A DNA stretch of 64,000 nt from Elusimicrobiota bacterium (GTDB lineage: Bacteria > Elusimicrobiota > Elusimicrobia > UBA1565 > UBA9628). Position 1 is the stretch's first letter; the number at the start of each line of letters is the position of its first letter. The notes beneath the pieces were generated by a model. That model was not told the origin of the DNA, searched no databases, and saw nothing but the letters and a program-made list of their open reading frames with translations. Where the stretch lies: NCBI GenBank assembly GCA_016212855.1, contig JACRDP010000028.1, positions 62,001 through 126,000 of the forward strand, in the 5' to 3' direction. The translations under genes were made by a program, and so were the position numbers. Shown piece after piece: positions 1-64,000 of the stretch.

Positions 1-2
1 AC

Positions 3-692
3 TGGATCGACCGCATCGTCGCGGAGGTCAAGACGGCGGTGAAAGACGGCGCGGACGCGATCGTTTTCGCCGAGGGCTTTTCCACGGGACGCCGCCTCGA
101 CGTTCTTCTGCCTTATCTCAAGACCGAGGCGGGACCCGACCGGCTCATCGTGCTCGGCAACGCTCCGTATCAGGAGCCCGGCAAAGACTACGCGGTGAGC
201 CGCGCTCAAATCTATTCGGACGGCGCGTGGGTCGCGCTCGACAAGCTCGATCCCGAGCCTTCGGAGTTGAGCGCGAAGCCTCAGGTGCGGCCGGGAACGC
301 GTCTCATCTTGTTCCGCTTTCGCGGCGGACTCATCGCCGCGCTTCCGGCCTACTCGCTCCTGAAGCCCGAGATCGCCGCGTCGCTCAAGAAGCGCGGGGT
401 CGCATTGGTGCTCGTCACCGCGCCGGAGGAGGACGAAGACGGGCGCGCGCGTACCGAGCGCGTCGCCTCCGGCCGCGCGGCGGAACTGGGCGCAGCGGTC
501 GTGGTCGCGTCGCCGGCGAAGACGCCGGCTCTGTACCTTCCCGCCCAGAAGGGCTTCGACCTCAAGCCCAAGGCGGCCGCGGGCCGCGATGTTCGGATCC
601 CTTGGAAAAAGCTGCTCGAAATCCGCACGCCGGACAAGGCCGAGCGCCGCCCCTTCCTCGATCCGGTTCCGGGCTACCAGACCGAGATATAA
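3..692 (+). CDS. Nitrilase-fold protein, 5' end outside window, nucleophile Cys apparently lost
   Basis: The frame is already open at base 3 and reads in from the left edge; the GTG at 39 is internal, so only about 229 C-terminal residues are seen. The layout follows the carbon-nitrogen hydrolase superfamily: Glu in FAEG (72-74), Lys in LDKLDP (243-245), then a GLIAALP turn followed by a helix starting at PEIAASL, matching the nucleophile elbow. Active members carry Cys where this protein has Ala (336-338). It may therefore be a non-catalytic relative, or a diverged nitrilase domain of a larger protein such as an apolipoprotein N-acyltransferase; the missing N-terminus prevents a choice. A hairpin at 719-738 follows the stop. 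Confidence 0.5.
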   Translation, partial: WIDRIVAEVKTAVKDGADAIVFAEGFSTGRRLDVLLPYLKTEAGPDRLIVLGNAPYQEPGKDYAVSRAQIYSDGAWVALDKLDPEPSELSAKPQVRPGTRLILFRFRGGLIAALPAYSLLKPEIAASLKKRGVALVLVTAPEEDEDGRARTERVASGRAAELGAAVVVASPAKTPALYLPAQKGFDLKPKAAAGRDVRIPWKKLLEIRTPDKAERRPFLDPVPGYQTEI

Positions 693-718
693 CGCTGAGG
701 CTGACCAGCGGCGGTTTT

Positions 719-738
719 AACTCTTCGTGCGAAGAGTT
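719..738 (+). terminator. Hairpin after the nitrilase-fold gene
   Basis: AACTCTTCG and CGAAGAGTT form a perfect 9-bp stem around a TG loop, 27 bases past the stop codon. There is no T-run after it, so it is either a weak terminator or an mRNA 3'-end stabilising hairpin. Confidence 0.4.
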
Positions 739-855
739 CTGCATGTCTGGCACCGTTGCGCCGTCTCCGTAACCCCTCCAACACCGTCGCCAAACTTCGG
801 CGGCTGACCATATACTAAGGAAGCCGCGTGAAATACTCGCGAAATATGGACGCGC

Positions 856-861
856 TACACT
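856..861 (+). promoter_or_regulatory. -10 box TACACT, 6 nt before the start at 868
   Basis: TACACT is followed by six bases and then ATG. Transcription would begin at or next to the start codon (leaderless type). No good -35 is visible. Confidence 0.5.
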
Positions 862-867
862 CGCGGC

Positions 868-1416
868 ATGATCAAACGCGCCCTCGCCGCCGCCTTGCTG
901 CTCGCCGCGCCGTCCTTCGCGGGCGAGAAAATGACCGTGAAGGACGCGGGCGGCTTCGATCCGGCGGGCCGGACCGTGGAATTTCCGGACCGCTTCGGCT
1001 GGACTTCGTACGAGGCCTCGTTCGCCTTTTCCCTCGGCGACGATAGGACCTTGGAAAATTCGTCCCGGCTCGATCTCATCATCCACCGGCGCGGCGGGGG
1101 AAAGTGGAAGTACTCCTGCCGGGCGTCGTCCGAGGAGTTGTCGGCGAGAGTCGTTCCCCTCGGAGGACGCGTCTCGGTGATCGCCGAGTGCCGCGTGCGG
1201 CCGAAAGCGTTCGCCAAAGCCGTGGATCTCGACGCCGACGACGTCGGCGCGCCGGTATTCGTATTCGAAGCCGTGCTCGAGGGCGGCCAGGTCCGCGCGG
1301 GCGGTCAGCGCGGCCTGCGCTTCCGGCCCGATTCGCCCGTGGCCTCGCTCGACCTGAACCCTTACGCGTCCTCTCCGGACGCGGCCGGACTGGCGCTCGT
1401 CTTTCGCAACGAGTAA
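868..1416 (+). CDS. Secreted protein of unknown function
   Basis: The 182-residue product begins with a short Sec signal peptide (MIKRALAAALLLAAPSFAG, likely cut after SFA or FAG). The mature part is rich in beta-forming segments, has three Cys (one in KYSCRASS, one in IAECRV) and no motif I recognise. The start is the ATG directly after the -10 box at 856-861; no Shine-Dalgarno sequence is present. The gene stands alone between the nitrilase-fold gene and the subtilase. Function unknown; a periplasmic or surface beta-sandwich is the best structural guess. Confidence 0.6.
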   Translation: MIKRALAAALLLAAPSFAGEKMTVKDAGGFDPAGRTVEFPDRFGWTSYEASFAFSLGDDRTLENSSRLDLIIHRRGGGKWKYSCRASSEELSARVVPLGGRVSVIAECRVRPKAFAKAVDLDADDVGAPVFVFEAVLEGGQVRAGGQRGLRFRPDSPVASLDLNPYASSPDAAGLALVFRNE

Positions 1417-1507
1417 GTCCGCTAAGACCGACAGTCCCAATTCGGCCTAGGCCGTTTGCCCGCGGGCCGCTTACCCCATAGCCCCGGCCCTCGACCGGAG
1501 TCTTCCT

Positions 1508-1513
1508 TTATAA
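1508..1513 (+). promoter_or_regulatory. -10 box TATAAT upstream of the large subtilase
   Basis: A perfect TATAAT lies 42 bases before the ATG at 1556. The predicted leader is about 35 nt and contains TAGGAG about 6 bases before the start, so this gene uses a conventional ribosome site, unlike many neighbours. Confidence 0.5.
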
Positions 1514-1555
1514 TCCTCCCAGGCGTAACTCGTCATTTCCGTATAGGAGCCGAAC

Positions 1556-4096
1556 ATGATCAGCGAGAAGAAGGGCGCGAAGAAGACGTTGGCCGTCGCT
1601 CTCATTTTCGCGCTTTTCGCCGGCTCTCCGCTCGACGTCCTCGCTCAGACGCGCGCCGCCGCCGTCACGAACGTTCCCGCCGGGCTCGGCGTCGTCGGCT
1701 CCGTCGGAACGATCGGCACGGCCGTCCCCGGCCTGGCGTTACCGACGGCGATCCTCGCGCCCTCGCTCGCTCCTTCGCTCGTCGCGACGCCCGTCCTCGC
1801 GCCGGCCGCCGTCACGCCGGCGCTCGTGCCCGCTCTCGCCGCTCCCGCCGCGGCCAAGTCCGCCATCACGGCCCAGCCCGCCGAGGTCGCCGCCGCTTTG
1901 GCCGCCGCCAAGTCGCTGCCGGTCGGCTCGCTGCGCGACACCGTGTACTCCTTCGTCGGCGCGATGTCCGACGCCGAGCGCGCGGGCGCGAACACCGCGC
2001 GCATCTTCGATTCCAGCCGCAAGCTCAACGACTCGGACGATGAGGCCGTCGACGGCTCCTCCGAGGAAATGGGCGGAGACGTTCCCGCCGCGGCCCAGGC
2101 CCTGCACAAGGCGTGGGAGCAGGCGTCCAAGCAGCGCGTCGTCGCTTTCGAGGAAGCCGTCAAGCAGGTCAAGGTCGGCCGGGTCGGCATCAAGATCGCC
2201 TACCAGCTGTCCGAGGAAGGCCAGCTCTCCTACGGCGTCGCCTACACGATCGACGACAAGCCGATGAAGAATTCGGAGCTCCCCGCGGCCCTGGCGGCGG
2301 CGGGCGTGACGCCGGCGGCCTGGACCGCCGCGAAGGCCGAGCTCGACGGCGCCGTGCCTGAGCTGGTCAAGCAGCTCGTGTCGACGCTCCAGCAGAACGA
2401 GCGCGAGCACCAGCTCGTCCACAAGAAGATGGACGCGTTCGCCAAGCTCGCGGCGATGAAGTCCGTCAAGGAGACTTTGCAGAAGGGCACCGACCTCCAG
2501 ACCTGGGGCATCCCGGTCTCGATCTCGATCAATCAGAAGACCGGCATGCGCTACGCCCGCACCTACCGCCTCAACGGCATGCCCACCGACTTCGGCTCGG
2601 CGCTGCACGACCTGATCGCGCCGCTCGTCGCGGCCGATCCCAAGTTCCTCGCCAAGATCACCAACGTTCAGCTGCACGAGGCCGCGCAGTACGTCAACGA
2701 CAGTCTTCGCTACTCGCTCGACATGGAGACGCCCGACGGCATGAAGCGCATGCGCCTGAGCGGCGCGCGCGGCATGGGCTACGATTATCCTGAGCCCCGC
2801 AAGGCGCTCCTCGATCTCGCCCGCCGCAAGCTGACCGAGAAGCCCTTGCCGAACGACCGCTACGCGGGCCTCGGCTCGGTTCCGAAGAACCTGCAGCCCG
2901 CTTCGGCGATGATGGAGATCTTCAAGGATCTGATGGAGAAGTTCCAGGAGAAGGCCCAGGCCGGCGCGTCCGCCGAGGAGCTCGCTACGATGCAGTCCCT
3001 GCTCGTCGCGATGCACTCCGCGATCGGCATCCCGGTCCGCACGCCCGACGGCATGACGATGCTGCCCATCGCGCACCGCCAGCTCGTGCCGATCCTGGCC
3101 GAGCTCGCCCGCCGCAACTCGCCGGCCGAAGTGGTCCGCGCGGTCATCCGCACCTTCCCGCTCGGCGAGAGCCTACTGCGCCTGGGCGTGGCCGATCTCT
3201 GGGCCCAGGGCGTCACCGGCAAGGGCATCAAGGTCGCCGTCATCGACAACGGCGTGGATTTCGATCATCCCGACTTCGCCGACATCCAGAACCCGGTCAG
3301 CGAGAACATGACCCGCGACCGCGGCCCGCACACCAAGGGCGGCCACGGCACGCCGATGGCCTCGATCATCCACGCGATCGCCCCCGACGCCGAAATCCAG
3401 AACTACCAGGCCCTGCCCAACACCGACGGCCTCGTCGGCGTCGCGCTGAGCCAGGAAGAGACCGTGCAGGCCGTGCTTAAGGCGATGGACCGCGCCAAGG
3501 CGAACGGCGCCAACATCATCAGCATGAGCCTGGGCTTTCCGATGGCCTACGCCAATGACCCCGTCGCGATGAAGGTCGCCGAGCTCAAGGCCGCCGGCAT
3601 CGTCGTCATCGTCTCGGCCGGCAACGAGGGCGGGGAACTCCCCAAGGGCATGCAGATCCGCTCTCCCGCCTCTTCGCCGGACGCCATCGCGATCGGCGCG
3701 GTGGACTACCACGGCAAGATCGCGTCCTTCTCGTCGGAAGGCTGGGTGTACAACCCGAGCGACGGGACGGCCGCGGAGAAGCCCGACTTTTACGCCCCCG
3801 GCGTGAACATCAAAGCCGCGATGCAGCTGCCCCAGCCGATGTACGGCCAGGAGCCGGTCCCTTACAACCCCGTCTCCGGAACCTCGCCGGCCGCGCCCCA
3901 CGTCACGGGCGTGGTGGCGCTCATGATGGCCGCGGCTCGCGCGGCGGGCGGCGACGTCACGACTCCGGGCATGACCGACGCTGTGCGCGAAGGCCTCATG
4001 GCCGGCGTGAAGCGGGTCGGGCGGCTGCCCGTCGTGTCTGACGCGGTGAAGGCGGTCAAGGCGTTCGTCGACCGCGTGGCCAAGCCGCTCGTCTAG
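1556..4096 (+). CDS. Secreted subtilisin-like serine peptidase (S8) with long N-terminal region
   Basis: The product is 846 residues. A signal peptide (hydrophobic AVALIFALFAGSPL, cut near LAQ) leads into an Ala/Pro/Val-rich linker, then about 400 helical residues without a recognised domain, and an S8 catalytic domain from about 545. The triad is readable: Asp564 in VIDNGVD, His597 in GGHGTP, Ser777 in GTSPAAP, with oxyanion Asn690 in SAGNEGG. It hydrolyses peptide bonds outside the cytoplasm; the helical N-terminus may be a propeptide or a surface-binding region. It differs in architecture from the two tandem subtilases near the right end. It is convergent with the OmpA gene, their stop codons abutting. 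Confidence 0.88.
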   Translation: MISEKKGAKKTLAVALIFALFAGSPLDVLAQTRAAAVTNVPAGLGVVGSVGTIGTAVPGLALPTAILAPSLAPSLVATPVLAPAAVTPALVPALAAPAAAKSAITAQPAEVAAALAAAKSLPVGSLRDTVYSFVGAMSDAERAGANTARIFDSSRKLNDSDDEAVDGSSEEMGGDVPAAAQALHKAWEQASKQRVVAFEEAVKQVKVGRVGIKIAYQLSEEGQLSYGVAYTIDDKPMKNSELPAALAAAGVTPAAWTAAKAELDGAVPELVKQLVSTLQQNEREHQLVHKKMDAFAKLAAMKSVKETLQKGTDLQTWGIPVSISINQKTGMRYARTYRLNGMPTDFGSALHDLIAPLVAADPKFLAKITNVQLHEAAQYVNDSLRYSLDMETPDGMKRMRLSGARGMGYDYPEPRKALLDLARRKLTEKPLPNDRYAGLGSVPKNLQPASAMMEIFKDLMEKFQEKAQAGASAEELATMQSLLVAMHSAIGIPVRTPDGMTMLPIAHRQLVPILAELARRNSPAEVVRAVIRTFPLGESLLRLGVADLWAQGVTGKGIKVAVIDNGVDFDHPDFADIQNPVSENMTRDRGPHTKGGHGTPMASIIHAIAPDAEIQNYQALPNTDGLVGVALSQEETVQAVLKAMDRAKANGANIISMSLGFPMAYANDPVAMKVAELKAAGIVVIVSAGNEGGELPKGMQIRSPASSPDAIAIGAVDYHGKIASFSSEGWVYNPSDGTAAEKPDFYAPGVNIKAAMQLPQPMYGQEPVPYNPVSGTSPAAPHVTGVVALMMAAARAAGGDVTTPGMTDAVREGLMAGVKRVGRLPVVSDAVKAVKAFVDRVAKPLV

Positions 4097-4621
4097 CTAG
4101 TAGACGGTTTCCCAGTCACGGTAGGTGACGCGGAACTCGACGCGCCGGTTCTTGGCGCGGCCCTCGTCCGTGCTGTTGTCCGCGAGCGGCCGCGAGTAGC
4201 CCATGCCCTTGAAGCGGATCGAGGGCGGGGGAACACCCTGCTTGACGAGAAAGCTCTTCACCGAGCGCGCGCGGCGTTCGGAGAGGTCGAGGTTGTACTC
4301 CTCGGTGCCGACGCTGTCGGTGTGCGCGAGACAGATCACCTTGAGCCGCGGGTTCTTCATGAGCAGTTCCGAGACCAGGATCAAGGTCGGGTCCGACTCC
4401 GGGGTGATCTCGTCCTTGTCGAACTCGAACTGGATCTTCGGCAGATTTCCGCTCTCCACCCTCTTCTGGATGTCGGCCAGCTGCTCGCGCGCGCGGCGCT
4501 CCTCGGCCTCGTCGTCGTGCCCGTAGGCTTTCCGGTCCTCGTCGGTGATCAGGATGGTGGGAGGGCCGCTATGGCACGCGGCGGCGGCCGCGAGGACGGC
4601 CGCGCAAAGGAGTTTCTTCAC
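4097..4621 (-). CDS. OmpA/Pal-family outer-membrane lipoprotein
   Basis: The 174-residue product starts with a lipoprotein signal ending at Cys16 (AAAAC), then a charged helical stretch and an OmpA-like peptidoglycan-binding domain (about 60-170) with the family signs HTDSVGTEEYN, LSERRA and GMGYSRP. It anchors the outer membrane non-covalently to peptidoglycan. The start is a GTG at 4621, six bases after a TAAACT -10 box (4628-4633), so the mRNA is predicted to be leaderless. No tol genes lie beside it, so I do not call it pal. Confidence 0.85.
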   Translation of the reverse strand: MKKLLCAAVLAAAAACHSGPPTILITDEDRKAYGHDDEAEERRAREQLADIQKRVESGNLPKIQFEFDKDEITPESDPTLILVSELLMKNPRLKVICLAHTDSVGTEEYNLDLSERRARSVKSFLVKQGVPPPSIRFKGMGYSRPLADNSTDEGRAKNRRVEFRVTYRDWETVY

Positions 4622-4627
4622 GAACCT

Positions 4628-4633
4628 AGTTTA
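4628..4633 (-). promoter_or_regulatory. -10 box TAAACT, 6 nt before the OmpA-gene start
   Basis: On the minus strand TAAACT is followed by six bases and the GTG at 4621. Leaderless-type spacing. Confidence 0.45.
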
Positions 4634-4668
4634 CCCGCGTCCGGACCGCGGCGCAAGGTCGGAAATGT

Positions 4669-4674
4669 TAAAAT
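4669..4674 (+). promoter_or_regulatory. -10 box TAAAAT for tRNA-Pro
   Basis: TAAAAT ends 16 bases before the first base of the tRNA, a suitable distance for a short 5' leader removed by RNase P. No clear -35 hexamer. Confidence 0.4.
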
Positions 4675-4690
4675 CGTCCTGCGGTCTCGA

Positions 4691-4763
4691 CGGGGCGTAG
4701 CTCAATTGGCAGAGCGCGTGGTTTGGGACCACGAGGTTCCGAGTTCGACCCTCGGCGCCCCGA
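4691..4763 (+). tRNA. tRNA-Pro (anticodon TGG)
   Basis: A full cloverleaf can be folded: acceptor CGGGGCG pairs with CGCCCCG, D-stem GCTC/GAGC, anticodon stem CGTGG/CCACG around the loop TTTGGGA (anticodon TGG, reading CCA), and T-stem CCGAG/CTCGG around TTCGACC. The C1-G72 pair with discriminator A73 is the usual identity feature of bacterial tRNA-Pro. CCA is not encoded. Confidence 0.95.
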
Positions 4764-4818
4764 GACCGCAACCGCCCCGGTCTTGACGGCGCGCGGGAAT
4801 CCGTTATCCTTAGGGTTC

Positions 4819-5295
4819 ATGAAAGCGGTTCTGACCCTCGCCCTGGTGCTTGCCGCGCTTCCGGTGTCCGCGCGGCGCTCCGATCCTGTGGAGGAGAGCT
4901 TTAAAGAAGTAGACGTGTCGATCGGCAAGGGCGAGTTCTCCAAGGCGCGGGACAAGCTCGACGAGATCCTGGCCCTGCTCAAGATCGACGATCAGCGCAT
5001 GGTCCGCTATCACGAGCGCACCGGCGCGGCCTGGCTCGGCGAGGGCCGCACCGCCGAGGCGCGGGCCTCGTTCACCGCGGCGCTGAAGGCGACCCAGCGC
5101 CTGAAGGTCACCGGCGATTCCGGGGCGAAAGCCTATACCGGCATGGGGCTGTGCCTGCGCCGCCTGAACAACGACAAATACGCTCTGCGCTTCTTCAAGA
5201 AGGCGCTCACCTTCAATCTCGACGAGGGGACCAAGATGTTCGCGGAGGATCAAATCCGCGAGATCGAGGGGCGGCCGCCTGAGCCCGCGCGCTAG
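4819..5295 (+). CDS. Small secreted TPR-like protein
   Basis: The 158-residue product has a signal peptide (MKAVLTLALVLAALPVSA) and then two or three TPR-like helical hairpins (for example a segment beginning GAAWLGEGRTAEARASF and one beginning KAYTGMGLCLRRLN). TPR folds bind protein partners; this one would act in the periplasm. I chose the ATG at 4819 because it starts the signal peptide and lies eight bases after a TATCCT box (4805-4810); the longer reading from 4723 would run through the tRNA. The following transporter gene seems to overlap its last 17 bases. Confidence 0.7.
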   Translation: MKAVLTLALVLAALPVSARRSDPVEESFKEVDVSIGKGEFSKARDKLDEILALLKIDDQRMVRYHERTGAAWLGEGRTAEARASFTAALKATQRLKVTGDSGAKAYTGMGLCLRRLNNDKYALRFFKKALTFNLDEGTKMFAEDQIREIEGRPPEPAR

Positions 5296-6526
5296 CCCCG
5301 AGACGCGCAAGCTGGTCCTCGCCGCGTTCGCTTGGAACTTCATCGGCGTCGGCGCTTACTCCATGGTCGGGCCGGTGCGCGGCGCGCTCCTGGTCTCCGG
5401 CTTCGGCCCCGGAGTGCTTCCCTGGACGTACATGGCCGGAGCGGCGCTCACGGGAGTCGTCGTTTGGGTTTACGGCCGCTTCACCTGCATGCCGCGCGGC
5501 CGCCTGATCGGCGGCTGCCTGGCGATCCTCGCCGTCACCGTCCTGGGCGGCGCGCTGCTCGTGTCCGCCGCGCCGTCGCCGGCGCTGTCCTTCGCCTACC
5601 TGCTCTGGACCGACGTGTTCGGCATCATGTCGGTGACCTTGTTCTGGACCTACGCCAACGACGTGTTCGCTCCGGACGAGGCGAAGCGTTGGTTCGGCGT
5701 GATCGCGGGCGCCTCGCCGGTCGGCTCGATCGCCGGGGCCTACGTCGTGAAGACCTTCGTCGCCGAGCACGGGCCCGCGGTGATGCTCGTCGCCGCGGGC
5801 GCGGCCTTCGCCCTCGTGCTGCCGGTTTTCCTGCTCATGGAGCGCCTCGCCGCGGCGGCGGGGCGCGGGCGCGTCGTGGACGCGCCGTGCGACGTCGCTC
5901 CGCCTCCGCCTCCGATGGCGCGCACGATCGCCGCGTCGCCCTATCTTCTGTTTCTGACCTTGATCGTGGGGCTCGAGCGGCTCGTGCCGGACATCAATAA
6001 TTATCTGTTCGGCGTTCAGGCCGCGTGGGCCTACGCCGGGGACTCGCGCGGCATGGCGGTGCTGTACGCGAACGTGAACTGGTGGTCGTCCTTGCTCTCC
6101 TTCGCCGCGAGCCTCCTGCTCGTCGGCCCGACGATCCGCCGTCTCGGCGTCGGCGCCGGCCTGATGATCGTCGGCGTCGTGAACCTGAGCCTCTTCGCCG
6201 CCTATCCCCTCGCGCCGTCGCTCGGGCTCGTCTCGCTCTTCTCCGGGCTCGACGCGGTCGCGCGCTACACGTGGTTCAAGACCTCCAAAGAAACGACGTA
6301 TTCCTTGATGCAGCGCGACGTGATCTACCGGGTCAAAGCCTTCGTCGAGATGTTCGTCTACCGCCTCGCGCGAGGGATCGGCGGGTTCATGCTGCTGTTC
6401 GCGGCCTGGTGGAAAGGCGGGGGGACGGGAGCCGCCTTGATGGGTCTGCCGCTGGCCGCGCTGTGGGTTTACGCGTCCTGGCGAGTCGGGCGCGAGCACG
6501 CCCGCGCCGAAGCCGTTAGGGCATAG
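5279..6526 (+). CDS. Nucleotide-transporter-like (Npt/Tlc family) membrane protein, probable CTG start
   Basis: A polytopic membrane protein with about 12 helices. Its early part (GPVRGALLVSGFGP, then FWTYANDVF and a GVIAGASPVGSIAGA glycine motif) resembles the ATP/ADP and NTP transporter family best known from Chlamydia and Rickettsia. The first ATG, at 5363, falls inside helix 1: the upstream frame reads KLVLAAFAWNFIGVGAYS, which completes that helix. The only plausible upstream start is CTG at 5279, with GAGGGG at 5265-5270 eight bases before it, giving 416 residues and a 17-base overlap with the TPR gene. Substrate unknown; free-living bacteria also carry such proteins. Its 3' end overlaps the convergent gene by 11 bases. 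Confidence 0.6.
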   Translation: MSPRASPETRKLVLAAFAWNFIGVGAYSMVGPVRGALLVSGFGPGVLPWTYMAGAALTGVVVWVYGRFTCMPRGRLIGGCLAILAVTVLGGALLVSAAPSPALSFAYLLWTDVFGIMSVTLFWTYANDVFAPDEAKRWFGVIAGASPVGSIAGAYVVKTFVAEHGPAVMLVAAGAAFALVLPVFLLMERLAAAAGRGRVVDAPCDVAPPPPPMARTIAASPYLLFLTLIVGLERLVPDINNYLFGVQAAWAYAGDSRGMAVLYANVNWWSSLLSFAASLLLVGPTIRRLGVGAGLMIVGVVNLSLFAAYPLAPSLGLVSLFSGLDAVARYTWFKTSKETTYSLMQRDVIYRVKAFVEMFVYRLARGIGGFMLLFAAWWKGGGTGAALMGLPLAALWVYASWRVGREHARAEAVRA

Positions 6527-8039
6527 CCGCGAAGGCCTCGTCGGCCTTCTTCGCGAGACGCGTCATCCGCGTCGCAACGGCCCGGGCTTTGTTCAGGTCG
6601 GGCGCGTCGTCGCGCAGGGCCTTCAAGAACGATTCCAGCTCGGTGGACATCGCCGCGATCAGCGGGCGCACGGCTTCGACGTGGCGACGCGCGGCCTTCG
6701 CCGCGGGAGTCTCTGGCTCGGCACTGAACAGGCGATTCCAGAGATTGCGCTTGGGGGCGGGCGCCTCATCGCGAACGGGCAGTGCCAGGATGGCGTGCGG
6801 GAGGTTGATCGCCTCCCAATGACCGCCCGGGAAATCGGGGAAGGTGGGACTGACCACGCGGTAGCTCTTCACCTCGCCCTTGGCGATCCTGCGCTGAAGT
6901 TGAAACAGATTGATCTCGGCGCTGCGCAGGACGTCCATGAGCTGGAAGCCGTACGTCGTCGCGTGAGTCGCGGCGGACGCGTCGCCGCTCTGGGCGCGCA
7001 TGAGAGCGTGCAGGAGCGTCTTGGCGTGGGTGCTGATCTCCTCGAGCGACATGTACCGCTCGTAGGTTTCCGCGTTCGGCGCGATCGAGCGCCCCTGATA
7101 GGCCAGCAGGCAGGCGTGGAAGACGCTGAGGTCGCCCGTGCGCAGTCGCTTGGCGAACGAGGCGTGGCGCGATTCGTGTAGGATGGCCTCGAAGGCCTTT
7201 TCGTTGCCGAAGTCCGGCAGGAAGAGGACGTTGTCGGCGGAGTTGTACGCGGCGACGCCGCCGCGCGTGCGCTGGGGCGCGTACTCGACGGCGGCCCCGA
7301 AGACGCGCTCGAGGTCCCAGGCCAGGCGGTTGAGCCTGTGTCCGTCGCGCCGCGGCGCAATCTTGACGACGGGCGAGACCGCGCCGTCGAGCATCGTCCG
7401 CTCGCCGCGCACCGTCGCGATGCCCGCGCTCTTGGCCATGGCCTCGCCGGCGGACAGGAGTCCTTCCGTCTCCTCCGCGCCGCGTCTCGCGGAGAACACG
7501 TTCAGGGCGGAGCGGTAGCGGAACGTTTCCTGCTCGCCGAACTCGAGGGGCTCTCCGAGCCTGAGGTAGTCGGCGCTCCGGCGTCCGGGGGAGGACTCGC
7601 CGAACAGCGCCTTGGTCGCGTCGATGAGGTCGGCGACCGAGATCTTGTCGAGATCCTGCGGGACCTCGCCGAGCGAGGCTTTCGGGGTCGGACGGGCGTT
7701 ATCCGCCGGCTTCATCACGACGAGCTTCTTGATCGAAGGTTGAACGGGCACGATGGCCGACTCGGCGAGCGCCGGGATGGCGCCGACAGGCGACGCGGCG
7801 GCCGCGAGCGCAAGCGCGACCGGCTTCGGCGCCGTATGAGCGAGACCGGGCGTCAGCGACGGGGCGGGAGAGATCAGGTTCAGCGTGACCGGCAGGGGCG
7901 CGCCGCCGGGAAGGGTCGAGGTGAGCGAGCCCGCCTGTCCGCCGGGGACGGTTCCCGCCTCGGCGGCGGCGCCGACGTTCGTCTGCGCGCGAGCGGCGGA
8001 GGCCGAGATCAGCAGGACGGCGGCGCAGAAGATGGTCAT
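6516..8039 (-). CDS. Secreted HExxH (zincin-like) protein
   Basis: The 507-residue product has a signal peptide (cut near ARAQ), an Ala/Pro/Gly-rich region to about 100, then a domain with FEAILHESRHASF: His288, Glu289 and His292 form an HExxH zinc motif. A Glu in the downstream SLEEISTHAKTL helix is a candidate third ligand, which would make it gluzincin-like. It fits no peptidase family I know. It is the last gene of a minus-strand operon, one base after the formylglycine-enzyme-like gene, so processing of an envelope partner made by the same operon is a reasonable guess. Confidence 0.6.
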   Translation of the reverse strand: MTIFCAAVLLISASAARAQTNVGAAAEAGTVPGGQAGSLTSTLPGGAPLPVTLNLISPAPSLTPGLAHTAPKPVALALAAAASPVGAIPALAESAIVPVQPSIKKLVVMKPADNARPTPKASLGEVPQDLDKISVADLIDATKALFGESSPGRRSADYLRLGEPLEFGEQETFRYRSALNVFSARRGAEETEGLLSAGEAMAKSAGIATVRGERTMLDGAVSPVVKIAPRRDGHRLNRLAWDLERVFGAAVEYAPQRTRGGVAAYNSADNVLFLPDFGNEKAFEAILHESRHASFAKRLRTGDLSVFHACLLAYQGRSIAPNAETYERYMSLEEISTHAKTLLHALMRAQSGDASAATHATTYGFQLMDVLRSAEINLFQLQRRIAKGEVKSYRVVSPTFPDFPGGHWEAINLPHAILALPVRDEAPAPKRNLWNRLFSAEPETPAAKAARRHVEAVRPLIAAMSTELESFLKALRDDAPDLNKARAVATRMTRLAKKADEAFAAMP

Positions 8040-8040
8040 G

Positions 8041-8808
8041 CTAGAACTTGGGCGCCCCGACCGTGGCCGTGCAGCAGCGGAAGCCGGTGCTGTAGTCGCC
8101 GTAGGTGAACGCGTGCGCGGTCGTCTCGTACGTGCAGCCCGGACCGTTCTGGTCGGCCTCGTTGAAGTAGCCGCCCTTGAAGCGGCCGTTGCCCTTGCCG
8201 GTCTTGTCGGAGACCCACTCGTGGAGATTGCCGACGAGATCGTAGACGCCGTACGCGCCGCCGCAGTCTGGCTTCGAACCCGACGGCAGCAAGGTTCCGG
8301 GCAATTGGTTTATGCGCGGATCGAGCATGGTCTTCGAGTCGTACGTCGGCTTGCCGTTGTGCAGGCGCTGGAGCGGCCCGACATGCTTCGGGTCCTTGGA
8401 GTGCTCGTTGCAGGCGCCCAGCCGGTAGGCCGAGCCGCCGTCATACGGGAACGTGAGCTTCTTCGGACCTTGGCAGGCGGCGAGCCACTCCGTCGCGGAA
8501 CACAGGCGCTTGCCCGCGTTCTCGCAGGCCTTCTGCGCCTGCGCGCCGCTGATATAGCCCTGCGGGACGGCGCCCGCCGCGTTCACCGCGCGATAAGTCG
8601 CGCTCGCCAAGGGGACGTGATAGGGCGACCAGGGCGCGCGATCGCCGTCGCGGACCTCGACCAAAGAGGCCTCGAACTTGTCGATACAGAAGCGGCCCTC
8701 GATCTCGACCATGCCGGGAAGGCACAACGCATGGGCGCCGCTCACGGCGCCGAATAGAAGAGCGGTGAGAAGCCGTTTATGGAGAGGGAGCGAAGCGAGG
8801 GGCCTCAC
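8041..8808 (-). CDS. Secreted formylglycine-generating-enzyme-like (SUMF1/FGE-sulfatase domain) protein
   Basis: The 255-residue product has a signal peptide (cut near AHA) and one FGE-sulfatase domain: start CIDKFEAS, RLCSATEWLAACQG, LVGNLHEWVSDK, RFKGGYF and end TGFRCC. True FGEs oxidise Cys to formylglycine in sulfatases; many relatives are structural or bind ligands, and several Cys pairs here may be disulfides. Start is GTG at 8808, overlapping the previous stop as GTGA. A TATACT box six bases before that GTG could also drive it separately as a leaderless mRNA. No sulfatase gene is in the window. Confidence 0.75.
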   Translation of the reverse strand: MRPLASLPLHKRLLTALLFGAVSGAHALCLPGMVEIEGRFCIDKFEASLVEVRDGDRAPWSPYHVPLASATYRAVNAAGAVPQGYISGAQAQKACENAGKRLCSATEWLAACQGPKKLTFPYDGGSAYRLGACNEHSKDPKHVGPLQRLHNGKPTYDSKTMLDPRINQLPGTLLPSGSKPDCGGAYGVYDLVGNLHEWVSDKTGKGNGRFKGGYFNEADQNGPGCTYETTAHAFTYGDYSTGFRCCTATVGAPKF

Positions 8809-9266
8809 GCCCCCAGTATAGCCCCGTCTCCGTCGAGCCGCCAGGGGCTGACGAGCGCCACGTTGATCGTAGTCGAAAGCGCTTCCAGCTCTTTGGTGGA
8901 GTGCAACGCGATGCCGCCGCCGCCGGGCTCGGTGAACAAGGTGACGTGGGCCGGCGGGAGGGCCAGGCCGAGACGTGCGCGAAATGTCTCGAGGCAGGGA
9001 ACGGTCACCAGCTCGATGAGGGATCGGCGCGCGTCTTTTCGGATGAACAGATATTTCCCCGAGGGAACGACCTGAAACTCGAGGCCGCGGGCCGCCTCGC
9101 GCAACTCGTCGGCGGTGCGTTGATCCCGGGATTCGGCGATGGTGACGTGCAGCTCGCTCTTCCGGACGAGACGTTCGCCGGCGTGCTCGAGGAGCGGAGG
9201 CAGGCGCGCGGCTCCCGGCAACGGGATGATCGCGGTGCGGCGCTTCTCGTCGATCGACGCCTTCAG
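8805..9266 (-). CDS. 2H phosphoesterase / LigT-like protein, probable CTG start
   Basis: Two HxT motifs, ELHVTIAES (His40) and PAHVTLFTE (His107), in about 153 residues mark the 2H phosphoesterase superfamily (RNA 2',3'-cyclic phosphodiesterase and relatives). The frame is open far upstream through the SPFH gene, but the fold begins at RRTAIIPLPG, and the only fitting start is a CTG at 9266 whose last two bases belong to the SPFH TGA (CTGA overlap). No Shine-Dalgarno is visible, so translational coupling is likely. Its TGA overlaps the next GTG (GTGA). A substrate cannot be inferred. Confidence 0.6.
   Translation of the reverse strand: MKASIDEKRRTAIIPLPGAARLPPLLEHAGERLVRKSELHVTIAESRDQRTADELREAARGLEFQVVPSGKYLFIRKDARRSLIELVTVPCLETFRARLGLALPPAHVTLFTEPGGGGIALHSTKELEALSTTINVALVSPWRLDGDGAILGA
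8815..8820 (-). promoter_or_regulatory. -10 box TATACT, 6 nt before the GTG at 8808
   Basis: TATACT followed by GGGGGC and the GTG start. It lies within the end of the 2H gene and would give an internal leaderless promoter for the last two genes of this operon. Confidence 0.45.
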
Positions 9267-10168
9267 GCGCTCGGGGGCGGACCGCGGCGCGCCGCGATCA
9301 TCTGCTGAAGCATGTCCGAGCCGGGAGGCACCATGGTGACCTCGGCTCCGCCCTCGAGTATTTTCTGCACCTCGAGGATCTCGAACATCGCCTGCAGAAT
9401 GTCGGGCGCGGCCGAGATCGCCTTGAGCGCCGTGCCGACGATCTTGGGACGCAGGGCGGCGGCCTCGGCGAAGGCGATGGCGGCCTGGCGCTGGGCGGTG
9501 CTGGCGATGATGTTGACCTGGTTCTCGCCGTCCTGCTTGATGGCGGCGGTGACCTGGCGAAGGCGGTTCACGACCTTCTCCTCGATCTGCTTGATCATGC
9601 GCGGATCGCGCAGGTGGACCTTGCGGATGTAGACGGAGCCGAGCTTGTAGCCCCACTCGTGGGACTTGGGCGAGACTTCTTCGCGTACGACCTGGCTCAT
9701 CTGGTGGCGCGAGCCGAGCATGGCCGCGAGCTTCATGTTGGAGAGCGAGCGCACGGTGGCGTTGCTCACGTTGGCCGCGAGCGAGCCTCTGGGGTCCGCG
9801 TTCTTGAACAGGAAGGCGACCGGATCGGAGACGTACATCTCGTACCAAATGCCGATGCCCATCGGCGCGCCTTCCTCCGAGTTGACGGGCTCCGAGCGGC
9901 GGTAGACTTGGTCCATGCGCATGTCGAGCGTGTAGCAGGATCCGATCCAGTTTACGATCAGCGCGGCGGGCCCCAGGCGAAACCACAGGAAGTGGATGCC
10001 GGGCTCGGTGATCGTCTCGAGGACGTTGCCGAACAGCACGAAGACCTTGGACGTGCCCTCGTGGACGATGGTGTAGAAGCCGAAGAAGCGCATGAAGCCG
10101 AACAGGACCGGCACGGCGATCCACAGCCCGAAGAACGTCGTGACGAAGGACAGGGTAAAGGGGCTCAT
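9263..10168 (-). CDS. SPFH/Band 7 membrane protein (second of pair)
   Basis: A 301-residue protein with one N-terminal hairpin or transmembrane segment (SPFTLSFVTTFFGLWIAVPVLFG), then a Band 7/SPFH domain (about 40-230) and a helical tail (AIAFAEAAALRPK, then KILEGGAEVTM), as in prohibitin/flotillin/HflC-type scaffolds of membrane microdomains. I chose the ATG at 10168 (MSPFTL), one base after the preceding stop; a longer frame to 10201 would overlap the partner gene. The pair resembles HflK/HflC in layout, but no ftsH is nearby. Confidence 0.8.
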   Translation of the reverse strand: MSPFTLSFVTTFFGLWIAVPVLFGFMRFFGFYTIVHEGTSKVFVLFGNVLETITEPGIHFLWFRLGPAALIVNWIGSCYTLDMRMDQVYRRSEPVNSEEGAPMGIGIWYEMYVSDPVAFLFKNADPRGSLAANVSNATVRSLSNMKLAAMLGSRHQMSQVVREEVSPKSHEWGYKLGSVYIRKVHLRDPRMIKQIEEKVVNRLRQVTAAIKQDGENQVNIIASTAQRQAAIAFAEAAALRPKIVGTALKAISAAPDILQAMFEILEVQKILEGGAEVTMVPPGSDMLQQMIAARRGPPPSA

Positions 10169-10169
10169 C

Positions 10170-11180
10170 TCAGCGGCCCTCCCAGTGCTGGCGGTTTTCA
10201 AGGACGACCTGCTTGGTCCGCCCGAAGACGCCGAGGCGGACGTTGCGCAGGTAGGCGATCAACGAGCCCGCGCCGCCGATGGACTTGAGCTCGCCCAGCT
10301 GCTTGGCGAGTGCCAGCAGCGGCTCGACCTCGGCCTGCGCCTTGAGCGTCTCGATCTCGACGGCGCGCTTGGACTGAACGATCTTCTGGTCCGCCGAGGC
10401 CTGCGCCAGGCTGATCTCGGAGGAGACGTGGTTGTGGGCGGTGTTGATGGCCGCGAGCGCGGACTCGACCTCCGCGGGCGGGTCGATGCCGGTGATCAAG
10501 GACGCGTCGAGGACGATGCCGTAGCGGGCGACGGAGGACTTGCAGTCCCTGTCCATCGAGTCGTTGAGCGCGCGCAGGTTCTTGCGGATGTCGTTGATCG
10601 AGACGCCGCTGAGCTCGCTCAAGCCCGTGGCCTGTTCTTGAGAAACACCGGCCGCTTTCGGCACCTCGAAGGTCGCGATCTTCTCACGCAGGACGGAGAC
10701 GAAGTAGCCCATGACGTGCACGATCGGCGTCTTGATGCCGAACAGGTAGGCGTACAGATTGAGCTCGGAGACGCGAAAGCGAATCTGCCCGGTCAGGCCG
10801 GTGTTGAGCTGGTCCATCGTGATCGCCTCGAGGATCGTTCCGCCCCTGTTGGCGCCGGGCGTCTCGGGGTCGGTGGCGATGTTGATGCTTTCGGTCGCGA
10901 CGGAGACCTTGTAGACCTTCTCCCACGGCCACTTGAAGTACGGGCCGCCGGGCGGAATCACGCGCAGCTGCGGGTAGTTGTAGCGCTGCTGCTCGTCCTT
11001 ATTGAGGGTCGCGGAGAGCGCGGGGTCGTCGAGCGTCTTGACGTTGTCCAGGCGCTGGGCGCGGCCGAAGCTCGTCTTGACCGCGCGTTCGTTCTGGTCG
11101 ACCGTGTACAGGCCGGCCACGAGATAGTTGAGAAGGAACCACGCCACGAACGCGAACGCCATTCCGAGTAGGAAGTCCAT
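10170..11180 (-). CDS. SPFH/Band 7 membrane protein (first of pair, HflK-like)
   Basis: The 336-residue product starts with a membrane anchor (MDFLLGMAFAFVAWFLLNYLVAG), then GLYTVDQNERAVKTSFGRA, the classic beginning of an SPFH domain, with RVIPPGGPYFKWPW shortly after. A long helical region follows (about 240-300, with SLAQASADQKIVQSKRAVEIETLK) for oligomerisation. It heads a five-gene operon and has a real leader with AGGAGA about 5 bases before the ATG. With its neighbour it probably builds a hetero-oligomeric membrane ring; its role in this operon is unknown. Confidence 0.82.
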   Translation of the reverse strand: MDFLLGMAFAFVAWFLLNYLVAGLYTVDQNERAVKTSFGRAQRLDNVKTLDDPALSATLNKDEQQRYNYPQLRVIPPGGPYFKWPWEKVYKVSVATESINIATDPETPGANRGGTILEAITMDQLNTGLTGQIRFRVSELNLYAYLFGIKTPIVHVMGYFVSVLREKIATFEVPKAAGVSQEQATGLSELSGVSINDIRKNLRALNDSMDRDCKSSVARYGIVLDASLITGIDPPAEVESALAAINTAHNHVSSEISLAQASADQKIVQSKRAVEIETLKAQAEVEPLLALAKQLGELKSIGGAGSLIAYLRNVRLGVFGRTKQVVLENRQHWEGR

Positions 11181-11252
11181 ATATCTCCTGATGCGGCCTT
11201 GTTATTCAATCAAATTGCGGACCGCGCGGATGGCTTCGGGCGCGAAGCCCTC

Positions 11253-11280
11253 TTGAGTTTCCCGTGAATCCGGCTACCCT
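11253..11280 (+). promoter_or_regulatory. Sigma70-type promoter TTGAGT-N16-TACCCT
   Basis: TTGAGT (11253-11258) and TACCCT (11275-11280) stand 16 bases apart upstream of the repeat-protein gene; a GGGAGG ribosome site follows at 11291-11296. Confidence 0.5.
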
Positions 11281-11302
11281 ATCGGGATCGGGGAGGTCTC
11301 AC

Positions 11303-11638
11303 ATGAAACCCTCTTTGCTCATCCTCGCTGTTTTTCTGGCCGGCGCGCTGCCGTCGCGCGCGGAGGAAAAAAATGGCCAGGGCGCTTCGGACGGCACAGG
11401 TGAGAACGGGCTTCTGCCGGGGCGCCGGACGGAGCGCCGGAAGGAGCGCCGAACGGAGCAGCGCAAAACTCGCCGGGGCGCGCGCACCGGACGCGCCGAG
11501 CGCGACGAGAGAGACGAGCGCGATGAGCGCGGCACGCGTCAGGTCGAGGGAATCCGCGATCGCACGCGTGACAAGCGCCAGGTCGAGGGTATCCGCGATT
11601 CTGAACGGGACAAGCGACAGGTTGATGGGATACGATAG
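11303..11638 (+). CDS. Small secreted, highly charged protein with 13-residue repeats
   Basis: The 111-residue product has a signal peptide (MKPSLLILAVFLAGALPSRA) and a mature part made almost only of Arg, Lys, Glu, Asp and Gly. The C-terminus holds three 13-residue units built on RQVEGIRD (RQVDGIR in the last), encoded by about 39-base DNA repeats at 11529-11635, and an earlier (DER)n run. Start is ATG 11303 with GGGAGG at 11291. The two charge signs alternate, suggesting an extended or single-helix structure, perhaps binding polyanions or metals. No family recognised. Confidence 0.55.
   Translation: MKPSLLILAVFLAGALPSRAEEKNGQGASDGTGENGLLPGRRTERRKERRTEQRKTRRGARTGRAERDERDERDERGTRQVEGIRDRTRDKRQVEGIRDSERDKRQVDGIR
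11529..11635 (+). repeat. Three tandem ~39-bp coding repeats
   Basis: The units begin near CAGGTCGAGGG, CAGGTCGAGGG and CAGGTTGATGG, each encoding RQV(E/D)GIR. The copies differ by several substitutions, so the array is not freshly expanded. Confidence 0.6.
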
Positions 11639-11644
11639 TGTCCC

Positions 11645-13030
11645 ATGGCCTCCGCCGCTAGAAAGCAGGCCGTCCCGCTCCACCGGGACCCCGTCGTTCT
11701 CGCGGCCTTCGCCTTCGCCTTCGTCGCACGCTTGGCCTTCGCCGCCGCCCTCCCCGCCGCGGATTTTCCGCATCGCCGCTACCTGGGTCCGGCGGTGGAA
11801 TTCCTCCACGGGCGCTGGTTCTCGGCCGGCAGCGCCGACCAGCTTCCGGGAGCGCCTTTGCTTTTTGCGATCTGCATGCTGTTCGTGGGCGAGAATTTCT
11901 CCGCGCTCGCGATCGTTCAGCACGCGCTGGGGCTGGCCACCTGGTGCCTGATGGTCAGGGCGGCGGGTCGCGCGGGAGGGCTCCGGACGGCGCGCTGGAT
12001 GGGGTGGCTTCTCGCCGCGCAGCTTATATTTCCGTTCGAAGAGAGATTCATCCTGAGCGAGGCGACGGCGCACTTTCTCTTCGCGGCTGCTCTCGACGCC
12101 GCCGTCGGTTTGCGGGAAGATCCCGGGGCCGGCCGGAGCCGCTTCGCGTTCGCCGGATGGACCGCGGGACTGGCCGCTTTGACGCGCGGCGAACTCCTGC
12201 TCCTGGGGCCTCTGCTGGCCACGGCCTTGGCCCTGCCTCGAAAGGATCGCTCACTCGGCCGTCTCGGAGTCTACGCGGCGGCCTGGCTGCTCACGATCGG
12301 AGGTTGGATCGCGCACAATCGTCTGGCGGGCTGCAACGGCTTCAACGCCAGCGGATCCTCGTTCCTCATCGACACCGCCCTGCCGCTGGTCCGGTACGAT
12401 CTTCCGAGCGAGCCTCTCGTTAAGCGCATCCTGCGCGAGGAAGAGGCCGCCTACGGCTGGCAGGGCGCCGGCACGGCGCGACTGCGCGCGGTGGAGCGCC
12501 TCCGAGCTCTCGACGACCCCGAGCGGGGCTACCCGGCGCTGTTCCGGGCGCAGTTCGCCGTAGGCCGGGTCGCCCGGGAGGCGATCTTGACCCGACCGCT
12601 TCGCTACGCGGCCATCGTCTGGAGCCATTTCCGGGGAGGCTTCCGGCCCATCGCCTGGGTGAGCCAGGATCAGCTCGTGGATGAAAGCGCGGTGCGCCGC
12701 TCGCGCTCAAAAGGCGGCTGGCGCGAAAGGTTCTGGACCGGCCTAGAGCGCGGCCCACAATTCCTGGGTTGGGCGCCGCTGCTTCTCGTTCTCCTCAGCC
12801 CCCTCGGATTATTCTTCGCTCGGCCAAAAAATATGTGGGCGTCCGGCTTGCTGGCGGCCATCGCTCTCGGCATCGTCTGCGCGGGAGCGCCCATCAATTT
12901 CATGGTGTCGCGGTATCAGGCCGGGTTTTACCTGCCGCTGTGCATGCTCGGGGGCCTCTCGGCCGATTTTCTGGCCGCGGCTTGGGCGGCTGCTCGGGGA
13001 GGACGAGGAGGTCCCGGCGCGGCGCGTTAA
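11645..13030 (+). CDS. GT-C (PMT/ArnT-like) membrane glycosyltransferase
   Basis: The 461-residue product has about 11 predicted transmembrane helices. Conserved-looking spots are ADFPHRRY in the first periplasmic loop (the Asp of PMT/ArnT enzymes), FEERFILSEA, GWTAGLAALTRGELLLL, GGWIAHNRLAG and the C-terminal VSRYQAGFYLPL. These match GT-C enzymes that move sugars from polyprenyl-phosphate carriers onto proteins or lipids on the outer face of the inner membrane. A TACGAT box at 11631 lies eight bases before the ATG; it overlaps the end of the repeat-protein gene. Acceptor unknown. Confidence 0.7.
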   Translation: MASAARKQAVPLHRDPVVLAAFAFAFVARLAFAAALPAADFPHRRYLGPAVEFLHGRWFSAGSADQLPGAPLLFAICMLFVGENFSALAIVQHALGLATWCLMVRAAGRAGGLRTARWMGWLLAAQLIFPFEERFILSEATAHFLFAAALDAAVGLREDPGAGRSRFAFAGWTAGLAALTRGELLLLGPLLATALALPRKDRSLGRLGVYAAAWLLTIGGWIAHNRLAGCNGFNASGSSFLIDTALPLVRYDLPSEPLVKRILREEEAAYGWQGAGTARLRAVERLRALDDPERGYPALFRAQFAVGRVAREAILTRPLRYAAIVWSHFRGGFRPIAWVSQDQLVDESAVRRSRSKGGWRERFWTGLERGPQFLGWAPLLLVLLSPLGLFFARPKNMWASGLLAAIALGIVCAGAPINFMVSRYQAGFYLPLCMLGGLSADFLAAAWAAARGGRGGPGAAR

Positions 13031-13419
13031 CCGCGGCGCTTGGGCAGCGGTTTGCGGGTGGAAAAGCCCTCGTCGACGGGGTGGTAATGCGAGACCTTCT
13101 TCTCGCCCAGCTTCCAGCACAGGTACGCCTCGCGCCCGTCGATGCGGGAGGGAAAGTCCACGAGGGCCGGGCTCACGCCCTTGGGCAAAGCCCCGAGCTC
13201 GATGATCTTCTGCATCCACTCGTTGATGCCCTGGGCGAGGAACTGGAGTTGGGAGCGCTCGATCGCCGCGGCGGCCTGATCCACGTCGCCCTTGTCCATG
13301 CGGCGGCGCAGGCCGGCGGCCTTCAGCTCCGCGGCGGCGGTGAGTTCGGCCACGGCCTCGAAAATCTTTTCGAGCTGAGGGATCAGCGCGTCGGCCTCGT
13401 CGTTCGTGAAGTATTTCAC
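13027..13419 (-). CDS. DUF2203 family protein
   Basis: A 130-residue cytoplasmic protein: a helical N-terminus (DEADALIPQLEKIFEAV), Ala-rich coil, then the conserved end GREAYLCWKLGEKKVSHYHPVDEGF that characterises DUF2203. The biochemical role of the family is unknown. It overlaps the release-factor-like gene by 4 bases (ATGA) as the last gene of the succinate dehydrogenase operon, and overlaps the convergent glycosyltransferase stop by 4 bases. Confidence 0.75.
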   Translation of the reverse strand: MKYFTNDEADALIPQLEKIFEAVAELTAAAELKAAGLRRRMDKGDVDQAAAAIERSQLQFLAQGINEWMQKIIELGALPKGVSPALVDFPSRIDGREAYLCWKLGEKKVSHYHPVDEGFSTRKPLPKRRG

Positions 13420-13796
13420 GCATTCTCCTGATAGACGGTTTTGCTCAACGTCCGGGCTCGCGAGCGCGACTTCCGCTTCTGGATGCGGCGCATTTCCGCC
13501 AGCCTCGAGGACGTTTCAGGGGAGACCTTCATTTCGGCTTGGTCCACCAGCTCGCGGAGCGCGTAAAAGCGGTTGAGCGACCGGCTGCGCTCCCGGTGGC
13601 AGGCGATGCGCAGCCCGAGCGGCTCATAGGACAACTGTACACGATTGGCGGTCTTGTTGACCTTCTGACCTCCCTTGCCGCCGCCGCGAGAAAAAGTTTC
13701 CTCGATCTTGGCCGGGTCGATGCCGAGCCGGGAAATACGGGCCTTCAGTTCGTCCAGCTTTCCGGTTGTGACGCCGAAATCCTGGTCTATGCGCAC
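13416..13796 (-). CDS. Peptide-chain-release-factor-like protein (GGQ domain only)
   Basis: A 126-residue protein with a class-I release-factor catalytic domain: GGGKGGQKVNKTANRVQL carries the GGQ motif that triggers peptidyl-tRNA hydrolysis, followed by a basic tail (RIQKRKSRSRAR). It lacks the stop-codon-recognition domains, so it resembles ArfB/YaeJ or mtRF-R/C12orf65 ribosome-rescue factors more than RF1/RF2. It sits one base after sdhB and overlaps the DUF2203 gene. No tmRNA gene is seen here, but the window is too small to judge which rescue systems exist. Confidence 0.78.
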   Translation of the reverse strand: MRIDQDFGVTTGKLDELKARISRLGIDPAKIEETFSRGGGKGGQKVNKTANRVQLSYEPLGLRIACHRERSRSLNRFYALRELVDQAEMKVSPETSSRLAEMRRIQKRKSRSRARTLSKTVYQENA

Positions 13797-13797
13797 C

Positions 13798-14571
13798 TTA
13801 CTCGCTGATCAAGGTCGCGCGGAAGTACTCGCGGTTGAGGCGCGCGATGTTCGAGATTTTGATTTCCTTCGGGCAGGCCGCCTCGCACTCGTACTCGTTG
13901 GTGCAGTGGCCGAAGCCCTCGGCGTCCATCGCCGCGCGCATGGCGAGCGCGCGCTTCTCGCGCTCCGGCTGGCCCTGAGGGAGCAAGGCGTACTGGCTGA
14001 CCTTCGCGCCGACGAAGAGCATCGCCGAGGCGTTGGGGCAGGCGGCCACGCAGGCGCCGCAGCCGATGCAGGCGGCCGCGTCCATGGACTTTTCGGCCGT
14101 GTCATGGGAAATCAGCATCGAGTTCGCGTCGACCGCGTTGCCGGTGTTCACCGAGCAGAAGCCGCCGGCCTGCTGAATGCGGTCGAAGGCGGAGCGGTCC
14201 ACGCACAGGTCGCGCACGACAGGGAACGCCTTGGCGCGGAAGGGTTCGATCGTGATCGTGTCGCCGTCCTTGTATTGGCGCATGTGCAGCTGGCAGGTCG
14301 TCACGGCCTTCTCCGGGCCGTGCGCCTGGCCGTCGATCATGAGCGAGCACATGCCGCAGATGCCCTCGCGGCAGTCATGGTCGAAGGCGACCGCGTCGTC
14401 GCCCTTGGCGACGAGCTGCTCGTTGAGAACGTCGAGCATCTCGAGGAAGGACATGTCGGGCGAGACGCCCGTCAGCGCGTAACTCTTCAGCTCGCCTTCG
14501 GCGGCCGCGTCCTTCTGGCGCCAGATCTTGAGAGTCAGATTCATAAGTTTATTGTCCATGATCTGTTCCAT
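13798..14571 (-). CDS. sdhB: Succinate dehydrogenase/fumarate reductase iron-sulfur subunit
   Basis: The 257-residue product carries all three clusters: [2Fe-2S] ligands in [12 protein letters not shown] with a further Cys in TTCQLHM, a [13 protein letters not shown] motif, and a final [13 protein letters not shown] motif. The sequence pattern ([19 protein letters not shown]-like region, [15 protein letters not shown]) is that of the Bacteroides/Chlamydia 'type B' enzymes. It passes electrons from SdhA flavin to the quinone site in SdhC. It starts 4 bases after sdhA; a second ATG (MDNKLM) four codons in is also possible. Confidence 0.95.
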
Positions 14572-14575
14572 TCCG

Positions 14576-16489
<1,914 letters not shown>

Positions 16490-16490
16490 A

Positions 16491-17216
16491 TCAGTGGGCC
16501 CCCGTGGAGCAAGACAGGCACTTTTGCAAAAAACCGAAGTACACCGGGAAAGAGACGAAGCCGAGGAAGATCAGACCCGCGAGCGCCAGGCCGGCTTTGC
16601 GGATCAGCGGCGTGTAGCGCGGGTGATTGACGCCAAAGGTCTGCATCGCGCTTTGCACGCCGTGCGAGAGATGCAGGCCGACGCCGCCGACCGCGAGAAT
16701 ATAGAACGCGGCGTAGAGCGGGTTGGAGAACCAGGTGATGACGTGAGCGTAAAGGCTCTCCTCGGTTCCGGGCGTCTGGCCCTTGAGGCCGCCGACGTCG
16801 AACTTGAACGTCGCGACGTGGATGATGATGAAGAGGAGGATCAGGGACCCGGTGAGCGCCATCGTGCGTGAGCCGGGCGTGCGCGCGCCCTTGCCCTTGT
16901 ACGACTCGTAGGCGACCGGCCGCGCCTTGCGGTTGAGATACGTCGCCCGGGCGGACAGGAGGATGTGCACCAGGAAGAGGAAGATCAGCCCGCCTTCGGC
17001 GAGGGGCAGGAGCGGGTTATGCTCGAGCGCCTCGGCGTAGTGGTTGAACGCGCCGTCGCCGACGTAGAGGAACAGGTTGCCGGCGAGGTGGGTGACGAGG
17101 AAGCCCACGAGCAGAAGGCCCGCGGCGGCGACCATGAATTTCTTCCCGATCGAGGAATCGAGGAACTCGAACAACCGTCCGCAGCACTTCGACGCGCAAT
17201 TCTCGTTGGCTTCCAT
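16491..17216 (-). CDS. sdhC: Succinate dehydrogenase cytochrome b subunit (type B, five helices)
   Basis: A 241-residue protein with five membrane helices and His residues placed for two hemes (THLAGN, FLVHILL, IIHVATF and [10 protein letters not shown]). A short Cys-containing head (CASKCC) precedes helix 1. This single anchor replaces separate SdhC/SdhD chains in type B enzymes, with a distal quinone site. It heads a five-gene operon. A TAGAAT box lies six bases before the ATG and no ribosome site is present, so the mRNA is predicted to be leaderless. Confidence 0.93.
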
Positions 17217-17222
17217 GGCCCG

Positions 17223-17228
17223 ATTCTA
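17223..17228 (-). promoter_or_regulatory. -10 box TAGAAT, 6 nt before sdhC
   Basis: TAGAAT, CGGGCC, ATG on the minus strand. Divergent from the promoter at 17299. No convincing -35. Confidence 0.5.
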
Positions 17229-17298
17229 TCACGGCATTGATGGGTGAAAGTTGATCCAGGTCAACGAACGAGCACTGGCCCGGTACTTCCAAAAACGC

Positions 17299-17304
17299 TA
17301 ATCT
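17299..17304 (+). promoter_or_regulatory. -10 box TAATCT, 7 nt before 17312
   Basis: TAATCT followed by GGACCTT and ATG; leaderless spacing. Confidence 0.45.
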
Positions 17305-17311
17305 GGACCTT

Positions 17312-19036
17312 ATGATCACCGCCCTTTTGCTCTCCGCCGTTGTCGCTTCGGCCGCCGAACCCGTCAAGAATCCCGACACCTTCACCAACCTCGAGATCGG
17401 CGAGGTCGGAGGCCTGGATCCGGCGTATCCATACGACGCGTCGAGCCAATCGGTGATCCAGAACGTGTACGAGACGCTCATCGCTTTCAAGGGCTCATCC
17501 CTGTCCGAGTACGAGCCGCGCATCGCCGAAAAGGTTCCTTCCCTTAAGAACGGTCTGATCTCGGCCGATGGGCGCACCTACCGCTTCCCGATCCGCAAAG
17601 GCGTGCGCTTCCACGACCTCTCCGAGGTCACGCCCGAGGACGTGCGCTACTCGTTGCTCCGTTTCATGATCACGGACCGGGCGGGCGGGCCCTCGGGACT
17701 CCTGTTGGAACCGATCGCGGGCATTCCGAGCACTCGCGTCTCGACCGGGACGGTCGTCTTGGATTACGCCGCGTTGGAGAAAGCGATTCGAGTGGACGGC
17801 AACGACGTGGTGATCTCGTTACCACGACCCTTCGGGCCATTCCTTGGGATCATGGCCCGATGGTCCTACGTTATGAGCAAGTCCTGGGCGATCGCGCACG
17901 GCGAATGGGACGGGACGGCCGCGACGTGGAGGAATTACAACGACCCGCCAAAAGAAAAATCTTATTTTTATGAACATATGAACGGCGCCGGCCCGTTCAA
18001 GCTCGTGCGCTGGGACAAGACGGCGCGCTTCGTCCTGCTCGACCGCCACGACGCGTACTTCCGCGGGGCCGCGAAGCTCAAGCACGTGCTGGTCAAGGCC
18101 GTGCCGGAGCTCAACACCCGCAAGCTGATGCTGTCGGCCGGCGACGCGGACCTGATCGAAACCCCGCGTCCGTACGCCTCCCAGCTGATCGGCATTCCCG
18201 GCGTGACGCTTCTCGACGGACTGCGCCGCCTGCAGACGGACCCGGCCTTGTTCTTCACCGTGAAGATCAACCCCGTCGCCAACCCCGACATCGGCTCCGG
18301 AAAATTGGACGGCGAGGGCATTCCCGTGGACTTTTTCGCGGACGCCGACGTCCGCCGGGGCTTCTCCTACGCCTTCGAGTACGACGCGATCATGAAGGAC
18401 ACGTTTAAGGGCACCGCGGCACGAGCCCTCGGTCCCATACCGCCGAGCGTGCCCGGCGCCGACCCGGCCCAGCCCCGTTATAACTACGACCTCAAGAAAG
18501 CCGAGGCGCACCTGCGCAAGGCGCACGGAGGGCGTCTATGGGAGAAGGGCTTTCGGTTCACCTTGACGTACAACACCGGCTCCGAGAACCGCGAGGCGGC
18601 GGCGCAGATCCTCAAGAAGAACATCGAGCGGCTCAATCCCAAGTTTCGCGTGGACCTGCGCGGCGTGGACTGGGCGAGCTTTCTGGATAAGACCCAGCGG
18701 CACCTGATGCCGCTGTTCGCGCGCGGCTGGCTCGCGGACTATCCCGACGCGCACAACTTCATCTACGCGTTCTACCACTCGGCGGGACGCTATCCCTCGG
18801 CGCAGGGCTACGCGAACGCGGAGCTCGACGCGTGGATCGAGAAGGCGGCCGGCGAGCCCGCGCCGGCCAAGCGCGCCGCGCTGTATAAGAAGATCCTGGC
18901 CAAAGGCTTCGACGACGCGCCGGCGATCTTCACGGTGCATCCCGCGGGCGTGTACGGAATGCGCGCCTGGGTGAAGGGCTTCGTCGACAATCCCGTGAAC
19001 CTCGGGATCTACTACTACCCGATCGAGAAGAAATGA
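17312..19036 (+). CDS. ABC-transporter substrate-binding protein (SBP_bac_5, peptide/nickel type)
   Basis: The 574-residue product has a short signal peptide (MITALLLSAVVASAA) and the family-5 solute-binding fold: GGLDPAYPYD near the N-terminus, FPIRKGVRFHD followed by TPEDVRYSLLRF, and near the end GWLADYPDAHNF. Such proteins capture oligopeptides or similar ligands in the periplasm for an ABC permease. No permease or ATPase gene adjoins it; the next gene is nth, overlapped by ATGA. It could share a permease coded elsewhere. Ligand unknown. Confidence 0.85.
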   Translation: MITALLLSAVVASAAEPVKNPDTFTNLEIGEVGGLDPAYPYDASSQSVIQNVYETLIAFKGSSLSEYEPRIAEKVPSLKNGLISADGRTYRFPIRKGVRFHDLSEVTPEDVRYSLLRFMITDRAGGPSGLLLEPIAGIPSTRVSTGTVVLDYAALEKAIRVDGNDVVISLPRPFGPFLGIMARWSYVMSKSWAIAHGEWDGTAATWRNYNDPPKEKSYFYEHMNGAGPFKLVRWDKTARFVLLDRHDAYFRGAAKLKHVLVKAVPELNTRKLMLSAGDADLIETPRPYASQLIGIPGVTLLDGLRRLQTDPALFFTVKINPVANPDIGSGKLDGEGIPVDFFADADVRRGFSYAFEYDAIMKDTFKGTAARALGPIPPSVPGADPAQPRYNYDLKKAEAHLRKAHGGRLWEKGFRFTLTYNTGSENREAAAQILKKNIERLNPKFRVDLRGVDWASFLDKTQRHLMPLFARGWLADYPDAHNFIYAFYHSAGRYPSAQGYANAELDAWIEKAAGEPAPAKRAALYKKILAKGFDDAPAIFTVHPAGVYGMRAWVKGFVDNPVNLGIYYYPIEKK

Positions 19037-19677
19037 GGGTCAAGGCGGAGCGCGCCAAGCGCCTGCTCAAGGGCCTGCGCAAGCTGTATCCGGACGCGCA
19101 CTGCGAGCTCGATTTTAAGACACCGTACGAGCTGCTCTTCGCGGTGATCCTATCGGCGCAGTGCACCGATGTGCGGGTGAACGCGACGACCAGGGTTCTC
19201 TTCAAGCGCTACAAGACGCTCGACGATTACGCCGAGGCCGATTCGGATGAGCTCGAGGCGATCGTGCGGTCTTGCGGCTTTTACCGGATGAAGGCCAAGG
19301 CCATCATCGAGACCGCGCGCGCCGTGCGCGACTGGCACGGGGGGAAGGTTCCCGACACGATGGAGAAGCTGCTCGCGTTGCGCGGCGTCGCGCGCAAGAC
19401 GGCGAACGTGGTGCTGGGCGAGATCTATGGAAAATCCGAAGGCGTAGTCGTCGACACGCACATGAAGCGCCTGTGCTTCCGCTTCGGACTCACCGACGAG
19501 GAGGATCCCGTGAAGGTCGAGCGGGACTTGGCCGACATCGTCCCGCGCAGGGACTGGGTGTTCTGGTCGCACGCGGTGATCTGGCACGGGCGGCGCGTGT
19601 GCAAGGCCGCGAATCCGCAGTGCGGCTCCTGCGCGCTGAGGGCCGACTGCCCGCAACGCGGCGTGGACGCGGACTAG
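19033..19677 (+). CDS. nth: Endonuclease III (DNA glycosylase/AP lyase)
   Basis: A 214-residue protein with the helix-hairpin-helix LRGVARKTANVVL containing catalytic Lys122, catalytic Asp141 in VVVDTHM, and the C-terminal [4Fe-4S] loop with Cys190, 197, 200 and 206. It removes oxidised pyrimidines and nicks the abasic site in base-excision repair. Its start overlaps the preceding stop (ATGA), so it may be translated by coupling. Its stop overlaps that of the convergent broken papain-like gene. Confidence 0.95.
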   Translation: MRVKAERAKRLLKGLRKLYPDAHCELDFKTPYELLFAVILSAQCTDVRVNATTRVLFKRYKTLDDYAEADSDELEAIVRSCGFYRMKAKAIIETARAVRDWHGGKVPDTMEKLLALRGVARKTANVVLGEIYGKSEGVVVDTHMKRLCFRFGLTDEEDPVKVERDLADIVPRRDWVFWSHAVIWHGRRVCKAANPQCGSCALRADCPQRGVDAD

Positions 19678-20092
19678 AACGTCTCGGTCTCGGACGGGAA
19701 CAGCACGGCTTCGACGGAACCGATCCGGCACAGCTGATTCTCGAGCACGTGACGGATGTCGCCGTCGACGAAATTCCCTTCCATGAGCCCGCATTTGAGG
19801 CCGGTCCGGCAGACATCCGAATGCGCGTCGCCGGTCAGAATCGTCCTTTGAACGAACAGATCCTCTTCTGAGAGACGGTGGCCGTAGCCGCGCGAATAGG
19901 CCGCCTCGAGCATCGCGACGGCGGCGAAGGCGTGGCAGGAGCCGATGTTCGACTGGTCTCGCTTGGGCGGATCCATCCATTGGCCGCTCGTGTCGGGATT
20001 TTTCGACTCGCGGCGGCGCTTGTCGGGAGGGCCGTCCGTGGCTCCGGCTGCGGCGGCGAGGAAGAGGACGGCGAGGACGAGGGGGGCCTCAT
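19674..20092 (-). pseudogene. Papain-like (C1A) peptidase remnant, frameshifted at a poly-C tract
   Basis: The frame ending at 19674 encodes DQSNIGSCHAFAAVAMLEAAY, the Gln and catalytic Cys region of papain-like peptidases, but stops about 85 residues after the Cys, before any catalytic His or Asn. No start codon exists in that frame. An ATG at 20092, six bases after a TATACC box, opens another frame: ATG-AGG followed by six C. One extra C would join it to a good signal peptide (M-R-P-P then LVLAVLFLAAAAGA) and then the Cys domain. So I read one gene with a one-base deletion, or a sequencing error, and a missing C-terminal half. Confidence 0.5.
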
Positions 20093-20107
20093 GGCCCCGG
20101 TATAACC

Positions 20108-20929
20108 CTACTTCTCGACGGGCGCTAGGGCGGAGAGGAAGTCCTTGATCGCCTTCGGGTAGGCGGGGCCGGTCTCGAGGAAGCCTTCGTTGTGCGAGCC
20201 CTTCATGTGGAAAAGGGTCTTTTTGACCGAGCCGGAAGCCAGGAAGTTTCGCCGCGCCATCTCGAAGGGAATAATGTCGTCGTCGTCGCTGTGCAGAAAT
20301 AAAGTCGGCAGAAGCACTCGCGGAAGGCGCGAGAGGTTGTCGAAGCGGATCTTGGCCAGCCGGACCGGAAACCAGGGGAGGACGATTTTCCCCATATCGG
20401 GGATCGAGGTGAAGCCGCTGTAGACGATGAGCCCCGCGGCGGGAATGCGCGAGGCGAGCTCGATCGCGGGACCGTTGCCGAGCGACTCGCCGTACAGCAC
20501 GAGCTTCGCGGGCGCAACCGCCTTGACCGAGCTGGCCCACGCCCAGGCGGCGAGCGCGTCGCGGTACAAGCCGGGCTCGTCGGGGCTTCCGCCGCTCTCG
20601 CCGTAGCCGCGAAAGTCGATCCACAGTTGCGCCGCGCCCGCGTCGTGGAACAGCCGCATCTTGTCGACCCGGCTGGAGAGGTTGCCGCCGTTGCCGTGGA
20701 AGCAGAGCATGAAGAGGGCTTCCGGAGACGAACCGGGTATCCACCAGGCGCGCAGGCGGACGCCGTCGGACGCAGTCAGGAACATGGGAGAGTAGGCCAG
20801 GCCGACTGCGCCCGGGTGGGTACGCATGTCCCGCGACGGGTGGAACACCATCGCGCGCTCGAAGAAGCGCAGGCCGATCCAGAGCAGGGCCGCGCCCATG
20901 GTCAGGACGATGGCCGAAGAGGGCTTCAC
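20108..20929 (-). CDS. Membrane-anchored alpha/beta hydrolase
   Basis: A 273-residue protein with an N-terminal membrane anchor (IVLTMGAALLWIGLRFFERAMVF) and an alpha/beta-hydrolase fold: oxyanion FHGNGGNLSSR, IDFRGYGESGGSP, nucleophile Ser in YGESLGNG, Asp in FLHSDDDDIIP and His in KGSHNEGF. The pattern matches the YfhR/ABHD13 group of serine hydrolases. Its active site may face either side. It is the last intact gene of the peptidoglycan-related minus-strand cluster, one base after the thioredoxin-like gene. Substrate unknown. Confidence 0.82.
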   Translation of the reverse strand: MKPSSAIVLTMGAALLWIGLRFFERAMVFHPSRDMRTHPGAVGLAYSPMFLTASDGVRLRAWWIPGSSPEALFMLCFHGNGGNLSSRVDKMRLFHDAGAAQLWIDFRGYGESGGSPDEPGLYRDALAAWAWASSVKAVAPAKLVLYGESLGNGPAIELASRIPAAGLIVYSGFTSIPDMGKIVLPWFPVRLAKIRFDNLSRLPRVLLPTLFLHSDDDDIIPFEMARRNFLASGSVKKTLFHMKGSHNEGFLETGPAYPKAIKDFLSALAPVEK

Positions 20930-20930
20930 G

Positions 20931-21461
20931 CTATTTCCACTTGATCGTGCAGCCGATCGCGTGCGTCTCGGGGATCTTGACCGGTCGCCCGGCGACCAGG
21001 TCGTCGAGGGCGTCGCGCAGCCACAGTTTCTCCGCCTTCCGGCGCGTCTTGTAGTTGTTGTCGTCGTCGACGGCGCCGGTGTAGGCGAGCCGGAGGTCCG
21101 CGTCGAGTATAAACAAGTGCGGAGTGTGCGTCGCGCCGTAGGCGCGTGCGGTCTCCTGCGACTCGTCGCGCAGGTAGGCGAAGGGGAAGCCTTTCTCCCG
21201 TGCCCGGGCCTTCATCGCGTCGAATGAATCCTCCGGATAATTGCCCGCGTCGTTGGAGTTGATGGCGGCCATGCCGACGCCCTTCGCGGCGTAGTCCTTG
21301 AACGCGGAGATCAGGCGGTCCTCGTTCATGACGACGTACGGGCAGTGGTTGCAGGAGAAGACCACGATCGTCGCCTTCGCGCCTTTGAGCGAGTCGAGGG
21401 AACGCGTCTGTCCGTCGACGTCCGGAAGGGAGAACGCGGGCGCCTTCTCTCCGAGCTTCAT
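20931..21461 (-). CDS. Thioredoxin-fold AhpC/TSA-like protein
   Basis: A 176-residue cytoplasmic protein with a redoxin fold: GEKAPAFSLPDVDG, then FSCNHCPYV with two Cys in a CNHC arrangement, DESQETARAYGATHTPHLFILD with the cis-Pro, and YTGAVDDDNNYK. This is the AhpC/TSA-like branch often annotated thioredoxin family or resA-like. It probably reduces peroxides or disulfides. The ATG at 21461 overlaps the preceding TGA (ATGA), so coupling to the GAF-PAS sensor is likely; the longer open frame upstream is not coding. Confidence 0.8.
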   Translation of the reverse strand: MKLGEKAPAFSLPDVDGQTRSLDSLKGAKATIVVFSCNHCPYVVMNEDRLISAFKDYAAKGVGMAAINSNDAGNYPEDSFDAMKARAREKGFPFAYLRDESQETARAYGATHTPHLFILDADLRLAYTGAVDDDNNYKTRRKAEKLWLRDALDDLVAGRPVKIPETHAIGCTIKWK

Positions 21462-22339
21462 TTCTTCTGGAAGGAGGTGATGTCCTGGAAGGTGACGCCG
21501 GCGCCGACGACCTGGCCGTGCGGATCCTGGATGAGCAAGGTCGAGTAGCCGAGGACGCGGTTCTTGTCCTTGTACTTCCACCACAGATCCTGGCGCTTGA
21601 CCGTCTCCTTCTTGACCAAGGTGTCCATCAGAATCTCGGCCATGTCGGGGATGATCATCAAGGTCTGATCGACCGGCTGGTTCATCGGCATGTCGTCGGC
21701 CAGGCCGAGGATCTTCTTCGCCGCAGGATTGCACAACATGACCCGACCGTGTATATCCACGGCGAGGAAGCCGCCGCCGAGGTTCTCGAGGATGCTCGCG
21801 TTGTGCGCGGTGACCTTGTCCACGGTCGACTCGAGGCGCAGCGCGCGCAGCGCCAGCGCGCAGGCCTGGCAGGCGGCCTGCGCGAAGGCGAGATCGGATT
21901 CGGTAAAGGGTCCGGTTCGTTTATTGATCAGCTCGATGACGCCGGTCAGCTCCAGCCGGTCGAGCAGCGGCACGGCCAAGACGTGACTTGTTTTATAGCC
22001 GGTGTCTTCGTCCACCTGTTTCATGAAGCGGGTGTCGGCGTAGGCGTCGGCGGTGAGCACGGGCTCGCGGTACTTGGCGACCCAGCCGCACAGGCCCTTG
22101 CCGGACTCGACGCGGCGGGACTCGACGCGGTGGCCGGCGGAGCCGAGCGCCGCGCGGGCGATGAGCTGGCCCTGCTTGGGCAGGAAAACGAAGTAGGTCG
22201 CGGCCTCGCAGTCGAGCGCGGCCGCGAGCTTGTCGAGCACGCGCGCCCACACCTGGTCCTCCTCGGCCTCCTTGGCGGAGGAGAGGAACTGCAGGAGGTC
22301 GACGAGCGCGGGCCGAGCCCCGGCGCCGGGGGAGATCAG
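21458..22339 (-). CDS. GAF-PAS sensor protein without output domain, CTG start
   Basis: About 293 residues: a GAF domain (about 30-175, with GLCGWVAKYREPVLTADA and AVPLLDRLELTGVIELINK) followed by a PAS domain (about 180-290, with FLAVDIHGRVMLCNPAA and GAGVTFQDIT). No kinase, cyclase or DNA-binding part follows. The annotated GTG at 22252 would cut into the GAF helix. CTG at 22339 has GGAGGT ending 4 bases before it and overlaps the amidase stop as CTGA, so I prefer it. It may sense a small ligand or redox state for the adjacent envelope genes. Confidence 0.7.
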   Translation of the reverse strand: MISPGAGARPALVDLLQFLSSAKEAEEDQVWARVLDKLAAALDCEAATYFVFLPKQGQLIARAALGSAGHRVESRRVESGKGLCGWVAKYREPVLTADAYADTRFMKQVDEDTGYKTSHVLAVPLLDRLELTGVIELINKRTGPFTESDLAFAQAACQACALALRALRLESTVDKVTAHNASILENLGGGFLAVDIHGRVMLCNPAAKKILGLADDMPMNQPVDQTLMIIPDMAEILMDTLVKKETVKRQDLWWKYKDKNRVLGYSTLLIQDPHGQVVGAGVTFQDITSFQKK

Positions 22340-24174
22340 CGGGACCTCCGTGCGGCGCCGACCAAGAATCGCTCAATGCCCGTCGCCGCCGCGCGCGCGA
22401 GCGATTCGCGGAAGTAAGGGTCGTTGAGCATCTGCTCCTGCTCCGGCGAGTTGATGAAGGTATTTTCGATGAGGATCGACGGCATCGCGGTCAGGCGCGT
22501 GACCAGGAGATCGGCCCACTTCATGCCCTCGTCGGGAAGGGGGATCGAGGCTGTGAACGCCGCCTGGACCTCGCGCGCGAGGTCCAGGCTCTGCGGGTGG
22601 TAGTAAAAAACCATGAAGCCGTGCGGCTTGGCATACGGGTTCTCGCCGTCGGGGATCGCGTTGTTATGGAGGCTGACGAACAGGTCGGCGCCGCGCTCGA
22701 CGGCGAGCACCGGGCGGTCCGTGAGCGACAGTTCATGCGTCGGCGAGTCGCGAGTCGGCAACACGACGGCGCCGGAGCGTTCCAGGCGCCTCTTCAGCGC
22801 CAGCATGATCGCGTAGTTCGCGTCCATCTCTCTCGTCCACAGCGGGCCCGTCGCGCCGGGCAGCGAAGGCATATGGCCCGGATCGAGCATCACGCGTATG
22901 CCTTTCAACGGGCGGAGCGGATCGATCGAGGGCGGACGGCGGATGTCGATCTTGAGCGACGAGCCTTCGTAGGACGGCGTCCAGCCCCACAGCTTGATCC
23001 CGGGGGCGAGCCGCACATGGAAAACGACCACATCAGTGGACTCGTGGCGCCAACGGACCTCGCTCACCACCTCCGGGGCCTCGTTGCGCGCCCAGTTGGT
23101 GTGCAGCACGGTCGAGTGCAGGCGGATCGTCAGCCCGCCCATGTCGTCATCGGGCTGCGCGTCCACGACGGCGCGCTCGCTGAGGCCGATCTTGAGCACC
23201 GCGCCTCGGTCGGATCGGACGACGCCGACGTTGCCGGTGACCGCGCGAGGCGGCGCGGTTCCGGTCGACAGGTCGACGTCTTTGGCCGCGAGCCAGCCGA
23301 CCAGATTCTGGGAGACCTGCACGCGGACCGACGCGCCGTCGCGGCCGGTCACGGGCAGGCGCGTGCCGGGGAAAGGGAAAAGCAGGAAGCCGTTGTTGGG
23401 GCCGGTGCGCATGTTGATGAAGCCGGCGGGGGTCGACCTTGCCGTCGCGATGGGCGGCGTCGAGTCGAGGACGGCGACGGTCGCCGGCGCCTTCGCGCCG
23501 ACCGACGACCAGCCCTTGGACAACTCGTACTCCACGGCGGCGGGCGCAAACGCGAGGCCCGGCGGGGCCTGCCACGCGTCCTCGTAATTTCCCGGGCCTC
23601 CCTCGCGCATCTCCCGCCAGGGCTGGCGGCCGATGCGCCAGCGCGCGCGGCGCCCGGGGGTGGCGCGCAAGCGCGCGCTCAGCCAGTCACCGGCGCGCAG
23701 TTCCAGATTCGTTCGCGGCGTCGGCGAGGCAGGGTCGATGTAGAGTTTGTCGGTCGGCAGCGCGGACGGCGGGAGGGGAACCAGAATGCGGCGCTCCGCG
23801 ACCGCAGTGCCGGTCGCGAGCGCCAGTTCCGCGCGAAAGGTGAAGGTGCCGGGAGAGATCGGCAGGTAGGCGTTGAAGCCGCCGTCCTTGTGAACCGTCA
23901 CGGTCTCCCCGTTGATGGTGAACGCCGCCTTCGGGTCGATCACGTTGCCGATAATGAAGGTCGCCTGGGCGGCGATGGTCAGGTTCTCGGTGGGCCAGAC
24001 GAAGATGATCGGCTCGGTCGAGCGTTCGGCGCGGATCCAGCCGGGAGGGAAACCGGGGAACGAAATCTCGACAGGCGGTTCGACGGCGGGCTTGATTCGG
24101 ACCTTGTGCTCGGGACGGGCGGCGGCGGAGTGAGCCAAGGTCAGGAGCAGCGCGGCCGCGAACACGCATTTCAT
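22336..24174 (-). CDS. N-acetylmuramoyl-L-alanine amidase (Amidase_3) with SH3-like module
   Basis: A 612-residue exported enzyme. A signal peptide (cut near SAAA) leads to beta-rich modules; an SH3-like segment lies about 250-300 (FINMRTGPNNGF, then LVGWLAAKDV), an AMIN-like beta region follows, and the catalytic Amidase_3 domain fills about 425-605. Zinc ligands are readable in LDPGHMP, REMDANY and SLHNNA; the catalytic Glu is in ILIENTFIN. It cuts the bond between MurNAc and the stem peptide. A TAGAAT box lies seven bases before the ATG. Confidence 0.88.
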   Translation of the reverse strand: MKCVFAAALLLTLAHSAAARPEHKVRIKPAVEPPVEISFPGFPPGWIRAERSTEPIIFVWPTENLTIAAQATFIIGNVIDPKAAFTINGETVTVHKDGGFNAYLPISPGTFTFRAELALATGTAVAERRILVPLPPSALPTDKLYIDPASPTPRTNLELRAGDWLSARLRATPGRRARWRIGRQPWREMREGGPGNYEDAWQAPPGLAFAPAAVEYELSKGWSSVGAKAPATVAVLDSTPPIATARSTPAGFINMRTGPNNGFLLFPFPGTRLPVTGRDGASVRVQVSQNLVGWLAAKDVDLSTGTAPPRAVTGNVGVVRSDRGAVLKIGLSERAVVDAQPDDDMGGLTIRLHSTVLHTNWARNEAPEVVSEVRWRHESTDVVVFHVRLAPGIKLWGWTPSYEGSSLKIDIRRPPSIDPLRPLKGIRVMLDPGHMPSLPGATGPLWTREMDANYAIMLALKRRLERSGAVVLPTRDSPTHELSLTDRPVLAVERGADLFVSLHNNAIPDGENPYAKPHGFMVFYYHPQSLDLAREVQAAFTASIPLPDEGMKWADLLVTRLTAMPSILIENTFINSPEQEQMLNDPYFRESLARAAATGIERFLVGAARRSR

Positions 24175-24181
24175 GGCCGGA

Positions 24182-24187
24182 ATTCTA
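24182..24187 (-). promoter_or_regulatory. -10 box TAGAAT, 7 nt before the amidase gene
   Basis: TAGAAT, TCCGGCC, ATG on the minus strand, within the 41-base gap after the Mur ligase gene. Leaderless-type spacing. Confidence 0.45.
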
Positions 24188-24215
24188 CCAACTTTCTCCG
24201 GACGAGGGTGACGAC

Positions 24216-25568
24216 TTATCGCAGCGCCGTCAGCACGGACCGGGCGAAGTCCGAGAGCGAGGGATCGCGTGCGCCCATGACCAGCACCAGGTCTCCATCA
24301 CGCGCTTCAGCCGCTATGAGCGCAACGATCTCGGCGCGGTCGGGCACGTGGAACGCTCCGAGGCCCTCGGCGCGCAGTGGTCCGACCACGTCGGCCGAGG
24401 AAATGTCCTTGCTGGCGGTGCCGCCGACATAATAGATATCCGGAAGCCAAAGGCGGTCGTCGGGCCGCAACCCCTCGGCGAAGGCGGCGATGAGTTCGTT
24501 TTTGAGGTGGCGCGTGGGCGCGAAACCGTGCGGCTGATAGACGGCCAGGGTCCGGCGGCCGCGCAGGCGGGCCGAGGTCAGGGTCGCGGCGATCTTGGCG
24601 GGATTGTGGGCGAAGTCGTCTATCACCTCGACTCCGCGCTCTATCCCAAGACTTTGGAACCGGCGTGCCACTCCTTGGAAGGAAGACAGAGCCCGGCTGC
24701 AATCGTCGAGAGACACGCCTTCATTGAGGCATGCCGCGATCGCGGCGACGGCGTTCTCGGCATTGTGGCGGCCGGGGACGGGAAGAGCGAACGAAACATC
24801 CTTCACGCGGAATGTCGAGCCGGCGGCGTTCAGCGCGAGACCTTCGGCGCGCACGGCGCCGGACGACAAACCGAACGAGACATCGGCGCGGATATCGGCG
24901 AGTGCCGCATCGTCGGAATTGACGAGGCCGGTCGCGACGTTGACTCTGAATTTAAGAAAAATCTCGCGCAGGGCGGAGACCTCGAGATGATCCTTGGTCA
25001 GGTTCAGGAACACGCCCACGGCCGGCTTGTAGTTGACGAGGGAACCGTCGCTCTCGTCGGCCTCGACGACGAGCAGGCTCGATTTGCCGCGCCAGGCGTT
25101 GCCGGTGAGGCCGCGTTTCTGCAGCGCGATGAGGCTTCCGCCCGTGATGACCGAGGGACCGCGTCCCGCGGACTCCAGAATCTCGAAGATCATGGCGACG
25201 ACGGTGGACTTGCCGCTCGTGCCGGTGACCGCGATGGTCCGCATCTCCGACACATGGCGGGCAAGGTACTCGGACCTGTGCATGATCGGCACGCCCAAGG
25301 TCTTCGCCGCGGCGATCTCGGGGTTGGAGTTCTCGATGGCCGTGGAGAGCACGACCAGGCTCGTCTCTTTCGTGACGGCGCTTCCGTCCTGGGGGAGCAA
25401 GCGCACACCGAGCGCTTCGAGCTTGGCGGGCAGTTCCGTCCCCTTGCCGCGGTCAAAGTCGCGGTCGGAGCCCGTGGCCGGGCCCCCGTCCATGGCGTGG
25501 ATTTGAGCGAGAGCGCTCATGCCCGCCCCGCCGATTCCGACGAAATGGATCAGCGGCTTCTGTGCCAT
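24216..25568 (-). CDS. MurC-type Mur ligase
   Basis: A 450-residue Mur ligase: N-terminal HFVGIGGAGMSALA, as in MurC; ATP loop GTSGKST (the usual MurC loop is GTHGKTT); ADESDGS; GRHNAENAVAA; and DDFAHNP with YQPHGFAPTRH in the C-terminal domain, as MurC has DDYGHHP and FQPH. It would join L-Ala to UDP-MurNAc, or a peptide to a related muropeptide (Mpl-like recycling), in the cytoplasm. The variant loop and the lack of neighbouring murG/murB/ftsW suggest it may not be the main MurC. It starts directly after the NlpC/P60 gene stop. Confidence 0.78.
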   Translation of the reverse strand: MAQKPLIHFVGIGGAGMSALAQIHAMDGGPATGSDRDFDRGKGTELPAKLEALGVRLLPQDGSAVTKETSLVVLSTAIENSNPEIAAAKTLGVPIMHRSEYLARHVSEMRTIAVTGTSGKSTVVAMIFEILESAGRGPSVITGGSLIALQKRGLTGNAWRGKSSLLVVEADESDGSLVNYKPAVGVFLNLTKDHLEVSALREIFLKFRVNVATGLVNSDDAALADIRADVSFGLSSGAVRAEGLALNAAGSTFRVKDVSFALPVPGRHNAENAVAAIAACLNEGVSLDDCSRALSSFQGVARRFQSLGIERGVEVIDDFAHNPAKIAATLTSARLRGRRTLAVYQPHGFAPTRHLKNELIAAFAEGLRPDDRLWLPDIYYVGGTASKDISSADVVGPLRAEGLGAFHVPDRAEIVALIAAEARDGDLVLVMGARDPSLSDFARSVLTALR

Positions 25569-27530
25569 TTAAAAGTACGAGCCGAAGAAGACGCGGCGGC
25601 GTCGGGGCCGGGCGAAGGAGATGTCGGACACGGCGTCGCCCGACTCGATCGCGGTGAGCGCCTGGCCGAAGCGCTCCAGGAAGGTCGTGCGCAGGACGCG
25701 GCCGGAGGACTTGCGGCTCTCGATGAGGCCGTCGCCGCCGGTGAAGATCATGACGTGCGTGATGCGTTCGCTCGTCTCGTCGTCGGTCAGGAAGATCATG
25801 TCGCCGGCTTCGAGTTGCTCGCGCCGCACGGCGCGGGCGTGCAGCTTCTGCTCGTGCGAGTCCCGGGGCACATCGCGGCCGTGAATGCGGTAAGCGAGGC
25901 TGACGAGCCCGGAGCAGTCGACGCCGATCTTCGGGTCGGGCTGGACGCCGGAGCGTCCGCCCCAGTAGTAGCTCGTGCCGAGGAACAGCTCGGCGGTGCG
26001 GATGATCTCGGCGCGCGAGGCGGCGGTGGGGACGGCCGGTGCGGCGTACAGCGCGTCCGACGGGATCTGCGCCGTCGTGCCGTCGAGCAGGCGCACGGTC
26101 GATTGACCGCCCGCCTCGGATACGCGGGGCAGGCGCGTGCCGACGGAGAGCGTCAGGAGGTCCTCTCCGCGCTGGAGCAGGGCCTGGCGCACGCGCACGA
26201 CCGCGTCGGACTTGGGCGCCGCCGCGGAGACGAGCTGTTCGGCCCGGATCCAGCCCGGGTAACCCTGCCAGGCGTTCGCGGGCAGAAAGCTTTCCTGCTC
26301 CTCGGCGCGCACGCGCACCCAATCGCCCTTGGCCTCGAGCGCGGTGACGGTCTCGCCATAAAGGAGTTGGGATAAGTGGGCGTCGTCGTCGAGCTTCACG
26401 ACTTTGCGGCGCACCGGCTTGGTCCAGAGATCGGCGACGGGCGCCCCGACGGTGAACGTCCGCGGAAACGTCCGGCCGAGCAGGTAGGCGAGGCCGCGCT
26501 TGCGGCCGCGCCAGACCTTATGAAACGCGGCGCGGCCGTAGACGCGCCGCACTTGGTCGCGGCCCTTGCCGGCCGGATCATAGGCGATGACGTCGCCCTC
26601 GGCGGTGAAGCCGCCGACGACGATGACGTGGCCGCGCGTGCGCGAGATCGGCGCGTTGGGCAGCTGGCCGTCGTCGAAGGTGATGCTGACGACGACCGGC
26701 CGGCCGAGCGCGATCTCGGCCTCGAGATCGGCCAGCGACTCGAGGCGAGCGACGCGAGCCTCGAGTCCGAAGGAGCCGACGTAGGCGGCGTTCGCCGGCC
26801 AGTTTCCGAACAGCTGGGAGCCGCGGTCTTGCGCGGCGAGGGCGACTTCCTCGAGACTTTTCTTGATCCCGCAATAATCGAGGACCATCGCCAGCGAGGT
26901 CGGCGAGCAGATGTCGTGCTTGTATTTTTCCTGCGCGTCGCCCTGGGACATCGGGGTCAGGCCGAGGTCGCGGACCCAGGGCCCGGTTGAGAACGCGGGC
27001 GGCTCCTCGGGGAAAGAGGCGTCGGAGACCGAGAGCGCGACCGAGCGCAGGCGCACGAACTGCTTTCCGGCCTTGAAGCGCAGGCGGTAGCGCGACGCCG
27101 TCGCGGCCTTCTTGAGCTTAAGCGTGTCCACGTCGACGACGCCGTAATCGTCGGCGACGCTGATGGGCGACGACCAGCCGTCCGAATTCAGCGTGCCGAG
27201 CAGGTACCACTCCGTCCAGACTCCGTCGATGCGGACCTTGACCGAGAACTCGACCTCGCCTCCCGCGGGCACCTCCGCGGAGACGGAGCCGACGAGATCG
27301 TCGAACGGGGCCGGCGCTTCGAGGTCCCGCGATTCGAGCGAGCCCGTCGCGGCCTTCGTGCGGTACAGCCCGTCGGCGAACGGCAGTCGATCCAAGCCCG
27401 TAGCACGGGATCCTGAGACATCGAGCGCGGTGCGGTGGAGGATGGTGTGGTTCATCGCTTGAGCGGACGTCGCGAACAGTATAAAGAAAAAACCGGGCGA
27501 CCAGAGCGGCCGCCCGGCTTTTTCATACAC
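25569..27530 (-). CDS. Exported double cysteine peptidase: C39-like + SH3 + NlpC/P60
   Basis: A 653-residue protein. After a beta-rich head (about 30-190) comes a C39-like papain-fold domain (Cys208 in HDICSPTS, His in RGHVIVVGG, Asp in AYDPAG), two SH3-like segments (about 350-500), and an NlpC/P60 domain with Cys539 in DCSGLVS and His592 in ITHVMIF, expected to cut peptidoglycan stem peptides. The GTG at 27530 gives a signal peptide (SPGFFFILFATSAQA). Its codons also form the ferredoxin terminator hairpin; ATG at 27455 is the alternative start without signal. Cluster neighbours are a Mur ligase and an amidase. Confidence 0.8.
   Translation of the reverse strand: MYEKAGRPLWSPGFFFILFATSAQAMNHTILHRTALDVSGSRATGLDRLPFADGLYRTKAATGSLESRDLEAPAPFDDLVGSVSAEVPAGGEVEFSVKVRIDGVWTEWYLLGTLNSDGWSSPISVADDYGVVDVDTLKLKKAATASRYRLRFKAGKQFVRLRSVALSVSDASFPEEPPAFSTGPWVRDLGLTPMSQGDAQEKYKHDICSPTSLAMVLDYCGIKKSLEEVALAAQDRGSQLFGNWPANAAYVGSFGLEARVARLESLADLEAEIALGRPVVVSITFDDGQLPNAPISRTRGHVIVVGGFTAEGDVIAYDPAGKGRDQVRRVYGRAAFHKVWRGRKRGLAYLLGRTFPRTFTVGAPVADLWTKPVRRKVVKLDDDAHLSQLLYGETVTALEAKGDWVRVRAEEQESFLPANAWQGYPGWIRAEQLVSAAAPKSDAVVRVRQALLQRGEDLLTLSVGTRLPRVSEAGGQSTVRLLDGTTAQIPSDALYAAPAVPTAASRAEIIRTAELFLGTSYYWGGRSGVQPDPKIGVDCSGLVSLAYRIHGRDVPRDSHEQKLHARAVRREQLEAGDMIFLTDDETSERITHVMIFTGGDGLIESRKSSGRVLRTTFLERFGQALTAIESGDAVSDISFARPRRRRVFFGSYF
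27485..27518 (-). terminator. Rho-independent terminator of the ferredoxin gene, inside the next gene's 5' coding region
   Basis: On the minus strand CCGGGCG and CGCCCGG form a stem followed at once by TTTTTT. It lies 20-50 bases past the ferredoxin stop and within the first codons of the C39-NlpC/P60 gene. Confidence 0.65.
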
Positions 27531-27537
27531 GCCGATC

Positions 27538-27852
27538 TTACTTGACGAGCTTGTTCGTCGGCTTGTGCGGAGGATCGTTGGGAGCGCGGGGCGTGACCTT
27601 CGGGTTGTCCTTGAAAGTCGGGGTCAGGTCCGCGTTGATCTTCGCCCAGGCGGGATCTTCATCGGCCGAGCCCTTGATCGCGCCGATCGGGCACTCGGGC
27701 AGGCAGACGCCGCAGTCGATGCAGACCTCGGGGTTGATGATCATGAACGCTTCACCCTTGTACGGGCCGGGGTGGATGCACTCGACGGGGCAGACGTCGA
27801 CGCAGGCGGCGTACACCTCGCCCAGACAGCCTTCGACGATAATGTGAGTCAT
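27538..27852 (-). CDS. Ferredoxin with two iron-sulfur clusters (FdxA-like)
   Basis: A 104-residue protein. The N-terminus reads GCLGEVYAACVDVCPVECIH and the second motif CIDCGVCLPECPIGAI, the layout of 7Fe/8Fe dicluster ferredoxins such as FdxA. The C-terminal 45 residues are Pro/Lys-rich. It is a soluble low-potential electron carrier. The leader has AGGGAG about 8 bases before the ATG, and a TATAAC box about 40 bases upstream overlaps the divergent porin promoter. A terminator follows the gene. Confidence 0.92.
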   Translation of the reverse strand: MTHIIVEGCLGEVYAACVDVCPVECIHPGPYKGEAFMIINPEVCIDCGVCLPECPIGAIKGSADEDPAWAKINADLTPTFKDNPKVTPRAPNDPPHKPTNKLVK

Positions 27853-27897
27853 CAGGTTCTCCCTTTGCGCCGCGTGGCGCGACGCCTAAAAACGCGT

Positions 27898-27903
27898 TAT
27901 ACT
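27898..27903 (+). promoter_or_regulatory. -10 box TATACT, 8 nt before the porin GTG
   Basis: TATACT, eight bases, GTG at 27912. It overlaps the minus-strand TATAAC box of the ferredoxin gene, so the divergent promoters share DNA. Confidence 0.45.
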
Positions 27904-27911
27904 CAAACGGC

Positions 27912-29342
27912 GTGGTCCATCGTACATCATCGACCATTTGTTGTCAAATTCTGCTCGCGTCGGCCCTCGCCGCCGCGGCCGGCGGCGCGCGGGCGGACGA
28001 GCCCGCGGCCGACCCGAACCTGGCCCCCTTGCTCGAGCGGCTCGCGCAGGTGCGCCTGTTCGGCACCGCCTCGCTGAACTGGCGCAACGTGGGCCCGCGC
28101 GAGCCCGGCTTCGAGACCCAGATCCAGAACCAGGTCTACCTCGCCGACCTGTACTTCGGCGCCGAGGGGCCGGTCGTGAAAGAGGTTCCTGTTCTTTTGG
28201 AGTGGAACCTCCCGACGGCGGGGCGGGGCGCCCCGCGCTTGAGCCAGGCTTACGTCGAGTACGACCGGGTCCGCCGCATCAAGTTCCAGTTCGGCAAGTT
28301 CATGGTCCCGTTCGGCCGCTACAACGAATTGTACCGGCCCGACCAGTATCTCGCGGTGACGCGTCCCCTGCTGTACGCCTCGCCGGACAGTCTCGACCTC
28401 GTCGTGCGACCCAACTCGCCGCGGCCGCCGATCAGCTACGGCTACAGCGACATCGGCCTGCGCTGGAGTTGGTATCCGGTGCGCGTGCATCCGCTCGTGC
28501 CCAGCGAGGCGACCTTGTTCGTCGTCAACGGCATCAGCGAGTCGAAGAACCGTCTGCGCACCTTCCCCAATCCCTCGAATCTCGGCATCCCCGGTCCCGG
28601 GACCAACGGCGTCTCGCCCGACTTCGGGCACGACAACAACAACCTGGCCGACAACAACAACGCCAAGACCCTGGGCGGGCGCGTCGTGTTCGCGCTCGGC
28701 GATCTGCGCCTGCCCTGGCCGGTGCCGGAAAAGGCCGCCGACCTGACCGGCACCCATCTCGGCTTGTCCGGCATGGGGGGCAACTACGATCTCGAGGGCT
28801 TCTTGAACTACGAGATGTGGAGCGCCGACTGGGCATTCGACTACAAGGGCGTGAGCCTGTCGGGAGAGGCGATGTACAGCAAAAACCATTTTCTGACGCC
28901 GCTGCTGGCCCCGGGCTCGACGCCCGCCGCTCCGGCCCTCGTGGCACCCGTCACGCACACGCGTCAGGTGGAGCACCTATACGGCTGGTTCGTGCAGGGC
29001 GCGTTTCCGCTCATGAGGACTCCTCCGTACGGAAAGCGTTTGACCGGCCTGCTCGTGTACAACGAGATGTACCGCCGCGGCCCCCTGCTCGACTTCCTGT
29101 TGAACTACAACGACGGGACGACGATCTTCGATTCGATGACCGCTTACCGGCAGGGTGCGCCCTTCGTCACGCGCCGCATCGTCAAATACACGGCGGGCGC
29201 GCACTGGCTGCTCTCCGAGCACTTCGCCGCGAAGTTCGAATACTCGTACTGGGCGATGGGCAAGTCCACGGTCCGCAGCCAGACCTCGCTCGGCCTCAAC
29301 GATATCTATCAGGGCGCGATCTCTCTGGTGATGGGCTTCTAA
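27912..29342 (+). CDS. Porin-like outer-membrane beta-barrel
   Basis: The 476-residue product has a signal peptide (cut near GARA), then alternating amphipathic strands rich in aromatics and Gly throughout, including FQFGKFMVPFGRYNELY, typical of phosphate-selective or generic porins. It ends in Phe (ISLVMGF), the usual C-terminal barrel signal. An Asn-rich loop (DNNNLADNNNAK) is probably extracellular. Start is GTG at 27912, eight bases after a TATACT box. The following hydrolase gene begins directly after the stop. Substrate unknown. Confidence 0.75.
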   Translation: MVHRTSSTICCQILLASALAAAAGGARADEPAADPNLAPLLERLAQVRLFGTASLNWRNVGPREPGFETQIQNQVYLADLYFGAEGPVVKEVPVLLEWNLPTAGRGAPRLSQAYVEYDRVRRIKFQFGKFMVPFGRYNELYRPDQYLAVTRPLLYASPDSLDLVVRPNSPRPPISYGYSDIGLRWSWYPVRVHPLVPSEATLFVVNGISESKNRLRTFPNPSNLGIPGPGTNGVSPDFGHDNNNLADNNNAKTLGGRVVFALGDLRLPWPVPEKAADLTGTHLGLSGMGGNYDLEGFLNYEMWSADWAFDYKGVSLSGEAMYSKNHFLTPLLAPGSTPAAPALVAPVTHTRQVEHLYGWFVQGAFPLMRTPPYGKRLTGLLVYNEMYRRGPLLDFLLNYNDGTTIFDSMTAYRQGAPFVTRRIVKYTAGAHWLLSEHFAAKFEYSYWAMGKSTVRSQTSLGLNDIYQGAISLVMGF

Positions 29343-30260
29343 ATGGGCCCGCTGATCGTCGCCGCCTGGCTCGCGTTTCCCGCGGGCGCGGCGACGCTCG
29401 AAGCGCCCGGAAAAAACTTCAAGGTCGAGGTCGTCGAGACGAGCACGGCCCCGGGCCGCACCGACTATCTCCTGAAGTTCCCGTCGGCGGCCAAGAGCCC
29501 CTGGCCGGCCAACGACGTCGTCTGGGCGCACCTGTCCGTCCCCGATTCGGCGAAGGGCCGCCGGGTCCCGGCGGTTCTGGTCCTGCCCGTCATGGCCGCG
29601 CCGAACGTGTGGATCGAGACCCGGTTCGTGAACCGGTTCGTGCGCGACGGGCTGGTCGTCATGTGGATCGAGATGCCGACGCAGTTCCGGCGCCGGCCGC
29701 ATCCCTCGATGCCCAGCGGCCAGGTGTTTCTGGCGCGCACCGCCAAGGGCTTGACCCGGAACTTCCGGCAGTCCATCGCGGACGCGCGGCGGGCGTTCGG
29801 CGTGCTCGCGGCGAGGCCGGAGGTGGACGGCGAACGTGTGGGGCTGTTCGGGATCAGCCTCGGAGCGATCGTGGCGTCGATGACGTGGTCGGTGGATGCC
29901 CGGCCCAAGGCCGCGGTGTTCGTGATGGGCGGCGCCGACTTCCCCAGCCTCGTGCTCAACGGCTCCTTGACGGGTCCCTTCGCCCGTAAAATGAACATCC
30001 TCCTCGCGGAACTGTCCGCGGCCTGGGCCGGCCTCGACCCGCTCGACTACAAGGCGGCCAACGCCGGCAAGAGGGCCTTGCTCGTCAACGTCCGCTCGGA
30101 CACGGTCATTCCACGCGCCAACGCCCTGAAGCTCAAGGAGGCCTTTCCGGACTCCACTCAGGTTTGGCTTCCGCTCGGCCATTACTCGTCGATCGTCCAC
30201 CTGTTCTGGCTTCCCCGTTGGGCGTCCGGACGCCTGAAAAAAGCTCTTTTAGAGCGGTAA
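29343..30260 (+). CDS. Exported alpha/beta hydrolase (dienelactone/acetyl-esterase-like)
   Basis: A 305-residue protein with a signal peptide (LIVAAWLAFPAGAA) and an alpha/beta-hydrolase fold: PAVLVLPVMAAP, nucleophile Ser in GLFGISLGA, Asp in VRSDTVIP and His in LGHYSS. It is probably a periplasmic esterase. The ATG immediately follows the porin stop, so the pair is cotranscribed and the enzyme may act on what the porin admits. Specificity cannot be read from sequence. Confidence 0.75.
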   Translation: MGPLIVAAWLAFPAGAATLEAPGKNFKVEVVETSTAPGRTDYLLKFPSAAKSPWPANDVVWAHLSVPDSAKGRRVPAVLVLPVMAAPNVWIETRFVNRFVRDGLVVMWIEMPTQFRRRPHPSMPSGQVFLARTAKGLTRNFRQSIADARRAFGVLAARPEVDGERVGLFGISLGAIVASMTWSVDARPKAAVFVMGGADFPSLVLNGSLTGPFARKMNILLAELSAAWAGLDPLDYKAANAGKRALLVNVRSDTVIPRANALKLKEAFPDSTQVWLPLGHYSSIVHLFWLPRWASGRLKKALLER

Positions 30261-30287
30261 AAATTCGATTAAAAGAGGGGGCATGCC

Positions 30288-30316
30288 TTGACAGCCCTTA
30301 CCGGGGGGCTTACACT
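30288..30316 (+). promoter_or_regulatory. Consensus sigma70 promoter TTGACA-N17-TACACT
   Basis: TTGACA (30288-30293) and TACACT (30311-30316) are separated by 17 bases, the best full promoter in the window. Predicted start near 30323, 20 bases before the tiny lipoprotein gene, with GGAGG between. Confidence 0.75.
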
Positions 30317-30342
30317 GTGATAGTCGATCTTGGAGGATGTGT

Positions 30343-30432
30343 ATGAAAATATTGATGAAGCTTTTCGCCGTGGCTTTCGCCCTCGGCCTGCTCGGCGCCA
30401 TGGCCTGCGGATCCGGCGGCGGCGGGTGCTGA
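30343..30432 (+). CDS. Tiny lipoprotein (29 residues)
   Basis: ATG at 30343 opens a 29-residue frame: basic start (MKILMK), hydrophobic core (LFAVAFALGLLG), lipobox AMAC, and a tail of only GSGGGGC. After signal removal the mature lipopeptide would be about eight residues, starting and ending with Cys. A GGAGG site at 30332-30336 and the consensus promoter at 30288-30316 argue that it is real. It resembles entericidin-type peptides only in size and lipobox. It is probably a membrane lipopeptide; role unknown. Confidence 0.6.
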   Translation: MKILMKLFAVAFALGLLGAMACGSGGGGC

Positions 30433-30464
30433 CACACTAAAGTATTTCCTTAACCGTGTGTCGT

Positions 30465-30486
30465 GTCCGGCCGCTTGCGGCCGGAC
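30465..30486. terminator. Strong GC hairpin after the tiny lipoprotein gene
   Basis: GTCCGGCCGC and GCGGCCGGAC form a perfect 10-bp inverted repeat around TT. No T-run, so it may stabilise the short mRNA or end transcripts from either side (the gene at 30508 ends here too). Confidence 0.45.
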
Positions 30487-30507
30487 CTGAAACGTACTAG
30501 GCCGCGC

Positions 30508-31401
30508 TCAACGTCCGCCGAGAGGCGAGAACCCGTTGGGCGCGGCCTGCTCCTTGGCCTTGTCGATATCCTTCTGATCCAGGGACACCGCGCCCTTTTG
30601 GGCGTTCTTCACGCCGGGTGAATTCATGATCTCCGACAGCACCTGGCTCGTGTCGGGAGGCTTCGAGTCGGCGTCTCCGCCGAGCATCGGCAGCAGGCTC
30701 TTCGGCAGGCCGGCGGCCGACACCACGGTTTCCACGAGATTCTTCGCGATCTTGTCGTTCGCGATGATCTGAGCCGCGGGCGCAGTCAGGCTGCCCGGCG
30801 CCTCCTTGATGCCGCCGACGAGAACCGCGCGGATGCCCGGATCGGCGGCGTACTTGCGGACCAGCTGTCCGAACCCGTCGGACTTCGCGACTCCGTACAT
30901 GAATTTCACCGGGTCCTTGTCTTTCCAGTACTGGTCGCGCAGGGCGCGCAGCTCGGGATTGGCCATCCAGTCCTTCCCATACTGCGCGATGGAGGGATAC
31001 TTGGCCTGCATCTTCATGATGTAGGCGCGGGCCTTCGCTTCGTTCGCGGCCAGCGCCTCCTTCAAACTGGGCAAAGCGTCCGCCTTCTTGTCGGCGGGCT
31101 TGGCGGCGGTGTCCTGGGCCTTGGTCGGCGCCGACGAGCCCGGGGCCATGACGCTCATGCCCGCGTCGGACTTCACCATGCCCAGGCTGTTCGGTTCGGC
31201 CGGGCCCGCGGGAGCCGAAGGCACCGCGGCGCGCACGGGGCGGGTGTCGGTCGTCGCGCTCATGTCGAAGCCGGAGGTGTCGAGCCCGGCGTGGCGGTTG
31301 GAGTACATCTGCCAGGCCAGCACCGCGACCGCCGAGCCGCAGATCGCCACCAAGGTGAGGATCATGCCGAACTTGCTGGAGTGCGGGTGCTCGGCGCTCA
31401 T
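30508..31401 (-). CDS. Membrane-anchored protein of unknown function
   Basis: A 297-residue protein: a short cytoplasmic head (MSAEHPHSSK), one membrane helix (FGMILTLVAICGSAVAVLAWQMY), a low-complexity Pro/Ala/Thr/Lys linker to about 110, then an all-helical periplasmic region (SLKEALAANEAKARAYIMKMQ and SEIMNSPGVKNA). I chose the ATG at 31401, six bases after a CATAAT box (31408-31413), over the longer open frame. No family recognised. Confidence 0.55.
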   Translation of the reverse strand: MSAEHPHSSKFGMILTLVAICGSAVAVLAWQMYSNRHAGLDTSGFDMSATTDTRPVRAAVPSAPAGPAEPNSLGMVKSDAGMSVMAPGSSAPTKAQDTAAKPADKKADALPSLKEALAANEAKARAYIMKMQAKYPSIAQYGKDWMANPELRALRDQYWKDKDPVKFMYGVAKSDGFGQLVRKYAADPGIRAVLVGGIKEAPGSLTAPAAQIIANDKIAKNLVETVVSAAGLPKSLLPMLGGDADSKPPDTSQVLSEIMNSPGVKNAQKGAVSLDQKDIDKAKEQAAPNGFSPLGGR

Positions 31402-31597
31402 GCGATCATTATGTCCCCGTCCGAGCCCCCTGTCAAGGCGGCCTCCGCTCGACTCATTCGCGCGGGCCGGACGGCGAAAGGTCATCATCCGCCGGGGACG
31501 CGCGGCATTGAGCCGCGCTCGGTGGGTCTCGCGGCAATGACGACCGCGGCCGCGGACCCGACGCCCCGGCCTATATAATTCTGTAATGGGCAGCATC

Positions 31598-31603
31598 TAT
31601 AAT
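31598..31603 (+). promoter_or_regulatory. -10 box TATAAT, 7 nt before 31611
   Basis: Perfect TATAAT, seven bases, ATG. A second perfect TATAAT at 31574-31579 stands 24 bases upstream and could give a short leader instead. Confidence 0.5.
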
Positions 31604-31610
31604 CGGGGGG

Positions 31611-32963
31611 ATGACGAAGAGGACGACGGCGTTCCTCCTCGCCCTCGCGCTGGCCGCCCCGGACGCCGGGGCGGTCGCTTTTAACGACGTAAAACCAGGC
31701 GCGCGGGCGATGGGCATGGGCACCGCGTATTCGGCTATCGCCGACGACGCGTTCGGAATGTTTTATAACCCCGCCGGCTCCGCCAACACGCCCTTCGTGC
31801 AGAGCGCCGGCACGCTCGGGCGCATCCTTTCGCCGAAAGGGCCGCTGTCCTTCGCCTCGGGCGCCTACCTGCGCCCCTACGAACAGATCAACACGGCGAC
31901 CATCGGCGCGGCCTACTATTTGGAGCGTCAGCGCAATGGGGGAGATATCGACTCGCTGATGTTCAACTACGCCCAGGAATACAAGGTTCGGCAGATCCCG
32001 CTTTCCAAGCCCCTGAAAATCGGCGCGAACGTGAAGATCGTCAACTCCGACACGGGCGACGGGCAGAAGAGCAAGTTCGGCCTGGGCTTCGACGCGGGCG
32101 TGATCGCGCGCTCGCAGATGGGCCTGTCCGCCGGCGTCGTGCTCAGCGACTTCGTCACCGCGCTCGCCTATCCGCGCCCGGCCATCACCCTGGCGACGGC
32201 CTACACCTGGGAGCGGCGCTGGACGCTCGCCGCCGACTTCCGCGTTCGCGGCGGACTGGCCGAGCTGTATCCCGGCGTCGAAGGAGTTTTCCATCAGGGC
32301 CTGCTGCGGGTGCGCGCGGGCCGCGGGTTGGGGCTCGACGGGGTCGGCACGTTCGCCTTCGGCCTCGGCCTGAACTTCTCGCCTATGATCCTCGACGTCG
32401 CCATGTCTTTGCCGCCGGAAGGCCTCAACCGCTCCGGCGGCGGCTATCAGGCGACCTTCAGCTACCGTTTCGGCGCGCCCTCGTTCACGGGCCAGTTCGT
32501 CGGGGGGGCGGCCGCCCAGGCGGAGACCTTGCGCACAAACGTCTCCGCGCTCGAAGACAAGAAAAAGACTTTGTCCCAGGAGGCGGGAACCGCCGAGACC
32601 AACAAGATCACCGCAGAGAGCCAGCTGCGCGTGCTCGAGAAGCGCGTCGCCGAGGCGCAGGATGAGTACCGTGCTCTGCTTAAGAAAAACGAGGAGCTCG
32701 AATACCGCGCGGCGGAGAAAGCCGCCGGCCTCATGGGCCGCCCGAAGCCGATCGAGCCGGCCAAAGTCCGCGTCAAGCGGACTCCTGCCTGGCCCAAGCG
32801 CCACGTCGTGAAGGCCGGCGAAACTTTGCGCACCATGGCCAAGCAGTATTACGGCGACGCGAACCAGTGGGAGCGCATCTACGACGCCAACCGCGAAAAG
32901 GTCGAGCGCGGCCTGCCCTCCGAGGGTGCGACCTTGATCATCCCGGCGCCGGCGGCTCCATGA
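31611..32963 (+). CDS. PorV/PorQ-like outer-membrane barrel fused to coiled coil and LysM
   Basis: A 450-residue protein. A signal peptide (cut near AGA) is followed by a barrel of the PorV/UPF0164 type (FNDVKPGARAMGMGTAYSAIADDAFGMFYNPAG is the diagnostic start), ending near SYRFGAPSFTG at about 290. Then come a coiled coil (about 305-375) and a C-terminal LysM (HVVKAGETLRTMAKQYYGD, then DANREKVERG). The tail would hang into the periplasm and grip peptidoglycan, linking it to the outer membrane. Next gene overlaps by ATGA. Confidence 0.75.
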   Translation: MTKRTTAFLLALALAAPDAGAVAFNDVKPGARAMGMGTAYSAIADDAFGMFYNPAGSANTPFVQSAGTLGRILSPKGPLSFASGAYLRPYEQINTATIGAAYYLERQRNGGDIDSLMFNYAQEYKVRQIPLSKPLKIGANVKIVNSDTGDGQKSKFGLGFDAGVIARSQMGLSAGVVLSDFVTALAYPRPAITLATAYTWERRWTLAADFRVRGGLAELYPGVEGVFHQGLLRVRAGRGLGLDGVGTFAFGLGLNFSPMILDVAMSLPPEGLNRSGGGYQATFSYRFGAPSFTGQFVGGAAAQAETLRTNVSALEDKKKTLSQEAGTAETNKITAESQLRVLEKRVAEAQDEYRALLKKNEELEYRAAEKAAGLMGRPKPIEPAKVRVKRTPAWPKRHVVKAGETLRTMAKQYYGDANQWERIYDANREKVERGLPSEGATLIIPAPAAP

Positions 32964-34111
32964 GCTTCATCGGCCTGCTGGCGAAGGAGAACGAGGACCG
33001 CGAGCTGCTGGGCGGTCTTCTCGGCGAGCTCGGCTACGGCGTCGAGGGCGCGGGCCGTCTCGAAGAAGCGCTCGAGTTCGCGCGCGAACGCAAGACGCGC
33101 GCCTTCCTGCTCGTCGACGGCGTCGGAGCCGACGCGGAGACGCTCACGCGCGAGCTGCTGCGCGCCTTCCCGCTGCTGCCCGTGGTCGTGGCGCTGAAGG
33201 TCCGCGACGCGAGCCGCGCGGTCGCTTTGATGCGCGTCGGCGCGGCCGAAGTCATCGCTCCCCCGTGGACGCCGGAGGACCTGAAGCTCTCGGTTTCGAA
33301 GGGCCTGCGCTTTCAAGGGACGGCCCTCTCCGTCGCAAAAGCCGCGCCGCTGTCGCGTTCGCCGCTGTGGTACGCGCTGGCCGTCGGGCTGTTCCTCGCC
33401 GCGGGCCTGGGCGCGGCGTCGCTCAAGCGCGCCGAGCAGAACCGCCTCGCCGCCGCCGCGCGCGTCGACCGCTGGGACCTGCCCGTACGCCATCCCGCCG
33501 GCCTCGCTTACGACGGGAAGTCGGTGTGGCTCGTCGAGTGGTTCACGCAGTCCTTCTACGCCCTCTCGATGGACGACACGACCGTCCAGGTCGTCCGCCA
33601 TCTCACCGCCGAAACGCCGGTCGCCGCGGCCTTCACGGGCGAGGCGATGTGGACCGTCTCCGCCGACGGCGCGATCATCCGGCGCATGCGCGACGACAAG
33701 ATGACGCCGCTGACGCGCTACCCGCGCGCGGCCCCCAACTCCGCCGGCCTCGCCTTCGACGGGCTGTATCTGTGGACGCTCGACGCCCGCGCGAAGGTCA
33801 TCCGCAAGCATCTCGTCGACCGCGAGCTGAGCGTGCTCGCGGTCTACAAGTGGCGCGGGACGAAGGCCGCGGGACTCGTCTACGACGGCAAGACCTTGTG
33901 GTCCCTCGACGCGGCCGACCGGCGCCTGCTGCGCCACGCGCTCGAGCGCCCGGACGAGCCGGTCGACAGCATGGGCTTGCCCGAATACGCCCAGGGAAAC
34001 TATATCCCGGCCGGGCTCGCCTGGGACGGCAAGCGCTTCTGGACCGTGGGCGAGGCCGTGGACGGGAAGAGCCCGGCGCGGTTGGTGCGCCATCAGGAGG
34101 AAACGCGATGA
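32960..34111 (+). CDS. Receiver-like domain, membrane helix and periplasmic beta-propeller
   Basis: A 383-residue chimera. Residues 1-125 look like a response-regulator receiver (LLAKENEDRELLGGLL, VDGVGAD in the phospho-Asp strand, MRVGAAEVIAPPW where KP is usual), so it is probably degenerate. A helix at about 138-157 (PLWYALAVGLFLAAGLGAAS) crosses the membrane. The rest holds five repeats of about 40 residues of the form AGLAYDGKSVWLV, likely a beta-propeller on the other side. Start ATG 32960 overlaps the previous stop. Confidence 0.65.
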   Translation: MSFIGLLAKENEDRELLGGLLGELGYGVEGAGRLEEALEFARERKTRAFLLVDGVGADAETLTRELLRAFPLLPVVVALKVRDASRAVALMRVGAAEVIAPPWTPEDLKLSVSKGLRFQGTALSVAKAAPLSRSPLWYALAVGLFLAAGLGAASLKRAEQNRLAAAARVDRWDLPVRHPAGLAYDGKSVWLVEWFTQSFYALSMDDTTVQVVRHLTAETPVAAAFTGEAMWTVSADGAIIRRMRDDKMTPLTRYPRAAPNSAGLAFDGLYLWTLDARAKVIRKHLVDRELSVLAVYKWRGTKAAGLVYDGKTLWSLDAADRRLLRHALERPDEPVDSMGLPEYAQGNYIPAGLAWDGKRFWTVGEAVDGKSPARLVRHQEETR

Positions 34112-34419
34112 TGCGCGCGTCCTTCCTCGTCCCCGCGCTTCTGCGCTTCCCGGGGGCTTCGGCGCGCCAGGACGCCTGGGGCCGCCTCCTTAAGATCACC
34201 GCGGGCGGGGCGGAGCTGTCCACCGGCGCGCGGCTGACGCGGGGGGAGACGGTGCTCCTGCGCTTCGAGCTGGGCGGCGAGCGCCTGACCATTCCCGCGA
34301 GCGTCCGGCACTCGCGTCCGGATGACGATGGGCAGTGCCTGGCCGAGCTGCGCTGGAACGACCTCGTCGAACGCCGCCGCCTGGCGCGCGTGCTCCTCGA
34401 CGTCTTGTCTCGCGTCTGA
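34108..34419 (+). CDS. Small PilZ-like domain protein
   Basis: A 103-residue protein whose strand pattern (WGRLLKITAGGAELSTG, GETVLLRFELGGERLTIPASVRH, LAELRWNDLVERRRLAR) fits a PilZ-type beta-barrel. The c-di-GMP residues are altered: no clear RxxxR, and ITAGG replaces DxSxxG, so ligand binding is doubtful. AGGAGG at 34096-34101 precedes the ATG at 34108, which overlaps the preceding TGA. Its last 47 bases recur at 36221-36267 beyond the SGNH gene. Confidence 0.55.
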   Translation: MMRASFLVPALLRFPGASARQDAWGRLLKITAGGAELSTGARLTRGETVLLRFELGGERLTIPASVRHSRPDDDGQCLAELRWNDLVERRRLARVLLDVLSRV

Positions 34420-34420
34420 G
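34374..34420 (+). repeat. Direct repeat copy 1 (3' end of the PilZ-like gene)
   Basis: 47 bases matching 36221-36267 with three mismatches; two of these are synonymous and one changes Val to Ala. It flanks the SGNH hydrolase gene on the left. Confidence 0.85.
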
Positions 34421-34446
34421 CCCGCTTCGTCGGCCGAAAATTTTTG

Positions 34447-34452
34447 TAAGCT
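34447..34452 (+). promoter_or_regulatory. -10 box TAAGCT, 7 nt before 34460
   Basis: TAAGCT, CCGATCC, ATG. Leaderless spacing. Confidence 0.35.
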
Positions 34453-34459
34453 CCGATCC

Positions 34460-36193
34460 ATGATCGTCGGCCTCCTTCTCGCCATCGCCGTCCCCTGCAT
34501 TGGGCAGCCGCAAGCGGGACAAAAATATTATTACGAGGATCCTCTCATTCCGTTCTTCATGCGGGATGAACGCAAGGGAATCTATCTCGCGCAGAGGCCC
34601 GGCGCCGGCCCGGCGAACGTGGAATTCCCGATCGTCAAATCGACCGGGACCTTGCGCGTTTTTTTGATCGGCGGCTCCATCGCCCATTCTTTTGGAAACA
34701 CCTGGTACCCCGACATGTCGCCTGCGCAGGCTCGCCTGATCGATGACGATCGGTTTTATGACGATCTTCGGCTTTCTCTGCCCCGCAACCGCATCGAACT
34801 GGTCAACTGCGGCATGGACGGCTACGACAGCGTGCGCGAATCGAAAATACTCGGCGAGATTCTCGATTATTCTCCCGATTTGATTATTTTGATGACGGGA
34901 CACAACGAAGGGCTGGGCTCAGGCCTGCCGAACGAAAGCCTGTATGCGTTGCAAAAGGAGCTCTCACGCCTGGCCGTCTTTCGCCGGCTTGTGCAGTTGT
35001 TGGGGAAAAGGGGGACCACCGATCAAGACGTCGAGCGCCGCGCGCTTGAATTGTCCGCCGCTTTCATGGGCAATATGCGAGACATGATCCGCGCGGCGCG
35101 AGCGCGGGGCGTGCCGATCGTCGTGATGGCGCCTCCGCTCAACTATCGGGACGCTCCCCCCGAATCTCCGGCGCTCATCACGGACCCTCTTTTTTGGGCC
35201 GGCTGGACCCGGTATTTGAAAAAGGACTACAAAGCGGCCCGGGAGTATTGGTCGAAGGACATCGCCGCCATCGCGCCGGGGCAGGGCCGCTCGCTCAAAC
35301 CCCATCTTCTGTTCATGCGCGCGCGCGCGGAAGAGAAGAGCGGGGAGATCGTGAAAGCGGACGCGGATTATCAAGACGCTCTGTGGGCGGATTGGGAGAC
35401 GCCGGGCCGCTGCTCTCCGGTTTGCGCGGCCATCCTGAAGGAAGTCTCGCAACAAGAAGGCGCTTTGCTCGTCGACACGGACGCGGCGTTCCGGAGACAG
35501 GCAAGGCCCTCTTCGCCCGGGCTCGATTTTTTCAGTGACGCCGTGCATTGGATCAGACCCTACGATCGACTGGTGACGCTGACGATCCTGCGCTCCCTGC
35601 GCCGCTCCATAGGCTTTAAAAACTTGGCTTGGGACGACGGTTTTATCGGCGCGCTCGAGAAGCGGCAGGCTCAGCCCGTCAAGCATCGGGATGAAAAAAC
35701 TTTCATGGAAACGATCAAGTACGCGGTCGCGGACATGCATGCCGAGCGCTTGTCTTGGAAGGCTGTCGCCTTTCTTGAATTTTCGTACGCGCAGCACCCC
35801 CATTGGTTTGAGAACGTCGACGGCTTGGTGAAAAGTCTTGAATCACGGGAGGACTGGAAAGGCGGGCCATGGGACATGGCGCCCCTTAACGTCCTCAAGT
35901 CGGCGCTGTTGTGGCATCTCGGAGAGGTTCGCGCTCGTCGCGGGGATTTCCGAGGCGCGCTGGCGGATTACTCGACCGCCTTCCAACTCGACCCCGGGCC
36001 GCGCCGCGCTGGAATCGCTCTCAGTCAAGCCATCGTCCAAGCCGTGGTCGGCGAAAAAGAGGCTTCCCTCAATTCTCTCCGATACTCTTTTCAAAATGGA
36101 ATGGCGGTTGAAGCCGAAGCGGTGAATTCGGGGTTGGACATCGGCTTGGGCGGCCGCTCGCGCCACCGCTCGCTCGCTTCACAGAGCGAATAA
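34460..36193 (+). CDS. Exported SGNH/GDSL-type hydrolase with C-terminal TPR, likely acquired
   Basis: A 577-residue protein with a signal peptide (LLLAIAVPCIG), an SGNH esterase core (GGS in FLIGGSIAHSFG, Gly in NCGMDGYDS, Asn in MTGHNEG, Asp/His in FFSDAVHW) interrupted by an insert of about 120 residues, and TPR-like helices near the C-terminus (RARRGDFRGALADYSTAFQLDP). It may deacylate a glycan or lipid. Its DNA is visibly poorer in G+C than its neighbours and it is flanked by copies of the PilZ-gene end, so recent insertion is likely. Confidence 0.72.
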   Translation: MIVGLLLAIAVPCIGQPQAGQKYYYEDPLIPFFMRDERKGIYLAQRPGAGPANVEFPIVKSTGTLRVFLIGGSIAHSFGNTWYPDMSPAQARLIDDDRFYDDLRLSLPRNRIELVNCGMDGYDSVRESKILGEILDYSPDLIILMTGHNEGLGSGLPNESLYALQKELSRLAVFRRLVQLLGKRGTTDQDVERRALELSAAFMGNMRDMIRAARARGVPIVVMAPPLNYRDAPPESPALITDPLFWAGWTRYLKKDYKAAREYWSKDIAAIAPGQGRSLKPHLLFMRARAEEKSGEIVKADADYQDALWADWETPGRCSPVCAAILKEVSQQEGALLVDTDAAFRRQARPSSPGLDFFSDAVHWIRPYDRLVTLTILRSLRRSIGFKNLAWDDGFIGALEKRQAQPVKHRDEKTFMETIKYAVADMHAERLSWKAVAFLEFSYAQHPHWFENVDGLVKSLESREDWKGGPWDMAPLNVLKSALLWHLGEVRARRGDFRGALADYSTAFQLDPGPRRAGIALSQAIVQAVVGEKEASLNSLRYSFQNGMAVEAEAVNSGLDIGLGGRSRHRSLASQSE

Positions 36194-36220
36194 CCGATAG
36201 GCATCTCTCCGGCGCTGTAT

Positions 36221-36267
36221 CCGCCGCCTGGCGCGCGTGCTCCTCGACGTCCTGTCCCGCGCCTGAG
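36221..36267 (+). repeat. Direct repeat copy 2 (orphan PilZ-gene end)
   Basis: Encodes RRLARVLLDVLSRA and stop, like the end of the gene at 34108-34419, but has no start of its own. The codons here are more GC-rich (CTG, TCC, GCC against TTG, TCT, GTC). Confidence 0.85.
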
Positions 36268-36278
36268 GGCGCAGGTCT

Positions 36279-37346
36279 TTAGGGCCGGTCCCCGCCGGTC
36301 TTCTTGGGGGCGAACACCTCTTCCGCCTTGGGCAGCGCCGTGTTCTGCAGGTATTGCTTGGGCAGGCAGTTCTCCACGAACTCGTGGTCTTCCGCCGTCA
36401 GGCAGCGCGGATGGAACCCGGCGAGGTAGTCGTTGGCCAGCATCTTGGCGCGGATCGCGGCGACCGGCTCCTCGCGCACGTTGCCGAAGGAGATGTGCAT
36501 GTAGGGGCAGGGGATCACGTCGCCGAACGGCGTGAAATACAGCTTCTCCGTTGCCGCGCCGCAGCCGAGCTGCCAATAGTTGGTTTCAAAATCACGGCGG
36601 ACGTGCGGCGTGCTCGCCACGATATGATTGAGCTCCGCGAGGTCGGCGGCGGTCAGCATGCAGTCCATGTTCTCCGCCCATTCTCCGATGGGCGAGGCCA
36701 TGCTGAGATTAACGAGGATGTTTTCCTGACGCGCCCACTCGATGATCTTGTGAAACCCCGGCGTGTGTATGTTGTAATGCGACACCGTAGGCACGGCGGC
36801 GACTTTCAGCCCCGCGTCTTGGGCGATGCGAAACGCAGTCATCGTCTTGTCGAATGCTCCGGGCATGCCCCGGAACCGGTCGTGCTCCGCCGCCTCCCCG
36901 CTGTCCACGGACATCTGAACGATGTCCACGCCGGCGGCCTTCAACCGGCGGGCCATTTCCGGCGTCATGAGGGTGCCGTTCGTGCAGACGATGATGAGCA
37001 TCCGGCCGGGATCGGCGAGCCGGATCAGGTCGAACAGGCGGGGATACGCCAGCGGTTCGCCGCCGGTAAATCCGATCGCGATCGCTCCCAGATCGGCGCA
37101 TTGTCCCATGACGCTTTCCCATTCCTGATCGGACAGTTCCGATCCGCCCTTAAATTTCAGATTTTCGGCGAAGCAGTGGGAGCAACGCAGATTGCACGCC
37201 AGCCCGACGTTGACGTCGATGTAGCGAAGGGGCTGGCGGCGCCCGGTGAGCAGATCCAGGTAGGCGCGCGCGATCCTCGCCGCGAGACGGGGCTTGCGCC
37301 AGTTGACGGCATAACGGAAGTTGTAGACGAATCGGCTGACCTTCAT
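36279..37346 (-). CDS. Radical SAM/SPASM-like protein
   Basis: A 355-residue cytoplasmic enzyme: the SAM-cluster motif CNLRCSHC lies about residue 53, followed by GFTGGEPLAYP and VCTNGTLMT of the radical SAM barrel, and a C-terminal segment with Cys in LGCGAATEKLYFTPFGDVIPCPYM and PRCLTAEDHEFVENC that resembles an auxiliary-cluster (SPASM) region. Such proteins modify peptides or cofactors; no precursor peptide is obvious nearby. A perfect TATAAT (37353-37358) lies six bases before the ATG. It is convergent with the SGNH gene. Confidence 0.8.
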   Translation of the reverse strand: MKVSRFVYNFRYAVNWRKPRLAARIARAYLDLLTGRRQPLRYIDVNVGLACNLRCSHCFAENLKFKGGSELSDQEWESVMGQCADLGAIAIGFTGGEPLAYPRLFDLIRLADPGRMLIIVCTNGTLMTPEMARRLKAAGVDIVQMSVDSGEAAEHDRFRGMPGAFDKTMTAFRIAQDAGLKVAAVPTVSHYNIHTPGFHKIIEWARQENILVNLSMASPIGEWAENMDCMLTAADLAELNHIVASTPHVRRDFETNYWQLGCGAATEKLYFTPFGDVIPCPYMHISFGNVREEPVAAIRAKMLANDYLAGFHPRCLTAEDHEFVENCLPKQYLQNTALPKAEEVFAPKKTGGDRP

Positions 37347-37352
37347 GCGTGC

Positions 37353-37358
37353 ATTATA
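37353..37358 (-). promoter_or_regulatory. -10 box TATAAT, 6 nt before the radical SAM gene
   Basis: TATAAT, GCACGC, ATG on the minus strand. Leaderless spacing with a perfect -10. Confidence 0.5.
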
Positions 37359-37471
37359 TTGATTTGACGGCGACGATGGGCTGCTTGCGAGCCGTCCCGA
37401 GTTCCTGCCTGACAGGGCGCTGTCGGGGATCGGATCGTTGAAGAAGCTGAAGTGAAATGCTAACGTGATTT

Positions 37472-38590
37472 ATGTCCACTTCGGCGGCTGTCCGTCGGAC
37501 GGCCCTCTACGATTCCCACAAACGGCTGGGCGGCAAGATCGTCGATTTCCACGGCTGGGAGCTCCCGGTTCAGTATGAATCGGTGATGAAGGAGCACGAG
37601 GCGACCCGCCACCGCTGCGGCCTCTTCGACGTCTCCCACATGGGCCAGGTCTTCGCGACCGGCCCCGGCGCGCTCGCCTTCCTTCAGAAGGTCAACGCCA
37701 ACGACATCGCCAAGATCGGGCCCGGCAAGGCGATCTACTCGCATCTGCCCAACGAGAAGGGCGGGGTTGTCGACGACGTGATCGTCTCGTGCCTGGCCAA
37801 GGACCGCTATCTCATCGTCGTCAACGCGGCCACGGCCGACAAGGATTTCGCCTGGTTCCTGAAGAACGCGAAGGGCTTCGACGTTAAGCTCGAAAACAAG
37901 TCCGATGACTACGGCATGATCGCGGTGCAGGGGCCGAAGGCGGCCGAGATCGCGTCTCTGATCGCGCCGGCGATGGCCGCTTTGCCGCGTTTCGGCGCGC
38001 TCGAGCTCGAGCTGTACGGCCAGCCCTCCTTCATCACGCGCACCGGCTACACCGGCGAGGACGGCTGCGAGTTCATCGTCCCCAACGAGATCGTCGTGCG
38101 CGTCTGGGAGGACCTGCTCGCGCAGGGGCGTTCGCTCGGCGCGGCGCCGTGCGGGCTCGGAGCGCTCGATGTGCTGCGGCTTGAGGCCGGCTACCTTCTA
38201 TACGGACAGGATCTCGACGACGATCTCAGCACATATGAAGCCAACTACGGTTGGGTCGTGAAGCTCGAAAAGGGCGAATTCATCGGGAAAAATATTTTGG
38301 CCAAGCAGAAGGCCGAAGGCGTGAAGAAAAAATTGACAGGCGTGAAGCTTCTCGAGCGCGGCGTGCCTCGCGCCGGAGCTCCTGTCCTGCTCGACGGAAA
38401 GGAGATCGGCAAGCTCTGCTCGGCCACCTTCTCTCCGAGTCTGCAGGCGGGAATCGGAACGGGCTACCTCAGCCAGCCGAACCTCTCCGCCGGAACGAAG
38501 TGCGCCGTGACCTTGCATGGTCGCGACGTGCCGGCCGAAATCGTCAAGACCCCGTTTTACGTTTCACCTAATCTCAAGAAGGGAGCCTAG
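37472..38590 (+). CDS. gcvT: Aminomethyltransferase (glycine cleavage T protein)
   Basis: A full-length 372-residue GcvT: VDFHGWELPVQYES, CGLFDVSHMGQ, the GYTGEDGCEF motif that lines the folate site, and LGALDVLRLEAGYLLYGQDL. It transfers the methylene group from the aminomethyl-lipoyl arm of GcvH to tetrahydrofolate, releasing ammonia. First of a gcvT-gcvH-gcvP run. A TAACGT box ends five bases before the ATG, slightly closer than in other leaderless candidates here. No glycine riboswitch-like structure is visible in the 125 bases upstream. Confidence 0.95.
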   Translation: MSTSAAVRRTALYDSHKRLGGKIVDFHGWELPVQYESVMKEHEATRHRCGLFDVSHMGQVFATGPGALAFLQKVNANDIAKIGPGKAIYSHLPNEKGGVVDDVIVSCLAKDRYLIVVNAATADKDFAWFLKNAKGFDVKLENKSDDYGMIAVQGPKAAEIASLIAPAMAALPRFGALELELYGQPSFITRTGYTGEDGCEFIVPNEIVVRVWEDLLAQGRSLGAAPCGLGALDVLRLEAGYLLYGQDLDDDLSTYEANYGWVVKLEKGEFIGKNILAKQKAEGVKKKLTGVKLLERGVPRAGAPVLLDGKEIGKLCSATFSPSLQAGIGTGYLSQPNLSAGTKCAVTLHGRDVPAEIVKTPFYVSPNLKKGA

Positions 38591-38593
38591 ACC

Positions 38594-38981
38594 ATGCTTG
38601 ACCCTAAGAAGCTGAAGTACATGAAGTCTCACGAGTGGCTCGACCTGCAGGGCGACGCCGGAACCGTCGGCATCTCCGATCACGCGCAGAAGGAGATCAC
38701 CGACGTGGTCTTCATCGAGCCGCCGAAGGTCGGGCGGACGGTCAAGCAGGGCGAGGCCTGCTGCGTCGTCGAGTCGGTCAAGGCCGCCTTCGACATCTAC
38801 GCGCCGGTTTCCGGAACGATCACCGCGGTCAACGCGGACGCGGTCAAGGATCCCGCGCTCGTCAACGCCGAGGCCTTCGGCAAGGGCTGGCTGTTCAAGC
38901 TCAAGGCGTCCGCGCCCGCCGAGGCGACGAAGCTGATGGACGCCGCGGCGTACGAGGAATTCCTGAAAGCCGAGGCCGCCC

Positions 38982-38995
<14 letters not shown>
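38594..38995 (+). CDS. gcvH: Glycine cleavage H protein
   Basis: A 133-residue lipoyl carrier. Lys63 in [17 protein letters not shown] is the lipoylation site; [21 protein letters not shown] is the family start. The lipoyl arm shuttles the aminomethyl group between GcvP and GcvT. It begins three bases after gcvT, and its last 14 bases overlap gcvP. The lipoate ligase-like gene at 41801 probably modifies it. Confidence 0.95.
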
Positions 38996-41800
<2,805 letters not shown>

Positions 41801-41819
<19 letters not shown>

Positions 41820-42448
41820 TCCGCGCGCCGGCGCTGGACGCCGCCGGGCACATGGCCTTGGACGAGGCCGTTTTGCTCCTTTCGCCCCAAGACGCGCTCA
41901 TCCTGCGCGTCTATCGCTGGAGCGGTCCGGGCTGCACGTTCGGATATTCGCAGAAATTCGCCGACGCGAAGGCGGCCTGCGCTAAGGGCGTCGAGCCGGT
42001 GCGGCGCTCGACGGGCGGGGGAATCGTCCACCACGACGGCGATACGACCTTCAGTCTGGTCTTCCCCTGGGACAAGACCTGCGCTCCCGAGTCGATCTAC
42101 AAGAATATCCATCGAGGAGTTCATCAGGCGTTGAAGGCGAGAGGCACGGCGAACTCCCTCTGGAGCCGCCGTCAGGAAGGCCTGGCCCGAGACTGCTTCG
42201 CGCGCGCCGAGTGCGCCGATCTCGTGGACGTCGCGGACCGGAAGATTTTGGGCGGGGCCTTGCGCAAGAAAGGCGCGAAAGGCTTATATCAGGGGTCGCT
42301 GCGGCTCAAGGTCGGCGCGGACCTCCTGATCGACGCCATCACGCGGGAGTTCGGCGCGCCGGCGCTCGACCTCGAGCCGGAGTGGCTCGACGAAGGAGTT
42401 CGTCTCAAGGAAAAATACATGTCGGCGGCCTGGACCGAAAGGAGATGA
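41801..42448 (+). CDS. Lipoate-protein ligase / octanoyltransferase (LplA-LipM family)
   Basis: A 215-residue BPL/LplA-fold protein: [16 protein letters not shown], the signature [20 protein letters not shown], and the lysine motif [11 protein letters not shown] Cys in RDCFARAEC lies where LipM-type octanoyltransferases carry their acyl-Cys, so it could be LipM (octanoyl-ACP to GcvH) rather than an ATP-using ligase. It starts at a GTG inside the gcvP end. Position after gcvH-gcvP argues that GcvH is the target. No lipA is in view. Confidence 0.8.
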
Positions 42449-42450
42449 GC

Positions 42451-42681
42451 ATGAAGACCTTCGTGCTGTGCAAGCTGGCTCCCGGCAAGGAGCAGACGGC
42501 CGTGCGCACGATCCGCGCCCTCGAGGGCGTGACCGAGGTGTACATGGTGTTCGGCGGCTGGGACATGATCCTCGCGGCCGAGTCCGACACCGTGGACAAG
42601 CTCTCGTCTCTGATCGTCAGCCGCATCCGCTCCGTGGACGGCGTCTCCGCCACGGAGACCCTCGTCACGACCAACCTTTAG
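42451..42681 (+). CDS. Stand-alone Lrp/AsnC ligand-binding (RAM) domain protein
   Basis: A 76-residue protein with only the Lrp/AsnC effector-binding fold (CKLAPGKEQTAVRTIRALEGVTEVYMVFGGWDMILAAES), no helix-turn-helix. Such stand-alone RAM proteins bind amino acids and may modulate enzymes or full-length Lrp. GGAG at 42441-42444 is six bases before the ATG at 42451, while the ATG at 42445 is only one base away, so I prefer 42451. Following the glycine cleavage genes, glycine or a related amino acid is a possible ligand. The stop overlaps that of mtgA. Confidence 0.8.
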   Translation: MKTFVLCKLAPGKEQTAVRTIRALEGVTEVYMVFGGWDMILAAESDTVDKLSSLIVSRIRSVDGVSATETLVTTNL

Positions 42682-43487
42682 GGAGCGGCCGTCGAGACGG
42701 CCGGGGCCGCGAACGCGTCCTCCGACACCGAGGCCTCCTCGACCTCGTCGACGATCACCGGCTCCTCGTCTTCGCCGGCGGCCTTCGCCCGCGCCAGGTC
42801 CGCGGCCAGCATCCGGTCGATGATGCGCTTGGAGTTTCGTTCGACGTAGACCCCGCGCTTGGACGGATTCCAGCGCCGCGGATTGGGCAGGACCACGGCC
42901 AGCGCGACGGCCTCGTCCGAGGTCAGCTCGGCGCAGGATTTCTCGAAGTAGAGGCGCGCGGCGGCCTCGCAGCCGAACACCCCTTGGCCCCATTCGACGA
43001 CGTTCAGGTAGAGCTCGAGAATGCGGCCCTTGCCGAGCTCGTGCTCCAGGCGGCGCGCGATGAGGATCTCCTTGGCCTTGCGAAGCGGGTTCTTGCTCGG
43101 GGACAAATACAGGTTGCGCGCCAGCTGCATCGTGATCGTGCTGCCGCCCGCCGCGAAGCGCCCGGCCTTGCGGTTGCGCTCATAGGCGGCGCGGATCGCG
43201 GGCCAATCGACGCCGTCGTGGCGCCAGAACTCGTCGTCCTCGGCCGTGACGACCGCGCGCTTGAGATTCTCCGATATGTCCGCGGAAGGAACCCACGTCC
43301 AGCGCAGATCGAGCTTCTTTTTCTTGGACGCGGCCTGTCGTTTGCGGAGCTCGATATAGGCGGTCGTCTTCGGCGGACGGCTCTTGAGGGGGCGTACGTC
43401 GGGCAGCCACACCACCCAAACTCCGGCGGCCGCGCAGAGCAACGCGACGGCGGCGAGAATCCGGCGGAGGGGACTGGCGCGATTCAT
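42678..43487 (-). CDS. mtgA: Monofunctional peptidoglycan transglycosylase
   Basis: A 269-residue GT51 enzyme: one N-terminal membrane helix (ILAAVALLCAAAGVWVVWL), catalytic Glu region VTAEDDEFWRHDGVDW, GGSTITMQLARNLYLSP, RRLEHELGKGRILELYLNVVEWG with the second acidic residue, and LVVLPNPRRWNP-like end. It polymerises lipid II into glycan strands. The acidic tail (DEEPVIVDEVEE) is unusual. Start ATG 43487 is chosen over 43508 because it directly precedes the basic anchor. Confidence 0.93.
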   Translation of the reverse strand: MNRASPLRRILAAVALLCAAAGVWVVWLPDVRPLKSRPPKTTAYIELRKRQAASKKKKLDLRWTWVPSADISENLKRAVVTAEDDEFWRHDGVDWPAIRAAYERNRKAGRFAAGGSTITMQLARNLYLSPSKNPLRKAKEILIARRLEHELGKGRILELYLNVVEWGQGVFGCEAAARLYFEKSCAELTSDEAVALAVVLPNPRRWNPSKRGVYVERNSKRIIDRMLAADLARAKAAGEDEEPVIVDEVEEASVSEDAFAAPAVSTAAP

Positions 43488-43538
43488 TTTCGGGGGGTAT
43501 GCTAGCATGTCGAAACGCCGCGCTCACGGAGAAGCCCC

Positions 43539-43835
43539 ATGAAAATTCTACTACCCGCCGCCCTTCTGCTCGCGCTCGTCGCCCCGGTTCGCGCCGAGGA
43601 CAAGCCCGCCGCCGGAGGCGCCAAGGCCGAGATCAAGGCCGAGAATCAGGAGTTCCGCAAAGAGATGAAGGAGGAGCGTCAGGCCTTCAAGGAAAAGCAG
43701 CACGAGAAGCGCAAGGCTCACCGTGATAAGATGAAAACCATGCGCCACAAGGCCCACGAGGAGCGCAAAGCGGAGCATCAAAACGAGAAGAAGGCCGCGG
43801 CCGCCGAGGGCGCGACCGCTCCCGCCGCGAAGTAA
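43539..43835 (+). CDS. Small secreted Lys/Glu-rich helical protein
   Basis: A 98-residue product with a signal peptide (MKILLPAALLLALVAPVRA) and a mature part that is almost all Lys, Glu, Arg, His, Gln and Ala (EFRKEMKEERQAFKEKQ), predicted to be one long charged helix, ending Ala-rich. GGAGAA lies about 5 bases before the ATG. Like the 11303 gene it is a short, exported, charge-rich protein. Function unknown; Spy-like periplasmic chaperones are a remote possibility. Confidence 0.6.
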   Translation: MKILLPAALLLALVAPVRAEDKPAAGGAKAEIKAENQEFRKEMKEERQAFKEKQHEKRKAHRDKMKTMRHKAHEERKAEHQNEKKAAAAEGATAPAAK

Positions 43836-43850
43836 GCCGTCCGGCGGTCC

Positions 43851-44537
43851 ATGCCGTACTATCTCTACGAGGGCGACAAGGCGACCGGTCCTTACGAGCC
43901 GGGCGACCTGGCGCGCCGGCCGGGATTCAAGAAGGAGACCTTGGTGTTCCCGGCCGGCGCGACCACGCAGGACGCGTGGAAGCCCGCGAGCAGCTTCCCC
44001 GACCTGGCCAAGGCGATGGATCCTGACTCGAGCGGCATCTTCCTGACCGCGGCGCCGCCGAGACCGGCCGCGGAGCCTCCGCCGCCCGCCCCGGCGCCTG
44101 CGGCCGCTCCGCCCGCGGCCGCAGCCCCCGCCGGGCCGGCCCTCGCCGCTCCCGCGGAGAAGCTCATCCTCGTCGTCGATGACGATGAGACCGTGCGCAG
44201 CTTTCTCGAGATGAGCGCTCAGCTGCAGGGCTTCCAGGTGGTCACCGCCGTGGACGGCAACGACGCCGGGACCAAGCTGGCCGCGCGCCCGCCCGACCTG
44301 ATCATCACCGATCTGATGATGCCCGGCCAGGGCGGCTACGAGTTTCTGCGCTCCCTGCAGGGCTCCGGCAACGCGCGCATCCCGGTCTTCATCGTCACGG
44401 GCAGCGCGCTCGACGACTCGACGATCAAGATGATCCGCGGCGAGGCCAACGTGGTCGAGTTCGTCCAGAAGCCGGTGAAGATGACGAAGTTCATCTCCGC
44501 CCTGCACAACACGCTCAAGACCCAGCCTAGAAGTTAA
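43851..44537 (+). CDS. GYF_2-like domain fused to a response-regulator receiver
   Basis: A 228-residue protein. Residues 1-55 (PYYLYEGDKATGPYEPGDLARR) match the GYF_2/DUF4339 domain that binds proline-rich peptides. A Pro/Ala linker (62-100) follows, then a complete receiver: acidic VVDDDE, phospho-Asp in LIITDLMMPG, Thr in VTGSA, Lys in VQKPVK. There is no output domain, so the GYF part may be the output by binding a partner, or may bind the linker itself. No kinase is nearby. Confidence 0.8.
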   Translation: MPYYLYEGDKATGPYEPGDLARRPGFKKETLVFPAGATTQDAWKPASSFPDLAKAMDPDSSGIFLTAAPPRPAAEPPPPAPAPAAAPPAAAAPAGPALAAPAEKLILVVDDDETVRSFLEMSAQLQGFQVVTAVDGNDAGTKLAARPPDLIITDLMMPGQGGYEFLRSLQGSGNARIPVFIVTGSALDDSTIKMIRGEANVVEFVQKPVKMTKFISALHNTLKTQPRS

Positions 44538-44560
44538 AAGCTATTCCTCGGCACTTCTGT

Positions 44561-44581
44561 GCCGGGCGTCTCGCGCCCGGC
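44561..44581. terminator. Bidirectional hairpin between convergent genes
   Basis: GCCGGGCG and CGCCCGGC form an 8-bp stem; a second hairpin (CGGCAC-TTCT-GTGCCG, 44549-44564) overlaps it. Both genes end in the same 13-base string (44526-44538 and 44581-44593) on either side. Confidence 0.5.
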
Positions 44582-44588
44582 CTAGAAG

Positions 44589-44981
44589 TTAAATCTTGTG
44601 GCGCAGGAGCTTCAGGCGCGCCTCGAAGGAATGGCGCTCGGACAAGGTCGCCTCGGGACGCTCGAGCAGAGACTTCAGGATCGCGCGGCTTTCGTCCTTG
44701 CGGCCCTGGCGCGCCAGGTAGTCCGACTTGCGGAACAGGGCCTGAAAGCGCGCGTGAGGCGACTCGAGCGCCGAGGACCTGTCGTAGGCCGCCAGGGCCT
44801 TCTCCGGTTCGTTGAGGCGTTCGTGGGCCTGCGCGGCCTGGCTCCAGAGGCGCGCGCGATCCAGGTCGGGCAGGTCCGAATCGGCGAGGCCGCTCAGCTC
44901 GGAGAGGAGGGCGCGGTCGTCGCCGGAGGCGGCCAGCTTGTCCAGGCGCTCAACGCGGCCGCGAAATTCCTCGAAGTCCAT
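44589..44981 (-). CDS. Small helical TPR-like protein
   Basis: A 130-residue cytoplasmic protein with no signal peptide, all helical. The middle (ARLWSQAAQAHERLNEPEKALAAYDRSSAL) is a TPR and the next hairpin (YLARQGRKDESRAILKSLLERP) resembles another. A perfect TATAAT (44990-44995) lies eight bases before the ATG. The upstream gene's terminator sits directly above this promoter. Confidence 0.65.
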   Translation of the reverse strand: MDFEEFRGRVERLDKLAASGDDRALLSELSGLADSDLPDLDRARLWSQAAQAHERLNEPEKALAAYDRSSALESPHARFQALFRKSDYLARQGRKDESRAILKSLLERPEATLSERHSFEARLKLLRHKI

Positions 44982-44989
44982 GCGCGGCC

Positions 44990-44995
44990 ATTATA
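44990..44995 (-). promoter_or_regulatory. -10 box TATAAT, 8 nt before 44981
   Basis: TATAAT, eight bases, ATG on the minus strand. Its upstream region is the terminator stem at 45003-45021. Confidence 0.5.
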
Positions 44996-45002
44996 GAACA
45001 AC

Positions 45003-45021
45003 CGGGCGTCATTCGCCCGGC
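45003..45021 (-). terminator. Terminator overlapping the stop codon of the 45009 gene
   Basis: On the minus strand CCGGGCG-AATGA-CGCCCGG is followed by TTGTTCT. The stop codon lies inside the stem and loop. Confidence 0.55.
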
Positions 45022-46007
45022 GGGTCGATGAGGCCGGCCTGATTCTGATCGAGCAGCACCTTCTCGCCGCCCGCGGGATCCTTGCCAAGAACGCGCAGAT
45101 GAGTCTGCTCGAAGTTCACCGCCTCGCGCGCCGTCGAGGACAGCTTGACGCGCCAGCGCAGCACGGTCGTCTGGCCGGCAGCGAGCGACGAGATCGCGGC
45201 GAGCATCGGCGACGAGGTCGGGGCACCGGCTTCGCCCGAGGCCATGTAGTCTTCCTGCACGGCCACGGCCTGCAGGTTATTCAGGGGCTCCTTCCCCGTG
45301 TTCAGCACGGTGATCTCGACGTCGACCAGGTCGCCGGCGAAATACAGGGGAAGCTCGCGCATCAGGGCCGGAGGAATGGCGCCCTTGGTCGGGATCAGGC
45401 GCTCGTAGCCGTCGGCCAAGGTCACGCGATAGCCCTTCGCCTCGCCCTGGGTCACGCCGAACGGGCGCAGGTAGTCGACGCGGGCGCGCACGGGGCCGGA
45501 GCCGACCCACTCGCCGACGAAGCGCGGGCGCAGGGGCTTGAGCTCGGAGCGGTACTGCAGGATCGAGGCGAGCTGCGCGGCCAGGCCGGAGGCGACGACG
45601 CGGCGCCCCTCCATCAGGATGAGCATGCGGTCGACCGGAGGCTCGGGCGCGGCGGCGGCGGCGAGCGCGGAGACTTCATTGCGCGCGACCGAGGCGTAGG
45701 CGGCGAGGGCTTCGGGGGAGGGCATCTCCGTCAGGGCGGGCGCCGGGTTCAAAGTCCCGGTGAGGCGCTCGTTGACCCAGCGCGCGACGACGATCGCGGA
45801 GGCGAGCCAGGGCTCGCCCTGGGGCGCGACCTGCTTGGGAGCAACGGGCTTGACGGCGCCGGGCATGGGCAGCGGCGCCATACGTCCCGGAGGCGGAAGC
45901 ATCGCGCCGCGGGCGAAGATCGGGGCGAGATCGGCGGCGCCGGTGGACTGAACGAAGAAGGCGGCGCACAGAAGGGCGGAAAACGCGGGGCGGAGCGGTC
46001 GGCGCAT
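45009..46007 (-). CDS. Secreted protein of unknown function
   Basis: A 332-residue protein: signal peptide (cut near STGAA), Pro/Ala/Met-rich linker to about 70, helical middle, then a beta-rich C-terminal half with DLVDVEITVLNTGKEPL and TTVLRWRVKLSST, which has the look of a CARDB/Ig-like beta-sandwich. The leader has GAGAGG about 9 bases before the ATG and a TATACT box at 46028-46033. No catalytic motif. Perhaps an adhesive or envelope structural protein. Confidence 0.6.
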   Translation of the reverse strand: MRRPLRPAFSALLCAAFFVQSTGAADLAPIFARGAMLPPPGRMAPLPMPGAVKPVAPKQVAPQGEPWLASAIVVARWVNERLTGTLNPAPALTEMPSPEALAAYASVARNEVSALAAAAAPEPPVDRMLILMEGRRVVASGLAAQLASILQYRSELKPLRPRFVGEWVGSGPVRARVDYLRPFGVTQGEAKGYRVTLADGYERLIPTKGAIPPALMRELPLYFAGDLVDVEITVLNTGKEPLNNLQAVAVQEDYMASGEAGAPTSSPMLAAISSLAAGQTTVLRWRVKLSSTAREAVNFEQTHLRVLGKDPAGGEKVLLDQNQAGLIDPPGE

Positions 46008-46078
46008 AGTAGGTACCTCTCGTCGGAAGTATAGCCCCGAAACCGTGTTTGCGCCATATCCATGTGACTAAAATACGG

Positions 46079-46084
46079 TAAAAT
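46079..46084 (+). promoter_or_regulatory. -10 box TAAAAT, 6 nt before 46091
   Basis: TAAAAT, AAAACG, ATG. Leaderless-type promoter for the six-gene run to 49791. Confidence 0.5.
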
Positions 46085-46090
46085 AAAACG

Positions 46091-46501
46091 ATGACAGAGC
46101 CTGCGGAAAACGCCAAACTCGTCCTGGTCGTGGATGACGACGACAACGTGCGCGAGCTCCTCACCTTCCTGGTCAAAAAAGAGGGCTACCGCGCCGAGAG
46201 CGCGATCGACGGCGAGGACGGCTTTCAAAAAGCGGAAAAGCTCGTGCCCGACCTGATCATCCTCGACCTGATGATGCCGCGCTACGGCGGCTTCGAAGTC
46301 CTGCGCCAGCTCCAGGCCGGCGGGCTGGTGAGGATTCCGATCGTTATCATCACCGGACGCTACACCGACCGCTCGACGGCGGAGATGATCCGCCAGGAAT
46401 CGAACGTCGTCGATTTTCTGGAGAAGCCCCTGAAACCCAACGTGCTCGCCGCCACGCTCGAACGTCTCCTCAAGCCGCGCGCCCCGGGAGCCGCGTCATG
46501 A
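46091..46501 (+). CDS. Single-domain response regulator (first)
   Basis: A 136-residue stand-alone receiver with all key residues: acidic VVDDDDN, phospho-Asp in LIILDLMMPRYGG, Thr in IITGRYT, Lys in LEKPLK. It probably shuttles phosphoryl groups or acts by protein contact. It heads the operon to 49791, and the second receiver overlaps its stop by ATGA. The two are similar enough to be an old duplication. The kinase is not in the window. Confidence 0.9.
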   Translation: MTEPAENAKLVLVVDDDDNVRELLTFLVKKEGYRAESAIDGEDGFQKAEKLVPDLIILDLMMPRYGGFEVLRQLQAGGLVRIPIVIITGRYTDRSTAEMIRQESNVVDFLEKPLKPNVLAATLERLLKPRAPGAAS

Positions 46502-46902
46502 GCGAACTCGCCAAACCCGCCGACAAGCTCGTCCTCCTCGTCGACGACGACGAGTCCTTGCTCGACCTCATGGAGCACGTCGTCAAGAAGGAGGGCTTCC
46601 GTACCGGCCGGGCGATGGACGGCCAGGAGGCGCTGGCCAAGGTCGCGGCGCTCAACCCCGACGCGATCGTGCTCGATTTCATGCTGCCGAACCTCAGCGG
46701 CTACGAGGCGCTGCGCGAGTTCCAGGCGCGCGGCCACGGCGACATTCCCGTCCTGATCGTGACGGGCCGCGTGCTCGACGCGAAGAGCATCGAGGAAGTC
46801 CGGCGCGAGCCGAACGTGAAGGAGTTTCTCCAGAAGCCCGTGCGCCCGGCGATGCTCGCGCTGGCCCTGCACCGCATCCTCGGCACGGCGCCGAACGCAT
46901 GA
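46498..46902 (+). CDS. Single-domain response regulator (second)
   Basis: A 134-residue receiver: VDDDES acidic pair, phospho-Asp in AIVLDFMLPNLSG, Thr in IVTGRV, Lys in LQKPVR. It shares IPVLIVTGR and the EVRREPNVKEFLQKPV block with the first receiver and with the GYF-fused receiver at 43851, so all three are one paralogous group. Starts by ATGA overlap and ends by ATGA overlap with the membrane protein gene. Confidence 0.9.
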   Translation: MSELAKPADKLVLLVDDDESLLDLMEHVVKKEGFRTGRAMDGQEALAKVAALNPDAIVLDFMLPNLSGYEALREFQARGHGDIPVLIVTGRVLDAKSIEEVRREPNVKEFLQKPVRPAMLALALHRILGTAPNA

Positions 46903-47354
46903 ACGCGCGCCGCGTCGCGCTGACCGCCGCGGGCCTGCTCGTCGCGGTGTACGTCATGGCCCGCGTCGACCTCGTCCTGCGGGCGCGCTCCGCCTACCTC
47001 GAAGGCGAGAAGTGGTCGAGCTGGAGCGCCCGGCCCGAGCTGAAAAAGGCGCATTTCGACGCCGAGCTCGCGGCGCGCGAGGCCGAGCTCTCGCGCGAGC
47101 TCGCCGCGGGCCGCCTCGAGCGCGCCGCCTACGAGCGCAAGACGGGCCTGGCCCGCTTCGAGCGCGACCAGGCGGTGGCCGAGAGCTCGCTGAAGTACGC
47201 GTTCGTCTGGTACCAGACCGCGGCCGAGCTGTTCAGCCCGCCGGAGAACCGCTGGAGCATCCGGGCGCGGGCGAAGATGATCGAGACGCGCGCGCTCTGG
47301 AAGAAGGAGCTCGACGCGAAGAAGATCCCGTATCAAGACTACATGCTGGAGTAG
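46899..47354 (+). CDS. Membrane-anchored helical protein of unknown function
   Basis: A 151-residue protein with one N-terminal membrane helix (VALTAAGLLVAVYVMARVDLVL) and a charged helical rest (a region beginning FDAELAAREAELSRELAAG). The tail FVWYQTAAELFSPPENRWSIRAR recalls a TPR-like helix pair. It starts inside the second receiver's stop and ends three bases before the M50-like gene, so it may be an accessory of that membrane protein. Confidence 0.6.
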   Translation: MNARRVALTAAGLLVAVYVMARVDLVLRARSAYLEGEKWSSWSARPELKKAHFDAELAAREAELSRELAAGRLERAAYERKTGLARFERDQAVAESSLKYAFVWYQTAAELFSPPENRWSIRARAKMIETRALWKKELDAKKIPYQDYMLE

Positions 47355-47357
47355 GCC

Positions 47358-48098
47358 ATGTTCCGCCTGCTGATCGGATTCGCCCTCCTGCCGTCGGCGG
47401 TTTCCCTTCTTTGGGTTTCCGCCAAAACCCTCGCCGGCGTCGCGGTCGTCTCGTCGACGGCGGCGCCGTTCGCCGCCGGGCTCGGCGTCGTCTTCGCGCT
47501 GTGGGCCATCGCGCGCTGGCTCATCATCGAATCCTCCGGCGCGGCGGGCTGGGCCCGGCGCGCGGCGAACTGGAGCCACGTGCTCGGCCACGAGCTCACC
47601 CACGCGCTGGCGGCGTGGGCCACGGGCGGCAGCGTCTATGGGATCTCCGTGGGCGAAAAGGAAGGCCACGTCGATCTGTCGCATTCGAGCGTGTTCGTGG
47701 CGCTCGCGCCGTACTGCGTCCCGTTTTACGCGCTCGCGGTCGCGATCGGCTACCGTCTCCTGCTTTGGTTCAAGCCCGACGCGGGCGGCGAGTCGCTGTT
47801 CCTGTTTCTGCTCGGCGCGGCCCTGGGCGGCCACTTCTTTTTCACCTGGGACTCGCTCACGCAGACGCGCCAGCCCGACCTCGACGCGGCCGGGGGCGCG
47901 CTGTTTTCCCTGACCCTGATCGCGATCGCCAACGCGCTGATGATCCTGCTCCTGCTCAAGGGTTTGTTCCCCGAGTCCGTGCCGCTGTTCGATCGCCTGC
48001 GCGAGGCCGCGTCGTTGACCAAGCGCTTCTGGACCTTCGCCTGGGTCGGCGCCAAGCCGGCGCTGTCCGCGATGAAACGGCAGGCGCTCGCGTGGTGA
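47358..48098 (+). CDS. Polytopic membrane protein with HExxH (M50-like)
   Basis: A 246-residue protein with about six membrane helices and GHELTHALAAW (His78, Glu79, His82), the zinc motif placed at a membrane helix as in site-2 (M50) proteases. YGISVGEKEGHVDLSHSS follows, as M50-like proteins often have a GH motif after the helix. No second NPDG-like motif is clear, so proteolysis is likely but not certain. It overlaps the next gene by GTGA. Confidence 0.65.
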   Translation: MFRLLIGFALLPSAVSLLWVSAKTLAGVAVVSSTAAPFAAGLGVVFALWAIARWLIIESSGAAGWARRAANWSHVLGHELTHALAAWATGGSVYGISVGEKEGHVDLSHSSVFVALAPYCVPFYALAVAIGYRLLLWFKPDAGGESLFLFLLGAALGGHFFFTWDSLTQTRQPDLDAAGGALFSLTLIAIANALMILLLLKGLFPESVPLFDRLREAASLTKRFWTFAWVGAKPALSAMKRQALAW

Positions 48099-48688
48099 AG
48101 GGCGAGCTTCTCCGCGAGTTCGGCCGCAAGGCCTTCCACCAGCTCTCGCTCGTCTATCTCGGCGCGTTCTTCTGGTTCGGCTGGCCCCGGATCGTTTATT
48201 GGCTGAGCGGCTGGTTCGTCGTCGTGCTGATCGTCGAGACCGCCCGCCTCAAAGTTCCGGCCGCGGAGCGCGCCTTGGTCGGCTTCTTCGAGGGTCTGAT
48301 CCGCGACAGCGAGCGGCGCCACTTCAGCGGCATTTTCCACACGACCTCGGGCTGCTTCGCCGCGATGCTGATCGCGCGCGGCGACTCGGTGATCGTGAGC
48401 GCGGCGATCCTCCAGCTGGCGCTCGCCGACTCGGCGAGCGCGCTGGTCGGCAAGGCGTTCGGCAAGACGAAGCTGTTCGGCGGCGCGAAGTCGCTCGAGG
48501 GCAGCCTCGGCGGCTTCGCGACCGGCTTCGCCGCCGCGCTGGCCTGCGGCGTGCGCCCCGGCGCCGCGCTCGCGGCGGCGCTCGCGGGCGCGCTGGTCGA
48601 GCTGCTCCCGACGACGCCGTGGCTCAACGACAACCTGACGATCCCGCTCGCGACGGCGGCCGTGCTGGCGCTCGTGGGCGCGAAATGA
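48095..48688 (+). CDS. Polyprenol/diacylglycerol-kinase-like (DGK1/SEC59/VTE5 type) membrane protein
   Basis: A 197-residue protein with six or so membrane segments. The N-terminal EFGRKAFHQLSLVYLG (RK..H pattern), RRHFSGIFHTTSG, LALADSASALVGKAFG and KSLEGSLGGFATG match the CTP-dependent dolichol/phytol/diacylglycerol kinase family related to CDP-diglyceride synthase. It would phosphorylate an isoprenoid alcohol or diacylglycerol. Start is GTG 48095 in a GTGA overlap. A glycosyltransferase follows at once. Confidence 0.75.
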   Translation: MKGELLREFGRKAFHQLSLVYLGAFFWFGWPRIVYWLSGWFVVVLIVETARLKVPAAERALVGFFEGLIRDSERRHFSGIFHTTSGCFAAMLIARGDSVIVSAAILQLALADSASALVGKAFGKTKLFGGAKSLEGSLGGFATGFAAALACGVRPGAALAAALAGALVELLPTTPWLNDNLTIPLATAAVLALVGAK

Positions 48689-49791
48689 AGAGGCGCCTGG
48701 CGATCGCCTCGCGGCGCGTCGAGGGCCTCTCGGGCGCGGCGCGCATGATCATCGAGCACGCGCGCCGCTTCGTCCAGGCGGGCTGGGACGTGCACGTCTT
48801 CGCCGAAAAGCTCGACAAGAAGGCGCTGGTCGAGGCGGGCGTCACTCCGCGCTGGGTTCCGGCCTGGCCGTGGGGCTCCTGGCTCAAGCGCCGGGCGTTC
48901 GCCGCGGCGGCGGGGGGGATGGCCAAGGGCTTCGATCTGGTGCACGGTCACGGCGACCTGCTCGATCAGGACGTGCTGAGCCTTCATAACTGCGTGCATG
49001 CGGCGCATGAAGCCGTTCACGGCTCGCCTCTGCCCGAGAACGACGCGGTCGGGCGCATGCACGCGCTTCAGTTGTCCGAGCAGCGCTTCCAGGTTCTGGT
49101 CGCCAACTCGAACTTGATGAAGAGCGACGTGATCAAACGCTTCGGCGTGCCCGCCGACAAGATCGAGGTCGTCTACCCCGGCTACGACTCCTGCCGCTTC
49201 AACGCGGGCGGCCGCGAGGATTTCTCCGCGCCGATGCGCGCGGAACTGGGCGTGAAGCCGGGCGAAGTCCTCTACGGCCTCGTGACGTCCGGCGATTTCG
49301 AAAAGCGGGGGCTCCCGGCCTTTCTGCGCGCGTTCGCGAAAGCCGGGCCGAACGCCCGCGCCTTGGTCGTCGGCAAGGAGAGCCGCCCCGGGCCTTACCT
49401 CGCGCTCGCTCGCGAGTTGGGCATCGCCGACCGGGTCGTTTTCCGCGAGCCCATGGCCGAGGTGTGGCGCTTTTACCACGCCCTCGACGTTTATGTTCAT
49501 CCGGCCAGGTGGGAGGAGTTCGGCATGAGCGTCCTCGAGGCGCTCGCCTGCGGCCTCCCCGTCATCTGCGGTGCCAACGTCGGCGCCGCAGAATTATTAA
49601 ATGGAGATGGGCGCGAATACGTCCTTTCCGAACCGTCGGGCGAACCGCTGGCGCAGGCCATGTCCGCGCTGGCCGATCCCGGTCGCCGGGCGGCTCTCGG
49701 CGCCCTCGGCCCCGCCGCCGCCTCCTCCTGCGTTTGGGACCGCGGCGCGGCCTCCGTCGCCGCGGTCTACGACCGCCTGGTCGTTCAGTAA
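48685..49791 (+). CDS. GT4-family glycosyltransferase
   Basis: A 368-residue GT-B enzyme. N-terminal half: GLSGAARMIIEHARRF and LVHGHGDLLDQDVLSLHNC; C-terminal nucleotide-sugar half: EVVYPGYDSCRF, YHALDVYVHPARWEEFGMSVLEALACGLPVICG, the EX7E motif of GT4 enzymes. It moves a sugar from a nucleotide donor to a lipid or glycan. ATGA overlap with the polyprenol-kinase-like gene; last gene of the run. A lipid-linked sugar product is a reasonable inference. Confidence 0.88.
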   Translation: MKRRLAIASRRVEGLSGAARMIIEHARRFVQAGWDVHVFAEKLDKKALVEAGVTPRWVPAWPWGSWLKRRAFAAAAGGMAKGFDLVHGHGDLLDQDVLSLHNCVHAAHEAVHGSPLPENDAVGRMHALQLSEQRFQVLVANSNLMKSDVIKRFGVPADKIEVVYPGYDSCRFNAGGREDFSAPMRAELGVKPGEVLYGLVTSGDFEKRGLPAFLRAFAKAGPNARALVVGKESRPGPYLALARELGIADRVVFREPMAEVWRFYHALDVYVHPARWEEFGMSVLEALACGLPVICGANVGAAELLNGDGREYVLSEPSGEPLAQAMSALADPGRRAALGALGPAAASSCVWDRGAASVAAVYDRLVVQ

Positions 49792-49865
49792 TAACGCCGC
49801 CGGCGCCCACCGTGAAGCTGAGATGTTTTCCGCGACAATAATGCATCCCGCGCGAGAGCGTAAAG

Positions 49866-49905
49866 TTATCCCCAGCGTTTCCAACGCTGGAAGTGCTGGG
49901 GATAA
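49866..49905. repeat. Three-arm inverted-repeat structure between 49791 and 49992
   Basis: The 11-base arm at 49866-49876 is perfectly inverted at 49895-49905. The inner part of the left arm (CCAGCG, 49872-49877) also pairs with CGCTGG at 49885-49890, so two hairpins exclude each other. The rest of this 200-base gap holds only the promoter at 49978. Confidence 0.6.
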
Positions 49906-49977
49906 GTCGACGTAACCGGAATCTTTCTAATGCAAAATCACGGCCGGGGAGAGTAAAATGACCGAGCTATAAAGAAG

Positions 49978-49983
49978 TAAAAT
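49978..49983 (+). promoter_or_regulatory. -10 box TAAAAT, 8 nt before 49992
   Basis: TAAAAT, AGTCCTGC, ATG. Leaderless-type spacing. Confidence 0.45.
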
Positions 49984-49991
49984 AGTCCTGC

Positions 49992-52238
49992 ATGAAGTTC
50001 ATCGAGCCCCTGAAGTTGGGGCTGCGCATTTCGTTCTCCGCACTCCGGACCGTGCTCCACGGTTTCGGCCTCGTTTTCATCCTGTTCGTCTTCGCGCTCG
50101 CCGGCCTCGGCGCGTACGCCTACCGCCGCTTCGGCCCCGAGGATGCGCGCGCGCTCGCCGTCGCCCAGCTTCAGGGCCTGCTCCACCGCGAGGTGACCAT
50201 CGAGCGCATGGTCCTCACCCCGCGCGGCTTCAAGCTTCGCGGTCTGCGCGTGCGCCGGGCTAACGCCCCGGAGGGCGATCAACTCGTCTGCGACACGGCC
50301 CTGGTCACGGTGAAGCTGCGGCCGCTGCTGCGCCGGCGCCTGGAGTTCGACACCGTGCGCCTGGAGTCGCCGCAGATCGACATGCGCCGCGAGGCGGACG
50401 GGAGCTGGGACATCGCCGACATGTTCTCCTCGACGAAAACCGCGGGCGGCGGCGGGGCCGGAGCGCTGCCGCTCGCCCTGGCCGCGGCCGAGACCATCAT
50501 TAACGACGGCGTGCTGCGCTTCGACGACCGCAAGCGCGGCCGCAAGATTTCGTTCGAGAAACTTTCCCTCAGAGCCGAGGGCTTCGATCAGGACCAACCG
50601 TTCCCGCTCGCGGTCTCCTTCGTCAACGCCGTGACGATCGGCACGCGCACATTGACGACCAAGGTCTCCGCCGAAGGCAGCATGGACCTGGCGGACCTGC
50701 ACTGGTCGAGCGCGACCGCGCGGGCCGACCGCTTCTCCGCCGAGGCCGACGGGGTCACGGTCGAGGGCAAGGGTTCCGCGACCGGCTTCGGCCGGCCGGT
50801 CATCGAATTCGAGCTGGCCGTGCCAGCGCTCGGTCCTGAACGCTGGCCCCGTTGGACCGGACGCGATCTGAAGCTGTCTTTGCCCTCGAGCCGCTGGGCC
50901 GGACGGGTCAGCTGGTCCGCGCCGCCGATCTGGGACTTCGAGCGCCTGTCGGTCCAGACGCCCGCGGGCGTGGTCACGGGATCCGGTGTGCTCGACGTGA
51001 GCTCCGAGACCGCGCACATCCGTGCGCAGTTCGCGGCGCGCGACGCGGTTCTCGAGAAATCCGCGGCCTGGCATCCGTCCTGGGCCGCGCGCGCGCCTCG
51101 CGGCAAGATGACCTTGAGCGGCACCGTCGAAGGCAAGCTCGGCGCCCTGCAGCTCAAGGAGGCCATGCTCATCCTGCGCGGCTTCGGCGCGTCCTGGGGC
51201 GACCGGCACGTGGACGGGCTCGACCTCGACGCGTTCGCCGCCGAGGAGTTCGGCACGGTCAAGGCCTCGGTCACGAAGGGCAAGGTCTCGGCGTACGCCA
51301 ACGTCTTCGACGAATTGACGATGAACCTCACCGTGGCCAAGCAGACGTTGAACGTCGAAAATCTTTCGCTGAAGTGGTGGGACTCGCGCGTGCGCCTGCG
51401 GGGGCGAGTCGACAAGCTCTCGGCCCCGAAGGAGGTCCTCATCTCCGGCAACGCCGACAAGATCATCTGGGAGGACGCCCAGCGTCTCGTCACCGCGATC
51501 GCCGCGTCGGTCTCGACCCGCACCGTTTCGCAGGAGGAGCGCGAGAGCCGCCCCTGGGTGCGGACCTTCAAGTACGTCATCCCGCGCGGCTTCCCCGATA
51601 CGGTCGCCCACTTCCGGGTCGGCGAGGTCAAGCAGGAGAACTTCTGGTGCAAGGACCTCGACCTGCTCTGGTCCCTGCATGGGGTAACCCCCGCGCTCGA
51701 CAAGGTCAGCGGCGAGGCTCGGCTGCGCTTCGGCCCCGGGCGCGTCGCCGACATTCCCGCGGTTCAGGAGTCGCACAATATCCTGCGCGTGCTGTTCCTG
51801 CCGTTCATCTACATGCATAAGATGAACAAGTTCTCGATTCTCAGCACCGCGACGGCCTACCCGAAGACGCTCGACTTCTCGCGCATCGAGTCGGAGTACG
51901 GCGCGAACAAGGGCATCGCGGCGATCCGCTACTTCCACGTGGACTCAGGCCAGCTGGTCGCGTTCGCCGACGGCGACGTCGATTTCGGGAAGGAGCAGGT
52001 GGACATGAGCATTCTGACGCGGCTCCCCTATTACAACGGCCCTTCTTTGCCGGAGTGGTGGATCGACGAGGGCGGGAGCGTCGCGATCGGCTTTCGCGTG
52101 AAGGGAGACCTCAACAAGCCCGACCTCGAGCCGCGTTTCAAGAAGATCGGCAGCGACGAGATTCAGCGCAAGCTCGAGGACGGGCGCGAGAAGGGCAAGA
52201 AGCGGTTCGAGGCGATCGAGAAGCTGAAGGCGCTGTAA
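49992..52238 (+). CDS. AsmA-family envelope protein
   Basis: A 748-residue protein with an N-terminal membrane helix (GLVFILFVFALAGLGAYAYRRF), then repeating beta-strand-rich segments typical of AsmA/TamB-like proteins (HREVTIERMVLTPRGFKLRGL, RRRLEFDTVRLESPQIDM, a DGVLRFDD repeat). The C-terminal section (QVDMSILTRLPYYNGPSLPEWW) is the AsmA_2-like end. Such proteins form long hydrophobic grooves that help phospholipids reach the outer membrane. First of a run with pyrE, an MFS protein and purB. Confidence 0.75.
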   Translation: MKFIEPLKLGLRISFSALRTVLHGFGLVFILFVFALAGLGAYAYRRFGPEDARALAVAQLQGLLHREVTIERMVLTPRGFKLRGLRVRRANAPEGDQLVCDTALVTVKLRPLLRRRLEFDTVRLESPQIDMRREADGSWDIADMFSSTKTAGGGGAGALPLALAAAETIINDGVLRFDDRKRGRKISFEKLSLRAEGFDQDQPFPLAVSFVNAVTIGTRTLTTKVSAEGSMDLADLHWSSATARADRFSAEADGVTVEGKGSATGFGRPVIEFELAVPALGPERWPRWTGRDLKLSLPSSRWAGRVSWSAPPIWDFERLSVQTPAGVVTGSGVLDVSSETAHIRAQFAARDAVLEKSAAWHPSWAARAPRGKMTLSGTVEGKLGALQLKEAMLILRGFGASWGDRHVDGLDLDAFAAEEFGTVKASVTKGKVSAYANVFDELTMNLTVAKQTLNVENLSLKWWDSRVRLRGRVDKLSAPKEVLISGNADKIIWEDAQRLVTAIAASVSTRTVSQEERESRPWVRTFKYVIPRGFPDTVAHFRVGEVKQENFWCKDLDLLWSLHGVTPALDKVSGEARLRFGPGRVADIPAVQESHNILRVLFLPFIYMHKMNKFSILSTATAYPKTLDFSRIESEYGANKGIAAIRYFHVDSGQLVAFADGDVDFGKEQVDMSILTRLPYYNGPSLPEWWIDEGGSVAIGFRVKGDLNKPDLEPRFKKIGSDEIQRKLEDGREKGKKRFEAIEKLKAL

Positions 52239-52250
52239 ACAGGAGATCAC

Positions 52251-52847
52251 ATGACGCGACTCAACAAGATGGACGTGCTGGGACTGCTGCAGGAGCACGG
52301 CGCGGTGGCGAGCGGCCACTTTCGACTGGCCTCGGGGCTCCATACTCCGGTCTACCTTCAGCCGGCGCTCGTTCTTCAATATCCGCACGTCGGGCGGAAG
52401 ATCGCCAAGGCGATCGCGGCCAAGTTCGCCTCGGCGGTGGACGTCGTCATCTCCACGGGCATGAGCTCGGTCGTGCTCGGCCAGGAGATCGCGCGCGCCA
52501 AGAAGTGCCGCGCGATCTTCACCGAGCGCGTCGGCGGCGCGATGGCCTTCAAGCGCGATTTCCGCCTCGAGCGCGGCGAGCGCGCGCTCGTCGTCGTGGA
52601 CGTGCTCACGACGGGCCGTTCGAACGCCGAAGTCGTGGCCCTCGCCCAAGCCTACGGCGCGCGCGTCGTGGGCGTGGGCGCCATGGTGGACCGCTCGCAG
52701 GCGGCGCTGTGCCTGGGCGTGCCGGTGCGCAGCCTGATCGGCTATCCGCTCGAGGCGGCCTCGCCCGAGACCTGCCCGCAGTGCGCGGCCGGCGTGCCGT
52801 TGTCGACGGCGAAGCGCGAGCTGGAGCTGGGATCCGACGGCGAATGA
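52251..52847 (+). CDS. pyrE: Orotate phosphoribosyltransferase
   Basis: A 198-residue PRTase: SGHFRLASGLHTPVYLQP is the family start, TERVGGAMAFKRDF the substrate loop and VVVDVLTTGRSNAE the PRPP-binding motif (usually VEDVVTTG; here an Asp replaces Glu). It makes OMP from orotate in pyrimidine synthesis. Cys residues in ETCPQCAAG near the end may bind metal, a feature of some pyrE proteins. It begins 12 bases after the AsmA-like gene. Confidence 0.9.
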   Translation: MTRLNKMDVLGLLQEHGAVASGHFRLASGLHTPVYLQPALVLQYPHVGRKIAKAIAAKFASAVDVVISTGMSSVVLGQEIARAKKCRAIFTERVGGAMAFKRDFRLERGERALVVVDVLTTGRSNAEVVALAQAYGARVVGVGAMVDRSQAALCLGVPVRSLIGYPLEAASPETCPQCAAGVPLSTAKRELELGSDGE

Positions 52848-54058
52848 GCAAACCGAAGACCGCGCTGCGGGCCCTGCTGCTCTGCCACGGCGTTCTCGTG
52901 GCCGGCCTCGCGCTGTCTTTTCCGTTTTTGACGCTCTACTTTCACCACCAGCGGGCGATGCCTATGGGCCTCGTCGGCCTCGCCGTCAGCGGCGCCGTCG
53001 CGGCCGCGGCCGTCGGCCAGGCGATCGGGGGAGAGCTCGCCGACGTGTTCGGCTGCAAGCGCGTGATGGCGATCGCGCTGGCGTCGCGCGTTCTCTTCAC
53101 GGCCCTGCTGGCCGCGGCCGTGGCCCTGGACTGGGCCGTGCCCGCGATCGTCGCCCTGCACGTCGCCGGCGCCGCGTCCGGCAACCTCTACGGTCCCGCG
53201 GTGCGCGCCTGGATCGCGCACGAGCATCCGGCGGGCGGGCGAGCGCATGCCTACGGCTTCCTGCGCGTGGCCCAGAACGCGGGCTGGGCGATCGGCCCCG
53301 CGGTCGGCGGCTTCATGGCGGGCTACTCCTACGCGCTGATGTTCGCGGCGACCTCGGCGATGTCCTTGCTCGGGCTGATCCTCCTGCTCGGCGTCGTGCC
53401 GGCGGCGCCGCCCGTGCGCTCGGGCGAAGGCTTCGCCTGGAGCGGCACGCTGGCGGCGGCGCGCGACGGCCGCTTTCTGGAGCTGTCCTTCCTCGGCCTT
53501 ATCATCACCTGCGTGATGTCTCAGCTCGTGGCGCCGATGTCGGTGCACGCGACCGCTCACGGCGGCCTCAGCGAAACCCAGGTCGGCTTCCTCTTCGGCA
53601 TCAACGGCGTGATCGTGGTTCTGCTGCAGCGCTCGGCGACGCGTTTGTCCTCGCGCTGGCCGCTCTCCCGCGCCGCCGCCGCCGGCTGCCTGTTCTATCT
53701 CGTCGGCTGGAGCTGGGTCGCGTTCGCGCGCGGCTGGTGGCCGATGGCGCTGGGGATGGCGGTGGTCACGCTCGGGGAGATCGTCATCTCGCCGAGCCTC
53801 GAGGCGCTCGCCGCCAACCTCGCGCCCGGGCGCCTCAAAGGACGGTCTTTAGGATTCCAAGGCCTGATGCAGGCCCTCGGGCAGGCCTTGGGGCCGCTGC
53901 TCGGCGGTCTCGGCTTCGAGCACTTCGCCGGGCGCTGGACGCCCGCGCCGTGGCTGGCCGCCGGGGCGTTGGCGGGCGCGGCCGGATGGGGTTTCCGCCG
54001 CCTGGGCCGGCGTCTCGAGCGCGAGGAAGAAGGCATGGTCTTACAGGAGGTCGCATGA
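52844..54058 (+). CDS. MFS transporter
   Basis: A 404-residue protein with 12 membrane helices and the MFS loop-2/3 motif (GGELADVFGCKRVM). LRVAQNAGWAIGPAVGG in helix 5 is typical of drug/sugar-efflux MFS members. ATG 52844 overlaps the pyrE stop (ATGA). It sits between two nucleotide-synthesis genes, but nothing in the sequence points to a nucleobase as substrate. AGGAGG near its end serves purB. Confidence 0.88.
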   Translation: MSKPKTALRALLLCHGVLVAGLALSFPFLTLYFHHQRAMPMGLVGLAVSGAVAAAAVGQAIGGELADVFGCKRVMAIALASRVLFTALLAAAVALDWAVPAIVALHVAGAASGNLYGPAVRAWIAHEHPAGGRAHAYGFLRVAQNAGWAIGPAVGGFMAGYSYALMFAATSAMSLLGLILLLGVVPAAPPVRSGEGFAWSGTLAAARDGRFLELSFLGLIITCVMSQLVAPMSVHATAHGGLSETQVGFLFGINGVIVVLLQRSATRLSSRWPLSRAAAAGCLFYLVGWSWVAFARGWWPMALGMAVVTLGEIVISPSLEALAANLAPGRLKGRSLGFQGLMQALGQALGPLLGGLGFEHFAGRWTPAPWLAAGALAGAAGWGFRRLGRRLEREEEGMVLQEVA

Positions 54059-55365
54059 TTGCGAGGTACACACGGCCCGGTATGGGCGATATCTGGTCGG
54101 ACGACAACCGCCTGCGCGCGATGCTGCGCGTGGAGGAAGAGCTGCTCAAGGCCATCGCCGGCGAGAAAGGCGTGCCCGCCTCCGAGCTCAAGACTTTGCG
54201 CAAACTGCTCGAGAAGTCCATGCTCGACGCCTCGCGCCGCAAGGAATCGAGCTCCGGCCACGAGGTCATCGGCATGCTTTCGGCCGTCGCGGGCGAGCTG
54301 AAGAGCAAGGCGCCGAAGGTCGACCGTTATCTGCACTTCGGGATGACCTCCTCCGACGTCCTCGACACCTCGATGGCCCTGCAGCTGCGCGACTCGGCCG
54401 ACCTGCTCGTGCTCGGCCTGGAGTCCGTGCTCAAGCGCCTGAAGACGCTCGCCAAGAAGCACGAGCGCACCTGGATGGTCGGCCGCACTCACGGCGTGCA
54501 CGCCGAGCCGATCACCTTCGGCATCAAGGTCGCCGGCTGGCACGCCGAAGGGCTGCGCTGTCTGCGCCGCTTGCGCGCCGCGCGCGAGGTGATCGCGTAC
54601 GGCAAGGTGTCCGGCGCCGTCGGCGCCTTCTCCCAGCTGTCGCCCGAAGTCGAGGCCAAGGTCCTCGACGCCCTGGGCCTGCGCCCTGAGCCGGTCTCCA
54701 CCCAGGTCGTGCCGCGTGACCGTTACGCGGAATACTTCCACGCGCTCGTGCTGGGCGCGTGCTTCGTCGAGCGCATCGCGCTCGAAATCCGCCACCTTCA
54801 GAAGACCGAGATCCTCGAGCTCGAAGAGCCTTTCTCGGACGGGCAGAAGGGTTCCTCCGCCATGCCCCACAAGCGCAACCCCGTTTTGTGCGAGAACCTG
54901 TGCGGGCTCGCGCGCCTGATCCGCACGTACGAGTCGGCGGTGACGGAGAACTGCGCGCTGTGGCACGAGCGCGACATTTCACACTCCTCCAACGAGCGCA
55001 TGATCATTCCAGACGCGCACATCGCCTTGGATTTCATGTTCCACAGACTTGAGCAAGTGCTCGACGGCCTCGTCGTGTTTCCGGAGAATATGAAGCGCAA
55101 CCTCGACAAGATGAACGGCCTCGTTTTCTCGCAGAAGGTGCTGTTGCGCCTGATCGACGCCGGGCTCGGGCGCCTGGAGGCCTACGACCTGGTTCAGCGC
55201 AACGCGATGAAGACCTGGAAGGACAACCGACCGCTGCGCGATCACCTCAACGCCGACCCGGATGTGACCAAGCGCCTGTCGGCCAAGGAGCTCGATGCGT
55301 GCTTCTCTCTTGAACCTTACGGCGCGTCCGCTCGTGAAATCCTCAAACGCGGCGGTTGCCTTTAA
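54055..55365 (+). CDS. purB: Adenylosuccinate lyase
   Basis: A 436-residue fumarase-superfamily enzyme. RTHGVHAEPITFG carries the catalytic His, HFGMTSSDVLDT an N-terminal site, and GSSAMPHKRNP the superfamily signature loop. It splits SAICAR and adenylosuccinate, releasing fumarate, in purine synthesis. ATG 54055 overlaps the MFS stop and has AGGAGG at 54045-54050. A hairpin follows at 55391. Confidence 0.95.
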   Translation: MIARYTRPGMGDIWSDDNRLRAMLRVEEELLKAIAGEKGVPASELKTLRKLLEKSMLDASRRKESSSGHEVIGMLSAVAGELKSKAPKVDRYLHFGMTSSDVLDTSMALQLRDSADLLVLGLESVLKRLKTLAKKHERTWMVGRTHGVHAEPITFGIKVAGWHAEGLRCLRRLRAAREVIAYGKVSGAVGAFSQLSPEVEAKVLDALGLRPEPVSTQVVPRDRYAEYFHALVLGACFVERIALEIRHLQKTEILELEEPFSDGQKGSSAMPHKRNPVLCENLCGLARLIRTYESAVTENCALWHERDISHSSNERMIIPDAHIALDFMFHRLEQVLDGLVVFPENMKRNLDKMNGLVFSQKVLLRLIDAGLGRLEAYDLVQRNAMKTWKDNRPLRDHLNADPDVTKRLSAKELDACFSLEPYGASAREILKRGGCL

Positions 55366-55390
55366 ATCAGTCGATAAACCTCGTAAGCGT

Positions 55391-55410
55391 AACTATCCTC
55401 AGGGATAGTT
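55391..55410 (+). repeat. Hairpin between purB and the methyltransferase gene
   Basis: AACTATCC-TCAG-GGATAGTT, a perfect 8-bp stem in the 102-base gap. No T-run. It may be a weak terminator or mRNA stabiliser. Confidence 0.45.
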
Positions 55411-55467
55411 GAAAGGACGATAAGAGGGGCGGTCGCGTGACTGAACCCTGTCGCAAGGAGAATGGAC

Positions 55468-56703
55468 ATGACTGAAATCGCCAAAGCCGCTCCCGAAGCC
55501 GTCGCGACCGAGAAGCCTCTGCGAATCGTCCTCAACCCGGACCGCGACAAGCGGGTCAAGGCGGGCCATCTCTGGATTTTCTCCAACGAGATCAAGGAAG
55601 TCTTATCAGATCACCCCCCGTTGGCGGGAGACCTCGGCATGGTCGTCAACGCCGGCGGCACGCCGCTCGGCCTGGCGTTCTACAATCCCAACAGCCTGAT
55701 CGGCGGGCGCATCATCAGCCGCGATCCGAAGGAGCCTATCGACGCCGAGTTTTTCCGGAGGAAGCTCGCCGAGGCGATCGCCTACCGCGAGAAGGCGATT
55801 CCCGGCGAGACGTCCTACCGCTTGTGCTACGGCGAGTCCGACGGCCTGCCCGGCCTCGTGGTGGACCGCTACGGCCAGTACCTGGTGCTCCAGGTGATGT
55901 CGGCGGGCATCGAGCGGCGCATGCCGTGGATCCAGGCCGCGCTCGAGGAGCTCGTCAAGCCCAAGGGCATTTATCTCAAGAACGACCACAAGGTGCGCGC
56001 GCTCGAGGGCTTGCCGCTCGAGTGCAAGACTTTGTCGGGCACCGTGCCCGAGCGCGTGCCGATCACGGAGAACGGCCTGCGCTTCGCCGCGCCGCTGGGC
56101 GAAGGCCAGAAAACCGGCCATTACTTCGACCAGCGCGAGAACCGCGCTTTCCTGCGTCCGTATTTTGAAGGACGCTCGGTGCTGGACCTTTATTCCTACA
56201 CCGGCGGCTTCGCCATCGCCGCGGCGAAGGCGGGGGCGAAGTCGGTGCTGGCGCTCGACAGCTCCGGGCCCGCGATCCAGCTCGCGCGCGAGAACGCGAA
56301 GTTCAACGGCGTGGACGGCGTGGTGTCGGCCGACGAGGGCGACGCCGAGGTGGTGCTCGAGTCCTTCGCCAGAGGCCAGCAGCCGTTCAAGCCGGACATG
56401 ATCGTGCTCGATCCGCCGAGCCTCGTGCCCGCGAAGAAGCATCTGCCCCAGGCGTTGCGGCTCTACACGAAGCTGAACAGCCAGGCGATGCGCGCGCTGC
56501 CCAAGGGCGGCCTGCTCGTGAGCGCGACGTGCTCGCATCACGTCTCTCGCGAGGACTTCGTGCTCATGCTGCGCAACGCGCAGGCCAAGGCCGAGCGTCC
56601 CATGCGCTTCGTCGCTTTGCGCGGCCAGGCGCTGGATCATCCGATCCTGCTGTCCATGCCCGAGACCGAATACCTGCACTTCGCCCTTCTGGAGATGCTC
56701 TGA
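55468..56703 (+). CDS. RlmI-like 23S rRNA (cytosine-5) methyltransferase
   Basis: A 411-residue protein: a PUA-like N-terminal domain (RIVLNPDRDKRVKAGHLWIFSNEI), a linker domain (GESDGLPGLVVDRYGQY, KNDHKVRALEGL) and a SAM-binding methyltransferase domain with KTGHYFDQRENR, VLDLYSYTGGFAIAAA, VLDPPSL and SATCSHHV (the catalytic Cys). This is the YccW/RlmI pattern. AAGGAG at 55455-55460 is seven bases from ATG 55468, so I prefer it to ATG 55462. Confidence 0.88.
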   Translation: MTEIAKAAPEAVATEKPLRIVLNPDRDKRVKAGHLWIFSNEIKEVLSDHPPLAGDLGMVVNAGGTPLGLAFYNPNSLIGGRIISRDPKEPIDAEFFRRKLAEAIAYREKAIPGETSYRLCYGESDGLPGLVVDRYGQYLVLQVMSAGIERRMPWIQAALEELVKPKGIYLKNDHKVRALEGLPLECKTLSGTVPERVPITENGLRFAAPLGEGQKTGHYFDQRENRAFLRPYFEGRSVLDLYSYTGGFAIAAAKAGAKSVLALDSSGPAIQLARENAKFNGVDGVVSADEGDAEVVLESFARGQQPFKPDMIVLDPPSLVPAKKHLPQALRLYTKLNSQAMRALPKGGLLVSATCSHHVSREDFVLMLRNAQAKAERPMRFVALRGQALDHPILLSMPETEYLHFALLEML

Positions 56704-56704
56704 G

Positions 56705-57973
56705 ATGACGGAGCCCCATCTGGAGGAGGACCGCTCCTCCAAGTTCTCGCCGTCGAAGCTCTCGGTCTATCAGAACTGTCCCAAGCGCTATCAATATCGC
56801 TACGTCGACAAGATCTCGCGCCGGCGCAAGACGCCCGAGACCGTAGTCGGCGTGGCGGTGCACTCGGCGTTCGAGGAGCTCTACGCCCTCGTGACGGGCG
56901 GGAAGGTTCCGGGGCTGCCCGAGCTGCAGGAGATTTACGAGCGCGAGCTCGCGGCGGAGTGGGACGAGTCCGTCGTGGAGAAGGACGCGCGTTTCGTCAA
57001 GGACGACTGGAAAAAAGTCGGCCGTGACTGCGTGGAACTGTACTACAACGCCCACCACCCGTTTTCCGCCGACCGCACTGTGGCGATCGAGAAGCGCGTC
57101 GGTTTTCCGATTACGGTGGACGGGCATGAATACCGCATCGAGGGCTTCGTGGACCGGCTCGCGCTGGCGCCGGACGGCGCCTTCGAGATCGTCGACTACA
57201 AGACCGCCAAGTCCTTGCCGAATCAGGAGCACGCGGACGAGGACTGGCAGCTCGCTCTCTATGAACTGGCGGTGCGCCGCGAGTGGCCGGACACGAAGGA
57301 GGTGCGGCTGAAGTGGCATTACGTCCGCCACGGTAAGACCCTCGTGTCTGTTCGAGACGAGGCGGCCCGCGCCAAGCTGCTCGCCGACGTGACCGCTTTG
57401 ATCTCGACGATCAAGCACGACCATGAGTTCGCGACGAAGCCTTCGACGCTGTGCGACTGGTGCGAGTACCGCGACCTGTGCCCGCTGTTCGCCGACGCCG
57501 TGCGCGTCGCGGCGCTGCCTCCGGAGGAACGCGCCAGGGATGGGGGAGTCAAGCTCGTCGCGCGCTACGCCGAGATCGAGGATCGTCGCAAGCGCCTCAA
57601 GGACGACCTGAAGGTGATCGAGGCCGAGCGCGAGAAGGTCGAGGACGAGCTCGCCGCGCTGGCCGAAAAGGAAAAGCTCGCGGTGATCGCCGGCGAGCGC
57701 GCCTCGGCGTCCGTGACCGTCAAGGTCGAGACGCATCTGCCCACCAAGACGGGCGAGCCGGACAAGCATGTGGAGCTCGAGAGAGAGGTCCGCAAGACCG
57801 GGCTATGGGAAGACGTGGCTAAGCTCGACGGTCACGCGCTGCTGGAAGGCTTGAGGACGCACCGTTGGACGGGGGAACTGCTCGGCGCGGCGGAGAGCTT
57901 GGTGGAGCGCTTCGGACGGCCCGAGACGAAGCGGACCGTGCGCTTAAAGCGGAAAGTCGAAGAGGACGATTAG
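56705..57973 (+). CDS. RecB-type PD-(D/E)XK nuclease with iron-sulfur cluster
   Basis: A 422-residue protein. LSVYQNCPKRYQYRYV is the first cluster Cys, VGVAVHSAFEELY holds the conserved His, IEGFVDRLAL and FEIVDYKTAKS the catalytic Asp and Lys, QLALYELA the Q motif, and CDWCEYRDLC the other three Cys, as in AddB/Cas4-type Fe-S nucleases. A coiled coil (about 280-325) and a beta-rich tail follow. It probably trims DNA in repair. No AddA/Cas genes are near. It starts one base after the methyltransferase. Confidence 0.85.
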   Translation: MTEPHLEEDRSSKFSPSKLSVYQNCPKRYQYRYVDKISRRRKTPETVVGVAVHSAFEELYALVTGGKVPGLPELQEIYERELAAEWDESVVEKDARFVKDDWKKVGRDCVELYYNAHHPFSADRTVAIEKRVGFPITVDGHEYRIEGFVDRLALAPDGAFEIVDYKTAKSLPNQEHADEDWQLALYELAVRREWPDTKEVRLKWHYVRHGKTLVSVRDEAARAKLLADVTALISTIKHDHEFATKPSTLCDWCEYRDLCPLFADAVRVAALPPEERARDGGVKLVARYAEIEDRRKRLKDDLKVIEAEREKVEDELAALAEKEKLAVIAGERASASVTVKVETHLPTKTGEPDKHVELEREVRKTGLWEDVAKLDGHALLEGLRTHRWTGELLGAAESLVERFGRPETKRTVRLKRKVEEDD

Positions 57974-58362
57974 GGCTGCTCGCCGATTGATCCGACGTCG
58001 GCGGGCGGGGCGAAGCGCCCGGTGACGGAATAAATCTCGTCGTCCTTCGGCGGAGTGCGGAATTGAGAGGCCGGGGCGGTCGCGGAGATGTGCAGGCGGC
58101 CCGGCTTCCCGTTCACGATCTCGTACAGCGTCAGGCTCACTGTGGGGATCTTCTCCGCGTCGACGTAGCGATACCCGTTGTAGATCGAGCGAGCCACGCC
58201 CGAGACGGTGATCTCTTTGCCGTAATACCGCGCCGGATCGGCGGAGAGGGTCGCGATGTTCAAGCCGCGGCCGCCGAACGCCTGGGCCAACTCAAGCAGG
58301 GTGAACACCACGACGGCGGACAGGCTTCCGATCACGGCGGCGCGGCGGGCGGGACGATCCAT
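57970..58362 (-). CDS. Secreted/anchored OB-fold protein
   Basis: A 130-residue protein with an N-terminal hydrophobic segment (AAVIGSLSAVVVFTLLELAQAF) and an OB-fold-like region (DPARYYGKEITVSGVARSIY, DDEIYSVTGRFAPP). It looks like a small periplasmic OB protein of the type also seen in CcmE relatives, but without the heme His. GGAGGA precedes the ATG. It overlaps the nuclease stop by 4 bases tail to tail. Confidence 0.65.
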   Translation of the reverse strand: MDRPARRAAVIGSLSAVVVFTLLELAQAFGGRGLNIATLSADPARYYGKEITVSGVARSIYNGYRYVDAEKIPTVSLTLYEIVNGKPGRLHISATAPASQFRTPPKDDEIYSVTGRFAPPADVGSIGEQP

Positions 58363-58419
58363 GGGGGTTCCTCCGAGGGCGCGCCTCAGTCTTCGCGCGG
58401 TCGACCGGGACTTGCGTCC

Positions 58420-58611
58420 CTAATCGTACGCTTTATCGGATCCGCCGCCCACGCCGAGCTGTACCGCGAGGCTCATCCAGTCGGTTTTAAGCCGGTCATG
58501 CTGGGCCTCGAGTTCGTTCCAACCGCGATCGAACTCGAGCGGCTTAGCGCCTTTGGCCTTGCGGGACGAACCCTTGTGGTGACGGGTCGATTTCGCCGGT
58601 GATTTCTTCAT
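58420..58611 (-). CDS. Small basic protein of unknown function
   Basis: A 63-residue product: basic head (KKSPAKSTRHHKGSSRKAKGAK) followed by a helix (ELEAQHDRLKTDWMSLAVQLGV). A TATACT box (58627-58632) lies 15 bases before the ATG and GAGG between them, supporting expression. The head could bind nucleic acid. It lies between the TPR and OB-fold genes, in the same orientation. Confidence 0.5.
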   Translation of the reverse strand: MKKSPAKSTRHHKGSSRKAKGAKPLEFDRGWNELEAQHDRLKTDWMSLAVQLGVGGGSDKAYD

Positions 58612-58643
58612 GTCGTCCTCGTTCGCAGTATAGCCCCGGCATC

Positions 58644-59858
58644 CTATTTCGTCAACGGTTTATTTGCGCCGAGACGCTCGTACAGCAAGCCGATGCGCTT
58701 CTGGTCGTCCGGATCGGCCTTCAGGCGCTGAGCCTCGGCGAGCTCGAAGAGGGCCGTCGCGCGGTCGCCGGTGTCCGCGGCGAAATAGGCGCGGTCGATG
58801 CGCAGCTGCGGATCGCGAGACTCCTCCCGGATCAGGTCGTCGATCAGCTCGCGCGCCTTCGCGTGTTCGGAGAGGTCTTCGTAGATGAGCGCGGCGCGCT
58901 TCCGGTCCTGGAGGTCGGGGTTGCGGCGCAGCGCTTCGGCCAAAGCGTCGAGCGCTTCTTCACGCGCGCCGCGCCGGGCGGACAGGTAAGCCAGGTCGAG
59001 CCGGACCGAGGGGTGCTTGGGAAAATCGCGTATCAGCGCGGCGACGCAGTCGAAGCCTTCGTCGAAGGCGCGCAGTTCCAGATACAGCGCGGCCATGCGG
59101 CGGCGCTCCTCGAACGAGGGCTTGAGCTTCTCGGCCGCGGCGAGAGAAGCGAGCGCCGCGCCGCGCCGGCCCGCGCGTGCGTCCAGGACCGCGCGGTCGT
59201 AGAGCGACTGCGGCTTTTCGGGCACTTGCTCGAGCAGGCTCCGCGCCCGGTCGAACGCGCCGAGGTCGCGGTACATCGCGGCCATGCGCCTCTTGTCGTC
59301 CGGGCCCGGGTCGAGCTCGGCCGCCTTCGCGAGCTGCTTGAAGGCCACGGGCTTTTCGCCGCTTTGCGTCGCAAGCGAGGCGCGGTCGAGTCGCACGCTG
59401 AGATCGCGAGGATTCTCTTGGATAAGGCCGTCGAGGAGGACGCGGGCCGGGGCGTAGTCCTTGAGGTCCTGATGGAGGAAAGCCATGCGCTGCCGGTCCA
59501 CGGCGTTCGGCTTGAGCTTTTCTCCCTCGGCCAGCGCGGCGAGCGACGATTCGCGGTCGCCGGCCATCGCGATGACGCAGGCCAGGTACAGGCGCAAGCG
59601 CGGCTCAGCGGGACGTTCCTTTATAAGGGTTTCCAGCAGGGCCTGCGATTCGTTGAAATCCTTGAGATCCTGGTAGAGCAAAGCGATGCGCTCGCGGTCG
59701 TCGTCGTTCTGCTTGAGCTTCCGGGCCTCGGCGATCAACGCATAGGCCGCTTTGCGGTCGCCGGCGCGCACCGCGGCCGTCGCGCGTTCGACCGAGGGGG
59801 AGGGGAGGTCGGCTCGTGCGGTCAGCGCCGCGAGTAGGAGCGCCGCGACGACCCGCAT
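58644..59858 (-). CDS. Exported TPR-repeat protein
   Basis: A 404-residue protein with a signal peptide (MRVVAALLLAALTARA) and five or six similar units of about 66 residues, each with two TPR-like hairpins (for example ALLYQDLKDFNESQALLETLI, then RLYLACVIAMAGDRES). The regular spacing gives a long superhelix for binding a protein partner. The ATG at 59858 shares one base with the ankyrin-gene stop (TGATG). It belongs to the ankyrin operon. Confidence 0.75.
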   Translation of the reverse strand: MRVVAALLLAALTARADLPSPSVERATAAVRAGDRKAAYALIAEARKLKQNDDDRERIALLYQDLKDFNESQALLETLIKERPAEPRLRLYLACVIAMAGDRESSLAALAEGEKLKPNAVDRQRMAFLHQDLKDYAPARVLLDGLIQENPRDLSVRLDRASLATQSGEKPVAFKQLAKAAELDPGPDDKRRMAAMYRDLGAFDRARSLLEQVPEKPQSLYDRAVLDARAGRRGAALASLAAAEKLKPSFEERRRMAALYLELRAFDEGFDCVAALIRDFPKHPSVRLDLAYLSARRGAREEALDALAEALRRNPDLQDRKRAALIYEDLSEHAKARELIDDLIREESRDPQLRIDRAYFAADTGDRATALFELAEAQRLKADPDDQKRIGLLYERLGANKPLTK

Positions 59859-60571
59859 CAGGGGAGGAGGGCGGCGGCGTCCGCGTGCTCGCGGCTGAGG
59901 GCGATCTCTTTCGCCGTACGCCCATCGCCGGACTTGAGCGCGGGATCCGCCTTGGCCGCGAGTAAAGCGCTCACCGTTTCGCTCCAGCCGCCGTGCGCGG
60001 CCCACATCAAGGCGGTGTAGCCGAGCTTGTCTTTGCTGTCGGTCTTGGCCTTCGCGGCGGCGAGCAGGTTGACCGCGGCCGTCCGACCGACCTGGGCCGC
60101 GCGGATCAGGGCGGTGAGCCCGTCGGCGTCGCGCGCGTTGACCTTGGCGCCGCAGGCTATTAAAGCCGTGAGCGCTGACGTGGAAATCGAAGACGCGTAG
60201 GCGATCGCCGGCACCCCCTTCTCATCCTTGGCCGAGCAGTCCAGACCTTTCGCGGCGAGCAAGGCGATGTTCGCGCCTCGCCCGCCCTTGGCGGCCTCGA
60301 CGATCGCGTTCCAGCCGGCCGGCTCCTTGGGCGCGACGTCCGCGCCCGCTTCGAGCAAGGCCTTGAGCGTCGCGGCGTCTCCGCGCCCCGCGGCCCACAT
60401 CGCCGCCGTCCAGCCGTATTTGTCCTTGGCTCCGAGCGCCGCGCCGGCGGCGAGCTGCGCCTTGAGACTCGCGAGGTCGCCGGCTTTGACGGCGTCCACC
60501 AAGGGCGGATCGGCCTGCGCGCGCGCGAACACGGGGCACAGCAGCAAGGCGAGAGCGAGTCGGCTGGTCAT
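59858..60571 (-). CDS. Exported ankyrin-repeat protein
   Basis: A 237-residue protein with a signal peptide (MTSRLALALLLCPVFARA) and about six ankyrin repeats (GWTAAMWAAGRGDAATLKALLEAGAD; DGLTALIRAAQVGRTAAVNLLAAA; GYTALMWAAHGGW). It binds another protein outside the cytoplasm. ATG 60571 follows a TATACT box by six bases; that promoter also has TTGACG 17 bases further up. Both genes of this operon are exported repeat proteins. Confidence 0.85.
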   Translation of the reverse strand: MTSRLALALLLCPVFARAQADPPLVDAVKAGDLASLKAQLAAGAALGAKDKYGWTAAMWAAGRGDAATLKALLEAGADVAPKEPAGWNAIVEAAKGGRGANIALLAAKGLDCSAKDEKGVPAIAYASSISTSALTALIACGAKVNARDADGLTALIRAAQVGRTAAVNLLAAAKAKTDSKDKLGYTALMWAAHGGWSETVSALLAAKADPALKSGDGRTAKEIALSREHADAAALLP

Positions 60572-60577
60572 GAGCAC

Positions 60578-60606
60578 AGTATAAGCCGCCGTCGTTCCGC
60601 CGTCAA
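60578..60606 (-). promoter_or_regulatory. Promoter TTGACG-N17-TATACT, 6 nt before the ankyrin gene
   Basis: On the minus strand TTGACG (60606-60601), 17 bases, TATACT (60583-60578), six bases, ATG. A full sigma70-type promoter that must start transcription at the start codon. Confidence 0.7.
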
Positions 60607-60632
60607 TGAGGGGGCCGGCCCGACACCATCTC

Positions 60633-60697
60633 AAAAGGGCCTAGTCCAAGGGCCTAAAAATATCGGCCTCTAAGGCCCATTTTCGACTAGGCCTTTT
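60633..60697. repeat. Nested GGCCTA hairpins before the first tandem subtilase
   Basis: The outer arms AAAAGGGCCTAGTC (60633-60646) and GACTAGGCCTTTT (60685-60697) pair with one bulged G; inside, GGGCCTA (60650-60656) faces TAAGGCCC (60671-60678). A TAGAAT -10 box for the subtilase lies just downstream (60711-60716). Confidence 0.6.
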
Positions 60698-60761
60698 GGA
60701 CTTCGTCATGCTAGAATTCGAACATTACGACGGTGCCTCATCGAGGGCGTTCGGAGGAATC

Positions 60762-61970
60762 ATGAGAAAGCTGCTGCTGCCGGTTCTCGTCGCGCTGGTG
60801 CCCGTGTTCGCGTCGGCCGCCGGGACCCGCTACCTCGTCGCGTTCAAGGAAGGAACCACCGCCGCTCAGCGCGAGGCCGCGCTCAAGGAACTCGGCGCGA
60901 CCAAGGCCGACGATCTCTCCGAGATCGGCGCCCTCGTCGCGGAGCTTCCGGAATCGAAGATGTTCTCCGCTTTCGCCGAGAAGGCCGCCTCTTTGCCCGA
61001 GGTCCTCGAGGTCTATGAGGACGTCCACCGCAACTGGCTGCTTGAGGCGCCCGCCTTTCGCGCCCCGTTCTCGTTCGACGCCGTCCGCGCCGCGCTCCCG
61101 ACCGTGACGCCTCCGCCGGCCCGCCCCGTGTTCCCGCTTCCCGCGGGCGTGGACGCCGCCGAGGTTCCGTGGGGGATCAATCGCGTGGACGCGCCCGCCG
61201 CGTGGGCCGTGACCAAGGGCGACGGCGTGAAGGTCGCCGTCATCGACACCGGCATCGACTGCACGCACCCCGACTTGAAGGCCAACTGCGCGGGCGGCTA
61301 CAACGCGCTCGACTCGAAGAAGCCGCCGTTCGACGACAACGAGCACGGCACGCACGTCGCCGGCACGATCGCGGGCGTCCTGGACGGCAAGGGCGTGGTC
61401 GGCGTGGCCCCCAAGGCGCGCCTGTACGCGGTGAAGGTGCTCGACAAGGACGGCGCGGGCGGGCTCACCTCCATTATTAAAGGACTGATCTGGGCCGGCA
61501 ACAACCGCATGGACGTCGCCAACATGTCGCTCGGCGCCCCGATGGGCACGATCTTCATGCGCGCCGCCCTCAAGTACGCCCAGATGCGCGGCGTCGCCGT
61601 GTTCGCGGCGGCCGGCAACGACGGCGGCTCGGTCAACTACCCCGGGGCCTACCCCGAGGCGATCTGCGTCGCCGCGCTCACCCCGAACGAGGGCATCGCC
61701 AAGTTCTCCAGCCGCGGCAACCAGGTCGCCTTCATCGCGCCCGGCGTGGACGTGAAGTCCTCGATCCCCGGCGGCGGCTACGACAACTTCGCCGGCACCT
61801 CGATGGCGACCCCGCACATGACGGGCCTCGGCGCCCTCGCGGTCGCCCGCGGCGCGCACGGCGAGGCGGCGGTGCGCGCGGCCTTACAGCGCGCGGCGTC
61901 CAAGCTTCCCGGTTTGTCGGCGTCCGAGCAGGGCGCGGGCGTCGTCGACGCGGCCAAGCTCGTTCGATAG
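60762..61970 (+). CDS. Secreted subtilisin-like serine peptidase with I9-type propeptide (first of tandem pair)
   Basis: A 402-residue protein: signal peptide (LLLPVLVALVPVFASAA), an inhibitor-I9-like propeptide (TRYLVAFKEGTT to about 95) and an S8 domain with Asp162 (VIDTGID), His195 (EHGTHVAG), Asn286 (AAGNDGG) and Ser347 (GTSMATPH). It should fold as a zymogen and mature outside the inner membrane. GGAGGA lies 4 bases before ATG 60762, giving a normal leader after a TAGAAT box. Close paralogue of the next gene. Confidence 0.92.
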   Translation: MRKLLLPVLVALVPVFASAAGTRYLVAFKEGTTAAQREAALKELGATKADDLSEIGALVAELPESKMFSAFAEKAASLPEVLEVYEDVHRNWLLEAPAFRAPFSFDAVRAALPTVTPPPARPVFPLPAGVDAAEVPWGINRVDAPAAWAVTKGDGVKVAVIDTGIDCTHPDLKANCAGGYNALDSKKPPFDDNEHGTHVAGTIAGVLDGKGVVGVAPKARLYAVKVLDKDGAGGLTSIIKGLIWAGNNRMDVANMSLGAPMGTIFMRAALKYAQMRGVAVFAAAGNDGGSVNYPGAYPEAICVAALTPNEGIAKFSSRGNQVAFIAPGVDVKSSIPGGGYDNFAGTSMATPHMTGLGALAVARGAHGEAAVRAALQRAASKLPGLSASEQGAGVVDAAKLVR

Positions 61971-62075
61971 GACCCAGGCCCGGGGCCCAGGCCCTGGACC
62001 CGGAGGGCCTAGAGAGTAGGCCTTTGGGCCTAGCCGCTTCTAGGCCTTACGCCTCATGTTGAATCTGGGTCCTAG
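61967..62075. repeat. GGCCTA hairpin array between the tandem subtilases
   Basis: Outer arms TAGGACCCAG (start near 61968) and CTGGGTCCTA (near 62066) are perfect inverses. Inside are GGCCTA-GAGAG-TAGGCC and GGCCTAG-CCGCTT-CTAGGCC hairpins and further GGCCC runs. It fills most of the 150-base gap. Confidence 0.65.
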
Positions 62076-62120
62076 GCCCATACTTGCGTCAGACTTAAGA
62101 CCTGCTAGGGGGAAACTACA

Positions 62121-63428
62121 GTGAAGAGACTTCTGACCGGCCTCATCCTCGCGACGTTCGCGAGCAACGTTCTGGCCTCCGGCGCGTCCGCGCCGAAGTC
62201 CACGCGCTACATCCTCACGTTCGACGCGAAGGCCAAGAAGTCCGACCGCGACTCCGCGCTCACTTCCTTGGGCTTCAAGGCGACCAAGGACATCGCCACG
62301 GACGGCGACTCCGACCAGGAAGTGTCGGTCTCCATCGTGGACCTTCCCGCCGGTCAGACGCTCGCCACCGAGATCGGCAAGCTGGCGTGCAAGGACCCGC
62401 AGAAGTGCTCCTTGGCCCTGCGCCGCATCGTCTCCATCGAGAAGGACCGCCGCGTCGACTGGATCAAGAGCGCCCCGGCCACCTTCCAGTCCGCCCCGCT
62501 TCCTTCCTTTGAGGGAATCATGGCCGGCCTGAACGTGCCGAAGCCCGGGCAGTTCAAGAACCCCCTCGCCTCGCAGGTCACCGCGCAGCGCAAGGAGAAC
62601 ACGTGGGGCATCGAGCGCGTCCACGCTCCCGCCGCGTGGGGCATCACCGAGGGCAAGGGCGTCAAGGTGGCGGTCATCGACACCGGCATCGACGCCTCGC
62701 ACCCCGAGCTCACGGGCAGCGTCGACGGCGGCTACTCGGCGATCACCAAGTCCGAGAACCCGGCGGACTATCAGGACGACAACGGTCACGGCTCTCACGT
62801 CGCCGGCACCATCGCGGCGCACCGCGACGGCAAGGGCGTCGTCGGCGTGGCTCCGAAGGCCCGCCTGTACGCCGTGAAGGTTCTCGACGCCGACGGCTCG
62901 GGCAACCTGTCCGACGTCGTCGACGGCATCGTCTGGGCCGCGAAGAACAAGATGGACGTCGCCAACATGTCGCTCGGCGCCCCCGTCGATTCCGAGGCGA
63001 TGAAGCGCGCCGTGCGCTTCGCCCGCGGCTCCGGCGTGGTCGTCGTCGCGGCGGCCGGAAACTCCGGCGGCGCGGTGGGCTTCCCCGGCGCGTACCCCGA
63101 CGTCATCGCGGTGGCCGCGTCCGACTCCGAGGACAAGCTCGCGGGCTTCTCCAGCCGCGGACCGGAGGTCGACTTCATCGCCCCCGGCGTGGACGTGCTC
63201 TCCGCCCGCATGGGCGGCGGCTTCGCCTCCTACTCGGGCACCTCGATGGCTTCACCTCACGTCGCCGGCCTCGCGGCGCTCGTGGTGTCCCAGGGCTACG
63301 TCGGGCTCAACGGGCCGGACGGCGTGTTCGCCCAGCTCAAGAAGGCGGCGACCAAGCTCCCGACCGAAGGCATGACGGCCGAGATGCAGGGCTTCGGCAT
63401 GCTCGACGCCGGCAAGCTGGCTCGCTGA
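62121..63428 (+). CDS. Secreted subtilisin-like serine peptidase (second of tandem pair)
   Basis: A 435-residue protein: signal peptide (LLTGLILATFASNVLA), I9-like propeptide (TRYILTFDAKAKKSDR...), with a Cys pair (LACKDPQKCSL) absent from its neighbour, then S8 with Asp187 (VIDTGID), His223 (GHGSHVAG), Asn314 (AAGNSGG) and Ser375 (GTSMASPH). Start is GTG 62121 with AGGGGGAA about 6 bases upstream. The two genes arose by duplication and have diverged mainly in the propeptide. A terminator follows. Confidence 0.92.
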   Translation: MKRLLTGLILATFASNVLASGASAPKSTRYILTFDAKAKKSDRDSALTSLGFKATKDIATDGDSDQEVSVSIVDLPAGQTLATEIGKLACKDPQKCSLALRRIVSIEKDRRVDWIKSAPATFQSAPLPSFEGIMAGLNVPKPGQFKNPLASQVTAQRKENTWGIERVHAPAAWGITEGKGVKVAVIDTGIDASHPELTGSVDGGYSAITKSENPADYQDDNGHGSHVAGTIAAHRDGKGVVGVAPKARLYAVKVLDADGSGNLSDVVDGIVWAAKNKMDVANMSLGAPVDSEAMKRAVRFARGSGVVVVAAAGNSGGAVGFPGAYPDVIAVAASDSEDKLAGFSSRGPEVDFIAPGVDVLSARMGGGFASYSGTSMASPHVAGLAALVVSQGYVGLNGPDGVFAQLKKAATKLPTEGMTAEMQGFGMLDAGKLAR

Positions 63429-63447
63429 CGCTCGCCAGTTTAATAGC

Positions 63448-63489
63448 CCGCCCCGACCGGATCCCCCTCCGGCCGGGGCGGTTCTTTTA
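63448..63489 (+). terminator. Rho-independent terminator after the second subtilase
   Basis: A 13-bp stem with one mismatch (CCGCCCCGACCGG against CCGGCCGGGGCGG) followed by TTCTTTTAT. Confidence 0.85.
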
Positions 63490-63505
63490 TAGACTCGGTG
63501 ATAGA

Positions 63506-63582
63506 GGGTGTCAGGCTTCACTATTCGAACAATTGTCTATCGGCCGACTCGCGAATTGTTCGAATAGTGAAGCCTGACACCC
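63506..63582. mobile_element. Perfect 29-bp inverted repeat (MITE/REP-like)
   Basis: Arms at 63506-63534 (starting GGGTGTCAGGCTTC) and 63554-63582 (ending AAGCCTGACACCC) are exact inverses with a 19-base spacer. There is no ORF inside. It is much more AT-rich in its inner arms than the surroundings, as for a small mobile or REP-type element. Confidence 0.6.
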
Positions 63583-63596
63583 GCTCGAGTGAGACT

Positions 63597-64000
63597 ATGA
63601 GAACACTGTTCATCGTCAATCCGGCGGCGGGGCATGGTCGTGCGGGCGGTCGCTGGGAAAAAGCCCGCTCTCTCGCGCGGGATATTTTCCCGGACATGGA
63701 GCTTGTGCGCACCGAGCGGCCCGGTCACGGCAAGGAGCTCGCGCGCGCGGCGATCGAGGGCGGCGCCGGGCTCGTCGTCGCGGTGGGCGGGGACGGGAGC
63801 GTCGGCGAGGTGGTGGACGGCTATCTCTCTGCGACCGAACCGGCGCGAGCCAAGTCGTGCCTCGCCACGTTTCCCGCCGGCTCCGGCTGCGATTTCGCTA
63901 ACCACATGGGGATCCCGCGCGACCCCGAGGCGTGGGCGAAGCACTTTGCGACGGGCAAGCCGCGGCGCATCGACGCCGCGCGAGCGTCCTTCCAAGGCCG
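63597..64000 (+). CDS. Diacylglycerol/lipid kinase family protein, 3' end outside window
   Basis: ATG at 63597 opens a frame to the window edge (134 codons seen): MRTLFIVNPAAGHGRAGG, VAVGGDGSVGEVVDGY and FPAGSGCDFANHMGIP are the motifs of the DAGK/YegS lipid-kinase catalytic domain (GGDG nucleotide loop). It would phosphorylate diacylglycerol or another lipid with ATP. It starts 14 bases after the long inverted repeat, so its promoter must lie within or beyond that element. Confidence 0.85.
   Translation, partial: MRTLFIVNPAAGHGRAGGRWEKARSLARDIFPDMELVRTERPGHGKELARAAIEGGAGLVVAVGGDGSVGEVVDGYLSATEPARAKSCLATFPAGSGCDFANHMGIPRDPEAWAKHFATGKPRRIDAARASFQG

What the first reader, a model, noticed from the sequence alone, without database searches (positions are those of the whole stretch)
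856..60583. Leaderless promoters at most operon heads
At about 19 first genes a -10-like hexamer stands 5-8 bases before the start codon, so the mRNA would begin at or next to the start codon. Seen with 6 nt: 868 (TACACT), 4621 (TAAACT), 8808 (TATACT), 17216 (TAGAAT), 20092 (TATACC), 31401 (CATAAT), 37346 (TATAAT), 46091 (TAAAAT), 60571 (TATACT). With 7: 17312, 24174, 31611, 34460. With 8: 4819, 11645, 27912, 44981, 49992. With 5: 37472. Genes with a longer leader (1556, 11180, 11303, 27852, 60762) do carry Shine-Dalgarno sites, while the leaderless ones do not. Leaderless mRNA is well known from Deinococcus and Actinobacteria; such a dense set here suggests it is a main mode in this lineage.
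Basis: partly seen in the sequence, partly recalled or inferred. Interest (0 to 1): 0.8.

Follow-up and report, generated by a model that had tools for sequence, protein, structure and literature searches.

The report
Leaderless promoters abutting start codons
In this uncultured bacterium of the phylum Elusimicrobiota about a third of operons appear to start transcription right at the first gene's start codon, so the messenger RNA has no leader and no ribosome-binding site; this is a known mode in other bacteria, here documented for a lineage where we found no earlier report.

Summary
All 19 listed hexamers sit where stated; 17 are exact TANNNT and none of the 19 starts has a Shine-Dalgarno (SD) site. 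In 753 kb of the same genome outside the window, TANNNT with a 6-nt spacer stands before 36 of 224 operon heads, against 2.3 (maximum 8) in 500 shuffles. De novo motif search finds tGcTAtAAT peaking at -12. A -35 TTG at 17 bp and a G before the -10 mark sigma70-type promoters. At sdhC (17216) 10 of 16 genus members have TAGAAT 6-7 nt before ATG without SD; the other six have it 39-44 nt away, with AAGGAG. An FNR/CRP-type box stays 22 nt from TAGAAT in 13 of 16. 'Most operon heads' is too strong: about a third of heads, a sixth to a fifth of genes. The phylum is Elusimicrobiota; the signal is strong in the window's order, weaker in the rest of its class, near background in other classes. It is a known kind in a lineage where we found no report. 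No RNA 5' ends prove it.

The parts
856..861 (+). -10 TACACT, spacer 6, ATG 868
4628..4633 (-). -10 TAAACT, spacer 6, GTG 4621 (OmpA family protein)
4805..4810 (+). -10 TATCCT, spacer 8, ATG 4819; -35-like TTGACG 16 bp upstream (4783-4788)
8815..8820 (-). -10 TATACT, spacer 6, GTG 8808
11631..11636 (+). -10 TACGAT, spacer 8, ATG 11645
17223..17228 (-). -10 TAGAAT of sdhC, spacer 6, ATG 17216; conserved in the genus
17251..17264 (-). FNR/CRP-type box (TTGACCTGGATCAA on the minus strand), centred at -41.5 from the A of ATG 17216, 22 nt before the -10
17299..17304 (+). -10 TAATCT, spacer 7, ATG 17312 (solute-binding protein)
20099..20104 (-). TATACC, spacer 6, ATG 20092; doubtful, only an 85-aa ORF in another frame from the called gene
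24182..24187 (-). -10 TAGAAT, spacer 7, ATG 24174 (amidase); a box at spacer 6-7 in 14 of 16 genus loci, own included; 41 nt behind a same-strand gene
27898..27903 (+). -10 TATACT, spacer 8, GTG 27912
31408..31413 (-). -10 CATAAT, spacer 6, ATG 31401; perfect -35 TTGACA at 17 bp (31431-31436)
31598..31603 (+). -10 TATAAT, spacer 7, ATG 31611
34447..34452 (+). -10 TAAGCT, spacer 7, ATG 34460 (40 nt behind a same-strand gene)
37353..37358 (-). -10 TATAAT, spacer 6, ATG 37346 (radical SAM protein)
37461..37466 (+). -10 TAACGT, spacer 5, ATG 37472
44990..44995 (-). -10 TATAAT, spacer 8, ATG 44981 (27 nt behind a same-strand gene)
46079..46084 (+). -10 TAAAAT, spacer 6, ATG 46091
49978..49983 (+). 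-10 TAAAAT, spacer 8, ATG 49992
60578..60583 (-). -10 TATACT, spacer 6, ATG 60571; -35 TTGACG at 17 bp (60601-60606)

Best explanation
The hexamers are -10 elements of ordinary sigma70-type promoters placed so that RNA polymerase starts at, or one or two bases before, the A or G of the start codon. The mRNAs are leaderless and would be translated without an SD contact, from a 5'-terminal AUG or GUG. The same cell uses SD initiation for in-operon genes and for heads with a leader, and the 16S rRNA tail seen in two genomes of the family is normal. About a third of operon heads are of the leaderless kind. At least one gene, sdhC, moves between the two modes while keeping its promoter. Shown here: the signal, its place, its promoter character, missing SD, conservation in two genes and switching in one. 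Inferred: the actual 5' ends and translation from them.
For: Out-of-sample enrichment. Sharp peak at spacer 6 at heads, near none in operons or at in-gene ATGs. De novo motif tGcTAtAAT at -12, best of 60 random starts. TA...T scores highest of 32 A/T patterns (70 against 8.4 background; median pattern 11.5); TTG at the 17-bp spacing in 10 of 76 against 0-2 at the 16 other spacings tried; G two bases before the hexamer in 49 of 76. SD 9 of 76 at these heads, 48 of 180 at other heads, 132 of 322 in operons, 402 of 3784 at in-gene ATGs. C just before the start in 27 of 42 spacer-6 cases against 77 of 180 other heads. sdhC: 10 of 10 genus members with spacer 6-7 (own included) lack SD; 6 of 6 with the same TAGAAT 39-44 nt away have AAGGAG. 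FNR/CRP-type box exactly 22 nt from TAGAAT in 13 of 16, both modes; centre -41.5 from the A of ATG in the window, the place of class II activator sites in E. coli (recalled). Four Crp-type HTH matches in the genome. Amidase: a box at spacer 6-7 in 14 of 16 genus loci. Anti-SD CCTCC in the 30 of 30 16S loci fetched from the phylum and in G028 and G034 of the family.
Against: No RNA data. Start codons were called by coding score and some are wrong, e.g. the caller put a TTG at L142:9480 where TATACT-N6-ATG at 9516-9530 looks like the start. In the six leadered sdhC cases the start was taken as the one preceded by AAGGAG; several have other in-frame starts upstream. Stretches of some relatives show no excess (G028 1 of 44 heads, G027 1 of 31, G040 2 of 28, G048 0 of 26, G049 3 of 27), although whole-genome counts are raised in all of these but G049. 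Most -35 elements are weak: 16 of 76 have 4 or more of 6 matches at 16-18 bp, against 6 and 7 in two controls. The pyrimidine before the start is not seen at spacer 7 (8 of 16).
Confidence: 0.93

Rival explanations
1. The A/T-rich hexamer is a translation signal (an unstructured or A/T-rich non-SD ribosome site, as in Bacteroidetes) and not a promoter; transcription begins further upstream.
For: A/T content is raised just before these starts, and these starts lack SD.
Against: TA...T is far more enriched than most A/T patterns of the same kind; the -35 TTG at 17 bp and the G before the hexamer are promoter features; in-operon genes, which would also need a translation signal, lack it (4 of 322 at -12); at sdhC the hexamer keeps its distance to the FNR/CRP-type box, not to the start codon.
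Confidence: 0.04
2. The start codons are mis-assigned and the true starts lie downstream, so the mRNAs have short leaders.
For: Coding-score start calls are imprecise; the caller itself put 31611 and 27912 downstream.
Against: A miscalled start would blur the peak, but it is one to three bases wide. In the amidase the 6-7 nt distance from box to ATG is kept in 14 of 16 genus loci while the N-terminal length varies.
Confidence: 0.02
3. The hexamers are chance A/T words picked by a reader in a GC-rich genome.
Against: Out-of-sample count 36 against 2.3 expected; whole-genome pattern TANAMT-N6-ATG 131 against 10 for the pattern read backwards and 16 with a 12-nt spacer.
Confidence: 0.01

Closest known systems
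Leaderless genes with a TA-like (TANNNT) signal in Actinobacteria and Deinococcus-Thermus (Zheng et al. 2011, PMC3160421, passages; Deinococcus-Thermus study 2025, PMC12340547, passages and two sections)
   Same: TANNNT about 12 bp before the start, no SD, high-GC genome, coexistence with SD genes, leaderless/SD replacement between orthologs.
   Different: Another phylum (Elusimicrobiota). Here about a third of heads and about 17-20% of genes by my estimate, near the 19.2% average that PMC3160421 gives for Actinobacteria and below its 39.4% for Deinococcus-Thermus; methods differ. A G two bases before the hexamer is marked here and was not compared with theirs.
Bacterial leaderless group of GeneMarkS-2 (Lomsadze et al. 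2018, not read; as quoted in passages of PMC9581028)
   Same: Leaderless transcription in part of the transcripts; predicted for 21.6% of bacterial species, in up to 40% of transcripts.
   Different: Whether any Elusimicrobiota genome was placed in that group was not seen.

Membership tests
Bacterial leaderless genes driven by a -10 next to the start codon | TANNNT enriched about 12 bp upstream of start codons | tested here: met
   42 of 256 heads at -12; 36 of 224 out of sample against 2.3 expected
Bacterial leaderless genes driven by a -10 next to the start codon | No SD before these starts, SD elsewhere in the same genome | tested here: met
   9 of 76 against 48 of 180 other heads and 132 of 322 in operons; in-gene control 402 of 3784
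Bacterial leaderless genes driven by a -10 next to the start codon | Confined to first genes of operons | tested here: met
   Corrected fractions 34% of heads, 16% of genes with 25-59 nt gaps, 3% of in-operon genes; motif at any offset from -40 on: 49%, 45%, 5.8%, and 0.0% of 946 in-gene ATGs. The genes with 25-59 nt gaps may hold internal promoters.
Bacterial leaderless genes driven by a -10 next to the start codon | The hexamer is a sigma70-type promoter element | tested here: met
   -35 TTG at 17 bp in 10 of 76, G before the -10 in 49 of 76; most individual -35 elements are weak; sequence evidence only
Bacterial leaderless genes driven by a -10 next to the start codon | Mapped RNA 5' ends at the start codon | not testable with these tools
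   No RNA data; the -41.5 FNR/CRP-type box at sdhC is indirect support
A/T-rich non-SD ribosome sites (Bacteroidetes type) | A/T-rich signal without promoter character, at in-operon genes too | tested here: not met

The most novel reading that the evidence does not exclude
Leaderless initiation is an old, inherited trait of the class that holds this genome (probably Elusimicrobia), strongest in its mostly GC-rich order. Genes there switch between leaderless and SD-led forms by changing the distance between the start codon and an otherwise unchanged promoter, so that even sister species (G004 and G018 at sdhC) differ in the initiation mode of the same gene. That would make the genus a natural series of before-and-after pairs for how leaderless genes are gained and lost.
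Probability: 0.6. Interest if true: 0.55.

Novelty: new member of a known kind. Interest (0 to 1): 0.42.

Why it matters
It adds an Elusimicrobiota order, for which our searches found no report, to the groups where leaderless mRNA looks like a main mode. Gene callers tuned to SD sites may misplace starts in such genomes. The sdhC series in one genus shows the same promoter with and without a leader, which makes gain and loss of leaderless initiation testable.

Tried and rejected
A +4 A after the start codon looked like a leaderless mark (64%) but is as common at in-operon genes, so it was dropped. A first motif search drifted onto the start codon because its window included it; it was repeated with the start excluded. 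The radical SAM gene at 37346 was tried for orthologs, but outside the own genome the best match by E-value has 29% identity, so its 30 loci were not used. GcvP was searched to name the lineage; the 80 records kept (56-65% identity) came from many phyla and did not settle it, and the tool may leave out near kin. A 16S search in the own genome found none. Pilin-signal counts (11) were not diagnostic.

The reversed-pattern control is not matched for ATG frequency, so a 12-nt spacer was used for the clade statistics. That control also catches promoters with short leaders, so the ratios are probably low. The 80 genomes were picked by me from those that searches had given handles; they are not a random draw.

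Rows dropped: 695 genes were called; 662 had a called start and 60 nt upstream inside the stretch; 10 of these had no upstream neighbour and were not classed.

Literature: 'leaderless' with 'Elusimicrobi' gave 2 papers. Of PMC10783764 I saw passages and the section with its class table, which gives SD percentages of 46 for Elusimicrobia and 43 for Endomicrobia; the other paper was seen as a listing. 'Elusimicrobi' with 'Shine-Dalgarno' gave 5 and with 'transcription start site' 4, seen as listings. PMC3160421 and PMC9581028: passages. PMC12340547: passages and two sections; its figure S7 and tables, which cover many phyla, were not seen. PMC4505116: whole text; listings. No statement of leaderless genes in Elusimicrobiota was found; the word does not occur in the main text of PMC3160421, but its 'Other Bacteria' row may include one.
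Full report
WHAT WAS CHECKED. The window is bases 62001-126000 of contig C23 of an unnamed draft genome, 2.5 Mb in 30 contigs, 72.66% complete. All 19 listed hexamers are at the stated places with the stated spacers; 17 are exact TANNNT; none of the 19 starts has GGAG, GAGG or AGGA at -18 to -4; the five genes said to have longer leaders all have an SD. A gene caller written for this purpose uses coding score and start-codon type only, no upstream signal. It picked the same start for 15 of the 19. Three listed genes (24174, 34460, 44981) lie 27-41 nt behind a same-strand gene and are not clear operon heads; 20092 is doubtful, because the called gene there is in another frame.

IS IT MORE THAN CHANCE. 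Of 695 genes called in 817 kb (window included), 662 could be used and 256 are heads: divergent from the upstream gene, or 60 or more nt behind a same-strand gene. TANNNT starts at -12 (spacer 6) in 42 of 256 heads, at -13 in 16 and at -14 in 12; other positions hold about 1.5% each. In-operon genes have 4 of 322 at -12, in-gene ATG codons 8 of 3784. Outside the window alone the count is 36 of 224, against a mean of 2.3 (sd 1.5, maximum 8) in 500 dinucleotide shuffles; at spacers 5-8 it is 64 of 224 against 9.3 (sd 3.1, maximum 20). A motif search from 60 random starts over -40 to the start codon, best fit kept, finds tGcTAtAAT in half of the heads, with about 69% of its mass at offsets -15 to -11.

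HOW COMMON. From that fit about 35% of heads are leaderless. A second count, which lets the start be any in-frame ATG or GTG near the called one and subtracts shifted-spacer controls, gives 34% of heads, 16% of genes with 25-59 nt gaps and 3% of in-operon genes. Over all genes this is, by my arithmetic from these two calls, about 17 to 20%. So 'most operon heads' is too strong.

IS IT A PROMOTER. Among 32 A/T patterns of three fixed letters, TA...T is the most enriched at these positions (70 against a background of 8.4; the next two, T...AT and T..A.T, also fit TATAAT; median 11.5). In the 76 heads with a box at spacers 5-8, TTG stands at exactly 17 bp upstream of the hexamer in 10, and in 0-2 at each of the 16 other spacings tried. 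G is two bases before the hexamer in 49 of 76. Most single -35 elements are weak: 16 of 76 match TTGACA in 4 or more of 6 letters at 16-18 bp, against 6 and 7 in two controls. The base before the start codon is C in 27 of 42 spacer-6 cases and in 77 of 180 other heads, as expected at a transcription start (a pyrimidine before a purine; recalled); at spacer 7 the pyrimidine share is 8 of 16. No TTG start occurs among the 76; the other heads have 20 of 180, though some of these are miscalls. SD is at background at these heads (9 of 76), raised at other heads (48 of 180) and highest in operons (132 of 322); in-gene ATGs give 402 of 3784.

CONSERVATION AND SWITCHING. Loci of sdhA from 30 genomes, the own one included, carry the sdhC start. 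In the genus 16 of 17 are readable. Ten, own included, have TAGAAT 6-7 nt before ATG and no SD; six have the same TAGAAT 39-44 nt before ATG, and all six have AAGGAG. In these six the start was taken as the one preceded by AAGGAG; several have other in-frame starts upstream, but in four of the six the protein alignment with the window's SdhC begins at that ATG. In 13 of the 16 an FNR/CRP-type box (TTGAY-N4-RTCAA; recalled motif) lies exactly 22 nt before TAGAAT, in 8 leaderless and 5 leadered forms. In the window its centre is at -41.5 if the A of ATG is +1 (the locus rows of the same call use a formula half a base off and print -41.0), which is where class II activator sites lie in E. coli (recalled); in the three species with spacer 7 it is one base further. 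The box occurs three times in the 817 kb sample, and the genome has four Crp-type HTH matches. In other genera of the family the picture is mixed: some leaderless, some with SD, some neither. On an SdhA tree (30 rows, unclear rows counted as not leaderless) the leaderless label needs at least four changes on well-supported branches, and the sister pair G004 (leaderless) and G018 (SD) differ. The amidase gene (start 24174) has a box at spacer 6-7 in 14 of 16 genus loci, own included, while its N-terminal length varies; G004 and G011 showed none.

WHICH LINEAGE. A genome of the same phylum, G079, has a contig of 1,588,979 bases, the exact chromosome length printed for Endomicrobium proavitum, phylum Elusimicrobia (PMC4505116, whole text). 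A genome of the same class, G089, has 1,643,562 bases, which I recall as Elusimicrobium minutum. So the phylum is Elusimicrobiota and the class probably Elusimicrobia. The 16S tail has CCTCC in the 30 of 30 loci fetched (68 of 149 genomes of the phylum had a 16S match) and in two genomes of the window's family. The own genome gave no 16S.

HOW WIDE. TANAMT-N6-ATG against TANAMT-N12-ATG in 80 genomes of the phylum that I picked (table). The window's order (34 genomes): 4453 against 1113, ratio 4.00, range 1.7-13.1, 33 of 34 significant at 0.05/80. Rest of the class (26): 3583 against 2170, ratio 1.65, 13 of 26 significant. Other classes (20): 4543 against 4199, ratio 1.08, 2 of 20 significant. 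The own genome has 131 against 16. Base composition differs between these groups, so ratios are not fractions of genes. In 23 named genomes of other phyla, judged against the reversed pattern only, 5 reach a ratio of 3 or more; one, an uncultured proteobacterium (67 against 4 in 7.2 Mb), exceeds the own genome's ratio (131 against 10 in 2.5 Mb) though not its density. In stretches of up to 80 kb from 20 relatives, TANNNT at spacers 5-8 is at least twice background in 12 of 15 genomes of the order (not in G028, G027, G040) and in 2 of 5 others of the class, on two boxes each.

WHAT IT IS. The best reading is leaderless transcription from sigma70-type promoters, beside ordinary SD initiation. 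This is known: 207 of 953 bacterial genomes in PMC3160421 (passages), and 21.6% of bacterial species according to PMC9581028 (passages). Replacement of leaderless by SD-led forms between orthologs is also reported in PMC3160421. New here, as far as my searches show, is the lineage and the sdhC series. RNA 5' ends remain the missing proof.

Noticed in passing
window 17251-17264: FNR/CRP-type palindrome upstream of sdhC at a fixed 22 nt from its -10 in 13 of 16 genus members, suggesting oxygen- or cNMP-type control of succinate dehydrogenase / fumarate reductase.
   Followed up: yes
window 4691-4763: A tRNA-Pro (TGG) gene lies in the 197-bp gap between two divergent leaderless genes (4621 and 4819); the -10 of 4819 begins 42 bases after the tRNA end.
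   Followed up: no
window 19674-20092: The listed start 20092 opens an 85-aa ORF in another frame from the called gene 19674-19976: a frameshift, a small overlapping gene or a false start.
   Followed up: no
L142:9516-9530: TATACT-N6-ATG, a likely leaderless start that the start caller missed (it chose TTG 9480), downstream of the second FNR/CRP-type box (L142:9443).
   Followed up: partly
G071:C32:38975-40944 and G062:C24:8548-10242: Unusually long 16S rRNA matches (1,970 and 1,695 nt against about 1,520) in family f16 of the phylum, perhaps with insertions.
   Followed up: no
G202 (genome of L023, uncultured proteobacterium): 67 matches to TANAMT-N6-ATG against 4 to the reversed pattern: another lineage worth testing for leaderless genes.
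   Followed up: no
G011:C1:747571-749506: sdhA of this single-contig genome is split over several pieces with in-frame TGA stops, probably long-read errors.
   Followed up: no
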